The notes under the pieces are model-generated. The model worked only from the letters and a program-made list of their open reading frames with translations. It had not been told where the DNA came from and searched no databases. This document shows, one piece after another, positions 1 through 64,000 of a stretch of DNA of 64,000 bases (positions are counted from its first letter, which is position 1; the number at the start of each line of letters is the position of its first letter). Source of the stretch: Phaeobacter inhibens DSM 16374. Its GTDB lineage: Bacteria > Pseudomonadota > Alphaproteobacteria > Rhodobacterales > Rhodobacteraceae. The DNA is taken from assembly GCF_000473105.1 (NCBI RefSeq), contig NZ_KI421498.1, positions 1,984,001-2,048,000 on the forward strand. Reading direction: 5' to 3'. The translations under genes and the position numbers were made by a program.

Positions 1-1
1 T

Positions 2-208
2 CCGATGCGGGTGCATGTCAGCAGGCCGGATGTTAGGCCGGAGCATTTTGCGATCTGGTTGGGCCTGTTTCACGAGGTCTTGCAGGCGGAGCTGCCGGAA
101 CGAACCGCGCTGCAATGGGGCGCTCTGGCGGACCGGATCGGCGAAGGGTTTCGCACCGGGATCGTCGCCATGCGCCAGCCAAAAAACGCCCCACCCAAGC
201 TGTTCTGA
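2..208 (+). CDS. group III truncated hemoglobin, C-terminal part
   Basis: The reading frame is open from the left edge of the window to a TGA at 206-208, so the gene starts outside. The visible 68 residues carry the family's C-terminal pattern: PMRVH, then a HFxxWLxLF block (helix G), then GFRxGI and a proline-rich tail ending PPKLF. Group III truncated globins are about 130 residues, so roughly half is missing, including the proximal heme region. These are small cytoplasmic heme proteins whose physiological role is mostly unknown. The assignment is from remembered family sequences. Confidence 0.75.
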   Translation, partial: PMRVHVSRPDVRPEHFAIWLGLFHEVLQAELPERTALQWGALADRIGEGFRTGIVAMRQPKNAPPKLF

Positions 209-269
209 TCCTGAGACGCAGGCCCTCCCGCGTCTTAGGATGCCCTCGCATCCTTGCGGTCTTGGGCGT

Positions 270-290
270 GGCTCATGCTCTGCATGAGCC
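270..290. terminator. hairpin between convergent globin and ycjF genes
   Basis: A perfect 9-bp stem (270-278 with 282-290) encloses a 3-nt loop in the gap between two convergent genes. A weaker stem lies just upstream at about 213-237. There is no T-run after either, so this is only a possible bidirectional or Rho-assisted terminator. Confidence 0.35.
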
Positions 291-302
291 TGAGGCGTGT
301 GG

Positions 303-1358
303 TTAGGCGGCCTTGGTGAACAGGCCGGTGAGGGCGCGCTGAATAACCTTGCGGGTCCGGGGTTTCTGCGCCTTGGAGAAGGCCATCGGGCGGCAGACTT
401 CCATGGCGGCGATGCCGACGCGGGCGGAGAGCGCGCCATTCACCAGACCTTCGCCAAAGCGGCGGGAGAGCTTTGACAGGAGCGATCCGCCGAGCACCGG
501 TTCCAGCAGGTCATCGCCAACTGCAACAGCGCCGGTCGTCACCAGATGGGCGAGCACCGCGCGGGTGAGGCGCCAGGAGCTGAAGAAGCCGGACCGCCCG
601 CCGTAGATCTCGGCGATGCGGCGGATCATCCGCAGCGAGGTCACCAGCGCCGTCACCACATCCGCCAGCGCCAAGGGCACCAGCGCGGTGACCGTTGCGA
701 CCTGCCGCGCGCCCCCTTCGACCACGCGCAGGGCGCGGGCATCCAGCGGCGCAAGCAACTCCGCCTCTGCCAGCTGTAGCAGCCCGTCGGCGTCCATGAT
801 GTCGCTCTTGCGCTCCCCCAGCCGGGCCAGTCCCCATGTGAGATCCTTGCGCCCGCGATAAAACCGTTCCAGCCCCGCCACATAGCTGCGTGCAGCCTTC
901 AGATCAGCGGTGGCATCAGCCGGCTGGCCCGCGGCGGGGGCGGAGGGATCCGTTGAGAGCAGCGGCTGCGCGTTGCGCAGGCTCTCGACCCGGCGCAGCC
1001 GCGACAGGGCCGCGAGTTCACGCAGGCCCATCAGGAGGGCAAGAAGAACGGCCACGGCAAAGCCTGCGGTGATCGCCCAGCCCAAGAGCGGCACGCGGTC
1101 AATCAGCCCGGTGACGAAATCCCAGGCCGCAACCGAGATGACAGCGCCGATCAGTGCTGTCAGACAAGCCCAGAACCAGCGGGCCAGTCGCGATGGGCGA
1201 CGGCTGGCCAGCGCGGCGGCCTGCGCCAGTGCGGGCTGTGGCAGGTCGCTGCTGGCGCCATCCAGATCCGGGACCGGCGGCGCGCTGGCCACATCCGGGG
1301 CGGTGTCTGCGGTGGCGCTGTCCGTGAGGTCGAAGAGGACGGCATCCTTACGGGTCAT
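303..1358 (-). CDS. YcjF/UPF0283 family inner-membrane protein (DUF697)
   Basis: A 351-residue protein of the YcjF (TIGR01620/UPF0283) family. The N-terminal ~55 residues are acidic and proline/alanine-rich. Two hydrophobic membrane segments follow at about 60-115 (around WFWACLTALIGAVISVAAW and ITAGFAVAVLLALLMGL). The C-terminal half is the DUF697-type domain seen in GTPase-associated membrane proteins. Its ATG overlaps the stop of the upstream acetyltransferase gene by 4 nt (ATGA), and ycjX lies one gene further up, the usual partner. Function is not established in the family. Stress-linked co-regulation with YcjX is known in enterobacteria. Confidence 0.85.
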   Translation of the reverse strand: MTRKDAVLFDLTDSATADTAPDVASAPPVPDLDGASSDLPQPALAQAAALASRRPSRLARWFWACLTALIGAVISVAAWDFVTGLIDRVPLLGWAITAGFAVAVLLALLMGLRELAALSRLRRVESLRNAQPLLSTDPSAPAAGQPADATADLKAARSYVAGLERFYRGRKDLTWGLARLGERKSDIMDADGLLQLAEAELLAPLDARALRVVEGGARQVATVTALVPLALADVVTALVTSLRMIRRIAEIYGGRSGFFSSWRLTRAVLAHLVTTGAVAVGDDLLEPVLGGSLLSKLSRRFGEGLVNGALSARVGIAAMEVCRPMAFSKAQKPRTRKVIQRALTGLFTKAA

Positions 1359-1894
1359 GGCGTGTCTTTCTTCGGGCGATCCGGTTTGTCGGCTGAGGGC
1401 TTTGTCACTGCGGCGGCGCGGGGTTTGAGTTCAGGCTTCGACGAGGGTGCGGGCCAGATGTATTGAATATCCGGCAACCCTTCGTCGTTGCGCGCGCCAT
1501 CGGTGCGGGTCTGTTCGACGAAACCTTCGCGCAGATAGAACCGCTGCGCGCCTTCGTTGGCCTGAAACGTCCAGAGCTGGAGCGGCGACTGCACCGATTT
1601 GGCATAGTCCAGCAGCAAGCGGCCAAGCCCCTGCCCGCGCGCCGTGTCGCGCACATAAAGCGCGCAGATCTCCGCGCCTTCAAGGGCCAGAAACCCCTCT
1701 ACCCGCCCGTCGATCTGCGCGATGGTGACCCAACCGCGATCAATCATGGTGCCGCAAAAGCTGATCGCCTCTGCGCCGGTGTGTTGCTTGGGCATCCAGG
1801 GGGTATCGACCTCGAAGAGGTGCAGGATCTCGGCGATCTTGCCGGCATCGGTACTGCGCGCGGCGCGCAGGATGGGCTGGGATGAGGTTGTCAT
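1355..1894 (-). CDS. GNAT family N-acetyltransferase
   Basis: A 179-residue protein with a GNAT fold. The acetyl-CoA pyrophosphate loop is visible as ARGQGLGRLLLDYA near residues 85-98, followed by the FY-x-REGF strand typical of the C-terminal part of the fold. The last ~35 residues are a lysine/proline-rich tail. The substrate cannot be told from sequence. It sits between ycjX and ycjF and overlaps both by 4 nt (ATGA at 1891-1894 and 1355-1358), so the three genes are almost certainly one translationally coupled operon. Confidence 0.85.
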   Translation of the reverse strand: MTTSSQPILRAARSTDAGKIAEILHLFEVDTPWMPKQHTGAEAISFCGTMIDRGWVTIAQIDGRVEGFLALEGAEICALYVRDTARGQGLGRLLLDYAKSVQSPLQLWTFQANEGAQRFYLREGFVEQTRTDGARNDEGLPDIQYIWPAPSSKPELKPRAAAVTKPSADKPDRPKKDTP

Positions 1895-3306
1895 AGGCGA
1901 TCTCCGATCAGGAATTCCGCTGCCCGGTCCAGGCGGATGTGAGGCGGGCCATCGCCGGGGCGCAGGGTCAGAGGTGCCGGGGCAAAGGCCATGGCCTGAT
2001 ACTCCCCGTCGAGCCAGCTTTCGGCGCCCTGACGGGCCGGGGTCAGCAGATGCGAGGGATCCTGTGGCAGTGCGCCGGGATAAAACGCGGCGGGCTTGCC
2101 ACTGTCAAGAAGGGTGCCGCGCACGCAGGGCAGATCACTGCCGTTGTGGCTGCGCAGCTCCTCCGTCGTGGCGCGCAGAGCAGCGAGTGACAGGGCCGCT
2201 GTCTCAGCCCCGGCGAAGCGGGCGCGGTCACGGGCATCGCGGGTCAGCGCCTCGATGATGGCGGTCAACTGCGGATGTTGCTGGTGGTGCAGGTGATCGG
2301 CCTTGGTCGCCGCGAACAGGATCTTTTCCACCCTTTTGCCGCGCAGGATCTGGCGCAGAAACCCGTTGCGGCCCGGACGGAAGGCCGCAAGGATATCGGT
2401 CATCGCATGCCGCAGATCCTCCACTGCGCGAGGACCAGAATGGATCGCGCTGAGCGCATCGACCAGAACCACCTGCCGGTCAATGCGGGCGAAGTGATCG
2501 CGAAAGAAGGGTTTGACGACCTTGGATTTATAAGCCTCAAAGCGGCGCTCCATCTCGCGGTGAAGCGACCGGCGGGGGGGGCTGTCCGACAGCGGGATCG
2601 GGGCAAAGGTCAGCACCGGAGAGCCCGCCAGATCACCCGGTAGCAGGAACCGCCCCGGCGTGCAGTCATAGTAGCCAGCGGCGCGGGCGGCCTGCAGATA
2701 GGCCGCGAAGGCCCCGGCCAGCTCCTGCGCCAGCGGCTCGTCATGCGGGGCAGTGGCGTCGGCTTTCTGCGCCAGATCCAGAAAGCCCTGCGCCTGCGAT
2801 CGACCGCGGATGCGGGTCAGCACCTCATCGCACCACTGAGCATATGATTTATCCAACAACGCCAGATCCAGCAGCCATTCGCCGGGATAATCCACGATAT
2901 CCAGATGCAACGTACGCGGCCCTTGCAGGCCCGACAGCAGACCGTTGGGCTGAACCCTGAGGCTGAGGCGCAGCTCGGAGACGGCCCGGGTGCTGTCGGG
3001 CCAATAGGGGCGCGGACCTGTGAGGGCGCCAAGGTGGTTTTCGTAGTCAAAGCGGGGCACGGTATCGTCCGGCTGGGGTTGCAGAAACGCGGTCTCGATC
3101 CGGCCTTCCCGCGCAGCGGAAAGCTGCACCATACGGCCCCGGTTCATCAGATTGGCCACCAGTGAGGTGATGAACACTGTCTTGCCCGCACGGGCCAGCC
3201 CGGTGACCCCGAGGCGGATCGACGGTTCAAACAGGCTCTCCGATAGCGAGGCGCCCGCGCCTTCGACGCTGCGCAAAACCCCGTCTGCCAGTGATGATAG
3301 TCCCAA
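1891..3306 (-). CDS. YcjX family P-loop ATPase/GTPase-like protein
   Basis: YcjX family protein, about 471 residues. The P-loop is GLARAGKT at residues 36-43, inside the family-typical block [19 protein letters not shown]. The start is not ATG. I chose the TTG at 3306 (MGLSSLADG) because family members begin about here and a G-rich Shine-Dalgarno-like stretch lies about 8 nt upstream. A second in-frame TTG at 3336 would add ten Gly/Arg-rich residues and has no convincing ribosome site. First gene of the ycjX-GNAT-ycjF operon, divergent from truA. The cellular role is unknown. Confidence 0.88.
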
Positions 3307-3451
3307 AGGTTTGCCCCGCCCTGCCGACCCTGCCAAAGGCCGGATCCGTGTTCAATTTGACCAAGATAGGGGCTGGCGGAGCGTGATACCACCCCGGTCA
3401 GCTGCTGTCGGGGACTTGTGCCGCAGCCCCGGCCGCGTTACTTGCCCGCCC

Positions 3452-4225
3452 ATGCCGCGTTTTGCTCTGAAAGTCGAATATCACGGCGCGCCCTTCGCCG
3501 GGTGGCAGCGCCAGAAGGATCAACCCTCGGTTCAGGGGGCGATCGAGGATGCGCTTGCGCGGCTGGAGCCGGGACCGCACACGATTGCGGCGGCGGGGCG
3601 CACGGACACCGGCGTGCATGGTCTGGGTCAGGTTGCCCATTGCGATATGGTGAAGGACTGGGATCCCTTCCGCCTGTCCGAGGCGTTGAATTTCCATCTG
3701 AAACCAGCCCCGGTGGCGATTGTCGATTGCGCCCGTGCCGAGGATGACTGGCACGCGCGGTTTTCTGCGGTTGAGCGGCAGTATCTGTTTCGCATCCTGA
3801 TCCGGCGCGCACCGGCAACCCATGATGCAGGGCAGGTCTGGCAGCTCAATCATGATCTGGACGCCGGATCCATGCAGGAGGCAGCCAATCATCTGATTGG
3901 CCAGCATGATTTCACCACCTTCCGCTCGTCGATCTGTCAGGCCGCCAGCCCGCTGAAGACACTGGACGAACTGCGGATTGAGCGGGTTCAAGGCTTCTCC
4001 GGGCCGGAGATTCATTTCCATGTGCGCGCACGGTCTTTCCTGCACAATCAGGTGCGCAGCTTCGTCGGTACGCTGGAGCGGGTCGGCGCGGGGGCGTGGT
4101 CGCCTGAGGATGTGAAATCTGCGCTAGAGGCCGAGGATCGCGCCGCCTGCGGTCCCGTCTGCCCCGGTCACGGGCTCTATCTGGCACGCGTGGGCTATCC
4201 TGAAAACCCCTTTGAAGTCGCGTAA
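3452..4225 (+). CDS. truA: tRNA pseudouridine(38-40) synthase TruA
   Basis: A 257-residue protein, the normal TruA length. The catalytic aspartate is D52 in the conserved [10 protein letters not shown] motif (residues 48-57), and the N-terminal substrate loop reads [13 protein letters not shown]. The C-terminal half carries the RSFLHNQVR element. TruA isomerises U38-U40 in the anticodon stem-loop of many tRNAs. An open frame continues ~300 nt upstream, but the family begins with the short [12 protein letters not shown] stretch, so the ATG at 3452 is chosen. Divergent from ycjX across about 145 bp. Confidence 0.95.
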
Positions 4226-4248
4226 TTAGTTCCCCGAACCAGGCCACA

Positions 4249-4267
4249 TTTGGCTGCTCTGGCCAAA
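4249..4267. repeat. short inverted repeat upstream of the PAS gene
   Basis: TTTGGC and GCCAAA form a perfect 6-bp stem around a 7-nt loop, between truA and the PAS gene. No T-run follows. It could be a weak truA terminator or an operator. Confidence 0.25.
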
Positions 4268-4379
4268 TCTGAACCACGTGCGTAATTTTTTTGCTCGCGA
4301 CCGGGAACCAATTCTCACCCCGTGCGTTTTCTTCCCAGGTTTGGGTCCGGAACAAACGGGTGGCTACGTGGACAAAGAA

Positions 4380-5051
4380 ATGAATCTTCTTGGCAGTCTG
4401 CTGCGATATTCTTCGTTGCCTCTGTCGCTGATCAACCCGGAAGCGGAGGAGTTGGAGTTGTCCTTCGTCAATCCGGCCTTTGAAAAAGCGACCGGCTACA
4501 GGGCTGAGGACGTGCTTGATCGCCCTTGCCCGCTGTTCGATGGGCCGGCGGTGAAGCAGAATACGATCAGTGAGCTGAAAATCGCCCGCGACCGCTGCAA
4601 ACGCATCTCGCGTACGCTCTGGAATTATGATGCCAGCGGACGCCCCTTCGAATGCCTGACCTACATCGATCCAATCACCGTCACACCCGGCAATATCGTC
4701 TTGCTGGGGTGTCATTTTATGCTGTCACCGGAGCTATCGTCATCCCCGCCTCTGACTCACACGGAAGATACAGGTGTTGCGGATCGGGTATCCGCCCATG
4801 GGTCTTCCGGTCGCGAGTCGGAGCGCGCGGCTGAACTGCATGATCTGGAGAACCAGAAGGACGAGCTGTTGGATTATGCGCGCAAGGCGCTGCTGCGCTG
4901 TCTGGAGATGCGACGCAACACGCTCTACAGTCGGATTGATCTCTACTTCAACCGCCATCGCGGCAATCTTCTTGGGGCCGACAGCGCCGATATGGACGCC
5001 GCTGCAATGATCCGGGATCCGCTACTGGGGCAGCGTGAAAATCAGGCCTGA
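4380..5051 (+). CDS. PAS/LOV-like single-domain sensor protein
   Basis: About 223 residues from the ATG at 4380. Residues ~10-125 form a PAS fold (FVNPAFEKATGYRAEDVLDRPC, ending in YIDPI). The residues align with the LOV photosensor core, and Cys50 falls where LOV proteins hold the flavin-binding cysteine, but the canonical NCRFLQ is changed to PCPLFD. There is no output kinase or GGDEF domain. The C-terminal 80 residues contain a likely coiled coil (ESERAAELHDLENQKDELLDY region, positions ~145-165) and a charged helical tail. Earlier GTG codons at 4278 and 4368 are in frame. None of the three starts has a strong ribosome site, so the N-terminus is uncertain. Confidence 0.75.
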   Translation: MNLLGSLLRYSSLPLSLINPEAEELELSFVNPAFEKATGYRAEDVLDRPCPLFDGPAVKQNTISELKIARDRCKRISRTLWNYDASGRPFECLTYIDPITVTPGNIVLLGCHFMLSPELSSSPPLTHTEDTGVADRVSAHGSSGRESERAAELHDLENQKDELLDYARKALLRCLEMRRNTLYSRIDLYFNRHRGNLLGADSADMDAAAMIRDPLLGQRENQA

Positions 5052-5062
5052 CGGCCTGATTT
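5039..5062 (-). terminator. intrinsic terminator of the que operon
   Basis: A perfect 10-bp stem (5039-5048 with 5053-5062) and a 4-nt loop lie between the convergent PAS gene and queF. Read on the minus strand the stem is followed by TTTTC, as expected of a terminator for the queCDEF transcript. The PAS stop codon (5049-5051) falls in the loop, so the element also overlaps the end of that gene. Confidence 0.6.
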
Positions 5063-5088
5063 CGGGGTCCTGCGCCTGCAGCACCGGG

Positions 5089-5553
5089 TCAGCCGCGACC
5101 GCGGTAAGGGGGTACGCCCTGATCAGGGATCCAGACGCCTTCGGGCAGAGGACCGGTTTGCCAGAACACATCAATCGGGATGCCTCCACGCGGATACCAA
5201 TAACCGCCGATCCGCAGCCACTGCGGATCAAGGAAATCTGCCAGACGGCGCGCAATGGACACCGTGCAATCCTCATGGAATGCTCCGTGGTTTCGGAACG
5301 ACCCCAAGAACAGCTTCAGGGATTTGCTCTCCACCAGCCATTTCCCCGGCACATAGTCGATCACCAGATGGGCAAAGTCGGGCTGGCCGGTCATCGGGCA
5401 GAGCGATGTAAACTCCGGCGCGGTGAAGCGTATGTTGTAGGCCACATCAGCCTGCGGATTGGGCACCCGCTCCAGTTCAGCCTCTTCGGGGCTCGCGGGC
5501 ATCACAGTAGCACCGCCCAGTTGTTTCAGGTTTTTATAGATATCATCAGTCAT
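5089..5553 (-). CDS. queF: NADPH-dependent preQ0 reductase QueF
   Basis: A 154-residue unimodular QueF, which reduces the nitrile of 7-cyano-7-deazaguanine (preQ0) to the amine preQ1. The nucleophile is C52 and the acid D59 in [11 protein letters not shown]. The QueF motif [15 protein letters not shown] follows, then HED. The ATG at 5553 has a GAGGAG ribosome site 8-12 nt upstream. A longer frame to 5640 overlaps queE and lacks family similarity, so it was not used. Last gene of queC-queD-queE-queF. Confidence 0.95.
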
Positions 5554-5578
5554 CTTGTTGTCTCCTCGTTCCGCGCGT

Positions 5579-6376
5579 TCAGACGCCGCGTTTGTTGCCC
5601 CAGACCAGCACATGCAGCTGCGGCAGCACACGGGGGGCAAACCAGCGGTCAGCGGTTACTTTTTCAATCAGCCAATGCAGCCGTTCGGTGGCGGCGGTCA
5701 GATCCACCGGAGTCTCTGGATCGACCTCCGGGTTGCCCGGTTGCAGGTAAAGCGGCAGGTCAGGCCAACGATTTGCCACCGCCTTGGCCCAGTCGTAATC
5801 GCAGTCATCGAAGATCACGATTTTCAGCACGATCTGATCACAGCCCTTGGCGGCTGCTAGGCAGTGGTCGAACTTCTGCCAGTCCACACGGTGACCGCTG
5901 GAGGGAGGTTTCGGGCTAAGCACAAGGGTGTCGAGCGCGGCAAACCAGGGCTGGCTGATGGAGCCTTGCGTCTCGCAGGCGAAGCGATAGCCGGCCTCCT
6001 TGCCCTGGGCGATCAGCGGCGCGAAATTCTGGATTGCCGGGTTGCCACCTGAGAGCGAGACCGTCAGCGGCTGACCACCGCTGAGGCGGGTCACCTCCTG
6101 CCAGACCTCATCCGTGGCCATCGGGACCCAGGTGTCGCGATAGCGGCTGTCGACCGCATGCAGGCTGTCGCACCAGCTGCAGCGATAGTCACAGCCCCCC
6201 GCGCGGACAAACACGGTGGGTTCACCAATCAGCGCACCTTCGCCCTGGATCGTCGGGCCAAAGATCTCCGCGATTCGCAGGGTGGTCGGCGCCGACCGAC
6301 TGGCCCCCTGCCTGTTCACAGGGGATGATGTGTCACCTGCCGCACGCACGGCACGCGGTATCAAAACCTCGGTCAT
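5579..6376 (-). CDS. queE: 7-carboxy-7-deazaguanine synthase QueE (radical SAM)
   Basis: Radical SAM enzyme that contracts 6-carboxy-tetrahydropterin to 7-carboxy-7-deazaguanine. The CxxxCxxC cluster motif appears as [12 protein letters not shown], preceded by the QueE hallmark FGPTIQGEG. About 265 residues, slightly long because of a ~30-residue N-terminal stretch before LRIAEIFGP. The ATG at 6376 overlaps the queD stop by 4 nt. Confidence 0.94.
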
Positions 6377-6726
6377 GGGCGGTACTCAGCCCATGTTTTC
6401 GGGGTCTCCGACACCCGTACTGCGGCGGTTTCGGGCCAGCGCGCGACACACCATTCGTAAAAATGACGGGCCATGTTCTCAGCGGTGGAGGGGCCCTCCA
6501 TCACATCGTTCAGATGGCGATGATCGAAGCTGCCGTCGATGTAATTCTTCAGCGGCGCCAACTCGTGATAATCGCGGACAAAACCATCGCTGTTCAGCTC
6601 AGCGCCCGCCAATTCGACCACGACGATGTAATTGTGCCCATGCAACCGCGCGCATTGGTGATCAGCTGGCAGATGGGACAGCTGATGCGATGCGGAGAAG
6701 TGGAATTCTTTGGTAATCCGGAACAT
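6373..6726 (-). CDS. queD: 6-carboxy-5,6,7,8-tetrahydropterin synthase QueD
   Basis: A 117-residue QueD/PTPS-family enzyme, which converts dihydroneopterin triphosphate to 6-carboxy-tetrahydropterin. Zinc-binding histidines are visible in FSASHQL near residue 14 and in LHGHNY near 30. The family signature DHRHLND is at about residues 68-74. The start ATG overlaps the queC stop by one base (TGATG), and its own stop overlaps queE. Confidence 0.94.
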
Positions 6727-7424
6727 CAGGCGGCTCCTTCTTTGACCGCGGTGCGCCAGAAGTCGGGGTCCGCGTAGACTGTCGGATCCTCAACGCCTGC
6801 CAGATCGAAGGCCTCACGGCGTTCAACGCAGGTGCCACAGCGCCCGCAGTGATGTTCGCCACCCTTGTAGCAGGACCATGTCTCGGCAAAGGGGGTTTTC
6901 ACGGCTGCGCCTGCGGCGACAATATCCCCTTTGGAGCGATGCACGAAAGGCGTCACCAGCGCCACATCGGCATAGCCATCCAGCGCCATGCGCTGCATCA
7001 CATCGAAAGCATCGGTGAAGGCCGGGCGGCAGTCCGGGTAGATGAAGTGATCGCCGCCATGCACCGCCGTTGCCACGGCCGTATCGCCCTTGGCGGCGGC
7101 AATTCCATACGCAATGGTCAGCATGATGGCATTCCGGTTGGGCACGACTGTGACCTTCATGGTCTCTTCGGCGTAGTGCCCGTCCGGCACATCAATATCA
7201 TCGGTCAGCGCCGAGCCGCTGAGCGCGGCGCCGATCGAACGCATATCAATGATCTCGTGGGGAACACCAAGCCGTTGCCCGCAGGCGGCGGCATAGTCGA
7301 GTTCCTTGCGGTGGCGCTGTCCATAGTCGAACGACACCAGGCGCGAGAGCTGCCCTTTGGCAGCAAGAACATGGGCAAGGGACACGGAATCGAGCCCGCC
7401 CGAGCAGATGACAAGTGTTTTCAA
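6726..7424 (-). CDS. queC: 7-cyano-7-deazaguanine synthase QueC
   Basis: A 232-residue ATP-dependent enzyme that makes preQ0 from 7-carboxy-7-deazaguanine. The pyrophosphatase-type loop CSGGLDSVSLAH is at residues 7-18. The zinc site is the CxxCG-type cluster CYKGGEHHCGRCGTCVERREAF near the C-terminus. The start codon is TTG at 7424, with AAGGA 9 nt upstream. No ATG lies close enough to keep the nucleotide-binding strand. First gene of the queuosine-precursor operon. I looked for a preQ1 riboswitch in its leader and did not find one. Confidence 0.94.
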   Translation of the reverse strand: MKTLVICSGGLDSVSLAHVLAAKGQLSRLVSFDYGQRHRKELDYAAACGQRLGVPHEIIDMRSIGAALSGSALTDDIDVPDGHYAEETMKVTVVPNRNAIMLTIAYGIAAAKGDTAVATAVHGGDHFIYPDCRPAFTDAFDVMQRMALDGYADVALVTPFVHRSKGDIVAAGAAVKTPFAETWSCYKGGEHHCGRCGTCVERREAFDLAGVEDPTVYADPDFWRTAVKEGAA

Positions 7425-7474
7425 GTTTTCAGTCCTTGTTTTGATATCCGGGTAGGCTGCGACCGGAAGGCGTG

Positions 7475-7503
7475 CGTATAGCGACTGCCGTTAACCACGG
7501 CAA
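7475..7503 (-). promoter_or_regulatory. putative sigma-70 promoter of queC operon
   Basis: On the minus strand TTGCCG (7503-7498) and TATACG (7480-7475) are separated by 17 nt, giving a leader of about 40 nt before queC. A small stem (GCCGT/ACGGC) lies inside the spacer. Confidence 0.45.
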
Positions 7504-7595
7504 GATATCCACAGAAAATTTCCGCGACGTCAGGATCTGGAGCGTTCGAATTTCTTGTGACCTATTTTTGTTTTATTTTCAGCGCATTAATCCAA

Positions 7596-7626
7596 ACACA
7601 AAAAGCGCCCTCCTGATGAAGGACGC
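7596..7626 (-). terminator. intrinsic terminator of the acyl-CoA dehydrogenase gene
   Basis: On the minus strand a 7-bp stem (7626-7620 with 7611-7605, one G-U pair) is followed directly by TTTTTGTGTTT. It lies ~60 nt after the stop of the acyl-CoA dehydrogenase gene. Confidence 0.65.
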
Positions 7627-7685
7627 CTGAGAGTGATTTTGGAGATCCGTTTCGCCAGAGATCCGCGAGGATCCCGGGCAGAATG

Positions 7686-8924
7686 TTAACCGAGATCTTC
7701 CTGGCTGTAGGCTTTCAACTCAGCCCGCGCGACCTGCCTGCGGTGCACCGCATCCGGCCCATCGGCGAGACGCAGGGTGCGCACATGGGTCCAGGCCTGC
7801 GCCAGCGGCGTGTCCTGGCTGATGCCCTGCCCGCCGTGCATCTGCACCGCCTCGTCGATCACCTTCAACGCGACGCGTGGGGCAACCACTTTGATCTGGC
7901 TGATCCAGGGTGCTGCTGCGCGGGCATCCCCCTGATCCATATACCACGCCGCCTTGAGACAGAGGAGACGGGCCATTTCGATCTCCATCCGGCATTCGGC
8001 GATGATGTCGTAGTTGGCGCCAAGCTGGGCCAGCGGCTTGCCAAAGGCCTCGCGGCGCAGCGAGCGGCGGCAGAGCTGTTCCAGCGCGCTTTCGGCCTGA
8101 CCGATGGCACGCATGCAATGGTGAATGCGGCCCGGCCCAAGGCGACCCTGCGCGATTTCAAATCCTCGCCCCTCTCCCAGCAACATATGGTCTGCCGGAA
8201 TGCGCACATCTGAGAAGCGGATATGCATATGACCATGGGGCGCGTCATCGTGACCGTAGACCTCCATCGGGCGCAGCACCTCGATCCCTGGCGCATCCGC
8301 AGGCACCACGATCATCGACTGGCGCTTGTGTTTGGGCAGGTCGTCGCCGCCGGTGCGCACCATCACGATATAGACCTTGCAGCGCGGATCCCCAGCGCCT
8401 GAGGCCCACCATTTTTCGCCGTTCAGCACATAGTCATCGCCGTCGCGCACGCAGGACATGGCAATATTGGTGGCATCCGAGCTGGCGACATCCGGCTCCG
8501 TCATCAGATAGGCCGAGCGGATCTCACCCTGCAGGAGCGAGGCGAGCCATTGCTGTTTCATCGCCTCGGTGCCGTAACGTTCGAACACTTCCATATTGCC
8601 GGTATCGGGTGCTGAGCAGTTGAAGACCTCTGCCCCCAGCGGCGTCTTACCCATTTCCTCAGCAAAGTAGGCATATTCGACGGTCGAGAGGCCAAAGCCC
8701 TTGTCACTGTCGGTGAGCCAGAAGTTCCACAGGCCCTGCGCCTTGGCCTCGGCTTTCAGGCCTTCGAGGATTTCGGCCTGCCGGTCGGTGTATTGCCAGC
8801 GGTCGCCCTTGCCGATTTCGGCGTGATACTCAGCCTCCAGCGGCATGATTTCATCGCGGATCATCGCCGCCACCCGGTCCAGAAGCGCGCGGTTTTCGCT
8901 CCGCATACCCAAGTTCATGTCCAT
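7686..8924 (-). CDS. acyl-CoA dehydrogenase family protein
   Basis: A 412-residue flavoenzyme of the acyl-CoA dehydrogenase superfamily, most like the ACAD10/11-type group. Family features visible: YLMTEPDVASSDATNI (flavin-binding loop), EKWWASGAGDP, the EGRGFEIAQGRLGPGRIHHCMR block, and the C-terminal MHGGQGISQDTPLAQAW. Such enzymes introduce the alpha-beta double bond into an acyl-CoA; the chain length cannot be read from sequence. The ATG at 8924 has AAAGAGG about 8 nt upstream. A longer frame to 9140 runs through a terminator and into gcvP, so it was rejected. The gene appears to be monocistronic, with terminators on both sides. Confidence 0.9.
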   Translation of the reverse strand: MDMNLGMRSENRALLDRVAAMIRDEIMPLEAEYHAEIGKGDRWQYTDRQAEILEGLKAEAKAQGLWNFWLTDSDKGFGLSTVEYAYFAEEMGKTPLGAEVFNCSAPDTGNMEVFERYGTEAMKQQWLASLLQGEIRSAYLMTEPDVASSDATNIAMSCVRDGDDYVLNGEKWWASGAGDPRCKVYIVMVRTGGDDLPKHKRQSMIVVPADAPGIEVLRPMEVYGHDDAPHGHMHIRFSDVRIPADHMLLGEGRGFEIAQGRLGPGRIHHCMRAIGQAESALEQLCRRSLRREAFGKPLAQLGANYDIIAECRMEIEMARLLCLKAAWYMDQGDARAAAPWISQIKVVAPRVALKVIDEAVQMHGGQGISQDTPLAQAWTHVRTLRLADGPDAVHRRQVARAELKAYSQEDLG

Positions 8925-9029
8925 CCCGGCGCCTCTTTGTGTTGTTTCCCTTGGGTGCAGCATGGCGCGGGGGTTGTGGCGCTGTCCAGCCGGGTGACGG
9001 GACGTCACGGGAGTATGACCGCAGCGAGA

Positions 9030-9060
9030 CAAAAGAAAACGGGCCCCGAAGGGCCCGTTT
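9030..9060 (-). terminator. intrinsic terminator of gcvP
   Basis: A perfect 10-bp stem (9037-9046 with 9051-9060) with a 4-nt loop that reads TTCG on the minus strand. It is followed there by TTCTTTTG and starts 10 nt after the gcvP stop. A strong candidate. Confidence 0.8.
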
Positions 9061-9069
9061 CGTAAGCGG

Positions 9070-11919
9070 TTACTCTGCCGCCTCGGCGTAGTCTTCCATC
9101 GGCGGGCAGGTGCAGACCAGATGGCGGTCGCCATAGGCATTGTCGACGCGGTTCACCGGCGGCCAGTATTTGTCGACCCGGAAGGCCCCCGGAGGGAAGC
9201 AGCCCTGTTCGCGGGAATAGGGGCGATCCCAGTCTTTCACGAGGTCTTCCATCGTGTGGGGAGCGTTTTTCAGCGCGTTATTGTCCGCATCCATCTCGCC
9301 TGCCTCAACCGCGCGGATTTCCTCGCGGATCGATAGCATCGCCTCGCAGAACCGGTCCAGTTCGGCCTTGGTCTCGGACTCGGTGGGTTCTACCATCAGG
9401 GTGCCCGCGACGGGCCAGGACATGGTCGGTGCGTGAAAACCGCTGTCGATCAGGCGCTTGGCCACATCATCCACGGTGACATTGGCGCTGGCCTCAAACG
9501 GGCGGGTGTCCAGAATACACTCATGCGCGACGCGGCCCGTGGGGCCCTTGTAGAGCACGTCATAGGCGCCTTCGAGGCGCTTGGCGATGTAGTTGGCGTT
9601 GAGGATTGCCACCTTCGTCGCCTGCGTCAGGCCCGCACCGCCCATCATCAGGCAGTAGGCCCAGCTGATGGTCAGAATGGAGGCAGAGCCGAAGGGCGCG
9701 GCCGAGACCGGACCTTCCTGACCGCCGGTTTCCGGGTGGCCGGGCAGATGTGGTTGCAGATGCGCCTTCACGCCAATCGGGCCCATGCCGGGGCCGCCAC
9801 CGCCGTGGGGAATGGCAAAGGTCTTGTGCAGGTTCAGGTGGCTGACGTCGCCGCCCAGATCGCCGGGACGGGACAGGCCCACCATGGCGTTCATATTGGC
9901 ACCGTCGATATAGACCTGACCGCCGTGATCATGGGTGATCTTGCAGACCTCATGCACGGTTTCTTCGAACACGCCGTGGGTCGAGGGGTAGGTGATCATG
10001 CAGCCTGCAAGGTTTTCGGCGTGTTTCTCTGCCTTTTCGCGAAAATCCTCGAGGTCGATATCGCCGTTTTCTGCGGATTTCACCACGACAACCTTCCACC
10101 CCACCATCTGGGCAGAGGCCGGGTTGGTGCCATGGGCCGACATCGGGATCAGACAGATGTTGCGATGGCCCTGACCGTTGGCCCGGTGATAGGCCGCAAT
10201 AGACAGAAGGCCTGCGTATTCGCCCTGCGCGCCAGAGTTGGGCTGCATGGAGATCGCATCATAGCCAGTGATCTGGCACAGTTTCGCGGAGAGATCGCTG
10301 ACCATCTCGGCATAGCCCTGCATCTGGTCAGCAGGGGCAAAGGGGTGGATGTTGGCAAATTCCGGCCAGCTGAGCGGCATCATCTCTGCTGCGGCATTGA
10401 GCTTCATCGTGCAGGAGCCAAGCGGGATCATGGCCCGGTCCAGCGCCAGATCACGATCTGCGAGGCGGCGCATGTAGCGCATCATCTCGGTTTCGGCCCG
10501 GTTCATGTGGAAAATCGGATGGGTCAGATAGTCAGACGTGCGGTGCATATTTTCCGGCACGCGATACTCAGGCGTGAAATCATCGTCGCTGCGGCGAATA
10601 CCAAAGGCGCGCCAGACCGCTTCTATGGTTTCCGAGCGGGTCACCTCATCCAGGGTGATGCCAATGCGGGTTTCACCAACCCGGCGCAGGTTCAGCCCCT
10701 CGTCCACGGCAGATTTCAACACCGCCTCCTGCAAGGGGCCGACGTCCACGGTGATCGTGTCGAAGAAGGATCTGGGATCCACCTTGAAGCCCGCTTCCTC
10801 CAGCCCCTTGGCCAGACGCACGGTCTTGCGGTGGATGCGCTGCGCAATGGCTTTCAGGCCTTTGGGGCCATGGAAGACCGCATACATAGACGCCATCACC
10901 GCCAGCAGCGCCTGTGCGGTACAGACGTTGGAGGTCGCCTTCTCGCGGCGGATGTGCTGTTCGCGGGTTTGCAGCGACAGGCGATAGGCGCGGTTGCCAT
11001 GAGCATCAACCGACACCCCGACAATGCGGCCCGGGATCGCGCGTTTATAGGCATCCTTGGTCGCCATATAGGCCGCATGCGGGCCACCGGCGCCGACCGG
11101 CACGCCAAAGCGCTGGGTCGAGCCGACAGCTATGTCTGCACCCATCGCGCCCGGTTCCTTCAGCAGGGTCAACGACAGCGGATCTGCCGCGACAACGCCG
11201 ATGGCCTTATGTGCGTGCAGCTGGGCGATGTGATCGGTGAAATCGCGCACATGGCCATAGGTGCCGGGGTATTGGAACAATGCGCCAAAGACCGCTGAGG
11301 CATCCAGCTTATCCGGGTTGCCGACAATCACCTCGATCCCCAGCGGCGCGGCGCGGGTCTGGATCACGGCGATGTTCTGCGGGTGACAGTCGCGGTCGAC
11401 AAAAAACGCCTTGGCCTTCGATTTGGAGACCCTCTGCGCCACAGTCATCGCCTCGGCGCAGGCGGTGGCCTCATCCAGCAGAGAGGCATTGGCGATTTCC
11501 AGACCGGTCAGATCCGAAATCATGGTCTGGAAGTTCAACAGCGCCTCAAGACGGCCCTGCGAGATTTCGGGCTGGTAGGGCGTGTAGGCGGTGTACCAGG
11601 CCGGGTTTTCCAGAATGTTGCGCTGAATGGCGGGTGGGGTCACGGTGCCGTGGTAGCCCTGCCCGATCAGCGAGGTTTTCAGAACGTTCTTCCCTGCAAC
11701 CTCACGCATGTGATGTAGCAGTTCCCGTTCCGACAGAGGGCGGCCAAACTCCAGCGCGGCGGCCTGACGGATGGTGGCAGGCACGGTGTCGTCAATCAGC
11801 GCGTCCAGATTCTTGGCGCCGACCACGGCAAGCATGTCGTCCATCTCTTCGGGAGACGGGCCGATGTGGCGGCGATTGGCAAAGTCGTACGGCAGGTAGT
11901 CCGTGGGTTCAAAAGACAT
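9070..11919 (-). CDS. gcvP: glycine dehydrogenase (decarboxylating), P-protein
   Basis: A 949-residue homodimeric-type P-protein of the glycine cleavage system. It decarboxylates glycine and passes the aminomethyl group to lipoyl-GcvH. The PLP lysine is K699 in [18 protein letters not shown], and the N-terminal half keeps [17 protein letters not shown] at 11919 with GAGGGCG upstream. It lies downstream of gcvH but is separated from it by a terminator-like hairpin, so expression may depend on read-through or on a promoter of its own. gcvT is not adjacent. Confidence 0.97.
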
Positions 11920-12018
11920 ATGTCGCCCTCTTCAGTAACAGGAGGTTAAGGCAGCAGGATGCTGCGGGCAGGCCCGATCTTGCGGCTGATGGCCACGATC
12001 TATGCGGGAACAGCGATC

Positions 12019-12052
12019 AAAAAACCCCGCCGCGCAAGAGGCGCAGGCGGGG
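12019..12052 (-). terminator. terminator-like hairpin between gcvH and gcvP
   Basis: On the minus strand CCCCGCC and GGCGGGG (12052-12046 with 12031-12025) pair, with a further inner GCGC/GCGC stem, followed by TTTTTT. It sits just after the gcvH stop. Its place inside the operon suggests it attenuates gcvP relative to gcvH. Confidence 0.7.
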
Positions 12053-12060
12053 CAGAAAGA

Positions 12061-12423
12061 TCAGCCGATGAAGTCCTTGTATCCGGCTTCATCCATGTAA
12101 TCGTCCATCGGGGACAGATCAGCAGGTTTGATCTTGAAGAACCAGGCGTCGCCCTGCGGATCCTCGTTGATCTTGCCGGGATTGTCGGCCAGTGCCTCGT
12201 TCACCTCGACGATCTCACCGTCCAGCGGCGCCAGAATATCGGAAGCGGCTTTGACGGACTCGATCACAACGATTTCGTCATCCTTGGAAACCTCGGTGCC
12301 GACCTCGGGCAGCTCCACAAACACGACATCACCCAGCTGCTCAGCTGCGTGGCTGGTGATGCCCACTGTGATCAAATCGTCGCCTTCCGGCAGCAGCCAT
12401 TCGTGTTCTTCGGTAAATTTCAT
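12061..12423 (-). CDS. gcvH: glycine cleavage system H protein
   Basis: A 120-residue lipoyl carrier of the glycine cleavage complex. The lipoylated lysine is K58 in ESVKAASD, and the N-terminus KFTEEHEWL and [14 protein letters not shown] are family hallmarks. ATG at 12423 with AAGGAAGAG upstream. It is the first recognisable gene after the glycine riboswitch, which normally leads into gcvT. Confidence 0.97.
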
Positions 12424-12745
12424 CAGTCTCTTCCTTTGGAGGTGGCGCTGGCGTCAGCGTCTGCAGCGGCCCGCCCGGTTGGACGGTCGCGGTTTGGTGG
12501 TAATTATCTGCGGCATCATGGGGATGATATCGGCGGCCTCTGCCCGGTCCCGACCGACAAGGTCGACGCAGGGCAGACGAACGGCGGGGACCCCACGCAC
12601 ATCGGCGAGGGGGATATCTGGTTGTCCCGAGGTCTCAGCAACCATGCCGATCCATCCCATGTGTTTCAGGGCCGGTCCGATCCGCTGTGGTGGCTTGGTC
12701 CCGGCATCAAATCGTGCGCGCAGGCAATACCTGCACGATGTGATG
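12424..12745 (-). other. 322-bp leader between glycine riboswitch and gcvH, no recognised gene
   Basis: There is no recognisable gene here. gcvT would need about 1.1 kb. On the minus strand an open frame ends at 12454 and could encode a ~68-residue peptide from an internal ATG at about 12660 (MGWIGMVAETSGQPDIPLAD at its start). Its codon third positions are only moderately GC-rich, I recognise no family, and no good ribosome site precedes it. I treat the stretch as leader or as the scar of a lost gene rather than as a CDS. Confidence 0.4.
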
Positions 12746-12746
12746 C
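12704..12746 (-). promoter_or_regulatory. long hairpin directly after the glycine riboswitch (expression platform?)
   Basis: Two 14-nt arms (12704-12717 and 12733-12746) pair at 13 of 14 positions around a 15-nt loop, starting where the second aptamer ends. No T-run follows, so it is not a simple intrinsic terminator. It could be a switching stem or a Rho-controlled element. Confidence 0.45.
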
Positions 12747-12914
12747 CCCCTCTGTCCCTTTGCCTGAGATCGTTATCCCTTCGGCGCCCTGATGTGGTCA
12801 GGATCTCTCCAGAGTGTGTTGCGCCTGCGGTCCCTGTGGCCTGAGAGTTTCCGGGGCGGTTGCTCCTTCGGCACCAAAGTCGGCGATAAATTATCGCCGC
12901 GCTGGTTCTCCCGC
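12746..12914 (-). promoter_or_regulatory. tandem glycine riboswitch
   Basis: Two consecutive glycine aptamers on the minus strand. Aptamer 1 runs from GCGGGAGA (12914) through GCCGAAGGAGCAA to CTCTCAGGCCACAGGGACCG. Aptamer 2 runs from CTCTGGAGAG through GCGCCGAAGGGATAA to ATCTCAGGCAAAGGGACAG. These are the diagnostic cores of the gcvT-type RNA. The pair senses glycine cooperatively and normally switches on glycine cleavage genes. Here the first clear gene downstream is gcvH, about 320 nt away. Confidence 0.93.
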
Positions 12915-12926
12915 ATACGCCTGTAT

Positions 12927-12955
12927 ACGCTACCAATAATATCGTTTCTCTTCAA
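12927..12955 (-). promoter_or_regulatory. putative promoter of the riboswitch-gcv transcript
   Basis: On the minus strand TTGAAG (12955-12950) and TAGCGT (12932-12927) are 17 nt apart. TATACA overlaps the latter. The start would fall just before the first aptamer. Confidence 0.35.
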
Positions 12956-13046
12956 GTTGCAATGCCGTCATCAGGTGGCATTTCCGACAGCTGGCACCGC
13001 CAAATCCGACAGCCGCCAAGCACCGGAATAGTGTGGTGCATAACCG

Positions 13047-14498
13047 TCAGTAAAGATTGAAATATTCGGCCTGTTCCCACTCACTTACCGTATCCAGATA
13101 GCGGGCCCACTCGACCTCCTTCAGATGGGTGAGATAGTCGACCACATCTTCCCCAAGCGCGCTGCGAAACAGCTCCGATGAAGAGAAGGCCTGCAACGCC
13201 TGACCAAGCGAACGCGGCAGCTTCTCCGCGTCGTCAGAATAGGGAGAGGCGGTGGGGGCCGGCGCGCGCCGACCGGCCATCATCCCCTCGCTGCCCGCGA
13301 TAATCTGGGCAGCCAGCGCAAAATATGGATTGGCGGTGCTGTCGGGCGCGCGATTCTCCACCCGGCTGGTGGGATCACCGGGCCGCATGAGACCCCGCAG
13401 CATCGCACCGCGGTTGTCTTCCCCCCATTGCACACGATTGGGGGCCAGTTGATAGGGCAGATAACGTTTGTAGCTGTTCACGGTTGGCGCCACCAGAAGT
13501 GAGGCGGCCTCCGCATGGGCAAGCAATCCCGCAATCCAGCCGCTGGCTTCGGCGGTCAGCTCGCCCGCAACCTCTGGCATGAAGAGGTTGCGTCCGCTCA
13601 CGGTGTCGATCAGCGATTGATGGATATGCCAGCCGTTGGCCATGGCGTGGTCCTGCCGGGGCTTTGCCATGAAACTGGCATGCAGCCCGTTTGCGGCACA
13701 GACCTCCTTTGCCATGGTGCGAAACATCACCATAGCATCTGCCTGCGTCATGGGGTCAGCGGGATCAAAGGTGAACTCGAACTGGCTCGGCCCCATCTCG
13801 ATCTCCACGGTGCGCACCGGCAAGCCAAGTGCCTGCGCATGACGCCGCAGGGCATCAAGAATACCCTCGGCCTCAGCGTAGCGGGTTTCGGTCAGATACT
13901 GATACCCTTGGATAAGGTTGCGTGTCTCAATCGGGGCCCCCGGCATGCCCTGCTGGGCGTGGCCCAACGCAGGGTCGACCCGCTCAAAAATCTGGAACTC
14001 GACCTCCAGCCCGACGACCGTCTGAAGGCCCTGCTCCGCCAGCGTTGCCACCGCACGCTCCAGCACATGGGCCGAGCCGAAGGGCACGGTTGCACCGTCA
14101 TGAAAGGCCACATGACAGAAAATCCAGGCCGAATGCGGCGACCAGGGCAGCACGCGAAAGGTCTCCGGACGTGGCACCAGCAATACGTCACTGGCGCCCT
14201 GCATCGGCGTCACCACCTCCTCCGGGTTTTCGCTCCACACCGGGAAGACGGTGCGATGCGCGGTGTCTTTCAGCAGCAGCGTCGACGGCACCGCAATCCC
14301 CTGCTCGAACAGCGGCCGCAGACCTGCGGCAACCAAGGTCTTGCCCCGCAGAATGCCATGTTGATCGGCAAACAGCACCCGCACGGTTTCCACCCGCGCG
14401 GCCTCGCATTGCGCCAGCACCACCTCTGCGTCGTGACAGGCCTGGTCCGAAAGCAGCCCGTTGCGCGCCAGCGCGCCCCTGTTGAGCGATGTTGTCAT
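13047..14498 (-). CDS. glutamine synthetase family ligase (GlnA-like, PuuA/GlnT type)
   Basis: About 483 residues with the glutamine synthetase fold. Metal/glutamate-site motifs are GLEVEFQIF, EIEMGPSQFEFTF, NGWHIHQSL and RVENRAPDSTANPYFALA. It resembles the GS-like ligases that gamma-glutamylate amines more than housekeeping GlnA, and it lacks an obvious adenylylation-tyrosine segment, so the true substrate is uncertain. ATG at 14498; the open frame further upstream gives an unlikely basic extension. It is divergent from an IclR regulator and next to ureide catabolism genes, which suggests a role in nitrogen salvage. Confidence 0.85.
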   Translation of the reverse strand: MTTSLNRGALARNGLLSDQACHDAEVVLAQCEAARVETVRVLFADQHGILRGKTLVAAGLRPLFEQGIAVPSTLLLKDTAHRTVFPVWSENPEEVVTPMQGASDVLLVPRPETFRVLPWSPHSAWIFCHVAFHDGATVPFGSAHVLERAVATLAEQGLQTVVGLEVEFQIFERVDPALGHAQQGMPGAPIETRNLIQGYQYLTETRYAEAEGILDALRRHAQALGLPVRTVEIEMGPSQFEFTFDPADPMTQADAMVMFRTMAKEVCAANGLHASFMAKPRQDHAMANGWHIHQSLIDTVSGRNLFMPEVAGELTAEASGWIAGLLAHAEAASLLVAPTVNSYKRYLPYQLAPNRVQWGEDNRGAMLRGLMRPGDPTSRVENRAPDSTANPYFALAAQIIAGSEGMMAGRRAPAPTASPYSDDAEKLPRSLGQALQAFSSSELFRSALGEDVVDYLTHLKEVEWARYLDTVSEWEQAEYFNLY

Positions 14499-14888
14499 CT
14501 TATGATCCGGCCTTCTTCCTGTCCGCGCCTTCGAAATCTTCACCGCCAACAGTGACGTTGCGTCCGATGAGCCCATAGCACAACCTCTGCCACAATTCTG
14601 TTATGCAAATGGATAATTTAAGCTTGAACTAAAAAACTAGTTCAGGTCCAGTCTCTTATCAGGAGCCAAGTGGAAAAACCGCAAATTTAGCAAAGATTTC
14701 CGCACGTAGCCAAAGAACAAAACCAACATACTACCCAAGGTGGCGAAAACAGGGACACTAATAACCGCGCCGATCATGCAACAGGTCCAGTGGACGTCGC
14801 GCTAGCTGCGCACAGGCCTGAAACGTTCCAGTTTGATTGCATGTTTCGGCGAACGGAGGGGCGCTGCCGCGTATTTGTGGAAGAGACA
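14499..14888. promoter_or_regulatory. divergent intergenic region with a 20-bp inverted repeat (14625-14644)
   Basis: This 390-bp AT-richer gap separates the GS-like gene and the IclR gene. It holds TGAACTA-N6-TAGTTCA at 14625-14644, a perfect 7-bp inverted repeat of the size IclR-family regulators bind. The central part closely resembles the repeat at 62995-63018. No other gene is visible here. Confidence 0.5.
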
Positions 14889-15659
14889 ATGAGTGAACAA
14901 GACCGAAATATTTCCTCCAGCTTTGCCAAGGGGCTGGCTGTTCTGGCTGCATTCGATGCTGCAACGCCAACGCTGACGCTGGCTGATATTGCCCGGCGCA
15001 CGGGCCAGGACCGCGCCACCGCGCGGCGCGGGGCGCTGACGCTTGTGCAGGCGGGTTATCTGCGCCAGCAAGGCCGTGTCCTGTCGCTGACGCCACAGGT
15101 GCTTGCGCTGTCGGGCGGTTTTCTTCAGGCCAATCAGTTCGGCCGCAAGGTGCAGCCGGTGCTCAACCGTCATGCGCGCAGTCTGGGTGCGGAAATCACC
15201 CTTGCAACGCTGGATCAGGGGCGCGTACTGCTGCTCGCACAGTCCACTGTCGAACATGCGCCTGTCACTTATGGATTTACGGCCGGCGCACATATCCCGC
15301 TGGTTCACACCAGTTTGGGCCGGATGCTGATGGGGTGCCTGCCGGAAGAAGACGCCGCTGAAACGCTGGCGACTGCGGATATACCCCGCCATACCGAACA
15401 ATCGCTAACCCAGCCGGATCAGATCCTTGAGCGAGTCGCAACGGCGCGACAGCAGGGGTATGCAGTCACCGACAGCGAGTTTGAAACCGGCATTATCGGC
15501 TATGCGGTGCCAGTGTCGCGCCCGGAGCAACGGCCGATTGTTGTTGGCAGCTCATCTCCGCGTGGGGTGAACCCGGCGCGGGATACAGAACAGTCCCTGC
15601 GGGCCCTGCAACTTTGCGCCGCCGAACTGCGCCAGAGCCAGGCGTTGGCGGACCTCTAA
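14889..15659 (+). CDS. IclR family transcriptional regulator
   Basis: A 256-residue regulator. The N-terminal winged helix-turn-helix covers residues ~10-70 (LTLADIARRTGQDRATARRG, then LVQAGYL). The C-terminal effector domain follows (GAHIPLVHTSLGRMLMG, QQGYAVTDSEFETGIIGYAVPV), similar to PcaR/PobR-type members. The ATG at 14889 has GGAAGAG upstream; an in-frame extension to 14790 has no ribosome site. Divergent from the GS-like ligase, whose expression it probably controls, possibly together with the ureide genes. Confidence 0.9.
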   Translation: MSEQDRNISSSFAKGLAVLAAFDAATPTLTLADIARRTGQDRATARRGALTLVQAGYLRQQGRVLSLTPQVLALSGGFLQANQFGRKVQPVLNRHARSLGAEITLATLDQGRVLLLAQSTVEHAPVTYGFTAGAHIPLVHTSLGRMLMGCLPEEDAAETLATADIPRHTEQSLTQPDQILERVATARQQGYAVTDSEFETGIIGYAVPVSRPEQRPIVVGSSSPRGVNPARDTEQSLRALQLCAAELRQSQALADL

Positions 15660-15846
15660 CCAGAGATGCGGCGAATGGGGGCAGATGCGCGCGCGGCCCT
15701 GTTTCACGATTCGCCTCTGCTGCCGCCAGTCGCGCGCCTGTCGTCCGATATTCAAAATTTCGCGAAGGATGTTATCCGCAGCGCCCCCCTTGGAGCGCCC
15801 CGCGCAAGCCCGCATAAATGCGGTGTGCATCACGAAAGGACCGCCG

Positions 15847-16677
15847 ATGACCGCGCCGCGCTATTACACCCCTCAGGGAGGCCACCCCGGTCAGGAGCAG
15901 CTGCTGACCGACCGCGCCATGTTCACCGATGCCTATGCGGTCATCCCCAAGGGAACGATGCGCGATATCACCACATCCTATCTGCCGGGTTGGCAGGGCA
16001 TGCGCATGTGGGTCATCGCCCGCCCTTTGAGCGGCTTTGCCGAGACTTTCTCGCAATATATCGTCGAGCTGCAGCCCGGTGGCGGGTCCGACGCCCCCGA
16101 ACATGACATCGCCGCACAATCCGTGCTTTTCGTGACAGAGGGCGAGATTGGTCTGACCCTAGACGGGGCACAGCATACCCTGACGCCGGGCGGTTATGCC
16201 TATATTCCGGCAGGCGCGGGCTGGACCCTGCACAACAGCAGCGGCAGCGCGGCAGGGTTTCACTGGATCCGCAAACGCTGGGAGGCGGCGCCGGGTGTCG
16301 AGAGGCCCGCGCCGCTGATCACCAACGAGCGCGACCTTGCTCCGACAGTGATGCCGGACACCGAAGGCCGCTGGGCCACCACCCGCTTTGTTGATCCGGC
16401 GGACATGTCCCATGATATGCATGTCACCATCGTGACCTTTGAACCCGGTGGCGTCATTCCGTTTCCGGAGACCCATGTGATGGAACACGGGCTCTTTGTA
16501 CTGGAGGGCAAGGCCGTCTATCGCCTTAACCAGGATTGGGTTGAGGTGGAGGCAGGTGACTTCATGTGGTTGCGCGCCTTCTGCCCGCAAGCCTGCTACG
16601 CTGGTGGGCCGGGGCGCTTCCGCTATCTACTTTACAAAGACGTCAACCGGCATATGCCGCTGAGCCCACCGCGCTAA
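15847..16677 (+). CDS. allE: (S)-ureidoglycine aminohydrolase (AllE/YlbA bicupin)
   Basis: A 276-residue double-cupin protein. The C-terminal cupin carries the metal motif around PETHVMEHGLFVLEGKAVYRL, and the first cupin is less conserved (EHDIAAQSVLFVTEGEIGL). AllE releases ammonia from ureidoglycine to give ureidoglycolate, between allantoate hydrolysis and AllA. The ATG at 15847 with AAAGGA upstream was preferred over a longer Arg-rich extension. It lies in the urate-degradation neighbourhood with AllA, PuuE-UraD, UraH and PuuD. Confidence 0.88.
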   Translation: MTAPRYYTPQGGHPGQEQLLTDRAMFTDAYAVIPKGTMRDITTSYLPGWQGMRMWVIARPLSGFAETFSQYIVELQPGGGSDAPEHDIAAQSVLFVTEGEIGLTLDGAQHTLTPGGYAYIPAGAGWTLHNSSGSAAGFHWIRKRWEAAPGVERPAPLITNERDLAPTVMPDTEGRWATTRFVDPADMSHDMHVTIVTFEPGGVIPFPETHVMEHGLFVLEGKAVYRLNQDWVEVEAGDFMWLRAFCPQACYAGGPGRFRYLLYKDVNRHMPLSPPR

Positions 16678-16788
16678 CCAAGGGCACGCACAACCATTGC
16701 CAGAACGCGCAGCACCGTTAAGGTGTCAGGAGAACCTGAACCCTTGAACGCGGGCCGGTCCCGGCCCGCCCAGATGGAGCCTGCGCCC

Positions 16789-17289
16789 ATGTCGATCTTA
16801 TCTGCCGCGTTCACAGTCTTGGCTCTGGGGCTATCGGCCCTGCTGGCGGGTCTCGGTAGCCATCACAGACAACCAGCATCTCTTGTCGCTTCTGCCCGGC
16901 CAAGGCCCGGCCCCCCGCGCAGACGATCAGCGCGGCGCGTGGTTGGTCTCGCCCTCGTGGCCGCCCTCGGCCCCGCCATGCTGACCCTGCCCACCGCAGC
17001 CGGTGCCGGATCAGACCCGACGGCGCAGGTGAGCGTGGTTCAGGTTCTGGGTCGCAGCTGGCATGTCGCCCCGATGGCTGAAATGCAAAGCGAGAGCGGT
17101 CGTCTCAGCTCCGGGCGCTACATGGCGCAGCGCCAGAATGCAGAGCTTGATCCGCTGCGCCCACCTGCGGTTCTGACCGCCAAACAGGCCGTCCGTGCGT
17201 TTTACGCGGCAACCGGTTGCCGCGCACGGATCGACACCATGGTCCGCTCGATCAACGGGACATATTTCGCAGATCTGGTCTGTCGTTAG
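16789..17289 (+). CDS. small secreted/membrane-anchored protein, roseobacter-type, function unknown
   Basis: About 166 residues. There are two hydrophobic stretches, one at the N-terminus and one at ~50-70 that reads like a signal peptide (VVGLALVAALGPAMLTLP, then TAAGAG). They are separated by an Arg/Pro-rich linker, so the true start may be a GTG near 16940. The mature part carries VLGRSWHVAP, R-x-N-A-E-L-D-P-L and an ATGC...LVCR pair of cysteines. I recall this pattern from uncharacterised Rhodobacteraceae proteins. GGAG lies 9 nt before the ATG at 16789. An 8-bp GC hairpin at 16751-16768 precedes it. Confidence 0.65.
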   Translation: MSILSAAFTVLALGLSALLAGLGSHHRQPASLVASARPRPGPPRRRSARRVVGLALVAALGPAMLTLPTAAGAGSDPTAQVSVVQVLGRSWHVAPMAEMQSESGRLSSGRYMAQRQNAELDPLRPPAVLTAKQAVRAFYAATGCRARIDTMVRSINGTYFADLVCR

Positions 17290-17409
17290 GCCCCGGTCAG
17301 ACAGGCAGCGGCCCATTGAAACACGACGCGGGAAAATGTGACCGAAACGGAGGGCCGATTGCCGCTGTTGCGGATTGAGCCGGATGCCGCGCCCTGTCAT
17401 AGCTTGGCC

Positions 17410-18399
17410 ATGAAACTTGCCATCAATGGATTCGGCCGCATCGGCCGCGCTATTCTGCGCCAGATCCTGACGACGCCGCGCGGCGTCGGGATTGAGCTGG
17501 TTTGCATCAATGATATCGCGCCCTTGGACATGTGCGCCTATCTGTTTCAATACGACAGCACCTTTGGCCCCTATCCCGATGCGGTAGTAGTCGACGGTGA
17601 CAGCCTGCGCATTGCCGACCGTGTGATCCGCTTTCACCAGAGCGCTGATCTCAGCAAACTGGACCTGTCGGGTGTTGATGTGGTGCTGGAATGCACCGGC
17701 ATCGCGCGAACCTCGGATGTGGCCGGGCGCGGCCTGTCTGCCGGGGCGCGCAAGGTGCTGATCTCAGGCCCCTCCCCGGCGGCTGAACGTACGGTTGTTC
17801 TGGGCGCAAACGAGGCGGATCTGGGGGATGGCAGGATCATCTCCAACGCCTCTTGCACCACCAATGGGCTGGCGCCGCTGGTCAAACTGCTGGACGCAGA
17901 GCTCGGCATCACCAGCGCCCATATGACCACGATCCATTGCTATACGAATTCACAACCGATGGTCGATGCACCGCGGGGGGATTTTGCCCGCTCGCGAGGT
18001 GGCGCGCTGTCGATGGTCCCGACCACGACCTCCGCGACCCATCTGATCGACGAGGTGCTGCCGCATCTGGCGGGCCGGATCAGCGGCGCTGCTGTACGGG
18101 TCCCCACTGCCAGCGTATCCGCCGTGGATCTGGTGGTACAGACAGAGCGCCCGATGCAGGGCGATCAGGTTCAGAAGGCCCTGCGCGCCGCCGTTGAGGC
18201 CGCCCCGGTGCTGGGCTGGACCGATCAACCGCTGGTCTCGTCTGATCTGCGGGCGCGCCCGGAATCTCTGGTTATTGCCGGACCGGAAACCCGGGTGACG
18301 GGCCCCCATCAGCTGCGGATGTTTGGCTGGTACGACAATGAATGGGGGTTCTCCGCGCGGATGCTGGATATGGCCCGGCTGATGGCTGGGGACGCATAA
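17410..18399 (+). CDS. gap: type I glyceraldehyde-3-phosphate dehydrogenase
   Basis: A 329-residue GAPDH. The Rossmann motif is INGFGRIGR at residues 5-13, the catalytic cysteine is C149 in SNASCTTNG, and WYDNEWGFS is at the C-terminus. The VCIND stretch keeps the aspartate that favours NAD. It oxidatively phosphorylates glyceraldehyde-3-phosphate in central carbon metabolism. Roseobacters usually carry several copies, so this may be an accessory one. ATG at 17410 without a strong ribosome site. It is not functionally linked to the purine genes around it. Confidence 0.92.
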   Translation: MKLAINGFGRIGRAILRQILTTPRGVGIELVCINDIAPLDMCAYLFQYDSTFGPYPDAVVVDGDSLRIADRVIRFHQSADLSKLDLSGVDVVLECTGIARTSDVAGRGLSAGARKVLISGPSPAAERTVVLGANEADLGDGRIISNASCTTNGLAPLVKLLDAELGITSAHMTTIHCYTNSQPMVDAPRGDFARSRGGALSMVPTTTSATHLIDEVLPHLAGRISGAAVRVPTASVSAVDLVVQTERPMQGDQVQKALRAAVEAAPVLGWTDQPLVSSDLRARPESLVIAGPETRVTGPHQLRMFGWYDNEWGFSARMLDMARLMAGDA

Positions 18400-18448
18400 C
18401 AAGCAAAGCCCTACCAGACCGGTTTGGTATCTTCTCCACAAAGAATGA

Positions 18449-18482
18449 GGGCCGCGCAAATCTGCTGCGGCCCCTTTTATTG
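18449..18482 (+). terminator. intrinsic terminator of gap
   Basis: GGGCCGC (18449-18455) pairs with GCGGCCC (18467-18473), followed by CTTTTATTG. It lies 50 nt after the gap stop, between convergent genes. Confidence 0.75.
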
Positions 18483-18504
18483 TTCTGGCCTAGGCCAGCC
18501 AGCG

Positions 18505-19932
18505 CTATTCCCCCGGTAGGCTGCCCCGACCCTGTCCTGACAGACCTCCGGAAACCTCTTCCGTGGACTCGCTGGCAAGCTCCTGCGGCAGCACCAGGTT
18601 CAGGACAATGGCGATCAGCGCTGCCGGCAGCAGGCCCGAGGTCATCAGGATCCGTAACGTGTCCGGCAGATGCTGCACCGCGCCCGGCTCCAGCTGCAGC
18701 CCAAGCCCGATGGAGAGCGAGATCGCAAAGATCACCATATTGCGGCGGTTCCAGTCCACATCCGACAGCATCGAAATCCCGGCAGCCACAACCATGCCGA
18801 ACATGACAATAACGCCGCCGCCCAGCACCTCAATCGGAATGGTGCGAATGATCGCGCCAACCTTGGGCACCAGCCCGCAGAGGATCAGGAACAGCGCGCC
18901 GATGGTGACCACATGGCGGCTCATGACGCCGGTCATGGCGATCAGACCAACGTTCTGACTGAAGGAGGTATTGGGCAAGCCGCCAAATACACCCGCCACA
19001 GCCGAGCCGAAACCATCAGCATAGGTCGCACCTGCGATCTCACGATCCGTGGCTTCGCGGCCTGCACCCCCGCGAGCAATCCCGCTGACATCGCCGACGG
19101 TTTCCACTGCGGACACCAGCCCCATCAGGCAAAAGCCGACAATCGCGGCAAACGAAAACTCGATCCCGTATTTGAACGGCACAGGCAGCGCAAAGGCGCT
19201 GGCCCGCGACCAACTGTTGCCGATCGCCTCAGCCGTGACCATGCCCATCATCATCGCATAGAGATATCCCACGATCAGCCCCAGCAGCACCGCCGAGATC
19301 GACAGCATCCCGCGGGCAAAGAACTTCAGCCCCAGGGTGACGATGACCACCACCAGCGCCGCTGACCAGTTGAGCAGCGAGCCATATTCGGGTGTGCCAA
19401 TCGCAGGCACCCCGCCGGCCGCGTATTGAATGCCGACCTTGACCAGCGCCAGACCGATCATGGTGACCACCAACCCGGTGACCAACGGTGGCAGGGCAAA
19501 GCGGATGCGCCCGATCACCAGCCCCAATGCGGCATGAAACAACCCGCCGATCAGCACACCGCCGAACAGCGCCGCCAGCGCATCAACGCCCTTGCCCGCG
19601 ACCAGCGGGATCATGATCGGCAAGAAGGCAAAGCTGGTGCCCTGTACAATCGGCAGCGCTGCGCCAACCGGCCCGATGGTCAGCGTCTGCAGCAGCGTTG
19701 CCGCGCCCGCAAACAGCATCGACATCTGGATCAGATAAAGCAACTCGGGAAAATCCGGGGAGTTGGAGCCAAAGCCAAATCCCGCCGCTCCGGCCACGAT
19801 GATAGCAGGGGTGACGTTTGATACGAACATCGCCAGCACGTGCTGGATGCCCAGAGGCACCGCCTTTGCCAGCGGTGGGGTGTAGTTGGGATCGCGCAGC
19901 TGGGCTGGCGTTCCGATTGAGCCGTCGGCCAT
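18505..19932 (-). CDS. NCS2 family purine (xanthine/urate-type) permease
   Basis: A 475-residue polytopic membrane protein with about 12-14 hydrophobic segments. It has the NCS2 signature QNVGLIAMTGVMSR and the upstream QTLTIGPVGAALPIVQGTSFAF block. Family members are proton symporters for xanthine, urate or uracil. The adjacent urate catabolism genes point to a purine. The ATG at 19932 has GAGAGGG upstream. Downstream of allA on the same strand, but a terminator-like hairpin lies between them, so it may have its own promoter. Confidence 0.9.
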   Translation of the reverse strand: MADGSIGTPAQLRDPNYTPPLAKAVPLGIQHVLAMFVSNVTPAIIVAGAAGFGFGSNSPDFPELLYLIQMSMLFAGAATLLQTLTIGPVGAALPIVQGTSFAFLPIMIPLVAGKGVDALAALFGGVLIGGLFHAALGLVIGRIRFALPPLVTGLVVTMIGLALVKVGIQYAAGGVPAIGTPEYGSLLNWSAALVVVIVTLGLKFFARGMLSISAVLLGLIVGYLYAMMMGMVTAEAIGNSWSRASAFALPVPFKYGIEFSFAAIVGFCLMGLVSAVETVGDVSGIARGGAGREATDREIAGATYADGFGSAVAGVFGGLPNTSFSQNVGLIAMTGVMSRHVVTIGALFLILCGLVPKVGAIIRTIPIEVLGGGVIVMFGMVVAAGISMLSDVDWNRRNMVIFAISLSIGLGLQLEPGAVQHLPDTLRILMTSGLLPAALIAIVLNLVLPQELASESTEEVSGGLSGQGRGSLPGE

Positions 19933-20019
19933 GAATCTGTCCCTCTCTGTTGATATGCGGTCTGTTGGTCTTGGTCGGTGTTGTGATGACACTCTCATTT
20001 GGCGGAGTGCCTGTTGCTA

Positions 20020-20056
20020 AAGAAAAAGGCGAAGGCCCGGTGGGGCACTGCGCCTT
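20020..20056 (-). terminator. terminator-like hairpin after allA
   Basis: AAGGCG/CGCCTT arms (20026-20031 and 20051-20056) enclose a further GC-rich stem. On the minus strand they are followed by TTTCTTT. It lies 12 nt after the allA stop. Confidence 0.6.
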
Positions 20057-20067
20057 TGTTTGTGAGG

Positions 20068-20553
20068 TTACGGTCGGATCACCTGATAGGGGGTGTCGAA
20101 CCAGTGCTCTTCCAGATTGGCGCCCTCTCCGATCCGATCCACCACGGCAAACAGGCCCGGCGCCGTCAGGGGCGTCAGCACCCCGTGCCAGGTGCCCCGG
20201 TGGAAGTTGATCGCCTGTCCGGGTTGCGTTTCAAAGGCAAGCGGCTCCCCTGGTGCGCCGCCTGCATCCGGGGCGACGATCACCAGAAATCCAGTCTCGC
20301 TCATCGGGATGAAGGCCTGGCTGCCCTCCGGGTGACGTTCCACCATCGACAGAGGCATCGGCAGCGCCCGCGGTTCGGCGTTGAAGAGGCTAAGCCCCGC
20401 GCGACCGGTGGTGAACGCCAGCTGCGCGCGGTCATGGTACCGCCCACACAATCCCTGATTGATGATCTTGTCCGGTGCCCCGGTGCAGTCGATCAGATCC
20501 CCAAAGGGGGCAAACCCCTCAGCGCTGATGGGCCGGATTTCAACGGTTTTCAT
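20068..20553 (-). CDS. allA: ureidoglycolate lyase AllA
   Basis: A 161-residue cupin-fold enzyme that splits ureidoglycolate to glyoxylate and urea. Family features are the N-terminus EIRPISAEGFAPFGDLID, FNAEPRALP, LSMVERHPEGSQAFIPM and NFHRGTWHGVLTPL. The ATG at 20553 (MKTVEIRP) fits the family. An in-frame ATG at 20595 would add 14 residues next to the upstream stop. Follows the PuuE-UraD gene by 43 nt. Confidence 0.92.
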   Translation of the reverse strand: MKTVEIRPISAEGFAPFGDLIDCTGAPDKIINQGLCGRYHDRAQLAFTTGRAGLSLFNAEPRALPMPLSMVERHPEGSQAFIPMSETGFLVIVAPDAGGAPGEPLAFETQPGQAINFHRGTWHGVLTPLTAPGLFAVVDRIGEGANLEEHWFDTPYQVIRP

Positions 20554-20596
20554 CGCGGGTCCCCGCATATTGGGCACCCCAAGGACGATGGGCAAG

Positions 20597-22012
20597 TCAT
20601 GGCAGCAGATCCTTCAGCCGGAATTCCGCGATCCGCTCCACCTGTCGGCAGGCTTCGGCAAATTCGCGGGTCCGATCATGGCCGATACGCCGCTCAAAGG
20701 CGGCCAAAATCGACGCCTTATCGTGGTCGCGTACTGCAATAATGAAGGGAAAGCCGTGTTTTTCCACATATGCCGTGTTCAGCTGCGTAAACCGTGTGCG
20801 TTCCGCGTCAGTCAGCGCATCCAGTCCGGCCGAGGCCTGCTCATTCGTGCTCTCTGCCGTGAGACGTTTGGCGGCGGCCAGTTTGCCCGCCAGATCAGGG
20901 TGCGCGGTCAGCACACCCAACCGCTCCTCCTCGCTGGCGGAGCGGAACATCCGACACAGCGCATTATGCAGCCCCGCCGCGCGGTCATGGGCCGGTCCCA
21001 GTTCCAGATCATGCGCCCGTTCGGCAATCCAAGGGGAGTGTTCAAAGATCCCGCCATACGCCTCAACAAACCGCGCGCGGCTCATCTGACGGGGCAGCTC
21101 GCGGCGCTGATGCGGATGGGTTTTGGCCCAATGGTCAGCGATATCGATACGGCGCGGACACCACACGCCGTCAAAGCCCTGAATATAATCGATAAACCGC
21201 TTCAACCCGGCCGCTTTGCCCGGGCGCCCGATCAGGCGACAGTGCAGCCCGACCGACATCATCTTTGGCGCGCCCGCTTCGCCCTCGGCGTAGAGCAGGT
21301 CAAAGGCGTCCTTCAGATACTGATAGAACTGTTCGCCAGTGATGTAGCCGGGCGCGGTGGCAAAGCGCATGTCGTTGGCTTCCAGCGTATAGGGAATGAT
21401 CAGCTGATCGCGTTCGCCAACCTCAAGCCAATAGGGCAGATCATCGTCATAGGTGTCCGAGATATAGTCAAAGCCCCCCTCCTCAGCCACCAGACGGACG
21501 GTGTTCTCACTGCAGCGCCCCGTGTACCAGCCGCGCGGGCGCGTGCCGACAACCTCCGTATGCAGGCGGATCGCCTCGGCAATAGCGGCGCGCTCCTCCT
21601 CTTCGGGCATGTCCTTGTGTTCGACCCATTTCAGCCCGTGGGAAGCGATTTCCCAATCGGCGGCCTTCATCGCGGCGACCTGTTCGGGCGACCGCGCCAG
21701 CGCGCTGGCAACGCCGTAGATGGTAAGCGGGATATTGGCGGCGGTGAACATACGGTGCAGCCGCCAAAAGCCGGCCCGCGCGCCATAATCGTAGATCGAC
21801 TCCATGTTCCAGTGTCGTTGTCCCGGCCAGGAAGCTGCGCCTGCGATGTCGGAAAGGAAAGCCTCAGAGCCAGCATCGCCATGCAGGACGTTGTTCTCGC
21901 CGCCCTCTTCATAGTTCAACACGAACTGCACCGCGACCTTCGCCGCGCCCGGCCAGGCTGCATCGGGCGGCGTTGCGCCATATCCGATCATGTTGCGGGG
22001 ATATCTGTTCAT
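20597..22012 (-). CDS. puuE: bifunctional allantoinase PuuE / OHCU decarboxylase UraD
   Basis: A 471-residue fusion. Residues ~1-305 are a metal-independent allantoinase of the polysaccharide-deacetylase fold ([54 protein letters not shown]). Residues ~310-471 are UraD, which decarboxylates OHCU to S-allantoin, with [32 protein letters not shown] and the conserved NEQASAGLD. Having both on one chain couples the last ring-opening steps of urate breakdown. The fusion is known in other proteobacteria. Divergent from uraH. Confidence 0.93.
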
Positions 22013-22034
22013 TGCCGGGGGCCTCTTTGCAAAC

Positions 22035-22045
22035 GACTGTCAGTC
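22035..22045. promoter_or_regulatory. small palindrome between puuE-uraD and uraH
   Basis: GACTG-T-CAGTC, an 11-bp perfect palindrome ~25 nt upstream of the puuE ATG in the divergent promoter region. Possible operator; short enough to be chance. Confidence 0.25.
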
Positions 22046-22166
22046 ATTAATATGGCAGAAGATCATCGCGATTTTTCAAATATTCCCGAATACACTATCT
22101 GATCTCACAGGTTTGCAGCCCCCGGCCCCATCGGGCAGAGGTAGCGCGACAGCAGGAGGATACAGA

Positions 22167-22538
22167 ATGACCACAAGGACTGAACCCGGTTATCTCACCA
22201 CACATGTGCTGGACACCGCACGGGGCTGCCCGGCGGCGGGGCTGCCGATCCGGCTCTATCGGCTGGACGGGCGCGGACGGACGGAGCTGGCCAGCATGCT
22301 GACCAACGCTGACGGGCGCACCGACAGTCCGATCCTGCCAAAGAAGGACTTTGTGACCGGCAATTATGAGTTGGTGTTTGAGGCCGGCGAGTACCTGCGG
22401 GCCAGCGGGCAGGCCTCCGGTGAAGTGCTGTTTCTGGATGACGTTCCCATTCGTTTTGGCATCACCGATGACAGCGCGCATTACCACGTGCCTCTGCTGT
22501 TGTCGCCGTTTGGATATTCCACCTACCGCGGCAGCTGA
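22167..22538 (+). CDS. uraH: 5-hydroxyisourate hydrolase UraH
   Basis: A 123-residue transthyretin-like hydrolase that opens 5-hydroxyisourate to OHCU. The three hallmarks are present: [18 protein letters not shown] at the N-terminus, [19 protein letters not shown] at the end with the invariant C-terminal YRGS, and R/H catalytic residues between. AGGAGGA lies just upstream of the ATG at 22167. It acts between PuuD and UraD. Confidence 0.95.
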
Positions 22539-22544
22539 ACGCCG

Positions 22545-22562
22545 CCGCGCCCTGGCGCGGCC
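22545..22562. terminator. GC-rich hairpins between convergent uraH and LysR gene
   Basis: GCCGCGC/GCGCGGC around CCTG, followed ~15 nt later by GCCCTCC/GGAGGGC. Two stable stems in an 84-bp convergent gap without T-runs; possible Rho-type or mutual termination. Confidence 0.35.
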
Positions 22563-22622
22563 ATGCCCAACGGCCTCGGCCCTCCGGCAGGAGGGCTGCG
22601 GCGGGCGGGAGTGGCTGTTGTC

Positions 22623-23597
22623 CTAAACGGTTGGCGTCTTAGTCTGATCAGTCCCGGAACCGTCGTCGATGTTGCGATCCGAGGGGGCCTCATCGGATCG
22701 CAGGGCAGAGACCAACCGGGCGGTCATATACTCCATGAACAGGCGCGTTTTAGGGTCCTGATGGCGGCGATGCGTATAAAGACAGGCCAGTTGCACCGGC
22801 ACCGGCGGTGTCGCCTCCGCAACCGGAACCAATCGCCCGGCGGCCAGATGTTCGGCCACTTCAAACAGGGGTTTCAGCACCACGCCCTCCCCTGCCAGCG
22901 CCCAATCGGTCAGCACATCGCCATCATCGCATTCATAGCGACCGCTCACCGCAAAACGGCGCGGTCCTTCGCTGGTCTGCAGTAGCCACTGAAACTCGCT
23001 CGCGCCCGGATAGCGCAGGTTCAGACAGTCGTGATCCTCCCGCAACAATGCGGCGCCGTCCTCTGGCATCCCCCGTCGGGCCACATAATCGGGTGCTGCA
23101 CACAGCACGCGCTGGCAATCGGCAATTTTGCGGATCCGCAAGTTGCTATCCTCGGGCTGGCCAAGGAAAAACGCCAGATCCAGCCCCTCGCTGGTCAGAT
23201 CCACGGCCCGATCAGACAGGCGCAGGCGCAGGTTGATTTCGGGATATGTCGCCAGAAACTCCGGCGTCTGTGGCGCCAGCAGCCGTCGCCCAAGCCCCAG
23301 AGGCGCCGCCACAAACAGGGTGCCACGTGGCGTATCGGTCAGATGCATCACCTTGGCCTCGGCCACATCGACCGCGTCCAGCACCGCAACAGCCCCGTCA
23401 TAGAAGGCGCGTCCCTGCTCGGTTGCGGTCAGATTGCGGGTGGTGCGCTGAAACAGACGCACGCCGAGGTATTCCTCCAGCTGCGATATCCGCGCTGAGG
23501 TCACAGCAGGCGACACCCGGAGGTCACGGCCAGCCGCCGACATCGACCCCAGTTCATAGACCCGGACAAAGGTGCGGATATTGTCGAGATAAGACAT
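22623..23597 (-). CDS. LysR family transcriptional regulator
   Basis: A 324-residue LysR regulator. The N-terminal helix-turn-helix covers residues ~1-60 (LDNIRTFVRVYELGSMSAAGRDLRVSPAVTSARISQLEE in the usual place). The substrate-binding domain starts near residue 90 (GTLFVAAPLGLGRRLLAP). The first helix is of the CrgA/PecT-like subgroup. It is divergent from puuD, whose promoter region it shares, so control of urate oxidation is likely. Effector unknown. Confidence 0.9.
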   Translation of the reverse strand: MSYLDNIRTFVRVYELGSMSAAGRDLRVSPAVTSARISQLEEYLGVRLFQRTTRNLTATEQGRAFYDGAVAVLDAVDVAEAKVMHLTDTPRGTLFVAAPLGLGRRLLAPQTPEFLATYPEINLRLRLSDRAVDLTSEGLDLAFFLGQPEDSNLRIRKIADCQRVLCAAPDYVARRGMPEDGAALLREDHDCLNLRYPGASEFQWLLQTSEGPRRFAVSGRYECDDGDVLTDWALAGEGVVLKPLFEVAEHLAAGRLVPVAEATPPVPVQLACLYTHRRHQDPKTRLFMEYMTARLVSALRSDEAPSDRNIDDGSGTDQTKTPTV

Positions 23598-23794
23598 GAC
23601 AGAGGCCTGCGATTGTTCCAGAATTTTTGATACAGTTTGGCAGTATATGGGAATACCGAAGAAACCCCGGTTTGCCTAGTGTGGCTGGGCCGCATTGTCC
23701 CTGGTGTCTTTGGCATTCATCCAATCGTCGGCGATGATTTTTACCCTGCCCAGGCTGATATTGGCCATGAGAGGCGACAAAGGACCGGATTTGA

Positions 23795-25027
23795 ATGTTT
23801 GAGCTGTTGATGATGTGGGATTGGCTGGGCTTTGCCATCCGTTGGCTGCATGTGATCACCGCCATCGCCTGGATCGGCTCCTCCTTTTATTTCATCGCGC
23901 TGGATCTGGGGCTGCGCAAGGCACCGGACCTGCCGGTTGGCGCCCATGGCGAGGAATGGCAGGTCCATGGCGGCGGCTTCTATCATATACGCAAGTATCT
24001 GGTGGCCCCGGCCGAGATGCCCGATCACCTGACCTGGTTCAAATGGGAGAGCTATATGACATGGCTCTCGGGGTTTGCCTTGTTGATGGTGGTCTATTGG
24101 GTCGGGGGAGAGCTGTATCTGATTGATCAGTCCAAGGCAGATCTGGCGCTGTGGCAGGGGATCCTGATTTCAGCCGCGACGCTATCAGTTGGCTGGCTGG
24201 TCTATGACCGGCTGTGCAAATCAGGCCTTGCCGAGCGTCCGACCCTGCTGATGGTGCTGTTGTTCGTGATGCTGGTGGCGATGGGCTGGGGTCTCAATCA
24301 GGTGTTTACAGGTCGCGCCATGATGCTGCATCTCGGTGCCTTTACCGCCACGATCATGACAGCCAATGTGTTTTTCATCATCATGCCGAACCAGCGCATC
24401 GTGGTGAAGGATCTGCAGGAAGGCCGCGCGCCTGACGCCAAATATGGCAAGATCGCCAAGCTGCGCTCGACCCATAACAACTATCTGACGCTGCCGGTGG
24501 TGTTTCTGATGCTGTCGAACCACTACCCGCTGGCCTTTGCCAGTGAATACAACTGGCTGATCGCCGCGCTTGTGTTTTTGATGGGGGTCACCATCCGGCA
24601 TTACTTCAACACGCGCCATGCCCGCGCCGGGAATCCCACCTGGACCTGGCTGGCTACGGCGCTGCTGTTTCTGGGTGTGATCATCCTCTCCTCGCTGGGG
24701 CTTGAGCATGAGGGCGGCGATGCGCGGGAAGAAGCGGCGCTGAGCGGTACCGCGCTGGCGATGGCCAACACCGAAGGCTTTGAGCAGGTCCATGAGATCG
24801 TCATGGGGCGGTGCAGCATGTGCCACGCGCGCGAGCCGTTCTGGGATGGCATCCGCACCGCACCCAAGGGTGTGCTGCTGGAAACCGAAGCAGATGTGGC
24901 CCGTCGTGCGGGTGAGATCTACCTGCAGGCCGGTGTGACCCATGCGATGCCACCGGCGAATATCACCTATATGGAACCAGAGGATCGCGCTGCGATCCGG
25001 GCCTGGTTCCGCGCTGCGCAGATGTAA
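23795..25027 (+). CDS. puuD: membrane urate oxidase/hydroxylase PuuD with cytochrome c domain
   Basis: A 410-residue protein. Residues ~1-315 contain about eight membrane spans (WDWLGFAIRWLHVITAIAWIG first), and the core keeps several histidines. A C-terminal cytochrome c domain has heme motif C340-SM-C343-H344 and a late methionine (THAMPP) that can ligate iron. In characterised relatives this membrane protein oxidises urate to 5-hydroxyisourate and passes electrons to the respiratory chain, replacing soluble uricase. AAAGGA lies about 12 nt upstream of the ATG at 23795. It fits the adjacent UraH and PuuE-UraD exactly. Confidence 0.92.
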   Translation: MFELLMMWDWLGFAIRWLHVITAIAWIGSSFYFIALDLGLRKAPDLPVGAHGEEWQVHGGGFYHIRKYLVAPAEMPDHLTWFKWESYMTWLSGFALLMVVYWVGGELYLIDQSKADLALWQGILISAATLSVGWLVYDRLCKSGLAERPTLLMVLLFVMLVAMGWGLNQVFTGRAMMLHLGAFTATIMTANVFFIIMPNQRIVVKDLQEGRAPDAKYGKIAKLRSTHNNYLTLPVVFLMLSNHYPLAFASEYNWLIAALVFLMGVTIRHYFNTRHARAGNPTWTWLATALLFLGVIILSSLGLEHEGGDAREEAALSGTALAMANTEGFEQVHEIVMGRCSMCHAREPFWDGIRTAPKGVLLETEADVARRAGEIYLQAGVTHAMPPANITYMEPEDRAAIRAWFRAAQM

Positions 25028-25148
25028 ACCGCCCCCTGCGACGCCTGACATCCGGGCCATTGGTTCTGCGTCCAGAGCCACAGGCTGGAACGCACGGACT
25101 GCTTTCGGAGAGTTGAACGGAAAATACCCGGGAACTCTTCATGCTCCA

Positions 25149-25179
25149 TTGACGTTACACTTCGGGTTTGCCCTATGCT
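25149..25179 (+). promoter_or_regulatory. putative promoter of tamAB
   Basis: TTGACG (25149-25154) and TATGCT (25174-25179) with a long 19-nt spacer, about 85 nt upstream of the chosen tamA start. Confidence 0.35.
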
Positions 25180-25264
25180 AGGTGTGATCCCGGTCCCCAT
25201 GTTTGCCAGCGGCACCAGATATCCGCCGGAGGCTCAAGGCCGATTTTGTCTGTTCGGAGCCTTT

Positions 25265-27118
25265 ATGTTCTACTGCCGCGCCCTCCTCCGCTCCGTTTTC
25301 GATATGCCCCGCCGCAGCCGTTTGGGCCAATTTGGTCGCTGCATCATTTGTGCTGCGAGCCTGAGCTTCGGCAGCGCTGCGGCGCTGTCGGCGGCAGAAG
25401 CCCGGCTGGTTGCGCCCGGATCGGACGGTGATCTGAGTGACCTGTTGCAGGATGCCTCTGCCACGCTGGCCACCAGTGCCCGGGGGGAGACCGGTGTCCA
25501 GCCCTTGATGGCGGCAGCGTTGTCGGATTACCGGACGCTGGTTCAGGTGCTTTATGATCAGGGGTATTTCTCGCCTGTGGTGCAGATCCGCGTGGATGGG
25601 CGCGAGGCGGCACGGATCCAGCCACTGAATCTGCCGCGCGAGATAAAATCCATTGAGATAACAGTGAAAGCAGGGCAGAAATTTACCTTCGGCACCGCCG
25701 AGATCACCCCCCTGCCGCAGAAACGCACTGTCGATATTCCCGAAGATTTTGCCACCGGGCGCACCGCAACCACCGCGGTGCTACGCGACGCGGCGAATGC
25801 AGGGGTCGAGAACTGGCGCTATGCCGGCCACCCGCAGGCCGAGGTCGGCGGCCAGTCGATCACCGCCAACCACGTTGCCGCACGGCTTGACGCCCGTCTG
25901 CGTCTGGCGCCCGGCCCGCAGCTGCGCTTTGGCCGGTTTCAACTGGCCAACCCCTCCGCCGTGCGGGCCGAGGCGATCCAGCGGATCGCGGGCTTCCCGA
26001 CCGGTGAGGTGTTTCACCCCGATCTACTGTCCAGATCCGCCACCCGGCTGCGCCGCACGGGCGCGTTTTCCGCTGTCACCATTCGGCCCGCCGAACGCGC
26101 CAATCCTGACGGCACCCTGGACTATGTTGCCCGGATCGAAGATCAACCGCCCCGGCGCTTCACCTTCGGGGCTGAGCTGAGTTCCTCCGACGGCCTGGAG
26201 GTGAGCGGCTCCTGGATGCACCGCAACCTCTTTGGCGGGGCGGAGCGGCTCAGGTTTGAGGCCCGGCTTTCGGGAATTGGCAGCGCCAATGACCTCGACG
26301 GGCGTGTCGCTGTGCGTCTGGATCGGCCTGCGGCCTTTGGCCCTGATGACAGCCAGTTCTACCTGCTTGAGGCAGAGAAGCTGGATGAGGAACATTACTC
26401 TGCCACCCGTGGATTGGGTGCCGTGGGTGTCCGGCGGGTCTACTCGGATAGACTCTTCGCCGAGGCCGCCCTGGGGTTCGAAAGCGTCCTGGCTGAAGAT
26501 GTCTTTGGCAAGCGGCGGTTCAAGTATCTGGTCGGGCAGCTGCGGGCGGAATATGACGGGCGCGACAGCAGCCTGAGCGCCACCAGCGGCTATTACCTTG
26601 ATGCCCGCGCTGTCCCTTTCATCGGGATTGACGGCAGCAAGTCCGGGGTGCAGCTGAAATTTGACGGCCGCGCCTACAAAGGTTTTGGCAGTGACGACCG
26701 TATCGTGCTGGCGGGACGGCTGCAGATGGGATCGGTGATCGGCCCGTCGCTGTCCGAAGTATCCCCCACCCTGCTTTTCTACTCCGGTGGTGCGGGCTCT
26801 GTGCGTGGTCACGAGTTCCAGTCACTGGGCGTGCCTGCGGGTGGCGGCACCTCAGGCGGGCGCGGATATCTGGCGCTGTCGGGCGAAGTGCGAGGCCGTA
26901 TCGGTGAAAAGTTCACCCTTGTCGGGTTCTATGACGTCGGACTGGTGGACGCGGATAGTTTTGTCTCCTCGGACTCGGCCCGCCATGCCGGGGCCGGCGT
27001 TGGTCTGCGTTATGACGTGGCCGGAATCGGTGCCATTCGTCTGGACCTTGCCTATCCGGTGGACGGTGGCAGCGACGATGGTTTGCAATTCTATATCGGC
27101 ATAGGACAGGCATTTTGA
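25265..27118 (+). CDS. tamA: TamA, outer-membrane assembly protein (BamA superfamily)
   Basis: About 617 residues. After a signal sequence (ending near SFGSAAALSA) come POTRA-like repeats (~residues 90-290; NLPREIKSIEITV, RTGAFSAVTI). A C-terminal 16-stranded barrel then ends in IGIGQAF, with the terminal aromatic typical of outer-membrane proteins. SVRGHEFQSLG is the VRGY-like loop of the family. TamA partners TamB in moving proteins or lipids to the outer membrane. The ATG at 25265 with GGAG upstream is chosen over a start 30 codons earlier. Its stop overlaps the tamB TTG. Confidence 0.9.
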   Translation: MFYCRALLRSVFDMPRRSRLGQFGRCIICAASLSFGSAAALSAAEARLVAPGSDGDLSDLLQDASATLATSARGETGVQPLMAAALSDYRTLVQVLYDQGYFSPVVQIRVDGREAARIQPLNLPREIKSIEITVKAGQKFTFGTAEITPLPQKRTVDIPEDFATGRTATTAVLRDAANAGVENWRYAGHPQAEVGGQSITANHVAARLDARLRLAPGPQLRFGRFQLANPSAVRAEAIQRIAGFPTGEVFHPDLLSRSATRLRRTGAFSAVTIRPAERANPDGTLDYVARIEDQPPRRFTFGAELSSSDGLEVSGSWMHRNLFGGAERLRFEARLSGIGSANDLDGRVAVRLDRPAAFGPDDSQFYLLEAEKLDEEHYSATRGLGAVGVRRVYSDRLFAEAALGFESVLAEDVFGKRRFKYLVGQLRAEYDGRDSSLSATSGYYLDARAVPFIGIDGSKSGVQLKFDGRAYKGFGSDDRIVLAGRLQMGSVIGPSLSEVSPTLLFYSGGAGSVRGHEFQSLGVPAGGGTSGGRGYLALSGEVRGRIGEKFTLVGFYDVGLVDADSFVSSDSARHAGAGVGLRYDVAGIGAIRLDLAYPVDGGSDDGLQFYIGIGQAF

Positions 27119-30100
27119 AACATCTCCTCGCAGCCCTTCGCCCTGCCGCCTTGCTGTCGCCACTGCTGATCGCAACCACGCTGACCCTCGCCCCGACGCA
27201 AACCTTGGCGCAGGAGCGTGAAGAGTCCGGTGGCCTGTTGGTCGATTTTCTGGAAGACACACTCTCCGGTGAAAGCCGCGCCATCCGCGTTACCGGACTG
27301 GAAGGGGCGCTGTCCTCGCAGGCCACGCTCGAAAAGCTGACGGTGGCCGATAGCGAGGGCATCTGGCTGACCATTGAGGGCGCTGAGCTGGACTGGAACC
27401 GGCTGGGCCTGCTGCGCGGCGATTTTTCCGTTAATACACTGAAGGCGGATCGCATCCACGTTGCGCGCGCCCCGGCGGCACCGCTGGAAGACCCCGATCT
27501 GCCAACCCCCGAAGCAGCGCCGTTCCAGTTGCCTGAGCTGCCAGTGTCGATCAATATCGGCGAAATCAAGGTGGGGCGCCTCACTCTTGGGCAGGATCTG
27601 ATCGGGGTGGCGGCTGTGCTGAGACTCGATGGATCCTTGAGCCTGGCCGAAGGCACGCTCGACAGCGCCTTGCAGATCGCCCGCCTTGACCGTGACAGCG
27701 ACCGGCTCGATCTCAAGGCCGGGTTTGCCAATGATACCGGCAATATCACCATTGATATGGTCCTGGAGGAGGACGATGGCGGGTTGGTCTCCACCGCATT
27801 GGCCCTGCCCGGTGGCCCCGACATCCGTCTTGCCCTGCAAGGCAGCGGCCCGGTTGAGGATTTCAGCGCCGATTTGACGCTGGACACGGATGGGGCACGC
27901 CGCATCGGCGGCACTGTGGTGCTTGCCGCAGCAGGCGATGCCCCTGCGGACCCGACCCTAGGCCGCCGCCCGATCGGATTTCGTGCCGATCTGACTGGAG
28001 ATATCACGGCACTGGTTGATCCGGTCTATCAACCCTTTTTCGGTCCAGATATGCGCGCCCGGCTGCGCGGCCAGACCCGCGCCATGGGCGGCGTCATGAT
28101 CGACGATCTGGCCCTCACCACGCAGGCGCTGGACATCTCGGGCTTTGTAGAGGTTGCTGCCGGTGGGGCGTTGGAAAGTGCCGGTTTGCGCACCGATGTG
28201 ACCCCACCGCCCGGACAAGAGGCCGTCGTGCTGCCGGTGGCTGGCGGCTCCACAACCGTCACCGACCTGTCCCTACGCGCGCAAAAACCGGCGGGCCGCG
28301 ATTGGACCGTGGCCGCACAAATGGAACGGCTCAACAATCCGGACCTGCGTATTGCCCGCGCTGAACTGGAGATGACCGGCACCCTTGATCAAAGTCAGGG
28401 CCTGTCGCTGGATGGGCAAATCGCGGCGGCGCTGACCGGACTGGTGCCAACAGATCCCGCGCTGGCAGAGGCTCTTGGCGCGGCGCTTACCTTTGACGGG
28501 CGGGTGACCACGGATGGCCCCGGTGCGCTGCGGATCACAGATATGCTGCTCTTGGGTACAGACTATGGCGCCACCGGTGCGGTGACCATCGACGGGCTGG
28601 AAAGCGGGTTGCGCATTGCGGCCGATATCGAAGCAAACGCCCAGAACCTCGCGCGGTTCTCAGGTCTTGCCGGGCAATCGCTGAACGGACGGATGACTGC
28701 CACCGCTGCTGGCTCTGCGACCCCGCTGTCAGGGGCGTTTGACATTGAGCTGTCGGTGTTGGGTCAGGATCTCTCTGCCGGGCTGAAGCCAGTTGACGAT
28801 CTGATTGGCGGCACCACTACCATCGCGCTGAAAGCCGCGCGCGATGAGGCCGGGCTGCGCATTGATCGGTTCGAGCTGGACGCAAAGGCGCTGACCGCCC
28901 AGGCAAATGGGCAATTGGGCAGTACCTCTGGCCAGCTTTCCCTGAACGCAACGCTGAAACAGCTGGAAAAAATCCTGCCACAAGCGCCCGGCCCCTTGGA
29001 GTTCAGCGCCGATATTACCCGTGAAAACCAAATTTTCTCCGGCAGTGCAGAGCTGCGAGGGCCCAAATCCTCCCGTGCGGAGCTGACCGGTCAGATGACC
29101 ACCAATGGCGATGGCGATCTCCAGTTCGATGCGGCAATCAATGCGCTGGAACGCTTTGTGCCCACCCTTGCAGGCTCCCTGAGCGCCAAGGGTACCGCCA
29201 GCCGCCGCGCCGGGGTCTGGACCTTTGATGGCGCAGCTGAAGGGCCGGCGGGATTGTCTGCGGATCTTGATGGCACGGTCTCAGAGAACAAGGGGGACGC
29301 CGATATCACCTTTGACGCGCTGGTGGCCGAAGTGCAGCGGTTTGTACCCGGATTGCCGGGACGGTTGACCGCCGAGGGCACCGCACGTCGCCGCGACGGT
29401 ATCTGGCAGATCAATAGCCGCGCCATTGGCCCGGCAGGTGTCACCAGCACCGTTGCAGGCAGCTGGGATGAGGTGCAAGGCCGCGCTGATATCGATGCCA
29501 AAGGGCAGTTACGGCTGGAGGGTCTGAACCCGTTCATCTCACCCAATCTGATCCGTGGCCCGGCGCAATTCGATCTGTCGCTGAAGGGAGAGCCATCGCT
29601 GGCAAATCTGAGCGGTCAGATCCGCACCAGCGGTACCTCGCTGGCCATTCCAGCAGCGGCGCAACGGATCGATGCCATCAACGCAACAGTCTCTATTGCG
29701 CGGTCCAGAGCCAATATCCAGCTGACAGCTGCGCCCCGCGATGGTGGCCAGCTGCGCGTCACCGGACCAGTCGGATTGACCGCGCCCTTTGATGCGCAGT
29801 TGCAGATCGCCCTCGCCAATATCGGGCTGAGCGACCAACTCTCCTATGAAACTGAGCTGTCCGGTGCGCTGACGCTCTCTGGTGGCCTGATCGGCACCAA
29901 CCGCCTGTCCGGGCGGATCGATGTGGGTGAGACCAATATCAACCTGGCCACCGCTGGTGGTTCCGTGACCGCAGCGCCGATCCCCGATATTCGACATCAG
30001 GGCGAACCTGCCGAGGTGCGCCGCACCCGTGCCCGGGCCGGGCTGATCGACAGTGGCAATGGCGGCGGCGACGGATCCGGTCGGACCTTGCTGGATGTAC

Positions 30101-30780
30101 TGATCAGCGCCCCCAATCGCATCAATGCCCGCGGGCGCGGTGTCCGCGCCGAGCTGGGTGGCCAGATCCAGCTGCGCGGCAGCACCGCCAATCTGGCCCC
30201 CGCGGGCCAGATCAGTCTGATCCGGGGCACCTTCGACATTCTGGGACGGCGGTTGGCGCTTGATGAGGGGCGGATCACCCTTCAGGGGGATTTGAGGCCT
30301 TATCTGCTGCTGCGCTCCTCGGCTGCGACTTCTGAAGGCACTGCAACGCTGGAACTCTCAGGCCTGATCGACAGCCCTTCCATCAAAGTGACCTCCGACC
30401 CAGAACGGCCCAGTGAAGAGGCGTTGGCGCTGTTGCTGTTCGGGGATAATATTCAGGATCTGTCACCCTTGGCCCTGGCCCGGCTGGCCGGATCCGTCGC
30501 CACCCTCAGCGGGCGCGGTGGCAGCAACCGCGCTGAGGGCAAGCTGCGGGACGAAACCGGGGCCAGCAATGTGGAACTCGGGCTCGACAACCTTGGCGCA
30601 GGGCTTCTGGATATCGGCGGCTATGTCTCGGAGAACGTCTATACCGATTTCAATGTCAACACCCGCGGCGACAGCGAGTTGAGCATCAATCTGGATGTCA
30701 GCAAAAGCCTGACCGTCACAGGCAAGGTTGATGGCGAGGGCGAAACCGGCGTTGGTCTCTTCTTCAAGCGCGATTACTGA
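27115..30780 (+). CDS. tamB: TamB, inner-membrane-anchored translocation/assembly protein
   Basis: A 1221-residue protein with an N-terminal hydrophobic anchor, a long repetitive beta-rich body built of LTLDGxLxxx-type strands, and the C-terminal DUF490 domain (GRRLALDEGRITLQGDL, ALALLLFGDNIQDLSPL, ending GVGLFFKRDY). The start is TTG at 27115, overlapping the tamA TGA by 3 nt, so the pair is translationally coupled. TamB is thought to form a groove across the periplasm that carries phospholipid or barrel precursors to TamA or BamA. Confidence 0.92.
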   Translation: MKHLLAALRPAALLSPLLIATTLTLAPTQTLAQEREESGGLLVDFLEDTLSGESRAIRVTGLEGALSSQATLEKLTVADSEGIWLTIEGAELDWNRLGLLRGDFSVNTLKADRIHVARAPAAPLEDPDLPTPEAAPFQLPELPVSINIGEIKVGRLTLGQDLIGVAAVLRLDGSLSLAEGTLDSALQIARLDRDSDRLDLKAGFANDTGNITIDMVLEEDDGGLVSTALALPGGPDIRLALQGSGPVEDFSADLTLDTDGARRIGGTVVLAAAGDAPADPTLGRRPIGFRADLTGDITALVDPVYQPFFGPDMRARLRGQTRAMGGVMIDDLALTTQALDISGFVEVAAGGALESAGLRTDVTPPPGQEAVVLPVAGGSTTVTDLSLRAQKPAGRDWTVAAQMERLNNPDLRIARAELEMTGTLDQSQGLSLDGQIAAALTGLVPTDPALAEALGAALTFDGRVTTDGPGALRITDMLLLGTDYGATGAVTIDGLESGLRIAADIEANAQNLARFSGLAGQSLNGRMTATAAGSATPLSGAFDIELSVLGQDLSAGLKPVDDLIGGTTTIALKAARDEAGLRIDRFELDAKALTAQANGQLGSTSGQLSLNATLKQLEKILPQAPGPLEFSADITRENQIFSGSAELRGPKSSRAELTGQMTTNGDGDLQFDAAINALERFVPTLAGSLSAKGTASRRAGVWTFDGAAEGPAGLSADLDGTVSENKGDADITFDALVAEVQRFVPGLPGRLTAEGTARRRDGIWQINSRAIGPAGVTSTVAGSWDEVQGRADIDAKGQLRLEGLNPFISPNLIRGPAQFDLSLKGEPSLANLSGQIRTSGTSLAIPAAAQRIDAINATVSIARSRANIQLTAAPRDGGQLRVTGPVGLTAPFDAQLQIALANIGLSDQLSYETELSGALTLSGGLIGTNRLSGRIDVGETNINLATAGGSVTAAPIPDIRHQGEPAEVRRTRARAGLIDSGNGGGDGSGRTLLDVLISAPNRINARGRGVRAELGGQIQLRGSTANLAPAGQISLIRGTFDILGRRLALDEGRITLQGDLRPYLLLRSSAATSEGTATLELSGLIDSPSIKVTSDPERPSEEALALLLFGDNIQDLSPLALARLAGSVATLSGRGGSNRAEGKLRDETGASNVELGLDNLGAGLLDIGGYVSENVYTDFNVNTRGDSELSINLDVSKSLTVTGKVDGEGETGVGLFFKRDY

Positions 30781-30804
30781 CGTGCCCTCGTCCACCCTCC
30801 TGGA

Positions 30805-31755
30805 TCAGCTCTTGCGACCGGCTCTTTCAAGCGCGAAACGCGCCGCACCGCTGACACCGGCTGCATCATCGGTGATCAGCCAGAGCGGCGTGGTTTCACA
30901 GCGGCTCTGTACCCCGGTGGCGGGTTGCAGGAAACTGTTGAGGAACACCTCACAGGCGGCGGTGCCAAGAATGCCACGTGCCACGCTGCCAGCAAAGAAA
31001 ATCCCCTGCCCCGGCATATAGGTCGGCACCAGCTCGCGGGCAAAATCACCCAGGAGCCGCGCCCAGCTGGTTACGGTTTTGGCCGCAGGGCTGTCGCCAT
31101 CGGCGAGGTAATCCGCCACGATCTGCGCGCCACCTTCGGCCGCGATACCGTGCAGCGCCTGATGATACCGCACCAGCCCCCGCCCCGAAAACAGGTCTTC
31201 ATTGGTGGCGAACTCACCTGCCCGGTCGCCAAGCAGATCCGTCAGACCACGTGTAACAGGGGCCGAAAGGCTGGTGTGGCCCATCTCCGCCTCTGCGGTG
31301 TGACCATCCACTGACAGCGACACATTAAAACCGGTGCCAATGCCCGCCACCAGCGCCTGCGTTCCCCGCTGATGCCCTGCACGCAGCGACGACAGCTGGC
31401 CCGGGATCAGCGCGGGCAGCGAATGTCCAAGCGCGGCCAGATCGTTGATCACATCAACCCGTGCGCCCGCACCAAGCTGCAACTGCTGAGCGAGATCTGC
31501 AGCACTGCCCTGCCAGTTGCGATTGGTCAGCTGATACTCATTGCCATAAACAGGCCCCGCAACGGCGATGCAGGCACCAGCCAGCGGCGGCAGGTCAGGC
31601 TGCGCACAATAGGCAAGCAAGACGTTTTCCAGACTAGAAAAGCTATCGTTGGCAAAGCTTTGCAGGGCAGTGACCCCGATTTCAGGCCCGGCGAGGGCCA
31701 GCCGGGTATTGCTACCGCCCACGTCGCCAACCAGCACTGTCATATCCGAGCCCAT
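30805..31755 (-). CDS. glk: glucokinase
   Basis: A 316-residue bacterial Glk (ROK-unrelated type). The N-terminal phosphate-binding loop is GDVGGSNTRLAL, followed by CIAVAGPVYGNEYQLTNRNW, DVINDLAALGHS (catalytic Asp), GIGTGFNVSL and EMGHTSLS. It phosphorylates glucose at C6, feeding Entner-Doudoroff metabolism and nucleotide-sugar supply for the neighbouring polysaccharide locus. The ATG at 31755 was chosen, with AAAGG about 12 nt upstream; a second ATG is at 31743. A LacI-type palindrome lies ~85 bp upstream. Confidence 0.92.
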   Translation of the reverse strand: MGSDMTVLVGDVGGSNTRLALAGPEIGVTALQSFANDSFSSLENVLLAYCAQPDLPPLAGACIAVAGPVYGNEYQLTNRNWQGSAADLAQQLQLGAGARVDVINDLAALGHSLPALIPGQLSSLRAGHQRGTQALVAGIGTGFNVSLSVDGHTAEAEMGHTSLSAPVTRGLTDLLGDRAGEFATNEDLFSGRGLVRYHQALHGIAAEGGAQIVADYLADGDSPAAKTVTSWARLLGDFARELVPTYMPGQGIFFAGSVARGILGTAACEVFLNSFLQPATGVQSRCETTPLWLITDDAAGVSGAARFALERAGRKS

Positions 31756-31838
31756 ATGCTCTGCCTTTCTGAATGTTCGATTTTCGCGAGACACTGCCGT
31801 ATTCAGAGCCGAAATGCAATTCTGTGACCGCCTTAATT

Positions 31839-31848
31839 TTAGCGCTAA
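31839..31848. promoter_or_regulatory. LacI-family operator-like palindrome
   Basis: A perfect TTAGCGCTAA palindrome; with flanks (31835-31852) 16 of 18 positions are symmetric. The central CG and the overall form match operators of LacI-family sugar regulators. It lies between glk (84 bp away) and the divergent glycosyltransferase gene. No lacI-type gene is in the window. Confidence 0.55.
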
Positions 31849-31927
31849 CATTACCAGCGACGCCACGCAATATGCTTGCCACAGATGGTTGTTTTGAACA
31901 GTTTGGGTCTGTCAGACAGGAGTTCCG

Positions 31928-33037
31928 ATGACCGGCACAACAGATACCCTCCGCACCGCAGCCCTGGTCCGGACCAGCGGCATGCCTGGCCGGGTGCTGT
32001 CGCGTCTCTCGGGGTGGCTCGACAGCAAGATCGGCCTGCCGTTTGACCGGTTGCGATTTCGCGTTTCGCTCCGGCATCTGTCGGGACCTCGGAAAATTGA
32101 CCTGCCGCGCGAGGCTGTTACCGTGGTCGCGCTGGTCCGTGATGGCGCGTATTACCTTGATGTGTTCCTGGCCCACTACCGCGCGCTTGGGGTGTCGCAT
32201 TTCGTCTTCTGCGACACCGGATCAACCGACGGCACGCTGGCACAGCTGGCACAGGAACCGGATGTTACGGTGCTGCAATCCCGCCTGCCCTGGGGGCGGT
32301 TCGAGAATATCTTTCGCGGATATGCGGCGCGGACATTCTCTGCGGATCGCTGGTGTCTTTTTGCCGATATGGACGAAATTCTTGAATTCGAGGGGCAAGC
32401 ACAGCTGGGCCTGAACGGGCTGGTACGCTACCTCAACCGGCATGGCTATAGCGCGATGATGGCCCAGATGCTGGAGATGTTCCCGCAGGCCCCGTTGCGG
32501 TCGGTGGCGCAGCAATCCTACCCTGAAGTGCAGCAAAGTTTTTGCCATTATGATATCAGCGCCGTCCGGGCCCTGCCCTATCATGATCCGGCAACCGGGC
32601 TGGGTTTTTTCCTATCCCGAAACCAGATCCCCGATGCGCCGCCGCCCAAGATGCAGTTTGGCGGCATTCGTGGTGCTGTCTTCGGGGAGCGCTGCTGCCT
32701 GAGCAAACACCCGCTGGTTTTTGTTGATGCGGACACCGATCCGGCGGTGCATCCGCATGTGTCGACCGGCGTCCGGGTTGCGGACACGATGGCGGTACTG
32801 AAACACTATAAATTTGCCAATGATCCGATGGCGCGGGATCAGGCCTCACTGGAGGCGGCTTCCATCCCCCATGGTGAGGATGCACTGCGGGTTGCGGGCT
32901 TTGCCAAAAGACCCGATCTGACATTGTGGTCGCAAACTGCGCAGAAATACAATGGTCCCGAAACCGGACCTGAAGCGCTGCGCGAGGCCGGGTTTCTGCA
33001 GGTCTCAGCGCGCTATCTGACGGAGATTTTAGACTAG
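31928..33037 (+). CDS. glycosyltransferase, GT2-like (Glyco_tranf_2_4 type)
   Basis: A 369-residue cytoplasmic protein. The N-terminal half has a GT-A-like core: VTVVALVRDGAYYLDVFLAHY, CDTGSTDGT, and a DxD-type FADMDEILEF near residue 150. The C-terminal half has a conserved FGGIRGAVFG and KHY block typical of this subgroup. Donor and acceptor cannot be inferred. AGGAG lies before the ATG at 31928. It is the first gene of the polysaccharide locus and overlaps the next transferase by one base (TAGTG). Confidence 0.85.
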   Translation: MTGTTDTLRTAALVRTSGMPGRVLSRLSGWLDSKIGLPFDRLRFRVSLRHLSGPRKIDLPREAVTVVALVRDGAYYLDVFLAHYRALGVSHFVFCDTGSTDGTLAQLAQEPDVTVLQSRLPWGRFENIFRGYAARTFSADRWCLFADMDEILEFEGQAQLGLNGLVRYLNRHGYSAMMAQMLEMFPQAPLRSVAQQSYPEVQQSFCHYDISAVRALPYHDPATGLGFFLSRNQIPDAPPPKMQFGGIRGAVFGERCCLSKHPLVFVDADTDPAVHPHVSTGVRVADTMAVLKHYKFANDPMARDQASLEAASIPHGEDALRVAGFAKRPDLTLWSQTAQKYNGPETGPEALREAGFLQVSARYLTEILD

Positions 33038-34020
33038 TGCCTGATCTATCCTCTCCTCCCCCCCCGGTTCCCACACCCCCAATCGTCGACGCGGTGGTGA
33101 TTGGCCGCAACGAGGGAGCCCGGCTGGTCGCGTGCCTGCAGAGCCTGCAAGGGCAGGTCCGCCGGGTGATCTATGTCGACAGCGGATCAACTGACGGATC
33201 GGTTGCCGCCGCCGAGGCGATGGGGATTGAGGTCATTAGCCTCGACATGAGCCAGCGGTTTACAGCGGCCCGTGCCCGAAACGCAGGTCTGGCCCATCTT
33301 GATGGCGACTGTGACTACGTGCAGCTGGTTGACGGCGACTGCGAAGTGGTGCCCGGTTGGATCGCCACCGCAACCGCACGGCTGGAGGCTGACCCGCAAC
33401 TGGCAGTCGTATGCGGACGGCGGCGGGAACGCGCCCCTGACGCCTCGATCTACAATCAACTTTGCGACGACGAATGGAACACGCCCATCGGCCCGTCCAA
33501 AGCCTGCGGAGGCGATGCGCTGATGCGGCTGCGCGCCCTGCAGGAGGTGGGCGGCTATCGCAACGATCTGATTGCTGGTGAAGAGCCTGAGCTGTGCCTG
33601 CGGCTGGCACGGGTCGGTTGGGGTATCTGGCGGCTGGATGCGGAGATGACGCTGCACGACGCGCAGATGCACCGATTTTCGCAATGGTGGCAACGCAGTC
33701 GTCGTGCCGGTTTTGCTTTCGCCGAAGGCGCAGCGCTGCATGGCGCAGGTCCCGAACATCATTGGGTTGCGGAAACCCGGCGCGCATTGCTTTGGGGGGC
33801 CGGTATCCCGTTACTGACTCTGATACTCCTGCCATTTTCAGGCTGGGCGCTGGTCCTGCTGCTGATGTATCCCGCGCAGGTTCTGCGGCTGACGCATCGG
33901 ATGGGCCGCACCCGCGCTCTCTATTCCGTGCTGGGCAAATTTGCCGAGGCGCAGGGTGCGTTGGAATATCATTGGCTGCGGCTGCGCGGACGCAATCGCG
34001 GGCTACTGGAATACAAGTAG
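33037..34020 (+). CDS. glycosyltransferase family 2 protein, membrane-anchored
   Basis: A 327-residue GT2 with a proline-rich N-terminus, then AVVIGRNEGARLVACLQSL, VDSGSTDGS and the DxD motif in LVDGDCEVVPGW. GEEPELCLRL is the usual acid region. Two hydrophobic segments at ~255-290 anchor the C-terminal part. The start is GTG, overlapping the previous stop (TAG/GTG). Likely adds a sugar to the lipid-linked repeat unit. Confidence 0.88.
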   Translation: MPDLSSPPPPVPTPPIVDAVVIGRNEGARLVACLQSLQGQVRRVIYVDSGSTDGSVAAAEAMGIEVISLDMSQRFTAARARNAGLAHLDGDCDYVQLVDGDCEVVPGWIATATARLEADPQLAVVCGRRRERAPDASIYNQLCDDEWNTPIGPSKACGGDALMRLRALQEVGGYRNDLIAGEEPELCLRLARVGWGIWRLDAEMTLHDAQMHRFSQWWQRSRRAGFAFAEGAALHGAGPEHHWVAETRRALLWGAGIPLLTLILLPFSGWALVLLLMYPAQVLRLTHRMGRTRALYSVLGKFAEAQGALEYHWLRLRGRNRGLLEYK

Positions 34021-34039
34021 TGGCTGAGCGTCCACCCGA

Positions 34040-34792
34040 TCAGGGATGGCGCAGCCGCAACGCGTGCAGCAGCTGGCCCGGAAGGATGGCGATGCAGCGC
34101 AAATAGCGCGGTCCCAGACGACGCGGGCTGCTCAGCGCGCGCCACAACCATTCCAGTGCCAGTCCGCGCACCCAGGCGGGCGCGCGTTTTTGGTGCCCAC
34201 CAAGGAAGTCCAATCCTGCCCCAACCGAGGCAAAACCGACCTCCGGCGCCAAGGCGCGGCCACGAGCGGCCATGATTTCCTGTTTCGGCGCGCCAAGGGC
34301 CAGAAAACACAAGCCAATTTGCTGACGCGCCAACTCGGACAGGATTTTCTCTGCCTCCTGGCTGTTGGGGTCAAACACACCGGAAGGTGCGTGGCACCAG
34401 GCCACCTCAAGCCCCGGCACCTCAGCCTGCAAGGCGCGGGAGGCATCCTGAAGTGCAACGTCGGTGCTGCCCACCAAGGCGATGGGCACCCCGGCGCGCG
34501 CGGCCCAACGACAAAGCGGCAGCACCATATCCGAGCCCGGCATCAACGCCACGGGCCGCTGTGCAAGCTGCGACAACCAGACGATCGGGCGGCCATCCGC
34601 GACCACGAAATCCTGCGCGGCATAGGCCTTCAGAAACGCGGGCGAACTGCGCATTTTCACCAGATGGTCAAGGTTGACCGTCGCCAATGCAAAGCCGCGG
34701 CGGGTCTGGAAATGCCCCATCACCGCCTGCTCCAGTCGTGCTGGATCGGCAATATTCACATCAATCCGCGTGCCCTTTATGTCAAAATACAC
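34040..34792 (-). CDS. WecG/TagA/CpsF family glycosyltransferase (GT26)
   Basis: A 250-residue enzyme of the WecG/TagA/CpsF family. Motifs: TVNLDHLVKM near residue 40, DGRPIVW near 67, then PLVGSTDVALQDA-type and FLALGAPKQEIM blocks, and a C-terminal basic, hydrophobic membrane-binding tail. Family members transfer ManNAcA or related sugars to lipid-linked intermediates. The start is a GTG at 34792 behind a G-rich ribosome site. It is transcribed against its neighbours but clearly belongs to the locus. Confidence 0.88.
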   Translation of the reverse strand: MYFDIKGTRIDVNIADPARLEQAVMGHFQTRRGFALATVNLDHLVKMRSSPAFLKAYAAQDFVVADGRPIVWLSQLAQRPVALMPGSDMVLPLCRWAARAGVPIALVGSTDVALQDASRALQAEVPGLEVAWCHAPSGVFDPNSQEAEKILSELARQQIGLCFLALGAPKQEIMAARGRALAPEVGFASVGAGLDFLGGHQKRAPAWVRGLALEWLWRALSSPRRLGPRYLRCIAILPGQLLHALRLRHP

Positions 34793-34953
34793 CCGCTTCC
34801 CCCCAATGCGCCAGAACCAGCCTTCTCCTCGATCACATGGCCCCGCCTCCGTTTCAAGAGTTTACCTCAGAATACGAATGCGGGCGACAGCGCAGGCATC
34901 TGGGGCTAAACTTATGTTCATAGGGGCAAATAGGAGCCTGAGGTCCGCACGCG

Positions 34954-36417
34954 ATGCCAAATGCATTAGCCTATCTGATGCTGATCGCCTGGCCGGTGAT
35001 CACATATAAGCTGTTTCAGCGGGTGTCGCTGCAACAGGCTATTTTGTGGTGCGTGATCGGCGGCTATCTGTTCCTGCCCCCCCTTGCCGTGTTCGACCTG
35101 CCATTGGTGCCGGATATGGACAAGGATTCCATCCCGGCTGTCGTTGCCTTTGTTATCTGTGCCTATATCCTGCGCAAACGGGTTGAAATCTGGCCGCGCC
35201 ATCCGGTGATGCGGGCGCTTGTGGCGATCTTTCTGGGATCGGTGATTGCCACCGTGCTGACCAACGGAGACCCAATCGTATTCCGCGTGATCGAAAACGC
35301 CGAGCCCATCGTCTTTCCGACCTACGCCCTGCCCGGCCTGCGCTGGCGCGATCTCGGCTCGGTGATGATCAACCAGATGATCGTGCTGTTGCCTTTCTTT
35401 CTGGCGCGGCGCTACCTGTCGCATCCCGACCAGCAACGGCAATTGGTCATGGTGCTGATGGTGGCAGGGTTGGTCTACTCCGTCCCTTCCTTGTTTGAGG
35501 TCCGATTCAGCCCGCAGATCAACACCTGGGTCTATGGCTTTTTCCAGCATGATTTCAGCCAGACCATGCGCCAGGGCGGGTTCCGCCCCATCGTGTTCCT
35601 GCCTCACAGCCTGTGGCTGGCGCTATTCGTGCTGATGTCAGTGCTGGCCGCAACATCTCTGGCCCGCAGTGCAGAAGGCCCAGACAAGCGACGCTATACC
35701 ATGGCGGCGATTTACCTTTTTGCGGTGCTGATCCTGTGCAAGAGCATCGCTTCGCTGATCTATGGCCTGATCTTCACCCCCTTTGTCGCCATGGCATCTT
35801 ACCGGATGCAGATGCGGCTTGCTCTCGCACTGGGCGTGGTGGCGATTGTCTACCCGATGTTGCGTAACCTCGGGCTGGTGCCTGTAGATGCCATCCTTGC
35901 GCAGGCGCAGGCCTTCAGTCCCGAACGGGCGCAGTCGCTGGGCTTTCGGTTCACCAACGAGGCGCTGATGCTGGATCGCGCCGCCGACAAACCCTGGTTT
36001 GGCTGGGGCGGCTGGGGCCGCAATCTGGTCCGCAACCTCGAAAGCGGCGAGATCGAGTCGATCCCTGACGGGCGCTGGATCCTTGTTTTCGGCACCTTTG
36101 GCTGGGTCGGCTATATCGCTGAGATGGGCCTGTTGGCCGGGCCGCTGGTTCTGCTGTGGCAGCAGGTGCGCCGTCATGCGGCGTCTAGCCTGTCGCCTTT
36201 TGCGGCCCCTCTGGCGCTGATGCTTGCTGCAACATTGGTCGACATGTTGCTGAATGCCACGCTGACGCCGGTGACGTGGCTCTGCGCCGGGTCGGTTCTG
36301 GGATATGCTGAGCGGTTGCGATATCCCGGTCTCTTCACACCCAAACGGCAGCTGTTCGATGGCCATCAGGCGTTGGCCACCGCGCCGCCGCCGCGCAAAC
36401 GGCGCAGCGTGCTATGA
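34954..36417 (+). CDS. O-antigen ligase/polymerase-like membrane protein (Wzy-type candidate)
   Basis: A 487-residue integral membrane protein with about 10-11 hydrophobic spans and a large extracytoplasmic segment around residues 100-130 and 290-360. The region FRFTNEALMLDRAADKPWFGWGGWGRN fits the O-antigen ligase/polymerase superfamily pattern (conserved Arg and WGxG after the long loop). Sequence in this family diverges, so Wzy is inferred from topology and from the presence of Wzx and Wzz in the locus. Confidence 0.75.
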   Translation: MPNALAYLMLIAWPVITYKLFQRVSLQQAILWCVIGGYLFLPPLAVFDLPLVPDMDKDSIPAVVAFVICAYILRKRVEIWPRHPVMRALVAIFLGSVIATVLTNGDPIVFRVIENAEPIVFPTYALPGLRWRDLGSVMINQMIVLLPFFLARRYLSHPDQQRQLVMVLMVAGLVYSVPSLFEVRFSPQINTWVYGFFQHDFSQTMRQGGFRPIVFLPHSLWLALFVLMSVLAATSLARSAEGPDKRRYTMAAIYLFAVLILCKSIASLIYGLIFTPFVAMASYRMQMRLALALGVVAIVYPMLRNLGLVPVDAILAQAQAFSPERAQSLGFRFTNEALMLDRAADKPWFGWGGWGRNLVRNLESGEIESIPDGRWILVFGTFGWVGYIAEMGLLAGPLVLLWQQVRRHAASSLSPFAAPLALMLAATLVDMLLNATLTPVTWLCAGSVLGYAERLRYPGLFTPKRQLFDGHQALATAPPPRKRRSVL

Positions 36418-36444
36418 TGCCGCATTATCTTCGCAATTTTGGCA

Positions 36445-36460
36445 GGATTGGACACAATCC
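36445..36460. promoter_or_regulatory. inverted repeat in the PKS upstream region
   Basis: GGATTG-GACA-CAATCC, perfect 6-bp arms, 215 bp before the PKS start. The 257-bp gap 36418-36674 holds no gene and is less GC-rich than its surroundings, so it probably carries the promoter of the whole PKS-NRPS operon. No clear -35/-10 pair was found. Confidence 0.35.
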
Positions 36461-36674
36461 GTCCCTAACGATACCGTATATCTTTTGCAGGGTTCACACT
36501 GCGCACAGGGTTTTCCGTCGGCTTGGGGGCCAGCGGGCGAACGCCCTGTTCACAGATTGGGGACCAATTCGTGCCACTGTTGCAAGACCACCCGGATAGG
36601 GCGGTCAGTGTTGTTAATTGGTTGGGGCTATGTCCAGTGCTGCATTCAGGGCCGGGCACATGATTTAAGGACGA

Positions 36675-39600
36675 TTGGGGCAATTGAAGACATCTGGGAA
36701 AACCACGGATCGCACTCCGTTCGATGCCTCGCGGTACAGCGGGGATATCGCCATTGTGGGTATGTCGCTCTGCGTGCCGGGCGCTCAGTCCCCCGGCGTG
36801 TTCTGGCAGAATCTGCGCGACGGTGTGGAATCGATCCGCCCTGTCAGCGAAGACGACCTGCTGGCCGCAGGCGAAGACCCCGAGACACTGTCCGACCCCA
36901 ACTATGTTGCCGCCACCGCAGCGCTGGAGGGGTACGCCGAGTTTGACGCCGACTTCTTCGGCTTCAGCCCGAAAGAAGCCGCGATCCTCGATCCGCAGCA
37001 CCGCAAATTCCTGGAGGTGGCCTGGAGCGCAATGGAGGATGCCGGTCATCCCCCCGAGAGTCTTGACGGTCCGATCGGGGTCTATGCCGGCTGCGGCATG
37101 GGGAGTTACTTCTACTTCAACATCTGCTCCAACAAGCCGCTGGTCGATGATGTGGGTATGTTCCTGCTGCGCCATACTGGCAACGACAAGGATTTCCTGT
37201 CCACCCGCGTCAGCCATGTGTTCGATCTAAAAGGCCCGTCGGTGAACATTCAGACCGCCTGCTCAACCTCGCTGGTGGCAGTGCATTACGCCAGCAAGGC
37301 GCTGCGCGAGGGCGAGTGTGAGATGGCCCTTGCCGGAGGCGTCACGATTGAGCTGCCGCAGGGCCGGGGCTACCTGTTCAAAGAGAACGAGATCCTGTCG
37401 CCGGACGGCCACTGCCATGCATTTGACCACCGTGCGCAGGGGACCGTTTTTGGCTCCGGCGCGGGGGCGGTTGCATTGCGCCGTCTGGAGGATGCGCTGG
37501 CGGATGGCGATCACATCTGGGCCGTCATCAAGGGTTCGGCGATCAACAATGACGGCGCCGACAAGGCGGGCTATCTCGCCCCCTCGGTTGAAGGGCAGGC
37601 CAGCGCCGTGCGACAGGCGCTGCGCGCCGCCAAGACCCCGCCGGATACCATCGACTATGTCGAATGCCACGGCACCGGAACCTATCTGGGCGACCCGATT
37701 GAAGTCACTGCCCTGACCGAAGCCTACCGCGAGACCACGCCCGCGGTCGGCTATTGCCGCATCGGCTCGGTGAAGACCAATATCGGGCACCTTGATACTG
37801 CCGCCGGTGTTGCCGGGTTAATCAAGACAACGCTCGCACTGCACCACGGCCAGATCCCGCCCAGTCTGGGGTATGAGGCACCGAACCCGGCCATTGATTT
37901 TGAAACCTCGCCTTTTGTGGTCAACGACCATTTGCGCGACTGGACCTCTGCCAAAGGGCCCCGCCGCGCGGCGATCAATGCGCTCGGGGTTGGCGGCACC
38001 AACGCCCATGCGGTGCTGGAACAAGCCGCCCCCCGTCCCGCCTCAGATGAGAGCGATTTCCCGTTCCACGTGCTGTGCCTTTCCGGCCATTCGAAAGCAG
38101 CGCTCGATGCCAATGCCACCGCTCTTGCGGCGCATCTACGCGCCAATCCCGATCTGCCGCTGGCGGATGTCGCCTATACGCTGAAGGAAGGCCGCCGCGG
38201 CTTTGCCAAGCGTCGGACATTGGTCGCCGAAACCCCGGAGGAGGCGGCCACCCTGCTCGAGGCGGGCGATCCGAGGCGCGTGTTTGACCATACTTGCGCA
38301 GAAAGCACACCTGAGGTGGTCTTCATGTTCCCCGGCGGCGGCGCGCAATATGCGGGCATGGCGCGGGATCTTTATGAAACTGAACCGGTTTTTGCCGATT
38401 GGATGGACCGGGGATTGGATCACCTTGAGAGCCAGCTAGACTATGACATTCGCGCGCTCTGGCTGCCTGATCCGGGACAGGAGGGCGCCGCCAATGCGCG
38501 CCTGCAACAGCCATCTGTGCAACTGCCGCTGATCATGATCGTTGAATTCGCGCTGGCGCAACTGTGGCTCAGCTGGGGCGTACGCCCCGCCGCGCTGGTG
38601 GGTCACTCCATGGGGGAGAACACCGCAGCTTGTCTGGCCGGGGTGCTGTCGTTTGAGGATTGCATCGATCTGGTGCTGCTGCGTGGACGGTTGTTCGACA
38701 AGGTGCCTGCGGGCGGCATGCTGTCGATCTCGCTGCCGCTGGAGGAGGTGGAGGCCAGATTGCCACCGGAGCTGGACATTGCCAGCGTCAATGCCCCGCG
38801 CCTCACAGCCGTCTCCGGACCGCAGGAGGCACTGGATGCGCTGGCGGCGCAGCTGACGGCGGATGAGGTGGATCATCAACGCATCCAGATCGACATTGCC
38901 GCTCACAGCCGCATGCTGGAGGGTATCCTGGAAGAGTATCGCCAGTTCCTGCGCGGGTTGACCCTGACAGCACCCGGTCGCCCGATCCTGTCCAACCGCA
39001 GCGGCAGGATCTTGAGTGACGCCGAGGCCACCGACCCCGAATACTGGGTCGGTCAGCTGCGCAATACGGTGATGTTTTCTGCCTGCCTGGACACGCTCGC
39101 CGAGCAGCCGAACCGGCTCTATCTTGAGGTTGGCCCCGGCAAGGCCTTGTCCTCTCTGGCGCAGATGGCCCCGGCAATCAAACCCGGTCAGGTGCTCAGC
39201 TCGCTGCGCCATCCCGACCAGACGATGGCCGATGACGCCTATTTCTTTGGCGTGATCGGACGGCTCTGGGCCGCCGGACTGGAGGCAGATTGGGATCAGA
39301 TCTGGGGTGATGCCCGCCGCCAGCGTCTTCCGCTGCCAACTTATGCGTTTCAGCGCAGCCGCTATTTCATCGAACCCGCGGCCCCGACCACTGCGGAAAC
39401 CGCAATCAGCACGCCTCTGCGCCACGACGATCTGTCACAATGGGGATCGCGCCCCAGCTGGCGACCGGCGCTGGCCAGCTGCGATCTCGACGTCACGGCG
39501 GAATTGGATCAACAGCCTGAAACCTGGCTGCTGTTTGAGGGCGACACCGGACTTTGCGCAGATCTGGCGCCACGGCTGGAGCAGGCAGGCCACAGAGTGG

Positions 39601-42600
39601 TACGGGTGGCCCCCGGCGACACCTATGCACAGCTGAGCGAGAGCCGCTATATGCTGGCCCCCGAACAGGGGCGCGCGGGCTATGATGCGCTGCTTGCCGA
39701 TCTGGCGCTGGCGGATCTTCTGCCCAGTCGGATCGGCCATTTCTGGCTGGTCACTGAGGGCGAGAGCTTCCGTCCCGGCGCCTCCTTCTTTGATCGCAAT
39801 CTGGAGATGGGCTTTTATGCGCTGACCGCCTTGGGGCAGGCTCTGGCCCAGATCGATCTGCCGCAGCCTGTGCATATGACGGTTTTCACCACCGGGGCAG
39901 CACAGCTGCGCAACGAGCCGCTGCCCTACCCGGAAAAGGCAATGATTGCCGGCCCTGCGGGCGTACTGCCGCGCGAGATCCCCGGCCTGACCTGCGCCAC
40001 GGTGGATATCGAGCTACCAACCCGCCCCAATGGTCTGCGCCGCTGGCTGTCGGAGGACGCTCCGGTGCCGATTACCGACCGCCTGCTGGAGGAGGTGCTG
40101 GCGGACCCGGCAAACGACACGGCACTCTGGCGCGGCGACAAGCGTTATGCCTTGCGGTGGCGCCCCGTGGCGCTGCCAGACAGCGAGCAAGCACCATCGT
40201 CCAACCCTGCCTTCCGCGAAGGCGGCACCTATCTGATCACCGGCGGTTACGGTGGGATCGGGCGCACGATTGCGGCGGATCTGATGCTGAGCTACGGCGC
40301 CAATGTCGTGCTGGTCTCGCGCGGCGGGTTGCCACCGCGCGATAACTGGGAAAGCTATCTCAATCGTCACAGCCCGGCCAATACAACCGCGCAACGCATC
40401 CGCGCGGTGATGGCACTGGACGCGATCGGCAGGGGACGGGTGTTGCCGCTGGCCGCGGATGTCTGCAACAGTGAGCAAATGCGCGCCGCTGTTGCAACGG
40501 CTGAGGAGACCTTTGGCCCGATCACCGGCGTCATCCACGGCGCCGGGCAGATCAACGATGCGCCGGTTCTCGCCAAGACAGAAGACGATATCGCCCAGGT
40601 TCTCGCTCCAAAGGTCAGCGGCCTCAGGGTACTGGACTCCATTTTCGGCACGGGTCAGCTGGAGTTGATGGTGCTGTTTTCCTCCTCCTCGACGGTGACG
40701 CGCCCGATTGGTCAGGTGGATTATGTCGCGGCCAATGAATACCTCAACGCCTTTGCCAAACATTGCACGGCTCTCTCCTCACCAGATCAGAGAACACATG
40801 TGGTCGCTGTCGACTGGGGGGTCTGGGCGGACGTCGGGATGGCGGCGGATGCCCTCGGCTCACACCAGCCCGAGGCAGGCAGTGACCCAAGCCCCTGCGA
40901 TCAGCCGCTGTTGGACAGCCGTCAGTTTTCCCATGACGGCAGCTTGCTGTTTCACCGCCGATTGACCAGCGATCAGTGGGTTCTGGATGAGCATCGCACC
41001 AAGAATGGCACCGCGCTGGTCCCCGGTACTGGTTATATCGAATATGCCGCTGAAGCGCTGGCAGAGTTGGGGCATGACGCGCCTTTCGCGCTGCGCGATC
41101 TCTATTTCCTGCGGCCTCTGGTGGTCACTGGAGCACCTTGCGATATGACCGTCCGGTTGACCCCGGTGGAACGCGGCTATGACTTTGCGGTCTACAGCCG
41201 CACCGCGGAAGGCTACGCCCTTCATGTGCAGGCGCTACTGGAAACCGATATCAATGGGGGCACGCCTGCGCCGGTCGATATCGCCGAGCTGAGGCTCCGC
41301 ACGCCAGAGATATCGGTGGCCACCCCCGCAGAACGACTGAAAACACCGCAGGAAGCGCATCTGAAATTCGGTCCTCGCTGGCATGTTCTGGAAGAAACAC
41401 GCCACAGTGCTGCAGAAGGTCTTGCCCAGCTGAAACTGCCGCAGATTGCCGAAGAAGACGGCACACTGCTGCCCCCCGGGCTGTTGGATCTGGCCACCGG
41501 CTGGGCCATTGATCTGGCCCCAGCCTATCGGGGCACCGCGCTTTGGGTGCCGGTATCCTATGACAGCATCCAGATTTTTGCCCCGCTGCCCGTTGAGTTG
41601 CTGAGCCATATGCGGCTGGTCGACAGCACCGCAAGTAGCGCACGGTTTGACATCACGCTGGCGGCAGCTGATGGCACTGTTGTGGCAGAAATCCGTGGGT
41701 TTCAAATGCAGCATCTGCCCGGCGCGACCAATCTGGCCCCGGCAGAGGGCGCAGACGCCAGCGCTGAGGATCTGGGCCTGATCGCTCCCGGCAGCGCGCA
41801 GCCCTTGTCACCGGAGGAACGTCGCCTTCACCGCAATATCGCCCAAGGGATCCGCGCCGAGGACGGCCCCGAGGCTCTGCGCCGTGCGCTCGCCACCGGG
41901 CTGTCGCAGGTGGTGGTCTCTTCTCTGGCGCTGCCGGATCTGATTGCACAGGCCGATCAACCGCCGCCGCAGAATGCCGACACCAGCCAGAGCTTTGAGC
42001 GACCACAACTGGACACCGATTACCTTGCCCCGCGCAATTCGGTCGAGGAAGAGATCGCGGCTCAGTTCGCACGGCTCCTTGGAGTGGCGCAGGTTGGGGT
42101 CGAAGACAGTTTCTTTGACCTCGGAGGTCATTCCCTGATCGCGGTCCGGCTCTTTGCACAGATCAAGCGAAGCTTTGGCGTTGATCTGGCGATCTCCACC
42201 CTGTTTGAGGCCCCCTCGGTTGCCAAGCTGGCAGAGCTGGTGATTGCGCGCACCGGTGGCGGTCTCACCACCGAGGCTCCGATTGATGCCGCAGGCGACA
42301 CACCGACTGAGGCCCCCAGCTATACCCATCTGGTCCAGCTGCACCCCGGTGATGGCACCGGGCGGCGACCGTTCTTCCTGGTCGCTGGCATGTTTGGCAA
42401 TGTGCTGAATCTGCGCCATCTGGCATTGATGGTTGGGAAGGACCGCCCCGTTTACGGGCTGCAGGCCCGCGGCCTGATCGGCGAGGATGCGCCACATGAC
42501 CGTTTGGACGAGGCCGCACGCGATTATCTTGTCGAAATCCGCAGCGTCCAGCCCGACGGCCCCTATCTGCTGGGCGGCTTCTCCGGCGGCGGGCTGACCG

Positions 42601-43172
42601 CCTATGAGATTGCCCAGCAATTGCAGGCTGAGGGTAAAGAGACTGCCGCGCTGATCCTTTTGGACACGCCGCTGCCGCTGCGCCCGGAGCTGTCGCGCCG
42701 CGACAAGGCGCTGATCAAATGGGCCGAACTGCGCAGCAAGGGGATCAGCTACCTGGGCGAATGGATCGGCAATCGTATCGCCTGGGAGATCGAGAAACGT
42801 CGCTATGCTGCCAGCGGCGACAGCGCAGCACCGGTGTTCAACAACCGCAAGGTCGAACTGGCCTTCCGCGCCGCCCTGCCCGCTTATGACCTGCAGCCTT
42901 GGTCCGGGCCACTGACGCTGTTCCGCCCGCCGCTGGACCGGCACTGGCAGGTCTCTGCCGGGAATTGGGTCAGCCGCGAGCGGGAATATGTCTTTGATGA
43001 CAACGACTGGACCCGCTGGGCCCCCGCAGTTGAGGTGGTCGAAGTCCCCGGCGATCACGACAGTATGGTTCTGGTGCCCAATGTCAGTGTATTGGCAGGA
43101 GAGGTGAAGGCGCGGCTGGATGCCGCCGACGCCGCAGCGCTGGCCCGCAGCACAGCAGAGGCCGCAGAATGA
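36675..43172 (+). CDS. type I polyketide synthase, KS-AT-KR-DH-ACP-TE
   Basis: A 2165-residue single-module PKS. KS residues ~22-450 (active C196 in TACSTSLVAV; HGTGTYLGDPIE; KTNIGHLD). AT ~535-850 (S645 in GHSMGE; IAAHS around H744 suggests malonyl rather than methylmalonyl). KR ~930-1400, including the structural half (TYLITGGYGGIGRT near 1185; Y1350 in YVAANEYLN). DH ~1420-1690 (H1440 in DEHRTKNGTALVPG; LLDLATGW). ACP ~1780-1850 (S1820 in GGHSL). Thioesterase ~1880-2150 (S1970 in GFSGGG; GDHDSM). The KR precedes the DH, which is unusual. The start is TTG at 36675 or 36684; AAGGA precedes both. It ends in an ATGA overlap with a glycosyltransferase. Confidence 0.95.
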   Translation: MGQLKTSGKTTDRTPFDASRYSGDIAIVGMSLCVPGAQSPGVFWQNLRDGVESIRPVSEDDLLAAGEDPETLSDPNYVAATAALEGYAEFDADFFGFSPKEAAILDPQHRKFLEVAWSAMEDAGHPPESLDGPIGVYAGCGMGSYFYFNICSNKPLVDDVGMFLLRHTGNDKDFLSTRVSHVFDLKGPSVNIQTACSTSLVAVHYASKALREGECEMALAGGVTIELPQGRGYLFKENEILSPDGHCHAFDHRAQGTVFGSGAGAVALRRLEDALADGDHIWAVIKGSAINNDGADKAGYLAPSVEGQASAVRQALRAAKTPPDTIDYVECHGTGTYLGDPIEVTALTEAYRETTPAVGYCRIGSVKTNIGHLDTAAGVAGLIKTTLALHHGQIPPSLGYEAPNPAIDFETSPFVVNDHLRDWTSAKGPRRAAINALGVGGTNAHAVLEQAAPRPASDESDFPFHVLCLSGHSKAALDANATALAAHLRANPDLPLADVAYTLKEGRRGFAKRRTLVAETPEEAATLLEAGDPRRVFDHTCAESTPEVVFMFPGGGAQYAGMARDLYETEPVFADWMDRGLDHLESQLDYDIRALWLPDPGQEGAANARLQQPSVQLPLIMIVEFALAQLWLSWGVRPAALVGHSMGENTAACLAGVLSFEDCIDLVLLRGRLFDKVPAGGMLSISLPLEEVEARLPPELDIASVNAPRLTAVSGPQEALDALAAQLTADEVDHQRIQIDIAAHSRMLEGILEEYRQFLRGLTLTAPGRPILSNRSGRILSDAEATDPEYWVGQLRNTVMFSACLDTLAEQPNRLYLEVGPGKALSSLAQMAPAIKPGQVLSSLRHPDQTMADDAYFFGVIGRLWAAGLEADWDQIWGDARRQRLPLPTYAFQRSRYFIEPAAPTTAETAISTPLRHDDLSQWGSRPSWRPALASCDLDVTAELDQQPETWLLFEGDTGLCADLAPRLEQAGHRVVRVAPGDTYAQLSESRYMLAPEQGRAGYDALLADLALADLLPSRIGHFWLVTEGESFRPGASFFDRNLEMGFYALTALGQALAQIDLPQPVHMTVFTTGAAQLRNEPLPYPEKAMIAGPAGVLPREIPGLTCATVDIELPTRPNGLRRWLSEDAPVPITDRLLEEVLADPANDTALWRGDKRYALRWRPVALPDSEQAPSSNPAFREGGTYLITGGYGGIGRTIAADLMLSYGANVVLVSRGGLPPRDNWESYLNRHSPANTTAQRIRAVMALDAIGRGRVLPLAADVCNSEQMRAAVATAEETFGPITGVIHGAGQINDAPVLAKTEDDIAQVLAPKVSGLRVLDSIFGTGQLELMVLFSSSSTVTRPIGQVDYVAANEYLNAFAKHCTALSSPDQRTHVVAVDWGVWADVGMAADALGSHQPEAGSDPSPCDQPLLDSRQFSHDGSLLFHRRLTSDQWVLDEHRTKNGTALVPGTGYIEYAAEALAELGHDAPFALRDLYFLRPLVVTGAPCDMTVRLTPVERGYDFAVYSRTAEGYALHVQALLETDINGGTPAPVDIAELRLRTPEISVATPAERLKTPQEAHLKFGPRWHVLEETRHSAAEGLAQLKLPQIAEEDGTLLPPGLLDLATGWAIDLAPAYRGTALWVPVSYDSIQIFAPLPVELLSHMRLVDSTASSARFDITLAAADGTVVAEIRGFQMQHLPGATNLAPAEGADASAEDLGLIAPGSAQPLSPEERRLHRNIAQGIRAEDGPEALRRALATGLSQVVVSSLALPDLIAQADQPPPQNADTSQSFERPQLDTDYLAPRNSVEEEIAAQFARLLGVAQVGVEDSFFDLGGHSLIAVRLFAQIKRSFGVDLAISTLFEAPSVAKLAELVIARTGGGLTTEAPIDAAGDTPTEAPSYTHLVQLHPGDGTGRRPFFLVAGMFGNVLNLRHLALMVGKDRPVYGLQARGLIGEDAPHDRLDEAARDYLVEIRSVQPDGPYLLGGFSGGGLTAYEIAQQLQAEGKETAALILLDTPLPLRPELSRRDKALIKWAELRSKGISYLGEWIGNRIAWEIEKRRYAASGDSAAPVFNNRKVELAFRAALPAYDLQPWSGPLTLFRPPLDRHWQVSAGNWVSREREYVFDDNDWTRWAPAVEVVEVPGDHDSMVLVPNVSVLAGEVKARLDAADAAALARSTAEAAE

Positions 43173-44239
43173 TCAAAGCCGCCGCTCCCTCCGCCGCGCC
43201 GCCTTTGGACACCTCCTCGGGTGGTGCAGAAGCGCGCATTCTGACCATCATCCTGAATTACAAGACGCCTCAGATGACGCTGGACTGCGCCGCCGCCGCG
43301 CTGGAGCAGATGGAAGAGCTGCCCGGTGAAGTGGTGATCATCGACAACGGCTCCGCCGATGGCTCTTATGAGCAGTTGCTCACGGCGGTGCAGGCGCGCG
43401 GCTGGCTGGACAGCGGCCGCCTGCGCCTGATCGCCAGCGACCGCAACGGCGGGTTTGGGGCGGGGATGAACATCGGCTTTCGCCTCGGTCTCGCCGATGG
43501 CAGCGCGCCTGAGTTCTATTATCTGCTGAACTCGGATGCCTTTGTGCAGCCAGGCGCGATCCGCGCATTGCGGGATTTCTTGCTGGCCACGCCAACCGCC
43601 GGGCTTGTTGGCTCCTACGTGCGGGGCACTGATGGGACGCCTCATTGCACCGCCTTTCGCTTTCCCACCATCGCGGGCGAGTTTGAATCCTCGGTGCGAA
43701 CCGGCATTGTGACGCGCCTGCTGAAAGATGCCGTGGTGCCGATGGAGATCCCCACCGAGCCGACACAGCTGGATTGGACCGCTGGCGCCAGCCTGATGAT
43801 CCGTCGCGAGGTGATTGATGCGGTTGGAGGTTTTGACGAGACATTCTTTCTCTACTTTGAGGAAACCGAGCTGTGCCATCGCGCTGCCCGCGCCGGGTGG
43901 AGCACGCATTATCTGCCCACAAGCGAGGTCGCCCATGTGGGATCCGCCTCAACCGGGATGAAGGATTGGCAGCGCACACCGCAATACTGGTTCGACAGCC
44001 GGTTGCACTACTTTCTCAGCACCCATGGGCGCGCTTACACGGTCGGGGCCACATTAGCGCTGATTAGCGGCAGCCTGCTCTATGGGCTGCGCCGGCTGGT
44101 GTCGGACAAACCGGCCTCGGACCCGCCGTATTTTCTGCGGGATCTGATCGTTCATCATAGCCGCGCGATCTTTCGCCGCCGCAAAACCCAGCCTATGGAA
44201 ACCCGCCAGACCCCGTCTCAACCGGAGGAGCAGAAATGA
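43169..44239 (+). CDS. glycosyltransferase family 2 (rhamnosyltransferase-like)
   Basis: A 356-residue GT2. ILTIILNYKTPQMTLDCAA, IDNGSADGS, SDRNGGFGAGMNIGFR and the metal motif LLNSDAF identify the WbbL/RfbN-like branch. WTAGASLMIRREVIDAVGGFDETFFLYFEE is the acceptor/base region. A hydrophobic patch near residue 300 could attach it to the membrane. It sits between the PKS and the NRPS and overlaps both by 4 nt, which ties sugar transfer to the assembly-line operon. Confidence 0.9.
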   Translation: MIKAAAPSAAPPLDTSSGGAEARILTIILNYKTPQMTLDCAAAALEQMEELPGEVVIIDNGSADGSYEQLLTAVQARGWLDSGRLRLIASDRNGGFGAGMNIGFRLGLADGSAPEFYYLLNSDAFVQPGAIRALRDFLLATPTAGLVGSYVRGTDGTPHCTAFRFPTIAGEFESSVRTGIVTRLLKDAVVPMEIPTEPTQLDWTAGASLMIRREVIDAVGGFDETFFLYFEETELCHRAARAGWSTHYLPTSEVAHVGSASTGMKDWQRTPQYWFDSRLHYFLSTHGRAYTVGATLALISGSLLYGLRRLVSDKPASDPPYFLRDLIVHHSRAIFRRRKTQPMETRQTPSQPEEQK

Positions 44240-47200
44240 CCCCATTCTCCTGTATCGTTCTTGGCAATGAATCACTGCTTGTCGCCTGCGCGGACACATT
44301 GCTGGCCCGCGGCCACAGCATCGCCGCCGTGGTAACCAAAGACGCCGAAATCCGCCAGTGGGCCGCTGACAAGGGCCTGAGCGTGCTGGAGGATGCACGC
44401 GACTTTGGTGGATCCGTGGACTGGCTGCTGTCCATCGCCAACCTTGAGATCATCCCCGACAGCGTGCTGGCCCGCGCAGCGAATGGCGGCGTCAATTTTC
44501 ACGACGGTCCGTTGCCGCGCTATGCCGGCCTCAACACGCCGAACTGGGCCCTGATCGAAGGGGCCACGGAGTACGGCATCACCTGGCACATGATCGAGGG
44601 CGGGGTGGATGAGGGCGACATCCTCGCCCAGCGCCTGTTTGCGATTGCCGGGGATGAGACGGCCTATAGCCTCAACGCTAAATGCTACGCTGCCGCGATG
44701 GACAGCTTCGGCGATGTGCTGGGCCAGCTGGAAACCGGCACACTGGCGCGGCAGGCGCAGGATTTCAGCACCCGCAAGCTCTATACACGGGCCAACCGAC
44801 CCGAAGCGGGCGCCCTGCTGGATCTGGCGCAGCCTGCAACCGATTTGCACCGGTTGATACGTGCGCTTGATTTCAACGGTTACTGGAACCCGCTCTGCGC
44901 CGCCAAGGTGCAGTTGAGTGCGAACAGTGGCGTGCCGATAGCGCTGATCGGCACCGCAGAGATCGCAGAAGGATCCGGAGTGCCGGGCACCGTGCTGAGC
45001 GTCGACGCCAAGACGGTGACACTGGCCTGCGGCGACGGTGCGCTGCGGCTTGGCGGATTGCACCACAGCGACGGGCGCCCGATCCGCGCCACCGATCATG
45101 TCCAAACGGGGGATGTTCTGCCGTCCCTTGATGCAGAAGACCGCCGCGATCTGACCCGACAACTGACAGCAACCCAGGCGAGCGAGAGCAAATGGCGCAA
45201 GGCGCTGGCCGCCCTGCCCGCTGTGGATCTGCCGTTGGCAGGTCCAGCAATTGATGCCCCCGCGGACATTACGCATCACACACTCTCCCATAATGTGGCC
45301 CTGACAGAGATTGATGTGCTAAGCGTCGCCCTTGCCCTCACGCTGTGCAGTTCCGGAGCGGAGGCTGCCGGGATCGCGCTCAGCACCGATGCGCTGCAGG
45401 AGGCTGCCATCGCCGGGATGATCTGTGACTGGGTGCCGGTGCAGGCCCGCCGCGATGCACCCTTTGACGATTTGCGATCCCGGTTGACTGCGGAGTTGGA
45501 CAGCACCCGCAACAGCGGTGGATTTGCGGCCGATCTGATCGCCCGCGCGCCGGAGCTGCGACAGACCGGGGGCAGCGGCCTCTGCCCGGATATCGGCTGC
45601 ATGCTGGGGCGCGCGCAACATATAGACGGATGTGTGGCGACCCTTTCCCTGTCAGAGCGCGCGCTGGCCCTGCATATCGATACAGCCCGACTGGATGCGC
45701 AAGCGACCAAGCTGTTGGTGGGCCGGGTCGAAATGCTGATCGACGCGCTGGCCTCGGCGTCCGGTGGCACCATGGCCGATCTACCCGTCCTGCCAGAGGC
45801 CGAACGGCGGCAGATGTTGCTGGACTGGAACAGCACCGCCCGTTCCGACACCGGGCAAAGCACCATACCGGCGGAGTTTGCGGCCCAGGTTGCACAAACC
45901 CCGGAGGCCACGGCGCTGGTTTATGAGGGCGAGAGCCTGACCTATGCCGAACTCTCCGCGCAGGTCGATGATCTGGCTGCCATCCTGCGTGACCGCGGCG
46001 TGGCACCGGGCAGCCATGTCGGCATCTATCTGGGACGCGGACCTGATCTGGTGATTGCCGCCCTCGCCACGATGGCGGCGGGCGGGGCCTATGTGCCGCT
46101 GGATCCGGCCTATCCGGCGGATCGCATCGCACATTTCATCACCGATAGCGCCGCAAGCGTGATCCTGACCGACAGCGGACACCGGGACCAGCTGCCCGGC
46201 ACATTGTCAGCCGATATCCTATGCCTTGACGCCCTGCCCGAAGTGCCCGCCGCGGCTGAAACGGCTGCCACAGCGCCCGGCCCACAGGATCTGGCCTATC
46301 TGATCTACACGTCCGGCTCCACCGGCACGCCCAAAGGCGTGATGGTGCGCCATGGCAATGTTGCGAATTTCTTTGCCGCCATGGATGACCGCATCCCACA
46401 TCAGCCGGGCGATTGCTGGCTGGCGGTGACGAGCCTGTCATTCGACATCTCTGTGCTGGAACTGTTCTGGACCCTGTCGCGCGGCTTCAAACTGGTGCTG
46501 TCCAGTGATGAGGCGCGGTTGCAACTCTCCAATGGGCCGATTGCCACCAGCGACCGGGGCATGGACTTCAACCTGTTTTACTGGGGCAATGACGACGGCC
46601 CCGGTCCGCGCAAATATGAACTGCTGCTGGAGGGTGCGAAATTCGCCGATCAGCACGGGTTCAACGCCGTCTGGACACCGGAGCGGCATTTCCACGCTTT
46701 TGGCGGCCCCTATCCGAACCCGGCGGTGACCGGCGCGGCGGTGGCTGCGGTCACGAAAAATATCGGTGTGCGTGCGGGCTCCTGCGTGGCGCCGCTGCAT
46801 CACCCGGCCCGCATTGCCGAGGAATGGTCAGTGATCGACAACCTGACCGACGGCCGCGCCGGTATTGGTTTTGCCTCTGGCTGGCAGCCGGATGATTTCA
46901 TCCTGCGCCCCGAAAACACCCCCCCCGCCAACAAACCTGCGCTGTTTGAGGCGATCGAGACCGTGCGCAAGCTCTGGCGCGGCGAAGAGGTTGCCTTCCC
47001 GCGCAAGGATGGGGGCGACCACGCGGTGCTGACCCAGCCGCGCCCGGTGTCAAAGGAGCTACCCGTCTGGGTCACCACTGCCGGCAACCCAGAAACCTGG
47101 CGCGAGGCGGGCAGTATCGGGGCCAATGTGCTGACCCATCTGCTGGGCCAGAGCATCGAAGAGGTCGCGGGCAAGATCACCATCTATCACGACGCCCTGC

Positions 47201-48870
47201 GTGCCGCCGGTCACGATCCGCGCGATCACAAGGTCACGTTGATGCTGCACAGCTATCTGGCCGACACCCGCGAAAACGCGCGCGCCACCGCACGTGAACC
47301 GATGAAGGATTACCTGCGCGCAGCGGCTGGTCTGATCAAGCAATACGCCTGGGCCTTTCCTGCGTTCAAGAAACCTGAAGGGGTGAAAAACCCGTTTGAG
47401 ATGGACCTCGGCATGCTGTCGGCAGAAGAGCTGGAGGCCATTCTGGACTTCGCCTTTGAGCGGTATTTTGAAGACTCCGGCCTGTTTGGCACCATTGCCG
47501 ATGCCCTACAACGGGTGGAGCAGCTCAAGCAGATCGGCGTTGATGAGATTGCCTGTCTGATCGACTATGGCATCGCGCCGGAGATCGTACTGGAGGGGCT
47601 AAAGCCCCTTGCGGAGGTGCTGCGCCTTGCCAACGCCCCGCAAGAACTGGCGGCGGAGGATGTCTCGCTTGCGGCGCAGATCCTGCGCCATGGCGTCACC
47701 CATATGCAATGCACCCCGTCGATGGCGCGGATGATCACCGCGGATGCCGATGCGCGCCCGGTGCTGGGGCGGCTGTCGCATCTGCTGATCGGAGGGGAGG
47801 CGCTGCCGGGCGACCTAGTGGCCAGCCTCCGCGCGACAACCCGTGCCGAAATCCACAATATGTATGGGCCGACAGAGACCACGATCTGGTCAACCATGCA
47901 GACCCTATCCGGCGTGCCCGCCGGGACCGCGCAAATCGGGGCGCCGATTGCCAATACCACTGTTTATGTCGTCACGGACGATCTGACTCCTCAGCCAGTT
48001 GGTGTGCCCGGCGAATTGCTGATCGGCGGCGCCGGTGTAACCGCCGGTTACTGGCAGCGCCCCGAGCTGACGGCGGAGCGTTTCATCCCTGATCCCTTTG
48101 CCGATGCGGGGACGCATGTGCCCTCAACCCACCTATACCGTACCGGGGATCTGGTGCGCTGGCGTGGTGACGGTCAGCTGGAATTCCTTGGCCGCAGCGA
48201 TCATCAGGTAAAAATCCGCGGCCAGCGGATCGAACTGGGTGAAATCGAGGCCGCGCTGGCAGCGCTGGACGGAATCACTGGGGCTGTTGTCGTCGCCCGC
48301 GAAACCGCAGGTGACACCCGGCTGATCGCCTATGTAACCGGGCCTGTGGCACCGGATCAGGCGGTGCTGAAGACCGCGCTCACGCAACAACTGGCTGCAG
48401 TCATGGTGCCGAGCCATATCGAACATCTCGCTGCCTTCCCGCTGACCCCAAACAAGAAGATCGACCGCAAGGCCCTGCCGGATCCCAAGCCGGTACAGAT
48501 TTCCGTACCCACCTCCGACGCGCCGCTCAGCGCCGGGGCCCAGAGCAAGATTGCCGAAATCTGGAGTGACATCCTTGGCATCAGTGGTATTGGGGCTGAG
48601 GATAATTTCTTCACCCTCGGTGGCCATTCCCTGCTGGCGGTACAGGCCCACCGCGATATTCGCGGCGCGCTTGATGTACCAAAGCTGTCGATTACCGATA
48701 TTTTCCGCTTCCCGACGCTGTCAGGATTGGCCGGGCATATCGACGCGCTGACAGGGGCCCCTGCGACGGAGGACGCGACAGTAGCCCCGGCGGTTGATCC
48801 GGCCGCGAAATCCGACATGATGTCCAAGCGCCGCGCAATGCGGGCCAACCGAAAGGCACGCAGCGGATGA
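44236..48870 (+). CDS. NRPS: formyltransferase / half C domain / A domain with inserted luciferase-like monooxygenase / PCP
   Basis: A 1544-residue protein. Residues 1-~300 are a formyltransferase with its C-terminal domain; the triad N87-x-H89 and D125 has the same spacing as in methionyl-tRNA formyltransferase. Residues ~330-520 match only the C-terminal lobe of a condensation domain, with no HHxxxDG. The A domain runs ~530-1430 (A3 YTSGSTGTPKG near 690; A4 FDISVLELF at 736; A5 NMYGPTE at 1208; A10 NKKIDRK near 1403). It is split after A4 by a ~350-residue MupA/Atu3671-type FMN luciferase-like monooxygenase (~776-1125). The specificity residues read D-I-L-Q-L-G-M-I-W-K, one change from the glycine code. 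The PCP serine is S1465; a basic tail follows. No TE. The layout recalls the MtaG/MelG-type A(MOx) modules. Confidence 0.93.
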   Translation: MTPFSCIVLGNESLLVACADTLLARGHSIAAVVTKDAEIRQWAADKGLSVLEDARDFGGSVDWLLSIANLEIIPDSVLARAANGGVNFHDGPLPRYAGLNTPNWALIEGATEYGITWHMIEGGVDEGDILAQRLFAIAGDETAYSLNAKCYAAAMDSFGDVLGQLETGTLARQAQDFSTRKLYTRANRPEAGALLDLAQPATDLHRLIRALDFNGYWNPLCAAKVQLSANSGVPIALIGTAEIAEGSGVPGTVLSVDAKTVTLACGDGALRLGGLHHSDGRPIRATDHVQTGDVLPSLDAEDRRDLTRQLTATQASESKWRKALAALPAVDLPLAGPAIDAPADITHHTLSHNVALTEIDVLSVALALTLCSSGAEAAGIALSTDALQEAAIAGMICDWVPVQARRDAPFDDLRSRLTAELDSTRNSGGFAADLIARAPELRQTGGSGLCPDIGCMLGRAQHIDGCVATLSLSERALALHIDTARLDAQATKLLVGRVEMLIDALASASGGTMADLPVLPEAERRQMLLDWNSTARSDTGQSTIPAEFAAQVAQTPEATALVYEGESLTYAELSAQVDDLAAILRDRGVAPGSHVGIYLGRGPDLVIAALATMAAGGAYVPLDPAYPADRIAHFITDSAASVILTDSGHRDQLPGTLSADILCLDALPEVPAAAETAATAPGPQDLAYLIYTSGSTGTPKGVMVRHGNVANFFAAMDDRIPHQPGDCWLAVTSLSFDISVLELFWTLSRGFKLVLSSDEARLQLSNGPIATSDRGMDFNLFYWGNDDGPGPRKYELLLEGAKFADQHGFNAVWTPERHFHAFGGPYPNPAVTGAAVAAVTKNIGVRAGSCVAPLHHPARIAEEWSVIDNLTDGRAGIGFASGWQPDDFILRPENTPPANKPALFEAIETVRKLWRGEEVAFPRKDGGDHAVLTQPRPVSKELPVWVTTAGNPETWREAGSIGANVLTHLLGQSIEEVAGKITIYHDALRAAGHDPRDHKVTLMLHSYLADTRENARATAREPMKDYLRAAAGLIKQYAWAFPAFKKPEGVKNPFEMDLGMLSAEELEAILDFAFERYFEDSGLFGTIADALQRVEQLKQIGVDEIACLIDYGIAPEIVLEGLKPLAEVLRLANAPQELAAEDVSLAAQILRHGVTHMQCTPSMARMITADADARPVLGRLSHLLIGGEALPGDLVASLRATTRAEIHNMYGPTETTIWSTMQTLSGVPAGTAQIGAPIANTTVYVVTDDLTPQPVGVPGELLIGGAGVTAGYWQRPELTAERFIPDPFADAGTHVPSTHLYRTGDLVRWRGDGQLEFLGRSDHQVKIRGQRIELGEIEAALAALDGITGAVVVARETAGDTRLIAYVTGPVAPDQAVLKTALTQQLAAVMVPSHIEHLAAFPLTPNKKIDRKALPDPKPVQISVPTSDAPLSAGAQSKIAEIWSDILGISGIGAEDNFFTLGGHSLLAVQAHRDIRGALDVPKLSITDIFRFPTLSGLAGHIDALTGAPATEDATVAPAVDPAAKSDMMSKRRAMRANRKARSG

Positions 48871-49580
48871 CCCTGGTTGAGCCATCCTTGCGCAGCGTCC
48901 GGCACCGGGAGCTAATCCGTCCGCTGTTTGATGGCAGCGTTGCAGTCGAGGTCTGTGACCCGCAGGCCGATCCACCTCCGCCCTTCCCTGAGGAGGCCAC
49001 CTGCCTGTCACCAAACGCAGTGGAAAAACGGCGGCGCGAGTTCGCAGCGGGCCGCGCCGCTGCGCATCAGGCGATGGCAACGCTGGGCCTGACACCAAGC
49101 GCGATTCCCGTCAGCCCCAAACGCGCGCCGATCTGGCCGTCTGGGCTGGTCGGGTCGATCAGCCATTGTCGCAGCACCGCCGTTGCCGTCGTCGCCCTGC
49201 CGCAGCAAATGCGGGGGCTTGGCGTTGATGTCGAGGAGGACACGCCACTCGCCGATGATCTGATCCCGCAGATCTGCCGCCCGGCGGAGCGTCTTTGGCT
49301 GGCACAGCAGAACAATCCTGGCCAGTTGGCCAAAGTGATATTCTCCGCCAAGGAAGCCGCGTATAAATGCCAGTATCGCCTGAGCGAGCGGTTTTTCGGC
49401 TTTGACGGGATGGAACTGGAGATGAATGTGGCAGACGACACCGATCAGATCAGCGGGCAGTTTTCGGCGCGGTTTACGGCTGATCAGCCGCCCTTCCTGA
49501 CGGGGGATAGGATTGAGGGAGGATTTGTCATTGGGGAGGGGCTGATCGCGACCGCCGCACAGCTGCCACAGGTGCGATGA
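48867..49580 (+). CDS. 4'-phosphopantetheinyl transferase (EntD/Sfp type)
   Basis: A 237-residue PPTase of the EntD-like group. Motifs: KRRREFAAGRAAAHQA, GSISHCRSTAVAVV, GVDVEE (metal-binding Asp/Glu) and FSAKEAAYKCQY. It loads phosphopantetheine on carrier-protein serines, here presumably the PKS ACP and the NRPS PCP. It overlaps the NRPS and the following gene by ATGA junctions, so carrier activation is built into the operon. Confidence 0.93.
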   Translation: MTLVEPSLRSVRHRELIRPLFDGSVAVEVCDPQADPPPPFPEEATCLSPNAVEKRRREFAAGRAAAHQAMATLGLTPSAIPVSPKRAPIWPSGLVGSISHCRSTAVAVVALPQQMRGLGVDVEEDTPLADDLIPQICRPAERLWLAQQNNPGQLAKVIFSAKEAAYKCQYRLSERFFGFDGMELEMNVADDTDQISGQFSARFTADQPPFLTGDRIEGGFVIGEGLIATAAQLPQVR

Positions 49581-50479
49581 TCGGACGGCGCGGTTTTCTT
49601 GCACTCCTGTCTCTGCTACCGATCGGCGCGCAGGCGACACCCTTTGCGCTGCCACAGCTAAGCCCCCCGGCAGGGCCGATGCAGGTGTTTCACCTCGGCC
49701 ACTCACTGGTGGGTCCGGATATGCCACATATGGTGCAACAGCTGGCGCCGGAGGGGCATCGTTATAACAGCCAGCTTGGCTCCGGCACGCCCCTGCAGGA
49801 TCACTGGGAGCCGGATCTGGATATCCTGCATTTCGATCAGGTGAACACGCCTCCGGTCTGGCGCGACGCGCGCGAGGCGGTTGGATCGGGCGATTATGAC
49901 GCCGTCGTCCTGACAGAGATGGTCGAGCTACGCGATGCGTTGCGTTATTTCAAAGGCGCGCGGTATTTTCGTCGCTGGGCGGATCTGGCCCGCGATGGCG
50001 CGCCGGAAACGCGGATCTATCTTTATGAGACCTGGCACCCGCTGGACACCGCTGATGGCTGGCTGTCGCGGATCGACAACGATCTGGATCAGCTGTGGCT
50101 TGGCGGGCTGGCCGGGTCTGACAGCCGCCGCAACCCGAAGCGCCCTGCCTATCTGATCCCTGCGGGACAGGTGATGGCGGCGGTTGTGCGCGCTGCTGAG
50201 GCCGGACAAATCGACGGGTTGACCCGCCGCGAAGACCTCTTTGCCCGCACCGATGAGGGCGCGCTGGATCAGATCCATATCAACGATCTGGGCGCCTATA
50301 TCGTGGCGCTTACCCATGTCAGCACATTGTATCATCGCTCCCCGGTTGGCTTGCCCCATCAACTGCAACGGCCCGATGGCACTCCGGCTGACGCCTTTAG
50401 CGCTGAGGGCGCGCGGCAGGTGCAGGATATCGTCTGGCAGGTGGTCACCAGCCACCCCCGCACTGGTGTGTCCCCATGA
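49577..50479 (+). CDS. secreted SGNH-hydrolase-like protein with Tat-type signal
   Basis: 300 residues. The N-terminus GRRGFLALLSLLPIGAQA is a short twin-arginine-like signal (RR at 4-5) with likely cleavage after AQA. The mature protein looks like an SGNH/GDSL hydrolase: S43 in HLGHSLVGPD, and D231-x-x-H234 in DQIHINDLG as block V. It is probably an esterase or acyltransferase acting outside the cytoplasm, for example on acylated glycan. It is paralogous to the first ~270 residues of the next gene (shared GHSL, ETWH, PAGQ/KAGQ, IHxNDLG and SPVGLPHQL). Confidence 0.75.
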   Translation: MIGRRGFLALLSLLPIGAQATPFALPQLSPPAGPMQVFHLGHSLVGPDMPHMVQQLAPEGHRYNSQLGSGTPLQDHWEPDLDILHFDQVNTPPVWRDAREAVGSGDYDAVVLTEMVELRDALRYFKGARYFRRWADLARDGAPETRIYLYETWHPLDTADGWLSRIDNDLDQLWLGGLAGSDSRRNPKRPAYLIPAGQVMAAVVRAAEAGQIDGLTRREDLFARTDEGALDQIHINDLGAYIVALTHVSTLYHRSPVGLPHQLQRPDGTPADAFSAEGARQVQDIVWQVVTSHPRTGVSP

Positions 50480-53046
50480 CGCTGGCGGATCTGGTCGCCA
50501 GTGTGGTCATGGTCGGGCACTCCCTGTTCGGCCCCGACAATCCGGTGATGCTAGAGCAGCTGCTGGCGCAGCAACCTGCCCTTACCTCCGGGCAGACCGG
50601 GGACACCATCACAGTCGAGGCGCAAATCATCAATGGCGCTCCGCTCAGCTATAATTGGGCCCATGCTGATCAGGCCGAGGGGATCAACGCCCGCACCCGG
50701 TTAACGGACGGCATCGATGTGCTGATCGTGACCGAAGCGATCCCACTGGCCAACCATCTGAAATGGAGCGACACCGAGGGGGCGCTGGCAGAGTTCTACA
50801 CGCTTGCCTATGGTGCCAATCCCGAGGTGGAGGTCTATCTGCAGGAGACCTGGCACAGTCTGAGCAGCGGCACCGGAGCTGAGGTGCCGTTCGACGCCGG
50901 CGCAGCGATACCATGGCGTGACCGTTTGTCAGCGGATCTGCCCCGCTGGCAGAACGTTGTCGATACGGTCAACCGCAAAACCGGCGGCGATATCAAACTG
51001 CTGAAGGCGGGACAGGCGATGGCCAGGCTGGATGACGCCATTCAGGCAGGAACCGTGCCGGGCCTGAGCCGGATCGGAGAGGTCTTCGCCGACGACATTC
51101 ACCCCAATGATCTGGGGTTCTATTTCCTCTCTGCCCTGCAATATGCGGTGTTGACTGGCCAGTCGCCAGTTGGTCTGCCGCATCAGCTGCGTTCGGCGTG
51201 GGGTGGTCGCTACGAGGCGCCCGCGCCTGCACTGGCGCGACGGCTGCAGGAAATCGCCTGGGATGCGGCATGGGACCGGGTTCAACGGGCATCGCTGCCC
51301 TCAGATCCACCGCCCCTGCCCGCGGATCCGGTTCTGCCCGCCTTGAACCGGCCTGTGCAGGCCAGTCAGACCATTGCATCTGACGCAGCCACGGTGAGGA
51401 CAGACCCCGCTCTGATCGACGTGCCCAGGCAGCCGATTGGTATGAACCTTGCCTCTATCGCCGATTGGAGCCCGCAGGCCCCCTTCCTTGATCACTTCAA
51501 GACCGCGCGCCCTTGGATTGGGCATCTCGCAGGTCAATGGGGGGGCGCGGATTACTCTGATCTGGCGGCAGCGGGATATCTGGATCGGGACGGCTGGCCC
51601 ACTGCCATCCCGCCGGAACTGGGCTCAGTCGGAACCTTGATCCTCACGGATCTGCCGGAAGAGGCCAGCAGCCTCACAGGGCGGTATGTGCTGCAGTTTG
51701 AAGGCGACGGGATTGTCGAGGTCACGGGCCGGGCAAGAAACATCCGCTACGGCAAAAGCGAAATCCGATTTGACTATGCGCCAGGGCCCGGCGCGGTTGA
51801 AATCCGCATTCAGCGCAGTGACCGGCAAGGTGTCGGCGACTACATTCGTAACATCACTGTGGTGATGGAAAGACACCTGCCCGACTGGCAGGCCGGGGCC
51901 GTGTTCAACCCGGATTGGATCGCCCGGATGCGCGGGTTTGCTGCGCTGCGTTTCATGGACTGGATGGCCACCAACGACAGCACTCAGGTGGGATGGGAGG
52001 ATCGCCCGCGAGTGCAGGACTACAGCTGGACCGCGAAAGGCGCCCCGGCGGAGGTGCTGGTGGACCTGGCCAATCGCCTGCAGGCCGATCCGTGGTTCAC
52101 GCTGCCGCATATGGCCGACGATGTCTATATCCGCAACTATGCCCGACTGGTCCGCGACCAGCTGGATCCGGGACTGACCGCCTATGTGGAATACTCCAAC
52201 GAGGTCTGGAACTGGCAGTTCGAACAGGCGGTCTGGGCCGATGATCAGGCGCGCGCGCGCTGGGGCGGGCAGGATCTGTGGATGCAGTTCTACGGGGGCC
52301 GCGCCGCCGAGGTTGCGATGATCTGGACCGAGGTATTCGGCGACGCGGCAGAGGACCGTCTGGTGCGTGTCGTCTCTACCCAGACCGGTTGGTTGGGGCT
52401 TGAAGAGCAAATACTGGCCGCTCCCCTGTGGGTGGCCGAAGACCCGACGCGGCGCCCACCCGCGCGCCTTTTTGATGCCTATGCGGTGACTGGTTACTTT
52501 GGTGGCATTCTCGGTCTGCCCGACCGCGCGCCCACCCTGCGCGCCTGGATCGCACAAAGCCGGGAACAAGCGGCGGCGGCAGCTGAGGCCAAGGGTCTGC
52601 ACGGGGCTGCAGCTGCGGAGTTTGTGGAGGCTCACCAATATGATGCCGCCAGCGCCCTGGCTGCCGCAGAGTTGCGCGACGGGCTTGTCTCCGGCAGTTC
52701 CGAGGATACTGTCAGCGATCTTGTGGGGCGGGTCCTGCCCTATCATGCCAAGGTCGCCGAGGCGCATGGGCTTGACCTGATCATGTATGAGGGCGGCAGC
52801 CATGTGGTGGGTCTGGGCGCGATGGTGGATGATGAAATGCTGACCGGGTTCTTCAGCCATTTCAACTACACCGAGGAGATGGGCGCGCTGTACCGCAGTC
52901 TTCTGGCAGGCTGGCCGGACTTGGGCGGCAGCCTGTTCACCGCCTATTCGGATGTCTCATCCCCCGGCAAATGGGGAAGCTGGGGCAGCCTGCGCTATGT
53001 GAGCGATGACAACCCGCGCTGGCGCGCGCTGGAGGCCGCAAAATGA
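50476..53046 (+). CDS. SGNH-like domain fused to a clan GH-A-like glycosidase domain
   Basis: 856 residues. Residues ~1-265 repeat the SGNH-like domain of the preceding gene (S16 in MVGHSLFGPD; D206-DI-H209). A proline-rich linker at ~275-310 follows. Residues ~310-856 resemble an (alpha/beta)8 glycoside hydrolase: N575-E576 in YVEYSNEVWNW as acid/base and E772 in IMYEGGSHVVG as nucleophile would fit clan GH-A. A beta-sandwich-like insert occupies ~390-460. I see no signal peptide at the ATG at 50476, although the partner gene has one. Substrate unknown; tailoring of the locus polysaccharide is inferred. Confidence 0.75.
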   Translation: MTLADLVASVVMVGHSLFGPDNPVMLEQLLAQQPALTSGQTGDTITVEAQIINGAPLSYNWAHADQAEGINARTRLTDGIDVLIVTEAIPLANHLKWSDTEGALAEFYTLAYGANPEVEVYLQETWHSLSSGTGAEVPFDAGAAIPWRDRLSADLPRWQNVVDTVNRKTGGDIKLLKAGQAMARLDDAIQAGTVPGLSRIGEVFADDIHPNDLGFYFLSALQYAVLTGQSPVGLPHQLRSAWGGRYEAPAPALARRLQEIAWDAAWDRVQRASLPSDPPPLPADPVLPALNRPVQASQTIASDAATVRTDPALIDVPRQPIGMNLASIADWSPQAPFLDHFKTARPWIGHLAGQWGGADYSDLAAAGYLDRDGWPTAIPPELGSVGTLILTDLPEEASSLTGRYVLQFEGDGIVEVTGRARNIRYGKSEIRFDYAPGPGAVEIRIQRSDRQGVGDYIRNITVVMERHLPDWQAGAVFNPDWIARMRGFAALRFMDWMATNDSTQVGWEDRPRVQDYSWTAKGAPAEVLVDLANRLQADPWFTLPHMADDVYIRNYARLVRDQLDPGLTAYVEYSNEVWNWQFEQAVWADDQARARWGGQDLWMQFYGGRAAEVAMIWTEVFGDAAEDRLVRVVSTQTGWLGLEEQILAAPLWVAEDPTRRPPARLFDAYAVTGYFGGILGLPDRAPTLRAWIAQSREQAAAAAEAKGLHGAAAAEFVEAHQYDAASALAAAELRDGLVSGSSEDTVSDLVGRVLPYHAKVAEAHGLDLIMYEGGSHVVGLGAMVDDEMLTGFFSHFNYTEEMGALYRSLLAGWPDLGGSLFTAYSDVSSPGKWGSWGSLRYVSDDNPRWRALEAAK

Positions 53047-53885
53047 CACTGCTTTTGAGCGTGCTGATACCGGCCCACAATGAGGCAGGCTATATCGGGG
53101 CCTGCCTATCGGCGCTATTTGCAAGCGATCCGCTACCAGCCGGTGCAACGGGAGAGGTGCTGGTGATCGCCAATGGCTGCGCCGACACCACCGTCGCAGA
53201 GGCCCGTGCCGTAACTGCGCCGCAGGGGTGGACCTGTAGAGTGATCGACCGGGCCGAGGGTGGAAAGATCGGCGCACTTGCAGATGGCGAGGCGCGGGCC
53301 ACGGGATCTGTTCTGGTCTATCTTGATGCGGATGTGATCGTATCCCCCCCTTTGCTGGCGCAGATCTGCGCCGCGTTGAAGGGGGATCGGCCACGCTATG
53401 CCAGCGGCGCCCCACAGTTGTCTCCTGCCCGCAGTCAGGTCAGCCGTCTATATGGGCGGTTCTGGGCCAAGCTGCCCTTTGTTCGCGAAGGGGTGCCGGG
53501 GTTCGGCCTCTTTGCGATGAACCGCGCCGGGCGGGCGCGCTGGGAGCAATGGCCGGATATAATCGCTGACGATATCTTTGCCCGGCTTCGCTTTGATCCG
53601 GCAGAGCGGATCCGGGTGCAGGCCAGCTATCAATGGCCGCTGATCGAGGGGTTTCGCAATCTGGTACGGGTGCGCCGCCGCCAGAATGCCGGGGTAGCGG
53701 AGATTGCAGAACGGTTTCCCGCTCTGCTGACCAACGAGGACGTTCACCGACCAGGCCTGGCTGTAATCCTGCGGCTGGCGCTGCGTGATCCGGCGGGGTT
53801 TATGACCTATTCTGCCGTGGCGCTGGCTGTGAAATCACCGCTGTTTCGCACCCGAAATGAGGCGCGCTGGACCCGTGGGCGATAG
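53043..53885 (+). CDS. glycosyltransferase family 2 protein
   Basis: A 280-residue GT2: LLSVLIPAHNEAGYIGACLSAL, VIANGCADTTVAEAR, GGKIGALADGEARA and the DxD motif VYLDADVIV. IIADDIFARLRF is the catalytic acid region. The last gene of the overlapping operon; its ATG overlaps the preceding stop. Donor and acceptor unknown. Confidence 0.88.
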   Translation: MTLLLSVLIPAHNEAGYIGACLSALFASDPLPAGATGEVLVIANGCADTTVAEARAVTAPQGWTCRVIDRAEGGKIGALADGEARATGSVLVYLDADVIVSPPLLAQICAALKGDRPRYASGAPQLSPARSQVSRLYGRFWAKLPFVREGVPGFGLFAMNRAGRARWEQWPDIIADDIFARLRFDPAERIRVQASYQWPLIEGFRNLVRVRRRQNAGVAEIAERFPALLTNEDVHRPGLAVILRLALRDPAGFMTYSAVALAVKSPLFRTRNEARWTRGR

Positions 53886-53903
53886 GTATATCAGGTCGAG
53901 GGC

Positions 53904-55121
53904 CTAGCCCGGTTCCCGTGGCAGGGCGGCTTGGAAGTGCTGCGCCAGTTTCGCCGCCTCGATATCACTGTCGTGACGCTGCAGCACACGGGCGCGCCCG
54001 GCCTGTCCCATGGCAACCCGCTCAGCATGGGGCGTGGCGGCAAGGTCCCGGATTGCCTGCGCCAAAACGCCCGGATCCCCAGCTGGCACCAGCCAGCCGG
54101 TTTCTCCCGGCAGCACCAGTTCCGGCGTCCCTGCAATATAGGTTGCAATCACCGGGCGTGCCGCGGCCATGGCTTCCATCACCACCATCGGCAGGCCTTC
54201 GGCGAAGGAAGGCATCACAAGCGCCTGCGCGCGCGCCAGCTCTCCCCTCACCTCTGCCTCAGAGAGCCACCCGGTCAGCGTCACATGATCGCCCAACCCA
54301 TGGCGTGCAATGGCCGCCTCAAGATCGGGGCGCATTTCACCATCGCCGATCAACGCCAGATGCAGGTGAGGGTAATCCGCGACCAGCTGCGCCATCGCCT
54401 CAATCAGCACCATCTGGCCCTTCTGTTCCACAAACCGACCAATCGCGGCAAGGCGAAGCGGTCCCTCGGGCAAAGGCGCTGGATCGGCAAAGCGCGCGGG
54501 TTCAATCCCGCAATGTACCACCTTCAGTCGCTCCCAGCTGCCAAAGGCAGCCCAGCGGCTCAACTGACTGCGGCCAAAACTGCTGATGGCGACAGCAAAT
54601 CTGGCGCGGTCGACTTTCTCCCCCAGCGACAGCGGCTCAGGCGCGTCGAATTCCTCCGGGCCATGGGTGGTGAAACTGTAACCCGGCGCCCCCAGAACCT
54701 CTGCCAGCATTGCAACTGCCGTTGCGTTGGTGCCGAAATGTGCATGCAGATGGGCGATCTGATGTTGGACGGCATAATCGGCGACATAGGCCGCCTCAGC
54801 CAGATAAATCAGGTGACGCAATCGACCAACCTGCGAGGCAGCGCCCAGCCGCCAGGCCATACGCAATGCAGATATCACCGAACCGGGCGCCCGGATACAG
54901 GACCGCAGCAGTGCCGCGGCCAATTTCGGCGCTCCGGCCTCAAGCACATAGGTGGTGCGGTCCTGTTCAGCCTGATCACCGGGATCGACCAAAGGCGCGC
55001 CGGACCGGCGCATGGCGATCCGGTGGATCATATGGCCCTGACGCTCCAGTGCCTGCACCTCGCGCCGGATGAAACTATGCGACGGCTGCGGATAGGTATT
55101 CAGTATATACGCTATTTTCAC
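53904..55121 (-). CDS. glycosyltransferase family 4 protein
   Basis: A 405-residue GT-B transferase. The N-terminal domain has LNTYPQPSHSFIRREV and HLHAHFGTNATAVA. The C-terminal domain has AAIGRFVEQKGQ, LALIGDGEMRPDLE and PSFAEGLPMVVMEAMAAARPVIAT, the E-x7-E donor-binding motif of GT4. The start is GTG at 55121 with a poor ribosome site. It is convergent with the preceding GT2 and divergent from the flippase. Confidence 0.9.
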   Translation of the reverse strand: MKIAYILNTYPQPSHSFIRREVQALERQGHMIHRIAMRRSGAPLVDPGDQAEQDRTTYVLEAGAPKLAAALLRSCIRAPGSVISALRMAWRLGAASQVGRLRHLIYLAEAAYVADYAVQHQIAHLHAHFGTNATAVAMLAEVLGAPGYSFTTHGPEEFDAPEPLSLGEKVDRARFAVAISSFGRSQLSRWAAFGSWERLKVVHCGIEPARFADPAPLPEGPLRLAAIGRFVEQKGQMVLIEAMAQLVADYPHLHLALIGDGEMRPDLEAAIARHGLGDHVTLTGWLSEAEVRGELARAQALVMPSFAEGLPMVVMEAMAAARPVIATYIAGTPELVLPGETGWLVPAGDPGVLAQAIRDLAATPHAERVAMGQAGRARVLQRHDSDIEAAKLAQHFQAALPREPG

Positions 55122-55265
55122 GAGGACGACGGCCCATTTTATGCAAGAGTTATCGTAGGGTATCGTCAGTTGCGGCGCTTGCCCAGCATTGCCGCGAAGG
55201 TGCCGTGGAATTGACGCCTTTGAGGATCAGTGTCGCAAGTGTATCGCAAAAATTCGAGGATATTG

Positions 55266-56630
55266 ATGCAGCAAGTCCTGTCGCTCTTCCAAGGTGAAAG
55301 CCTCGCAGCGCGCGTACTGCGCTCGGCCTCGTGGCTGATGATGGGCTATGGCGGCAGTCAGGCCCTGCGGCTGGCGGCCAATCTGGTGATGACGCGCCTG
55401 CTGTTTCCTGAAGCGTTCGGCCTGATGGCGCTGGTCAGTGTTGTGATCACCGGGCTGGCGCTGTTCTCGGACATGGGGATCGGGCCGTCGATCGCGCAGA
55501 GCAAACGCGGTGACGATCCGGATTTCCTCGACACGGCCTGGAGCGTTCAGGTGGTGCGCGGTTTCGCGCTCTGGGGGCTGACGCTGCTCTTGGCCTGGCC
55601 GGTGTCGCAATTTTACGATGCGCCCGAACTGCTGTGGTATCTGCCGATTGCCGGGATCGCGTTGGTGATCAACGGCTTTGATCCGATCCGTGTCGAGACC
55701 GCGCATCGGCATCTTCTGGTCGGGCGACTGACGGCGCTGGAGCTGCTCAGCCAAGCCATTGGTATCGGCGCCATGGTCCTCTTGGCCTGGTGGACACAAT
55801 CGGTTCTAGCGCTGGTACTTGGCAGTGTTCTGCAGGCGGCAGCGTTTCTGCTTGCGGTGCATCTGGGACTGCCCGGACGACGCAGCCAGTTTCGTTGGGA
55901 GGCCAAGGCGCTGAAGGAGTTGCTGCATTTTGGCAAATGGATCTTTCTGTCCACCGCCTTCTGGTTTCTGACGTCTCAGGGGGATCGGGCCATTCTGGGC
56001 AAATTTGTCCCGCTGGATGTCCTGGGCATCTATAATATCGGTTTTTTCCTGGCGAGTTTCCCGATGGCACTGGGGCATGCAGTGAACCAGCGGCTGATGA
56101 TTCCGGTCTATCGCGACAAGCCTGCACATGTCGCACCTGAATACCGTCGAAAACAACGACAGCTACGGGCCGGCCTCAGCGCGATGATCCTGACTATTCT
56201 GCTGTCGATGGCCTGGCTTGGCCCATGGCTTGTCGATCTGCTCTATGATGCGCGCTATGCCTATGCCGGTCCTATGGTGGTGCTGATTGCGCTGGCGATG
56301 GTGCCTGCGGTCATCACCATGACCTATGATCAGGCCGCCCTGGCTGCTGGGGACAGCCGATCATTCTTTTTCTTTACCGCCGCGCGGGCGATGGCGCAGA
56401 CCGGGCTGTTTCTGGCCGGGGTGATCCTGTTTGGCCTAACCGGCGGGATTGCCGCACTCGCGCTGGCGATGGTGCTGGCCTATCCGGTGATGATCTGGCT
56501 GGCGACCAAACATCATGTCTGGGACCCGCTGCATGACCTGTTGTTCACCGGTCTGGCAGCGGTTGTTGGACTGTCGGCGATCTGGTGGCACTGGGGACGG
56601 CTGGCAGAGATGATCAACGCGGTCGGTTGA
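55266..56630 (+). CDS. lipid-linked oligosaccharide flippase (Wzx-type, MOP superfamily)
   Basis: About 454 residues with 12 or more hydrophobic spans. The N-terminal block ARVLRSASWLMMGYGGSQALRL and the TRLLFPEAFGLMALVSVV segment are typical of polysaccharide biosynthesis flippases of the MATE/MOP superfamily. It would move the undecaprenyl-linked repeat unit, or a lipid-linked conjugate, to the periplasm. The ATG at 55266 has GAGGA upstream. A GTG at 55230, also behind GAGGA, would add 12 residues. Confidence 0.88.
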   Translation: MQQVLSLFQGESLAARVLRSASWLMMGYGGSQALRLAANLVMTRLLFPEAFGLMALVSVVITGLALFSDMGIGPSIAQSKRGDDPDFLDTAWSVQVVRGFALWGLTLLLAWPVSQFYDAPELLWYLPIAGIALVINGFDPIRVETAHRHLLVGRLTALELLSQAIGIGAMVLLAWWTQSVLALVLGSVLQAAAFLLAVHLGLPGRRSQFRWEAKALKELLHFGKWIFLSTAFWFLTSQGDRAILGKFVPLDVLGIYNIGFFLASFPMALGHAVNQRLMIPVYRDKPAHVAPEYRRKQRQLRAGLSAMILTILLSMAWLGPWLVDLLYDARYAYAGPMVVLIALAMVPAVITMTYDQAALAAGDSRSFFFFTAARAMAQTGLFLAGVILFGLTGGIAALALAMVLAYPVMIWLATKHHVWDPLHDLLFTGLAAVVGLSAIWWHWGRLAEMINAVG

Positions 56631-56663
56631 CGCCTGCCATCTGCCGACCTTGCGTGGCTGAGC

Positions 56664-57950
56664 TCAACCGCTTGGCTCGGTCCCTGACCGTCGCCGCCCG
56701 CCAAAAGCCATGCGCAGCCGCGCAAAGAAGCCGCGGCGTTTGGAAGAGGTGTCGAGATAGGGGATTGCGACAACAGGTGTCAGACCGGTTTCCCGCTCCA
56801 TCTGTACCACGCTGCGCAAAACCGGACGCCGCAGTTCCAACAGAAACGCAATGCCCAACGCCAATCCGATACTGGCAACACCGCCCATCAGGGCCTTTTT
56901 CTTACGCCCGCCTGTGGCAGGGTAATCTGGCAGCGGTGCAGATTCGATCACCGTCAGGCGCTCTGACTGGCGTGACGCTTCCAGACGGAAGCCGACCTCT
57001 GCCTCGGTGCGGCGCTGGGAGATCAGTTCCAGTTCAGTCTGCAGCTGACCCATCCGGCGCTCATAAACCCCCAACTGGCGTTCCACCTCCGGCGTGGTTT
57101 CCAGCGAACGCTCCAGAGCGCTGCGACGGTTCAGCAGCAAATCCCGCTGAGCATCAAGCGTGGCCAATTTCTCCTCAAAAACTTCGAGCATCCGCTGTGC
57201 GGTTGCCTGACGCTGGTTCGAGGTGGTCTGATCCGCCTGTCTGCGCAATTCGATCTGCTCACGCTCGATCTCCAGCAGGCCGGTGTTCAGGGTCGAAATC
57301 TCTTCCCGTCGCATCTCAATCCCGCCGGGCAATGCAACATTATTGGCATTGCGATAAGCGGTGATTTCATTCTCCAGCTCAGCCACTTCGCTGATGAGGG
57401 CGGTTTCCTTCTCCACGAAGAAGGTCAGGGTCTCGCGCGCCTGCTCAATCCGGGATGTTTGACTGAGTTCGATCGTACGGGTGGCAAATTCGCTGGCGAC
57501 CGCCTGTGCCTGCTCCGGCGTCGGCATCAGGGCGGAGATGGTCAGCACCGATATCGTGCCATCATCGGCAAACCCCTCCCGCGCGGCGGCCACCCCGGTG
57601 AGCGATACGGATTCCCGCAACAAGGCCACCTTCTCCGATGGGACCAGACCCGGCAGGTCCTTATAGAGGCCGAATTTTTCGATGATATCCAGAACCGACC
57701 CCCGGGCCATCAGGCGCTGTTCGATCAGCTGTAAGCGACGTGCGGACGACCCATCGACGGTGGATTTGGCCAACTCATCAGCGATCTTTGGCCGGGTGAT
57801 CTGCAGGACTGCCGAGCTTTCGTAGAAATGCTGCTGCTTGGCCGCCACCCATAACGACACCATAGCGCCAAGGAGGATGACCCAGAAGATCACCGACGCG
57901 CGCCGACGCAGCATGTCCAATATGTCATCCAGAGTGCGGATCGGTCCCAT
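56664..57950 (-). CDS. Wzz/GumC-type chain-length determinant protein
   Basis: 428 residues. Membrane segment 1 at ~18-38 (SVIFWVILLGAMVSLWVA), a long periplasmic coiled coil at ~180-330, a proline-rich LPDYPATGG before segment 2 (ALMGGVASIGLALGIAFLLEL, ~355-375), and a short cytoplasmic basic tail. This is the polysaccharide co-polymerase layout without a fused kinase. Third gene of the minus-strand trio with the BY-kinase-like ATPase and the initiating transferase; it sets chain length in Wzy-dependent export. Confidence 0.88.
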   Translation of the reverse strand: MGPIRTLDDILDMLRRRASVIFWVILLGAMVSLWVAAKQQHFYESSAVLQITRPKIADELAKSTVDGSSARRLQLIEQRLMARGSVLDIIEKFGLYKDLPGLVPSEKVALLRESVSLTGVAAAREGFADDGTISVLTISALMPTPEQAQAVASEFATRTIELSQTSRIEQARETLTFFVEKETALISEVAELENEITAYRNANNVALPGGIEMRREEISTLNTGLLEIEREQIELRRQADQTTSNQRQATAQRMLEVFEEKLATLDAQRDLLLNRRSALERSLETTPEVERQLGVYERRMGQLQTELELISQRRTEAEVGFRLEASRQSERLTVIESAPLPDYPATGGRKKKALMGGVASIGLALGIAFLLELRRPVLRSVVQMERETGLTPVVAIPYLDTSSKRRGFFARLRMAFGGRRRSGTEPSG

Positions 57951-58022
57951 GTCTCGGCTCGTCGTTGGTTACGGTTAGGTGAATGTCAGATTGCAGGGCG
58001 GCACCGGGGCCTGTGGCGGCAT

Positions 58023-59096
58023 CTACTGGCCATATTGCAGCAGGCCAGCGCCGCGCGCCCGGTTCAGGCTGACGCCAAGCAGCTGGGTCTGGCCGTCGAT
58101 CAGCTTCTCACAGGCGGCAAGATGTTTGGCAGTGGTGCGGGTGCCGTCGGCGATCAGCAGAACCCCGTCCACCTGCGGCAGGAAGGCCGCGGCATCATCA
58201 TGTTCGAGGACCGGCGGTAGATCGAACAATGCGACATCGGCGCCGGTGCTTAGCACCATGTCATCGATCACACTGGCGCAGCGCCCGTCATGGAGGATTT
58301 CAGCAGCGTTGCGATCTGGCGCCGCCGTCAGCCCGACCGCAAGCGAGGCGGCTGGCCGGATCAGGTGTTCAGGCAGCGTCAGCTCCCCGGCCAAAAATCC
58401 CGGCATGTCCCCTGATGGCGGCAGTTTCAGCGCTGCCGCAACACCAGGTCGACGGAAATTCAAATCCATCAACACAGTGCGAGTGCCGGGAACCCGCGCC
58501 ATGCTGAGTGCAAGGTTGACGGCGGAAAACGTTGCACCGCAGCCCGCTGTCGGCGCTGCGATAGCCACGCGTTTCCAGCCCTGAACCTTCAGACTGTGCA
58601 GCAACCGCGTGCGCAGGAGATCAAAGGCATTTGCAGTTGGTGAGTTGCGGAAGAAATTGACCAGCGGAGAGCGCGCGACCTGATGCCCGCGGATATCCAG
58701 TGGCACCCGGTGGAGCCGTTCCCAGACTTCAGGCAGGGGCGCCGGCAGGCGCGGTGGCTGGGGGTCAGTCTCCGCAAGCCCCTCAATCGGTTGTCTCCTG
58801 CCAGTTTTTGGGCGGCGGGCAAAGCGGTTATGCTCCCCGTCCTGCGACAGGCGCGAGGTGGCTTTGACGGCTGAGGCCGCCATATTACGGGCGCTTGTTT
58901 CGCTGCTGTGCGAAGTCGGTGATACAGAGTCGGCCTGCCCGGACAGAGCGGAGTCATGCTCTGGTGCCGAGGTGTCGCGCCCTTTGCGGCGGCGAAATCT
59001 CTTGAAGCCTTGTTGCGTCATCGCGAAGGGATCGTCCCATTCCAGTTTCTGTGCACAGCTGCCTAGGGTCTCCGGTCCGGTCATCACATCTTTCAT
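58023..59096 (-). CDS. BY-kinase-like (CpsD/Etk C-domain) ATPase with altered Walker A
   Basis: 357 residues. The first ~130 are charged and disordered. The rest matches the cytoplasmic domain of bacterial tyrosine kinases: NAFDLLRTRLLHSL, the Walker A position APTAGCGATFSAVNLA, Walker A-prime VLMDLNFRRPG, and Walker B-like VALFDLPPVLEHDDA. The invariant P-loop lysine is replaced by A188, and there is no C-terminal tyrosine cluster (it ends LLQYGQ). It may bind Wzz as a non-catalytic partner. ATG at 59096 with GAGGGGG upstream; an in-frame GTG at 59120 is less likely. Confidence 0.85.
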   Translation of the reverse strand: MKDVMTGPETLGSCAQKLEWDDPFAMTQQGFKRFRRRKGRDTSAPEHDSALSGQADSVSPTSHSSETSARNMAASAVKATSRLSQDGEHNRFARRPKTGRRQPIEGLAETDPQPPRLPAPLPEVWERLHRVPLDIRGHQVARSPLVNFFRNSPTANAFDLLRTRLLHSLKVQGWKRVAIAAPTAGCGATFSAVNLALSMARVPGTRTVLMDLNFRRPGVAAALKLPPSGDMPGFLAGELTLPEHLIRPAASLAVGLTAAPDRNAAEILHDGRCASVIDDMVLSTGADVALFDLPPVLEHDDAAAFLPQVDGVLLIADGTRTTAKHLAACEKLIDGQTQLLGVSLNRARGAGLLQYGQ

Positions 59097-59170
59097 GAAA
59101 CCCCCTCGCAGTTCTACCACGTTCGGCAGAACGCGCCTATAGCCCGGCCATCACAGTTAGCCCAGGACGG

Positions 59171-60043
59171 TTAATATCCCGTACCCCGCAGAACGACGCC
59201 CACGGTGCGCCAGATGAGATCGACATCAGCGCGCAGGCAGAGATCACCGTGATAGTCAGCATCAGCACGGGCTCGCACAGCAAAACCACTCTCGTTGCGA
59301 ACGGAAACCTGCCACAATCCGGTAATTCCGGGCTTGAGATCGAAATAGGCGGTGGCATCACCATAGAGCGGCAGCTGATCCGGCATCATTGGGCGCGGGC
59401 CGACAAGGCTCATCTCGCCAATCAGTACGTTCCAAAGCTGCGGCAGCTCATCCAGCGAAGTTGTGCGCAAAAAGCGACCAACCGGGGTGATGCGTGGATC
59501 CTCTTTCAGTTTCTGCGTCTCATCCCATTCACGCCGCATCGCCGGATCGCTGGCCAGATGGCGTTCCAGCAGCTGTTCAGCGTTGCGAACCATGGTGCGC
59601 AGTTTCAAGATAGAGAACACCCGACCGCGCTGACCAAGACGGTCCTGCGTATAAAACGGATTGCCACCCTCGAGCCACAGCGCAAGCGCTGCCATCAGGA
59701 TCAGAGGCAGGCTGATCGGCAAAGTCAGAAGCACCAAGGCAATATCCAGACAGCGCTTTCCAAAGATGGCATAGCCACTCTGCGACGTAACGCCCGCTCC
59801 CCCACCGACTGCACCAGCCACAGCATGCGACATCTTCAGAGAACCGGTTGCGCTCCGCCGTGGCGACGCTGGCGACGCCGAAAGCTCAGCGTTCATATTG
59901 GCAACACCCGTCCCAATGAGGGGGGCATCACCCACGAGAGCAACCAGACAACCGTTGCCGAGTGACGGCCAACGGGACCAATTGGCCCGACCGGTCACAG
60001 CACCGGACGGGCGTGCAGCCCCCTCTTGCACGAAATCCTTCAT
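59171..60043 (-). CDS. undecaprenyl-phosphate sugar phosphotransferase (initiating transferase)
   Basis: About 290 residues from the ATG at 60043. A poorly conserved 115-residue N-terminus precedes the catalytic domain: KRCLDIALVLLTLPISLPLI (membrane helix), LGQRGRVFSILKLRTM, LRTTSLDELPQLWNVLIGEMSLVGPRP, and the C-terminal GITGLWQVS. This domain transfers the first sugar-1-phosphate to undecaprenyl phosphate and starts repeat-unit synthesis. Alternative starts at 59896 or 60157 exist, so the N-terminus is uncertain. First gene of the minus-strand trio. Confidence 0.9.
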   Translation of the reverse strand: MKDFVQEGAARPSGAVTGRANWSRWPSLGNGCLVALVGDAPLIGTGVANMNAELSASPASPRRSATGSLKMSHAVAGAVGGGAGVTSQSGYAIFGKRCLDIALVLLTLPISLPLILMAALALWLEGGNPFYTQDRLGQRGRVFSILKLRTMVRNAEQLLERHLASDPAMRREWDETQKLKEDPRITPVGRFLRTTSLDELPQLWNVLIGEMSLVGPRPMMPDQLPLYGDATAYFDLKPGITGLWQVSVRNESGFAVRARADADYHGDLCLRADVDLIWRTVGVVLRGTGY

Positions 60044-60157
60044 CTCCAACCCCAATCTGGAGCCGCCCCCGCGGCCCTTCACCTCTGCGCTGAAACAACA
60101 GCGTCTTTGCCCCCGCAAAAAGCGGGCGCACTCGCACCAATCTGAGTATCCCGACAC

Positions 60158-60705
60158 GGCAGCGCCTCGGGTCCCAAGTCCAACAAGATCGATGGTTTTC
60201 CTCCAGCCACACCCCCATGCGGCTGGAACCTTCGTCCCAATCAGGCGGCCCTTTTAGGTCGCCATCCAAGCCGCAGTTGCGGCAATTTCTTAATAAAGCA
60301 ATTTTAGACAAATCTCAGTAAAAACCGAGAGAGGGCGCTATTTGCTCAAATTTGAGTAAATCAGGGCGCCAGTTGAGAAACAATTCCTCAAAAGGATAGG
60401 AACTATCCGCACAGCCTACCCAAAAGTATAAGGAATCAGCCAAGACTCAGGGATAATTTCGAGTCAAACCAGAACACAGCCCAAAGGCGATATTAATCAT
60501 ACCTTTCGCGCCATAGGTTTTGTTAACCTATTTTGACACATCGGACGGGCAATTCAGCGAGCACATCTGAGGGTGTCAGGACCAGCGTTGATCATCGGCC
60601 CTAAGATTGGCAAGGAGAGCGGGAGTGCCACCGCCATCTGGTGCCGCCGTATTCCCGAAATGCCGCTGGCACCCTACCTCGCGATCAGGACCAAAGGACG
60701 AAACT
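60158..60705. promoter_or_regulatory. divergent intergenic region with clustered inverted repeats (60345-60531)
   Basis: No gene is visible in ~550 bp, and the AT content is clearly higher than around it. Inverted repeats: CTCAAATTTGAG (60345-60356); TTGAG-N9-CTCAA (60373-60391); GGATAG-GAA-CTATCC (60394-60408); GACTC-N12-GAGTC (60444-60465); ATAGGTT-N5-AACCTAT (60513-60531). It must carry promoters for the sugar transferase trio and for the DgoK-like gene. No confident -35/-10 pair was found. Confidence 0.45.
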
Positions 60706-61614
60706 ATGTGCGCCGCATCTGCCGACCCATCATCCGCCTCTCCCGCCGGATACCCCGCTATCAAGTCTGCCAACTGGATCGCGGCGGATCATGCAGACGG
60801 GCGGATCATGGTCTGGCTGATGCACGAGGGGGAGGCGCGACAGCAGGTCTCCGCCCAATCAAGCGGCGAGTTGATGGCGGATGTCACTGCCGCGATCAGC
60901 GAGCTGCGCGATTGCCCTGCTGATACGCCGATCCTGCTCAGCGATGACAGTCTGCGCGGCGGCGATACCGGGACCATCACAGTGCCTGCGAAAGTGGCGG
61001 CGCGGCCCATGGGCGATGCCACGCTTGGGACGCATCCGCTACGGTTGCTCGGCGGGCTGTCACAAGCCACCCCGCCCGCAGTGATGCGCGGTGCCTGCAA
61101 TCGCATTGCCGGGTTTCTCAGTCTCAACCCGGATTGGGACGGCGTGATCTGTGTCGCCGGAGCGACAACCCATTGGGCGTTAATCAGTGCAAATGAGGTG
61201 GTCAGTTTTCAAAGCTTTCTGACGCCGCAGCTTTGGCACGGCCTGGCCCCGTGCCTCGGCATCGGCGGCACGCCCGTATATGATCGCGCACAGCGCGCTG
61301 AGTTGACGGCATCTATGGACACCGTTCAATCAAAGCCGGAGGCGCTGGCGGCGCGGTTGGCGGAGCTACAAGCCACACAGGGGGCGCAAGGCAATACGGG
61401 TGCCGCCCGTTTGTGGGGACTGCTTCTTGGGGCCGAACTGTCCGCAGCGCGCCCCTATTGGCTGGGGCAGAATGTTGCCCTGATTGCGCCCGCACCGCTC
61501 GACACGCTCTATCAGGCGGCACTTGACCATCAGGGGGTGCCGGTGACGCGGACGGATGCCGACCGCATGGCCCTGGCGGGCCTTGTCAGCGCCTGGCGCG
61601 CGATGACTTCCTGA
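60706..61614 (+). CDS. 2-dehydro-3-deoxygalactonokinase (DgoK)-like protein, divergent
   Basis: 302 residues that align over their whole length with the DgoK family (ASKHA kinase fold): LLGGLSQATPPAVMRGACNRIAGFL, GVICVAGATTHWALI, and LWGLLLGAELSAA. The N-terminal phosphate-binding motif, DWGTS in active kinases, is degraded here (ANWIAADHADGRIMVWLM), which argues against normal kinase activity. AAAGGACG precedes the ATG at 60706. No other galactonate genes are nearby. Confidence 0.7.
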   Translation: MCAASADPSSASPAGYPAIKSANWIAADHADGRIMVWLMHEGEARQQVSAQSSGELMADVTAAISELRDCPADTPILLSDDSLRGGDTGTITVPAKVAARPMGDATLGTHPLRLLGGLSQATPPAVMRGACNRIAGFLSLNPDWDGVICVAGATTHWALISANEVVSFQSFLTPQLWHGLAPCLGIGGTPVYDRAQRAELTASMDTVQSKPEALAARLAELQATQGAQGNTGAARLWGLLLGAELSAARPYWLGQNVALIAPAPLDTLYQAALDHQGVPVTRTDADRMALAGLVSAWRAMTS

Positions 61615-61645
61615 CCCTGGCCCCTCCTCACTGCGGGCTCTACTC

Positions 61646-62776
61646 CTAGGGGAGCGGACCCGTCTGGAACAGGCGGATCTTCAACCCGCCGTGGGCCACC
61701 GGAGGGCCGAAGGGTTTGAACGGCAACTGAGTGGCCTTGGCCAATGAGGTTTCGCTGGTGACAATACCAACCCGCCAGCCTCTGAAACGGGCCATCAACG
61801 TCTCCCCAAGGGCGGCGTACAGCGCGTAGAGCAGCTTCTTGTTACCGATACGTGCGCCATAGGGCGGGTTCACGATCACCAGTCCCGGCGTCTCATTCGG
61901 ACCGAGATCTGGCGGCGTCAAATCGCTGACCGCCTGCTGTGTGATCTGGACCAAATCCGCAACGCCTGCGCGCTCTGCATTGGCGGCGGCCATCTCAACA
62001 GCACCGGCGTTACGGTCTGACCCGAAGCAGCGGGCGCGGGTCGCGCGTGGTGTTTCCTGCGCCCGCAACGCCGCCCAGCCTTCGGGATCGAAGCTGGCCA
62101 TCTGTTCGAAGGCAAAGCTGCGGCTGCGCCCCGGCAACAGGCCAAGCGCGATTTCCGCGGCCTCAATCACAAAGGTGCCGGAACCGCACATCGGATCCAC
62201 CACGGGTTCCTGCCCGTCATAACCGCAGTCCCGCAGGAACAGGGCCGCGAGGTTCTCGCGCATCGGCGCCTTGCCCACGGCCGTCTTGTGGCCGCGCTTG
62301 TGCAACCCCTCGCCCGAAGTATCGACGCTGAAGGTGCAGAGGTTATCCTCAATCCGCAGCTTCACCGTGATGGGCGCATCGGCGCTAATCGGTGCCCCGA
62401 GCTCTTCGGTTATGGCCCGTTCGATCCGCTGGGTGGCGGCGCCGGCGTGGTAGATCTTCGACTTCTTATTGGTCGTGGTTTCAACCCGTACCGGGACATC
62501 GGGGCGGAGCACATCGGCCCAGGGAAATTTGCGCGCCCGTTTGTCCAGTTGGGCGAGGTGAAAGGCCCGGAATGATCCGATCCGCGCCAAGACCCGCGCG
62601 GCGCCGCGCAATTGCAGGTTGGCGCGCCAGACATCGTGCCAGTCCCCCTCAAAAGTGACGCCGCCGGGCACGGTTTTTGCATCTGCAAACCCGGCCTCCG
62701 CCGCTTCGCGCTGGAGGGTCTGCTCCATCCCCGGCGGGGCGGTCAGGAAAATTTCGAATGTATCGTTTGTGTCCAT
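61646..62776 (-). CDS. THUMP-domain class I SAM-dependent RNA methyltransferase (RlmL N-half type)
   Basis: 376 residues. The N-terminal THUMP domain (~50-160) binds RNA. The methyltransferase part has DPMCGSGTFVIEAAEIALG (SAM site), RCFGSDRNAGAVEMAAANAE, and the catalytic NPPYGARIG motif of N2-guanine methylases. Length and layout match the single-domain relatives of RlmL (23S rRNA m2G) that lack the RlmK half. The ribosome site AGGAGAGG before the ATG overlaps the stop of a small upstream frame. Confidence 0.92.
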   Translation of the reverse strand: MDTNDTFEIFLTAPPGMEQTLQREAAEAGFADAKTVPGGVTFEGDWHDVWRANLQLRGAARVLARIGSFRAFHLAQLDKRARKFPWADVLRPDVPVRVETTTNKKSKIYHAGAATQRIERAITEELGAPISADAPITVKLRIEDNLCTFSVDTSGEGLHKRGHKTAVGKAPMRENLAALFLRDCGYDGQEPVVDPMCGSGTFVIEAAEIALGLLPGRSRSFAFEQMASFDPEGWAALRAQETPRATRARCFGSDRNAGAVEMAAANAERAGVADLVQITQQAVSDLTPPDLGPNETPGLVIVNPPYGARIGNKKLLYALYAALGETLMARFRGWRVGIVTSETSLAKATQLPFKPFGPPVAHGGLKIRLFQTGPLP

Positions 62777-62785
62777 GGCCTCTCC

Positions 62786-62986
62786 TTAACGGTAAAAACC
62801 ATTGTCAGCGACGTCAAAGTGTACCCGCTTCCCTGCCCGCCCCAGCCGCCAGCGACCACCCGCAACTTGGTTCGGATCCCGCACATTGGGATTCCTGCCG
62901 CATTTGCCGCAACGCAGCACGGGCAATCCCTGCGAGGCGATTGAAGAACTCACCCTAAAGGAGAATTCATTGTACTTTAAAATCAT
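62786..62986 (-). CDS. possible 66-residue protein upstream of the methyltransferase
   Basis: A short frame ending 9 nt before the methyltransferase ATG, with its stop next to that gene's ribosome site, as in an operon. It carries one CGKCG pair of cysteines (half a zinc ribbon) and a basic C-terminal half (GRWRLGRAGKRVHFDVADNG region). I recognise no family. The start is uncertain because the N-terminal codons are AT-rich. Confidence 0.35.
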   Translation of the reverse strand: MILKYNEFSFRVSSSIASQGLPVLRCGKCGRNPNVRDPNQVAGGRWRLGRAGKRVHFDVADNGFYR

Positions 62987-62994
62987 ATCGTTAC

Positions 62995-63018
62995 GTCAAA
63001 CTAAAAAATTAGTTTGAC
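62995..63018. promoter_or_regulatory. perfect 10-bp inverted repeat upstream of the ABC binding-protein gene
   Basis: GTCAAACTAA-AAAA-TTAGTTTGAC, perfect in all 10 positions of each arm, 86 bp before the solute-binding protein start. The right arm overlaps TTGACA (63014-63019), a consensus -35 element, so a repressor bound here would block transcription. The core is nearly the same as the repeat at 14625-14644. Confidence 0.65.
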
Positions 63019-63103
63019 AAGGCAGACCCCGGTGTGGAACCTGTTTGTCAGCCGGGTGCAACGAGGCATCTCTGGCCACAATAAATCACTAGGGAGGAGA
63101 AAG

Positions 63104-64000
63104 ATGCGTAAGTATCTTTTGTCCGCAGCCGCGGTTATTGCCGTGGTCGCGGGACAGGCAGCCTATGCCGATGAGGCCGCTGCCAAGAAATGGATCGACG
63201 AAGAATTCCAGCCCTCGGTTCTGACCAAGGACGAACAGCTGTCGGAAATGCAGTGGTTCATCAAAGCGTCCGAACCGTTCTCGGGTATGGAAATCAACGT
63301 CCTGTCTGAAGGCATTCCGACGCATAGCTATGAGTCCGAAGTTCTGACCAAGGCATTTGAGGAAATCACCGGCATCAAGGTGAACCATCAGATCCTCGGC
63401 GAGGGCGAAGTGGTTCAGGCTGTGCAGACCCAGATGCAGACCAAGCGGAACCTCTATGACGCCTATGTCAACGATTCCGACCTGATCGGCACCCACTCGC
63501 GTCTGCAGCTGGCGTATAACCTGACCGACATGATGGAAGGTGATTTCTTTGACGTCACCAACCCAGAACTCGATCTGGGCGACTTCATGGGCACGCAGTT
63601 CACAACCGGTCCCGATGGCGACCTGTATCAGCTGCCAGACCAGCAGTTTGCGAACCTCTACTGGTTCCGCAAGGACTGGTTTGACCGCGAAGACCTGCAG
63701 GCCGCGTTCAAGGAAAAATACGGCTACGATCTGGGTGTTCCGGTCAACTGGTCCGCATATGAAGACATCGCCGAATTCTTCTCGAACGACGTGAAGGAAA
63801 TCGACGGGACCACAATCTTTGGTCACATGGACTACGGTAAGCGCGCGCCTGACCTTGGCTGGCGTATGACCGATGCCTGGCTGTCGATGGCCGGTGCCGG
63901 TTCGAAAGGTGAGCCGAACGGTGTGCCGATCGACGAATGGGGCATCCGCATGGAAGCGGATTCCTGTAACCCTGCCGGTGCAAGCGTGACCCGCGGTGGT
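63104..64000 (+). CDS. ABC transporter extracellular solute-binding protein (glycerol/sugar type), partial
   Basis: 299 codons to the right edge with no stop, so the C-terminus lies outside. The Sec signal peptide is MRKYLLSAAAVIAVVAGQAAYA. The mature protein has the family 1-type fold: MEINVLSEGIPTHSYES, FEEITGIKVNHQILGEGEVVQ, YDAYVNDSDLIGTHSR and LPDQQFANLYWFRKDW. This resembles the GlpV-like/sugar-binding proteins of Rhodobacterales and rhizobia. GGAGGAG lies 6-9 nt before the ATG. Codon use is strongly biased to TAC, AAC, GAA and CTG, the pattern of a highly expressed gene. The opposite strand is also open here but is a shadow. Confidence 0.9.
   Translation, partial: MRKYLLSAAAVIAVVAGQAAYADEAAAKKWIDEEFQPSVLTKDEQLSEMQWFIKASEPFSGMEINVLSEGIPTHSYESEVLTKAFEEITGIKVNHQILGEGEVVQAVQTQMQTKRNLYDAYVNDSDLIGTHSRLQLAYNLTDMMEGDFFDVTNPELDLGDFMGTQFTTGPDGDLYQLPDQQFANLYWFRKDWFDREDLQAAFKEKYGYDLGVPVNWSAYEDIAEFFSNDVKEIDGTTIFGHMDYGKRAPDLGWRMTDAWLSMAGAGSKGEPNGVPIDEWGIRMEADSCNPAGASVTRGG

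Follow-up and report, generated by a model that had tools for sequence, protein, structure and literature searches.

We lean towards a model in which the product of this locus is an exopolysaccharide of the Wzx/Wzy type, with a repeat unit that bears an acyl group supplied by a PKS-NRPS assembly line. The window analyzed is a stretch of 64,000 nucleotides of the Phaeobacter inhibens DSM 16374 genome (Table 1). In almost all genomes examined, the assembly line lies inside a sugar-polymer cluster, so the molecule it makes probably serves as a building block of a secreted polysaccharide or decorates it. The central hypothesis of an earlier note on this DNA was that the PKS-NRPS product is part of the glycan. 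This idea gained strong comparative support from near-invariant co-localization, genome-wide co-occurrence with Wzy and recurrence in other families and phyla, while the covalent link is a step that we infer.

Table 1 Genes of the assembly line and of the surrounding polysaccharide locus, with the basis of each assignment.
Feature	Coordinates	Strand	Basis
GT2-like	31928..33037	+	PF13704
GT2b, GT2	33037..34020	+	PF00535
WecG/TagA/CpsF-type glycosyltransferase	34040..34792	-	TIGR00696, 102.8 bits (cut-off 69)
Wzy-type polymerase / O-antigen ligase family	34954..36417	+	PF04932, E 0.00029, below cut-off
Type I PKS, KS-AT-KR-DH-ACP-TE, 2165 aa	36675..43172	+	Pfam domains
GT2c, family 2 glycosyltransferase, between PKS and NRPS	43169..44239	+	PF00535
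NRPS starter module, formyltransferase-A[luciferase-like monooxygenase]-PCP	44236..48870	+	Pfam; TIGR04020
4'-phosphopantetheinyl transferase (PPTase)	48867..49580	+	PF17837, PF01648
SGNH1, SGNH-fold protein, signal-like N-terminus (by eye)	49577..50479	+	Predicted structure
SGNH2, SGNH domain (about 6-272) and clan GH-A-like barrel (about 317-856)	50476..53046	+	Predicted structure
GT2d, family 2 glycosyltransferase	53043..53885	+	PF00535
Family 4 glycosyltransferase	53904..55121	-	PF13692, PF00534
Wzx-type flippase	55230..56630	+	PF13440, PF01943
Wzz / chain-length determinant-like	56664..57950	-	TIGR03007, 82.6 bits; PF02706, E 0.0029; both below cut-off
Tyrosine autokinase-like (BY-kinase)	58023..59120	-	TIGR03018, E 2e-16, below cut-off
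Initiating sugar phosphotransferase (Bac_transf)	59171..60157	-	PF02397, 190.5 bits

The genes flanking the assembly line include the initiating sugar transferase, the Wzx flippase and the glycosyltransferases of a Wzx/Wzy-dependent locus. Of the full Wzx/Wzy/Wzz set with an initiating sugar transferase claimed previously, Wzx and the sugar transferase are supported, while Wzy and Wzz score below the curated cut-offs; the identity of Wzy is backed by its position and co-occurrence beside the PF04932 match. No Wza outer-membrane exporter was found among the annotated genes of the window. An open reading frame at 34046-34909 (+) was dropped as a gene because the opposite strand encodes the WecG-type glycosyltransferase.

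This arrangement is conserved across the host family. The PKS-GT2-NRPS order was intact in 84/84 loci with the PKS and its upstream gene in view, and the gene directly upstream of the PKS, on the same strand and within 600 nt, encoded Wzy in 57 and Wzx in 23 of them (80/84 together). Among the 45 neighborhoods of at least 30 kb, Wzx or Wzy was present in 44, Wzz in 43 and the kinase in 41; the G370 neighborhood has neither Wzx nor Wzy, but does carry Wzz and the kinase. The earlier note had asked whether the glycosyltransferases, the SGNH proteins and Wzx always accompany the PKS-NRPS genes. This held for GT2c at all 84 loci and for Wzx or Wzy in all but one of the large neighborhoods, but not for the SGNH proteins, with an SGNH1-like match in just 28 of the 51 NRPS-positive genomes.

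The partnership with the polymerase extends beyond physical linkage. In 120 host-family genomes, the window-type Wzy was found in 49/51 NRPS-positive and 5/69 NRPS-negative genomes (both 49, NRPS only 2, Wzy only 5, neither 64), and both NRPS-only genomes are less than 90% complete. The pattern persisted in the 114 genomes left after thinning to one per genus, the sole correction for phylogeny applied (both 43, NRPS only 2, Wzy only 5, neither 64). Urate oxidase, present in 116/120 of these genomes, is a nearly uninformative control (both 51, NRPS only 0, control only 65, neither 4; p 0.14), so 2-keto-3-deoxy-galactonokinase was added as a second one (both 44, NRPS only 7, control only 49, neither 20; p 0.076). 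In seven of the 49 co-occurring genomes the NRPS and Wzy are not near each other: 42 have them within 30 kb, two have them separated by 178 and 420 kb, and five carry them on different contigs. NRPS and Wzy are thus shown to form a near one-to-one genomic partnership.

These observations bear on whether the location is a coincidence, with an iron-related or signaling metabolite cluster simply traveling with a polysaccharide locus on mobile replicons. The locus does sit on plasmids in some taxa, and TIGR04020, the family matched by the NRPS monooxygenase domain, is named after Atu3671, part of an Agrobacterium siderophore cluster. However, the association is kept although the local gene order takes several forms, and also where Wzy lies elsewhere in the genome; neither the annotated surroundings of the line in the window nor the annotated plasmids include a siderophore transporter. 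We regard coincidence as highly improbable.

The glycan link also recurs outside the host family, on Rhizobiales plasmids (Aminobacter, Shinella), in the Acidimicrobiales bin L168 and the Rhodothermales bin L177, and in G738, G629 and G401. The short contigs G425, G675, L179 and L180 were left out of this context survey, and matches in Rhizobium jaguaris and Myxococcus, which belong to larger or multi-module NRPS clusters, were not counted as members. The mapped relatives outside the host family showed no GT2c between PKS and NRPS, and GT2c is therefore dispensable as a partner of the assembly line. In G459 and G777, related NRPS-PKS pairs are adjoined by MFS or TRAP transport genes, with no glycan genes among their annotated neighbors, which indicates that the assembly line can serve another purpose. 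Core genes without glycan genes, named in the earlier note as grounds for abandoning its proposal, were thus absent from every host-family neighborhood examined, but do occur in these two distant relatives. We count both of them against the acyl-decoration model, together with the five genomes carrying Wzy without NRPS, the G370 neighborhood and the dispensability of GT2c.

Co-localization by itself does not show a covalent link, and a plain TE could release a free acid. An alternative is that the line yields a small molecule that GT2c glycosylates and that leaves through the flippase or is co-regulated with the polysaccharide, without ever being attached to the polymer. It would fit the usual role of a TE domain in releasing product, the glycosyltransferase within the operon, the G459 and G777 pairs, and the listing of the cluster as a secondary metabolite cluster in the literature cited (PMC5014874, PMC4337385). 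Yet a free metabolite would not need Wzy, which is the partner of the line even when unlinked; Wzz and the autokinase accompany the line as well, and the glycan link recurs in distant taxa. We judge this alternative to be unlikely, if the most serious competitor of the acyl-decoration model.

The domain content of the enzymes suggests what the acyl group may be. Pfam agrees with the PKS, GT2, NRPS and PPTase labels given previously, except that the NRPS has no match to a Pfam condensation domain. Its residues 61-288 form a formyltransferase, and residues 778-1128 a luciferase-like monooxygenase lying inside the A domain, between A4 and A5, that matches TIGR04020 (MupA/Atu3671 luciferase-like monooxygenase domain) at 471.7 bits against a curated cut-off of 244.45. 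Residues ~300-545 look by eye like a condensation-like remnant, and HHxxxDG is absent in 98/98 aligned sequences. In the same alignment, the A-domain code DILQLGMIW, a glycine code, is conserved, the formyltransferase N-x-H motif is found in 94/98 sequences and the PCP Ser in 97/98. The module therefore has the active-site motif, the A and PCP domains and the lack of a condensation domain that characterize a formyltransferase starter module. In the PKS, for which TTG at 36675, the first start of the open frame, is our tentative start, the KS Cys, AT Ser, KR Tyr, DH His and Asp, ACP Ser and TE Ser are conserved in most of 88 aligned relatives, and the AT specificity motif is AAHS. The NRPS gene precedes the PKS gene in G459, G401, G777 and L177.

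The closest systems known to us each share part of this design. The initiation module of LgrA (linear gramicidin synthetase) also has an N-terminal formyltransferase ahead of A-PCP; LgrA chains match the window formyltransferase domain at E about 1e-6, the best matches being ArnA and methionyl-tRNA formyltransferases. LgrA is not known to contain an embedded monooxygenase. For the monooxygenase domain of the window NRPS, PuwE is the nearest solved relative (6ket, E 3.2e-101). As PuwE is described as hydroxylating a fatty acyl chain, we favored glycine modules as the model for this domain and set aside the palmerolide, necroxime and puwainaphycin systems, as far as their published descriptions go. 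Going by published descriptions, the Gly-MOX modules of myxothiazol, melithiazol and solanimycin share with the window NRPS an identical glycine code, the code DILQLGMIWK being reported for four Gly-MOX domains (PMC12283262), and the a4-a5 insertion, reported for the myxothiazol and melithiazol monooxygenases (PMC10204066). The window module differs from them in that it is a starter, carries a formyltransferase, lacks a functional condensation motif and is followed by a PKS.

Taken together, the predicted product is an oxidized N-formylglycine unit with a malonate extension, in or on a Wzy-polymerized repeat; we infer both this chemistry and the glycan attachment. Going by its code, the A domain would put glycine on the PCP, where the formyltransferase domain would N-formylate it and the embedded monooxygenase would oxidize the alpha carbon of the glycyl unit, a reaction proposed for the myxothiazol, melithiazol and solanimycin glycine modules. 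The hydroxyl may then be kept, or the carbinolamide may give a glyoxylyl thioester. The KS would accept this unit for malonate extension and processing by KR and DH, assuming one round, and the TE would release a short acyl group of ~four carbons. GT2c or the TE could join it to the lipid-linked oligosaccharide begun by the sugar phosphotransferase, after which Wzx would flip the unit and, as the co-occurrence suggests, the dedicated Wzy would polymerize it.

Two further readings also attach the product to the polymer. The PKS-NRPS unit could be a stoichiometric component of the backbone, with GT2c glycosylating the product, saccharide blocks joined via the amino-acid-derived polyketide, and the dedicated Wzy polymerizing only the hybrid. 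We consider this distinctly unlikely; if true, it would define a class of saccharide-polyketide copolymers widespread in marine roseobacters and recurring in rhizobia, Acidimicrobiales and Rhodothermales. Alternatively, the product could anchor or prime the polysaccharide as a lipid or acyl group, a role suggested for the PKS-like fatty acid synthases of rhizobial K-antigen and Burkholderia capsule loci. RkpA/WcbR-type PKS-like synthases lie in capsule loci, are required for or linked to surface polysaccharide, have a lipid role and are not known to have an NRPS partner. The window resembles these in tying a type I PKS, which may act iteratively, to a surface polysaccharide locus, and differs in its NRPS partner. 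However, the Bac_transf sugar transferase and the Wzx/Wzy genes imply an undecaprenyl-linked start, and the starter module indicates glycine rather than a fatty acyl chain, making an anchor or primer very unlikely.

Under the acyl-decoration model, additional enzymes might act on the polymer. SGNH1 and SGNH2 have no Pfam or NCBIfam match, nor a GH51 sequence-family match, and a search of solved structures with the SGNH2 sequence gave two matches only (E 0.46 and 0.91). They are not ordinary Lipase_GDSL_2 (PF13472) proteins; the whole-genome Pfam search gave three matches, none in the window. Predicted structures bore out the previous SGNH labels and the clan GH-A-like barrel. The AlphaFold2 model of SGNH1 (pLDDT 90.7) aligns with 4i8i (DUF4886) at Z 19.6 over 224 residues, and that of SGNH2 (pLDDT 78.2) with 4i8i at Z 21.2 and with the GH51 structure 2c7f at Z 23.0. 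Both models are consistent with an SGNH fold with Ser-Asp-His, and S43, D231 and H234 of SGNH1 are invariant in 28 sequences. SGNH2 N575-E576 and E772, equally invariant in 28 sequences, follow strands beta4 and beta7 in the model; the barrel would thus fit a putative clan GH-A glycosidase, with the acid/base Glu after beta4 and the nucleophile Glu at beta7. PslG-type periplasmic glycosidases belong to polysaccharide loci, and SGNH2 resembles them as a clan GH-A-like hydrolase encoded inside such a locus. In contrast to the PslG type, its closest solved folds are GH51 arabinofuranosidases, then heparanase/beta-glucuronidase entries, and it is fused to an SGNH domain. Both SGNH proteins are non-obligatory partners, and SGNH1-SGNH2-GT2 lies at a separate locus in three genomes. 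Where a lineage has them, they may remove acyl groups from the polymer, add them back or trim it, in each case outside the cytoplasm.

The locus had been put forward as an undescribed system, but its core is already published as an orphan cluster. The papers cited credit to Martens et al. 2007 a conserved roseobacter cluster of unknown product with the same four genes together as in the window (PKS, glycosyltransferase, NRPS and phosphopantetheinyl transferase), reported in 28/57 genomes in 2015 (PMC5014874, PMC4337385). As cited there, the cluster comes without mention of polysaccharide genes; the constant Wzx/Wzy embedding and the Wzy partnership are additions here, and we found no published link between the PKS-NRPS cluster and a polysaccharide in open-licence PubMed Central papers. 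For nearly two decades the core has been on record, counted among secondary metabolite clusters. Should its product decorate an exopolysaccharide, it would escape searches of organic extracts and the surface glycan would be the target, in bacteria with an attached lifestyle, on surfaces and algae; assembly-line biosynthesis would then extend to routine polysaccharide tailoring.

Finally, we re-read the seven-gene run from the PKS to GT2d. All seven open reading frames and the 4-nt ATGA overlaps at all six junctions (43169, 44236, 48867, 49577, 50476 and 53043) were as previously reported. For comparison, 400 kb of the same chromosome were sampled (166 same-strand neighbor pairs, crude ORF caller): any possible 4-nt overlap occurred in 19/166 pairs and ATGA in 13/166, with a longest run of 1. 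The six-junction run is thus more than chance would give, bearing in mind that junctions within one operon cannot be assumed independent of their neighbors and that this caller, having missed the PPTase, scored just 4/6 of the window junctions. Across measurable host-family loci, after duplicates and non-family loci were dropped, 4-nt overlaps were found at PKS>GT2 in 41/89, GT2>NRPS in 71/91, NRPS>PPTase in 63/81, PPTase>SGNH1 in 27/60, SGNH1>SGNH2 in 43/52 and SGNH2>GT2 in 52/60, and the complete set in 12 of the 44 loci with all six measurable. This supports translational coupling; it does not amount to the single co-translated unit over 17 kb read into the overlaps by the earlier note, and the overlaps differ among relatives. 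Outside the seven-gene run, the crude caller picked up two ATGA overlaps and one TTGA overlap in the window.

Our best reading of the region is an exopolysaccharide locus with an assembly line of its own, which would make an acyl building block or decoration predicted to derive from glycine, formate and malonate. The proposal that the PKS-NRPS product decorates the glycan held up in part: across the loci compared, the link of the assembly line to polysaccharide is strong, whereas its chemistry and its attachment to the glycan are what we infer.

The idea of an undescribed system, as suggested in the earlier note, is not supported. In the available parts of two papers, the same four genes are a conserved roseobacter cluster with no known product (PMC5014874, PMC4337385), and the PKS and NRPS genes are listed for P. 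inhibens T5 in a third (PMC4062626). We take the published cluster to be the one found here, matched by description rather than by sequence comparison; among our surveyed loci, however, are some in records titled as Leisingera sp. JC1 and as several of the ANG isolates in these studies. The available parts of the three papers leave its polysaccharide context unmentioned, and our search of open-licence literature found no such link.

The formyltransferase part of the NRPS served as query against 195 relatives (positive at E 3e-50 or better). Fifty-one genomes were positive, the window's own included, all in the Rhodobacteraceae; window-type Wzy (homologues of the polymerase/ligase-like gene directly upstream of the PKS) was found in 54 of the 195. 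Among the 120 family genomes, 49 carry NRPS and Wzy, two NRPS only, five Wzy only and 64 neither (43, 2, 5 and 64 with one genome per genus, 114 in all); Fisher values for this co-occurrence are uncorrected for shared ancestry. Completeness is 85% and 84% for the two NRPS-only genomes, one of which matched with just a fragment of the NRPS; Wzy is present in 48/48 NRPS-positive genomes that are at least 90% complete. In seven of the 49 double-positive genomes the two genes are not neighbours, being separated by 178 or 420 kb or placed on different contigs. Two unrelated window genes, for 2-keto-3-deoxy-galactonokinase and urate oxidase, served as controls in the same family genomes and showed no Wzy-like partnership with the NRPS.

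For a synteny survey in roseobacters, as proposed earlier, we left aside the window's own genome, took neighbourhoods from 46 of the remaining 50 positives (without G028, G038, G090 and G101) and from four more family genomes, and added 51 loci from a genome-collection scan. Dropping three duplicates, eight satellite loci, a contig that lacks the PKS and 15 loci that were not comparable or lay outside the family left 89 loci, with the window locus excluded; three lacked a long PKS in view (contig or stretch end) and two an upstream gene in view, which gave 84. The order PKS-GT2c-NRPS, with the glycosyltransferase gene GT2c in the middle, was intact in 84/84, and the same-strand gene within 600 nt upstream of the PKS was Wzy in 57 and the flippase Wzx in 23 (80/84), many of these loci being close relatives and non-independent. 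In the four exceptions the upstream gene is a far-off kinase, an equally non-adjacent GT2d (the homologue of the last gene of the run), WecG, or Wzy at a greater distance. Where Wzx lies upstream, the chain-length determinant-like Wzz usually comes next after NRPS or PPTase on the same strand, placing the assembly line with the flippase gene on one side and the chain-length gene on the other.

Beyond the family, Aminobacter, Shinella and the genomes G738, G629 and G401 have glycan genes around related NRPS-PKS or NRPS genes. In an Acidimicrobiales bin (L168), whose contig is short and shows no PKS, the NRPS has a sulfatase, Wzy_C and a glycosyltransferase nearby; in a Rhodothermales bin (L177), Wzz and GT4 lie near NRPS-PKS. 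The assembly line also occurs with glycan genes on plasmids of Parasedimentitalea, Ruegeria and Paracoccus. Two genomes count against the link: G459 pairs FT-A-LLM-PCP with KS-AT-KR-DH-ACP-TE just as the window does (FT, formyltransferase; LLM, luciferase-like monooxygenase), with no glycan gene among seven annotated neighbours, and none occurs among the three annotated neighbours of the G777 pair. Thus the assembly line is not tied to glycan genes everywhere. A record titled Nocardioides marinus (L151), probably mislabelled or contaminated, contains the roseobacter-type locus in full, with proteins about 60-70% identical. Distant formyltransferase-NRPS genes occur on L229 and other plasmids of Rhizobium and Bradyrhizobium; the one inspected carries a larger NRPS cluster and is a predicted conjugative plasmid.

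The PKS domain order is KS-AT-KR-DH-ACP-TE. When 88 relatives are aligned, the great majority keep its catalytic motifs; the KS cysteine deviates in two rows, both Myxococcus sequences. The NRPS differs from a standard C-A-PCP module, comprising a formyltransferase, a condensation-like stretch, an A domain with a MupA/Atu3671-type monooxygenase inside, and a PCP. By eye, the condensation-like stretch resembles the C-terminal half of a condensation domain; HHxxxDG is absent from it in 98/98 sequences. Among ten relatives compared, nine have this stretch as the least conserved NRPS part, and in eight the best-conserved part is the monooxygenase. The monooxygenase is inserted between A4 and A5, likewise its position in the myxothiazol and melithiazol modules, where it hydroxylates the glycyl alpha carbon according to the accessible part of a 2023 paper (PMC10204066). 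The A code is DILQLGMIW in 48/98 sequences, DILQxGM(I/V)W in another 46 and more divergent in four; similarly, four glycine A domains with a monooxygenase (MOX) domain all have DILQLGMIWK in the section available of a 2025 survey (PMC12283262). In distant relatives with both genes on one strand (G459, G401, G777, L177) the NRPS precedes the PKS, an order that fits a glycine starter passed on to the PKS. Tandem glycine riboswitch aptamers lie more than 20 kb from the NRPS predicted to use glycine, and probably belong to a glycine-cleavage gene.

SGNH1 has a predicted SGNH hydrolase fold (pLDDT 90.7), and SGNH2 joins an SGNH1-like domain to a clan GH-A-like barrel. In structure comparisons, SGNH1 (Z 19.6, rmsd 3.0, 224 aligned) and the SGNH domain of SGNH2 (Z 21.2, rmsd 2.9, 230 aligned) matched the DUF4886 entry 4i8i, and the barrel matched 2c7f of GH51 (Z 23.0, rmsd 3.1, 285 aligned). 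S43, D231 and H234 of SGNH1 are invariant in 28 sequences; the two expected barrel glutamates, E576 and E772, are also invariant. Judged by eye, a signal-like N-terminus precedes a free-standing barrel in some relatives and a longer SGNH-barrel fusion in others, so the glycosidase is probably exported, although no obvious export signal was evident by eye in the Phaeobacter SGNH2. The SGNH and glycosidase genes are frequent accessories but not universal ones, which answers in the negative the earlier question whether SGNH proteins always accompany the PKS-NRPS. At L114, L115 and L116 (genomes G040, G032 and G043), SGNH1-SGNH2-GT2d stands at a second locus apart from the PKS-NRPS, as if it were a movable three-gene module.

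Checked on the sequence, the run's seven ORFs and its six ATGA overlaps are exactly as the earlier note had them. On the same chromosome, a crude ORF caller gave 4-nt overlaps in 19/166 and ATGA in 13/166 same-strand neighbour pairs, the longest run being one. Among relatives, the 4-nt overlap is kept at GT2>NRPS (71/91), NRPS>PPTase (63/81), SGNH1>SGNH2 (43/52) and SGNH2>GT2 (52/60), and less often at PKS>GT2 (41/89) and PPTase>SGNH1 (27/60). This conservation at most, not all, junctions argues for a tightly coupled operon; the stronger claim of one co-translated unit goes further than overlaps alone can demonstrate. The Omp85 and TamB genes also share a 4-nt overlap, TTGA. One ORF was rejected as spurious, since the strand opposite it encodes a WecG/TagA/CpsF-type glycosyltransferase.

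Coordinates of individual features in the window
Feature	Position	Strand
ATGA overlap, outside the run	near 1355	
ATGA overlap, outside the run	near 1891	
Tandem glycine riboswitch aptamers (Rfam RF00504)	12748-12923	-
Omp85 / TamB	25175-27118 / 27115-30780	+
WecG/TagA/CpsF-type glycosyltransferase	34040-34792	-
Spurious ORF	34046-34909	+
SGNH2 stretch viewed for an export signal	50476-50560

Follow-up and report, generated by a model that had tools for sequence, protein, structure and literature searches.

The DNA analysed here, the window of 64,000 nt from Phaeobacter inhibens DSM 16374, carries an NRPS gene that stands two places downstream of a PKS gene on the forward strand. The NRPS reading frame given in the preliminary description was recovered exactly and encodes 1544 aa. 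PKS, GT2 glycosyltransferase, NRPS, phosphopantetheinyl transferase, two SGNH-like genes and a second GT2 follow one another up to position 53885 and are linked by 4-base overlaps, which indicates a single coupled operon. Its surroundings comprise a Wzy-like protein, a flippase and several glycosyltransferases. The features used below are listed with the evidence for each.

34954-36417, forward strand: O-antigen ligase/Wzy-like polymerase (PF04932 below its cut-off; conserved synteny)
36675-43172, forward strand: partner PKS with the order KS-AT-KR-DH-ACP-TE, 2165 aa (Pfam; catalytic motifs in place)
43169-44239, forward strand: GT2 glycosyltransferase between PKS and NRPS (PF00535; 4-base overlap on each side)
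44236-48870, forward strand: predicted NRPS loading module, formyltransferase (FT), C-lobe remnant, A domain with inserted flavin (luciferase-like) monooxygenase (LLM, also MOX or FMO), PCP (about 44 syntenic Rhodobacteraceae orthologues)
44236-45165, forward strand: formyltransferase domain, residues 1-310 (Pfam PF00551, PF02911)
45166-45840, forward strand: condensation-domain remnant, C-terminal lobe only, residues 311-535 (orthologue profile; motif scan)
45841-46560, forward strand: A domain part 1, residues 536-775 (A4 FDISVLELF at 46441-46467)
46567-47619, forward strand: MupA/Atu3671-family, predicted FMN-dependent luciferase-like monooxygenase insert, residues 778-1128 (TIGR04020; PuwE 6KET, E 2.6e-102)
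47626-48477, forward strand: A domain part 2, residues 1131-1414 (A5 NMYGPTE at 47857-47877)
48547-48741, forward strand: peptidyl carrier protein, residues 1438-1502, LGGHSLLA (PF00550)
48867-49580, forward strand: 4'-phosphopantetheinyl transferase (PF17837, PF01648)
49577-50479, forward strand: SGNH-like protein (GHS...DxIHxND motifs; no Pfam match)
50476-53046, forward strand: SGNH-like domain (DUF4886-like fold) with a GH51-like TIM barrel (AlphaFold2, VIA-align)
53043-53885, forward strand: GT2 glycosyltransferase, final gene of the coupled operon (PF00535)
55230-56630, forward strand: Wzx-type polysaccharide flippase (PF13440)

The partner PKS is the sole AT-bearing PKS in the genome, the remaining AT match being FabD-sized, and the genome's one full C domain is found on another contig. 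The phosphopantetheinyl transferase at 48867-49580 would prime the carrier domains. For the protein at 50476-53046, the predicted model matched 4i8i (Z 20.6) and GH51 arabinofuranosidases (Z 22-23).

Within the 1544-aa protein, Pfam places Formyl_trans_N at residues 61-153 and Formyl_trans_C at 193-288 and splits AMP-binding into two stretches. It finds no TE on the NRPS protein, whose C-terminus lies about 40 residues past the PCP. The formyltransferase start and missing TE that were said to set this module apart from the myxobacterial ones are therefore both real. The FT triad N87, H89 and D125 is kept in every relative aligned. Judged by its domains, the protein is a formylating initiation module, with an FT of intact triad followed by A and PCP.

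The 225 residues between FT and A gave no Pfam match, and PF00668 was not called. A profile of 16 orthologues, by comparison, matches the Txo2 C domain at 255-470 (E 5e-10) and Txo1 at 252-467. By this match, what remains at residues 311-535 is the C-terminal lobe of a C domain; its catalytic N-lobe is gone, and the formyltransferase occupies that position. A motif scan agrees: HHxxxDG is absent from this protein and from the FT-type relatives read, save for a stray match in L115 that sits at a differing distance. The C-type relatives L092, L114 and L117 have the motif-bearing N-lobe, and L088 has a full C domain at its N-terminus and no FT. We infer that the C domain of an ancestral C-A[MOX]-PCP protein was shortened by its front half and that the protein gained a formyltransferase. 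With the N-lobe lost, no upstream chain can be condensed. The remnant at 311-535, the PKS partner and the exopolysaccharide setting had all been overlooked in the preliminary description.

Motif A4 starts at residue 736 and A5 at residue 1208, and the insert lies between them. Its assignment to the MupA/Atu3671 family, proposed from the letters alone, holds: the NCBIfam model TIGR04020 covers residues 778-1128 over model positions 1-340 of 341 (E 1.3e-141), its 471.7 bits standing well above the curated cut-off of 244.45 bits, and Bac_luciferase (Pfam) covers 792-1103. All inserted relatives examined carry the insert between A4 and A5 with similar spacing. Among solved structures, the PuwE monooxygenase 6KET matches the insert best, and LgrA the second half of the A domain. 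Structure prediction had been put forward as a check on this architecture. An AlphaFold2 model of residues 531-1430, with 27 relatives as input (mean pLDDT 84), has a single A core that spans the insert and superposes on Txo1 (Z 49, rmsd 1.9 Å, 404 residues). The modelled insert resembles 6KET (45% identity, TM-score 0.91 by target). The A fold stays intact in the model, with the insert looped out.

The ten-position A code reads DILQLGMIWK, as first reported, and nearly all relatives have DILQxGM(I/V)WK. The preliminary description placed this code one residue from a glycine code. The match is closer than had been thought, since four Gly A domains that bear a MOX are reported to have the identical code (PMC12283262). 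A preference of the A domain for glycine is supported by the code. Taken with TIGR04020 and the model, this also supports the earlier proposals of an intact insert and of kinship with MOX-bearing glycine modules.

A search of a genome collection returned 51 loci, about 44 of them Rhodobacteraceae with the whole cluster in unchanged order. Of the Rhodobacteraceae, 296 genomes were sampled, close to one for each genus. TIGR04020 matched in 107 of them, for the most part within frames some 1500 aa long; around eight had short TIGR04020 frames only, two of which are whole stand-alone proteins. Beyond this family, Rhodothermia, Acidimicrobiia and other alphaproteobacteria have FT-type proteins, and plasmids carry them in Aminobacter, Rhizobium, Shinella, Paracoccus, Methylobacterium and Aliiroseovarius. 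On a Deinococcus plasmid the FT is a separate gene, and after the PKS a C domain takes the place of the TE. The data allow, without establishing, a single clade of FT-type LLMs as against two unrelated origins (not rejected, p-AU 0.62).

NRPS and PKS are paired both physically and in their evolution. A PKS adjoins all FT-type loci with enough flank, in Alphaproteobacteria, Rhodothermia, Acidimicrobiia and Deinococcus. For each of the 26 FT-type loci that were compared, a KS lies within 10 kb; three gene orders occur, co-directional or divergent. The divergence of the LLM tracks that of the KS (Mantel r 0.91, with 0 of 2000 permutations as high). In L089, L103 and L116 the PKS continues into C-A(-PCP), an order in which the FT module comes first. 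Gene context in all FT-type loci compared is what would be expected of an FT module that feeds a downstream elongation module.

Known systems share parts of this architecture. In MtaG and MelG, too, a glycine A domain is interrupted by the flavin monooxygenase between a4 and a5 (PMC10204066), and the code found here is of the same MOX type (PMC12283262). Theirs, however, are C-A[MOX]-PCP-TE modules that end the chain as an amide, whereas here an FT and a C-lobe remnant stand in front, there is no TE and a PKS comes next. In the myxothiazol and melithiazol pathways the FMO leads to a carbinolamide that is cleaved, the amide is released and the glyoxyl thioester is hydrolysed by the TE (PMC10204066). 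Since a catalytic C domain and a TE were looked for and are both absent, the present protein is not an MtaG-type module, and a simple terminator of that type is rejected. Module 4 of SolF also has an FMO within a glycine A domain, which accounts for the α-hydroxyglycine kept in solanimycin B (PMC10204066), but there the insert is at a8-a9 and the module is an elongation module with no formyltransferase.

Similarly, LgrA (gramicidin) and OzmO/PtxE (oxazolomycin, phthoxazolin) start their assembly lines with FT-A-PCP. PtxE is a predicted glycine loader for a PKS, and FT-A(Gly)-PCP loaders initiate oxazole polyketides (PMC5764310). Unlike the protein studied here, these have no monooxygenase. In the Ozm/Ptx type a cyclodehydratase forms the oxazole, whereas none (OzmP/PtxD/CongE) was seen in this operon or among the ten genes scanned in 31928-56630, and an oxazole pathway of the oxazolomycin type is rejected on that ground. 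As for the inserted domain, MupA and the PuwE domain (6KET) belong to the same TIGR04020 family. The PuwE domain is part of a hybrid PKS/NRPS; MupA, for which α-hydroxylation of an ACP-bound acyl group was demonstrated and which requires an FMN reductase (PMC10953402), differs in being a separate protein that acts on a polyketide.

The reading that we favour, and regard as probable, is a loading module on which N-formyl-glycyl-PCP is made, α-hydroxylated and handed to the PKS of the operon. As far as the hydroxylation step, it would work in the manner of MtaG and MelG. The A domain would activate glycine and load the PCP, as code and motifs suggest, and the N-terminal FT would formylate the amine to N-formyl-glycyl-S-PCP, in keeping with its intact N-H-D triad and the domain order and as happens in LgrA and the oxazolomycin/phthoxazolin loaders. 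Sequence and model point to the insert as an FMN-dependent hydroxylase of a carrier-bound substrate, and its family and position to hydroxylation of the glycyl α-carbon on the carrier. Oxidation of carrier-bound glycine by this protein, as proposed from the first, is our best inference, with N-formyl-glycyl-PCP the more likely substrate than glycyl-PCP. FMNH2 would be supplied by a reductase encoded elsewhere: no flavin reductase was found in the operon and four lie elsewhere in the genome.

The same-operon PKS would then take up the oxidised unit through its KS, lengthen it by one malonyl unit, reduce the keto group and dehydrate, and its TE would release or transfer the product. The carbinolamide may survive as an N-formyl-α-hydroxyglycyl group or give formamide and a glyoxylyl thioester starter. 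Given that the module has no TE and a KS is next, the group to be extended would be either the N-formyl-hydroxyglycyl or the glyoxylyl one. Several observations count against this favoured reading. An N-acyl carbinolamide thioester is labile and its acceptance by a KS is hypothetical; the FMO of SolF sits at another site, several FT-type loci have no evident polysaccharide genes nearby, and the operon has no flavin reductase of its own. MupA, moreover, acts on a β-keto acyl chain, so that the related domain here might come into play at a later step.

A variant that seems possible but rather unlikely has the carbinolamide collapse after hydroxylation: formamide leaves and glyoxylyl-S-PCP is the starter. 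The two-carbon piece that an MtaG-type module throws away would here be the product, formylation would serve only to make the minimal N-acyl glycine taken by monooxygenases of this lineage, and KR and DH would give a 4-oxo-crotonyl unit. Precedent exists in MtaG and MelG, which leave a glyoxyl thioester on the carrier for TE hydrolysis (PMC10204066); here the TE is absent from the module and a KS follows, the FT replaces the C domain that would deliver an N-acyl group, and insertion site and Gly code are shared with the MOX modules. Immediate loss of the formyl group nevertheless seems wasteful, and the α-hydroxyglycine retained in solanimycin B means that such collapse is not automatic. We consider it improbable that the monooxygenase instead works in trans, like MupA, on a PKS-bound β-keto or extended intermediate while the NRPS only loads N-formyl-glycine. 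The best characterised family member does need a β-keto acyl-ACP (PMC10953402), and the NRPS and PKS co-evolve. Yet the insert sits within a glycine A domain, as in the glycine-oxidising modules, and the C-type loci L114 and L092 keep the insert and a similar code with no such PKS alongside.

A role as an MtaG-like terminator that frees its chain in the form of the primary amide is very hard to sustain, for all the shared insertion site and A code, as the FT is N-terminal and in co-linear relatives the module stands upstream of the KS. Amide release of the MtaG kind cannot be the main outcome, since the catalytic C domain that would bring in a chain is missing and the domain that comes next is a KS instead of a TE. 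We give equally little credence to an insert that is a structural or inactive passenger. Its activity is a prediction, but among Rhodobacteraceae orthologues no other domain is as well conserved as the monooxygenase (80-93% identity; 58-81% for the A parts, 48-70% for the FT and 31-46% for the C remnant), and residues typical of the family, among them ERHF and GW, do not vary across 27 sequences.

Polysaccharide genes recur next to the two-gene unit, which is found for the most part in exopolysaccharide loci. Flippases, polymerases, sugar transferases or glycosyltransferases stand beside it in Rhodobacteraceae, Aminobacter, Paracoccus, Deinococcus, Shinella, Ruegeria and some Acidimicrobiia. 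None were evident near the FT-type loci L087, L089, L098, L099, L103 and L116. Argued from neighbourhood, the exopolysaccharide link is common, not universal. At the present locus the product probably decorates, or is made alongside, the exopolysaccharide of the surrounding genes. A more specific proposal, which we offer as speculation and think on balance unlikely, is a two-protein line that would take a glyoxylyl (or N-formyl-α-hydroxyglycyl) starter, formed from glycine by formylation and then oxidation on the carrier, through one extension and place a small reactive acyl group onto the exopolysaccharide.

The combination of FT-A[LLM]-PCP and a single reducing PKS module keeps recurring, is mobile and seems not to have been described; it is found on plasmids and in several phyla. 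We found no published account of the NRPS-PKS gene pair in a search that covered only part of the subscription literature. Should the chemistry proposed for the favoured reading be right, formylation and glycine oxidation would be united on one carrier and would provide a new kind of PKS starter. Were the two-protein line true, secondary-metabolite machinery would serve as a polysaccharide-decorating system. The chemistry, if right, suggests that many roseobacters may carry a polyketide-derived group on their exopolysaccharide.

At locus L088 (genome G963), a relative bearing the luciferase-like monooxygenase (LLM) is built as C-A[LLM]-PCP with a full C domain, which reads SHAILDS where HHxxxDG is expected. 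The PKS partner there is of the same kind as that of the formyltransferase (FT)-type loci, and the L088 protein may represent an intermediate step by which the FT type arose. Further monooxygenase loci were found on two plasmids and elsewhere in the genome of the window:

11092-23077, Deinococcus plasmid CP029777 (L113): formyltransferase plus PKS variant
9793-15581, Streptomyces plasmid (L114): MtaG-like A[LLM]-PCP-TE protein that has a full C domain
G000:C6:367943-369842, outside the window: stand-alone monooxygenase with weak TIGR04020 likeness

In L113 the formyltransferase has its own separate gene, and after the PKS comes a C domain with HHxxxDG, in place of a TE. The L114 gene is adjoined by LysW/LysX amino-group-carrier genes and directly followed by a flavin reductase gene; a flavin reductase gene also immediately precedes the stand-alone monooxygenase.

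Two adjoining proteins of the window operon are SGNH-like, neither with a Pfam match:

49577-50479: SGNH-like protein with a signal-like sequence at its start
50476-53046: 856-aa protein, SGNH-like (DUF4886-like) domain plus GH51-like barrel (predicted fold)

Cluster comparison shows that Rhodobacteraceae clusters keep the 856-aa protein, which is possibly an exopolysaccharide-editing enzyme.
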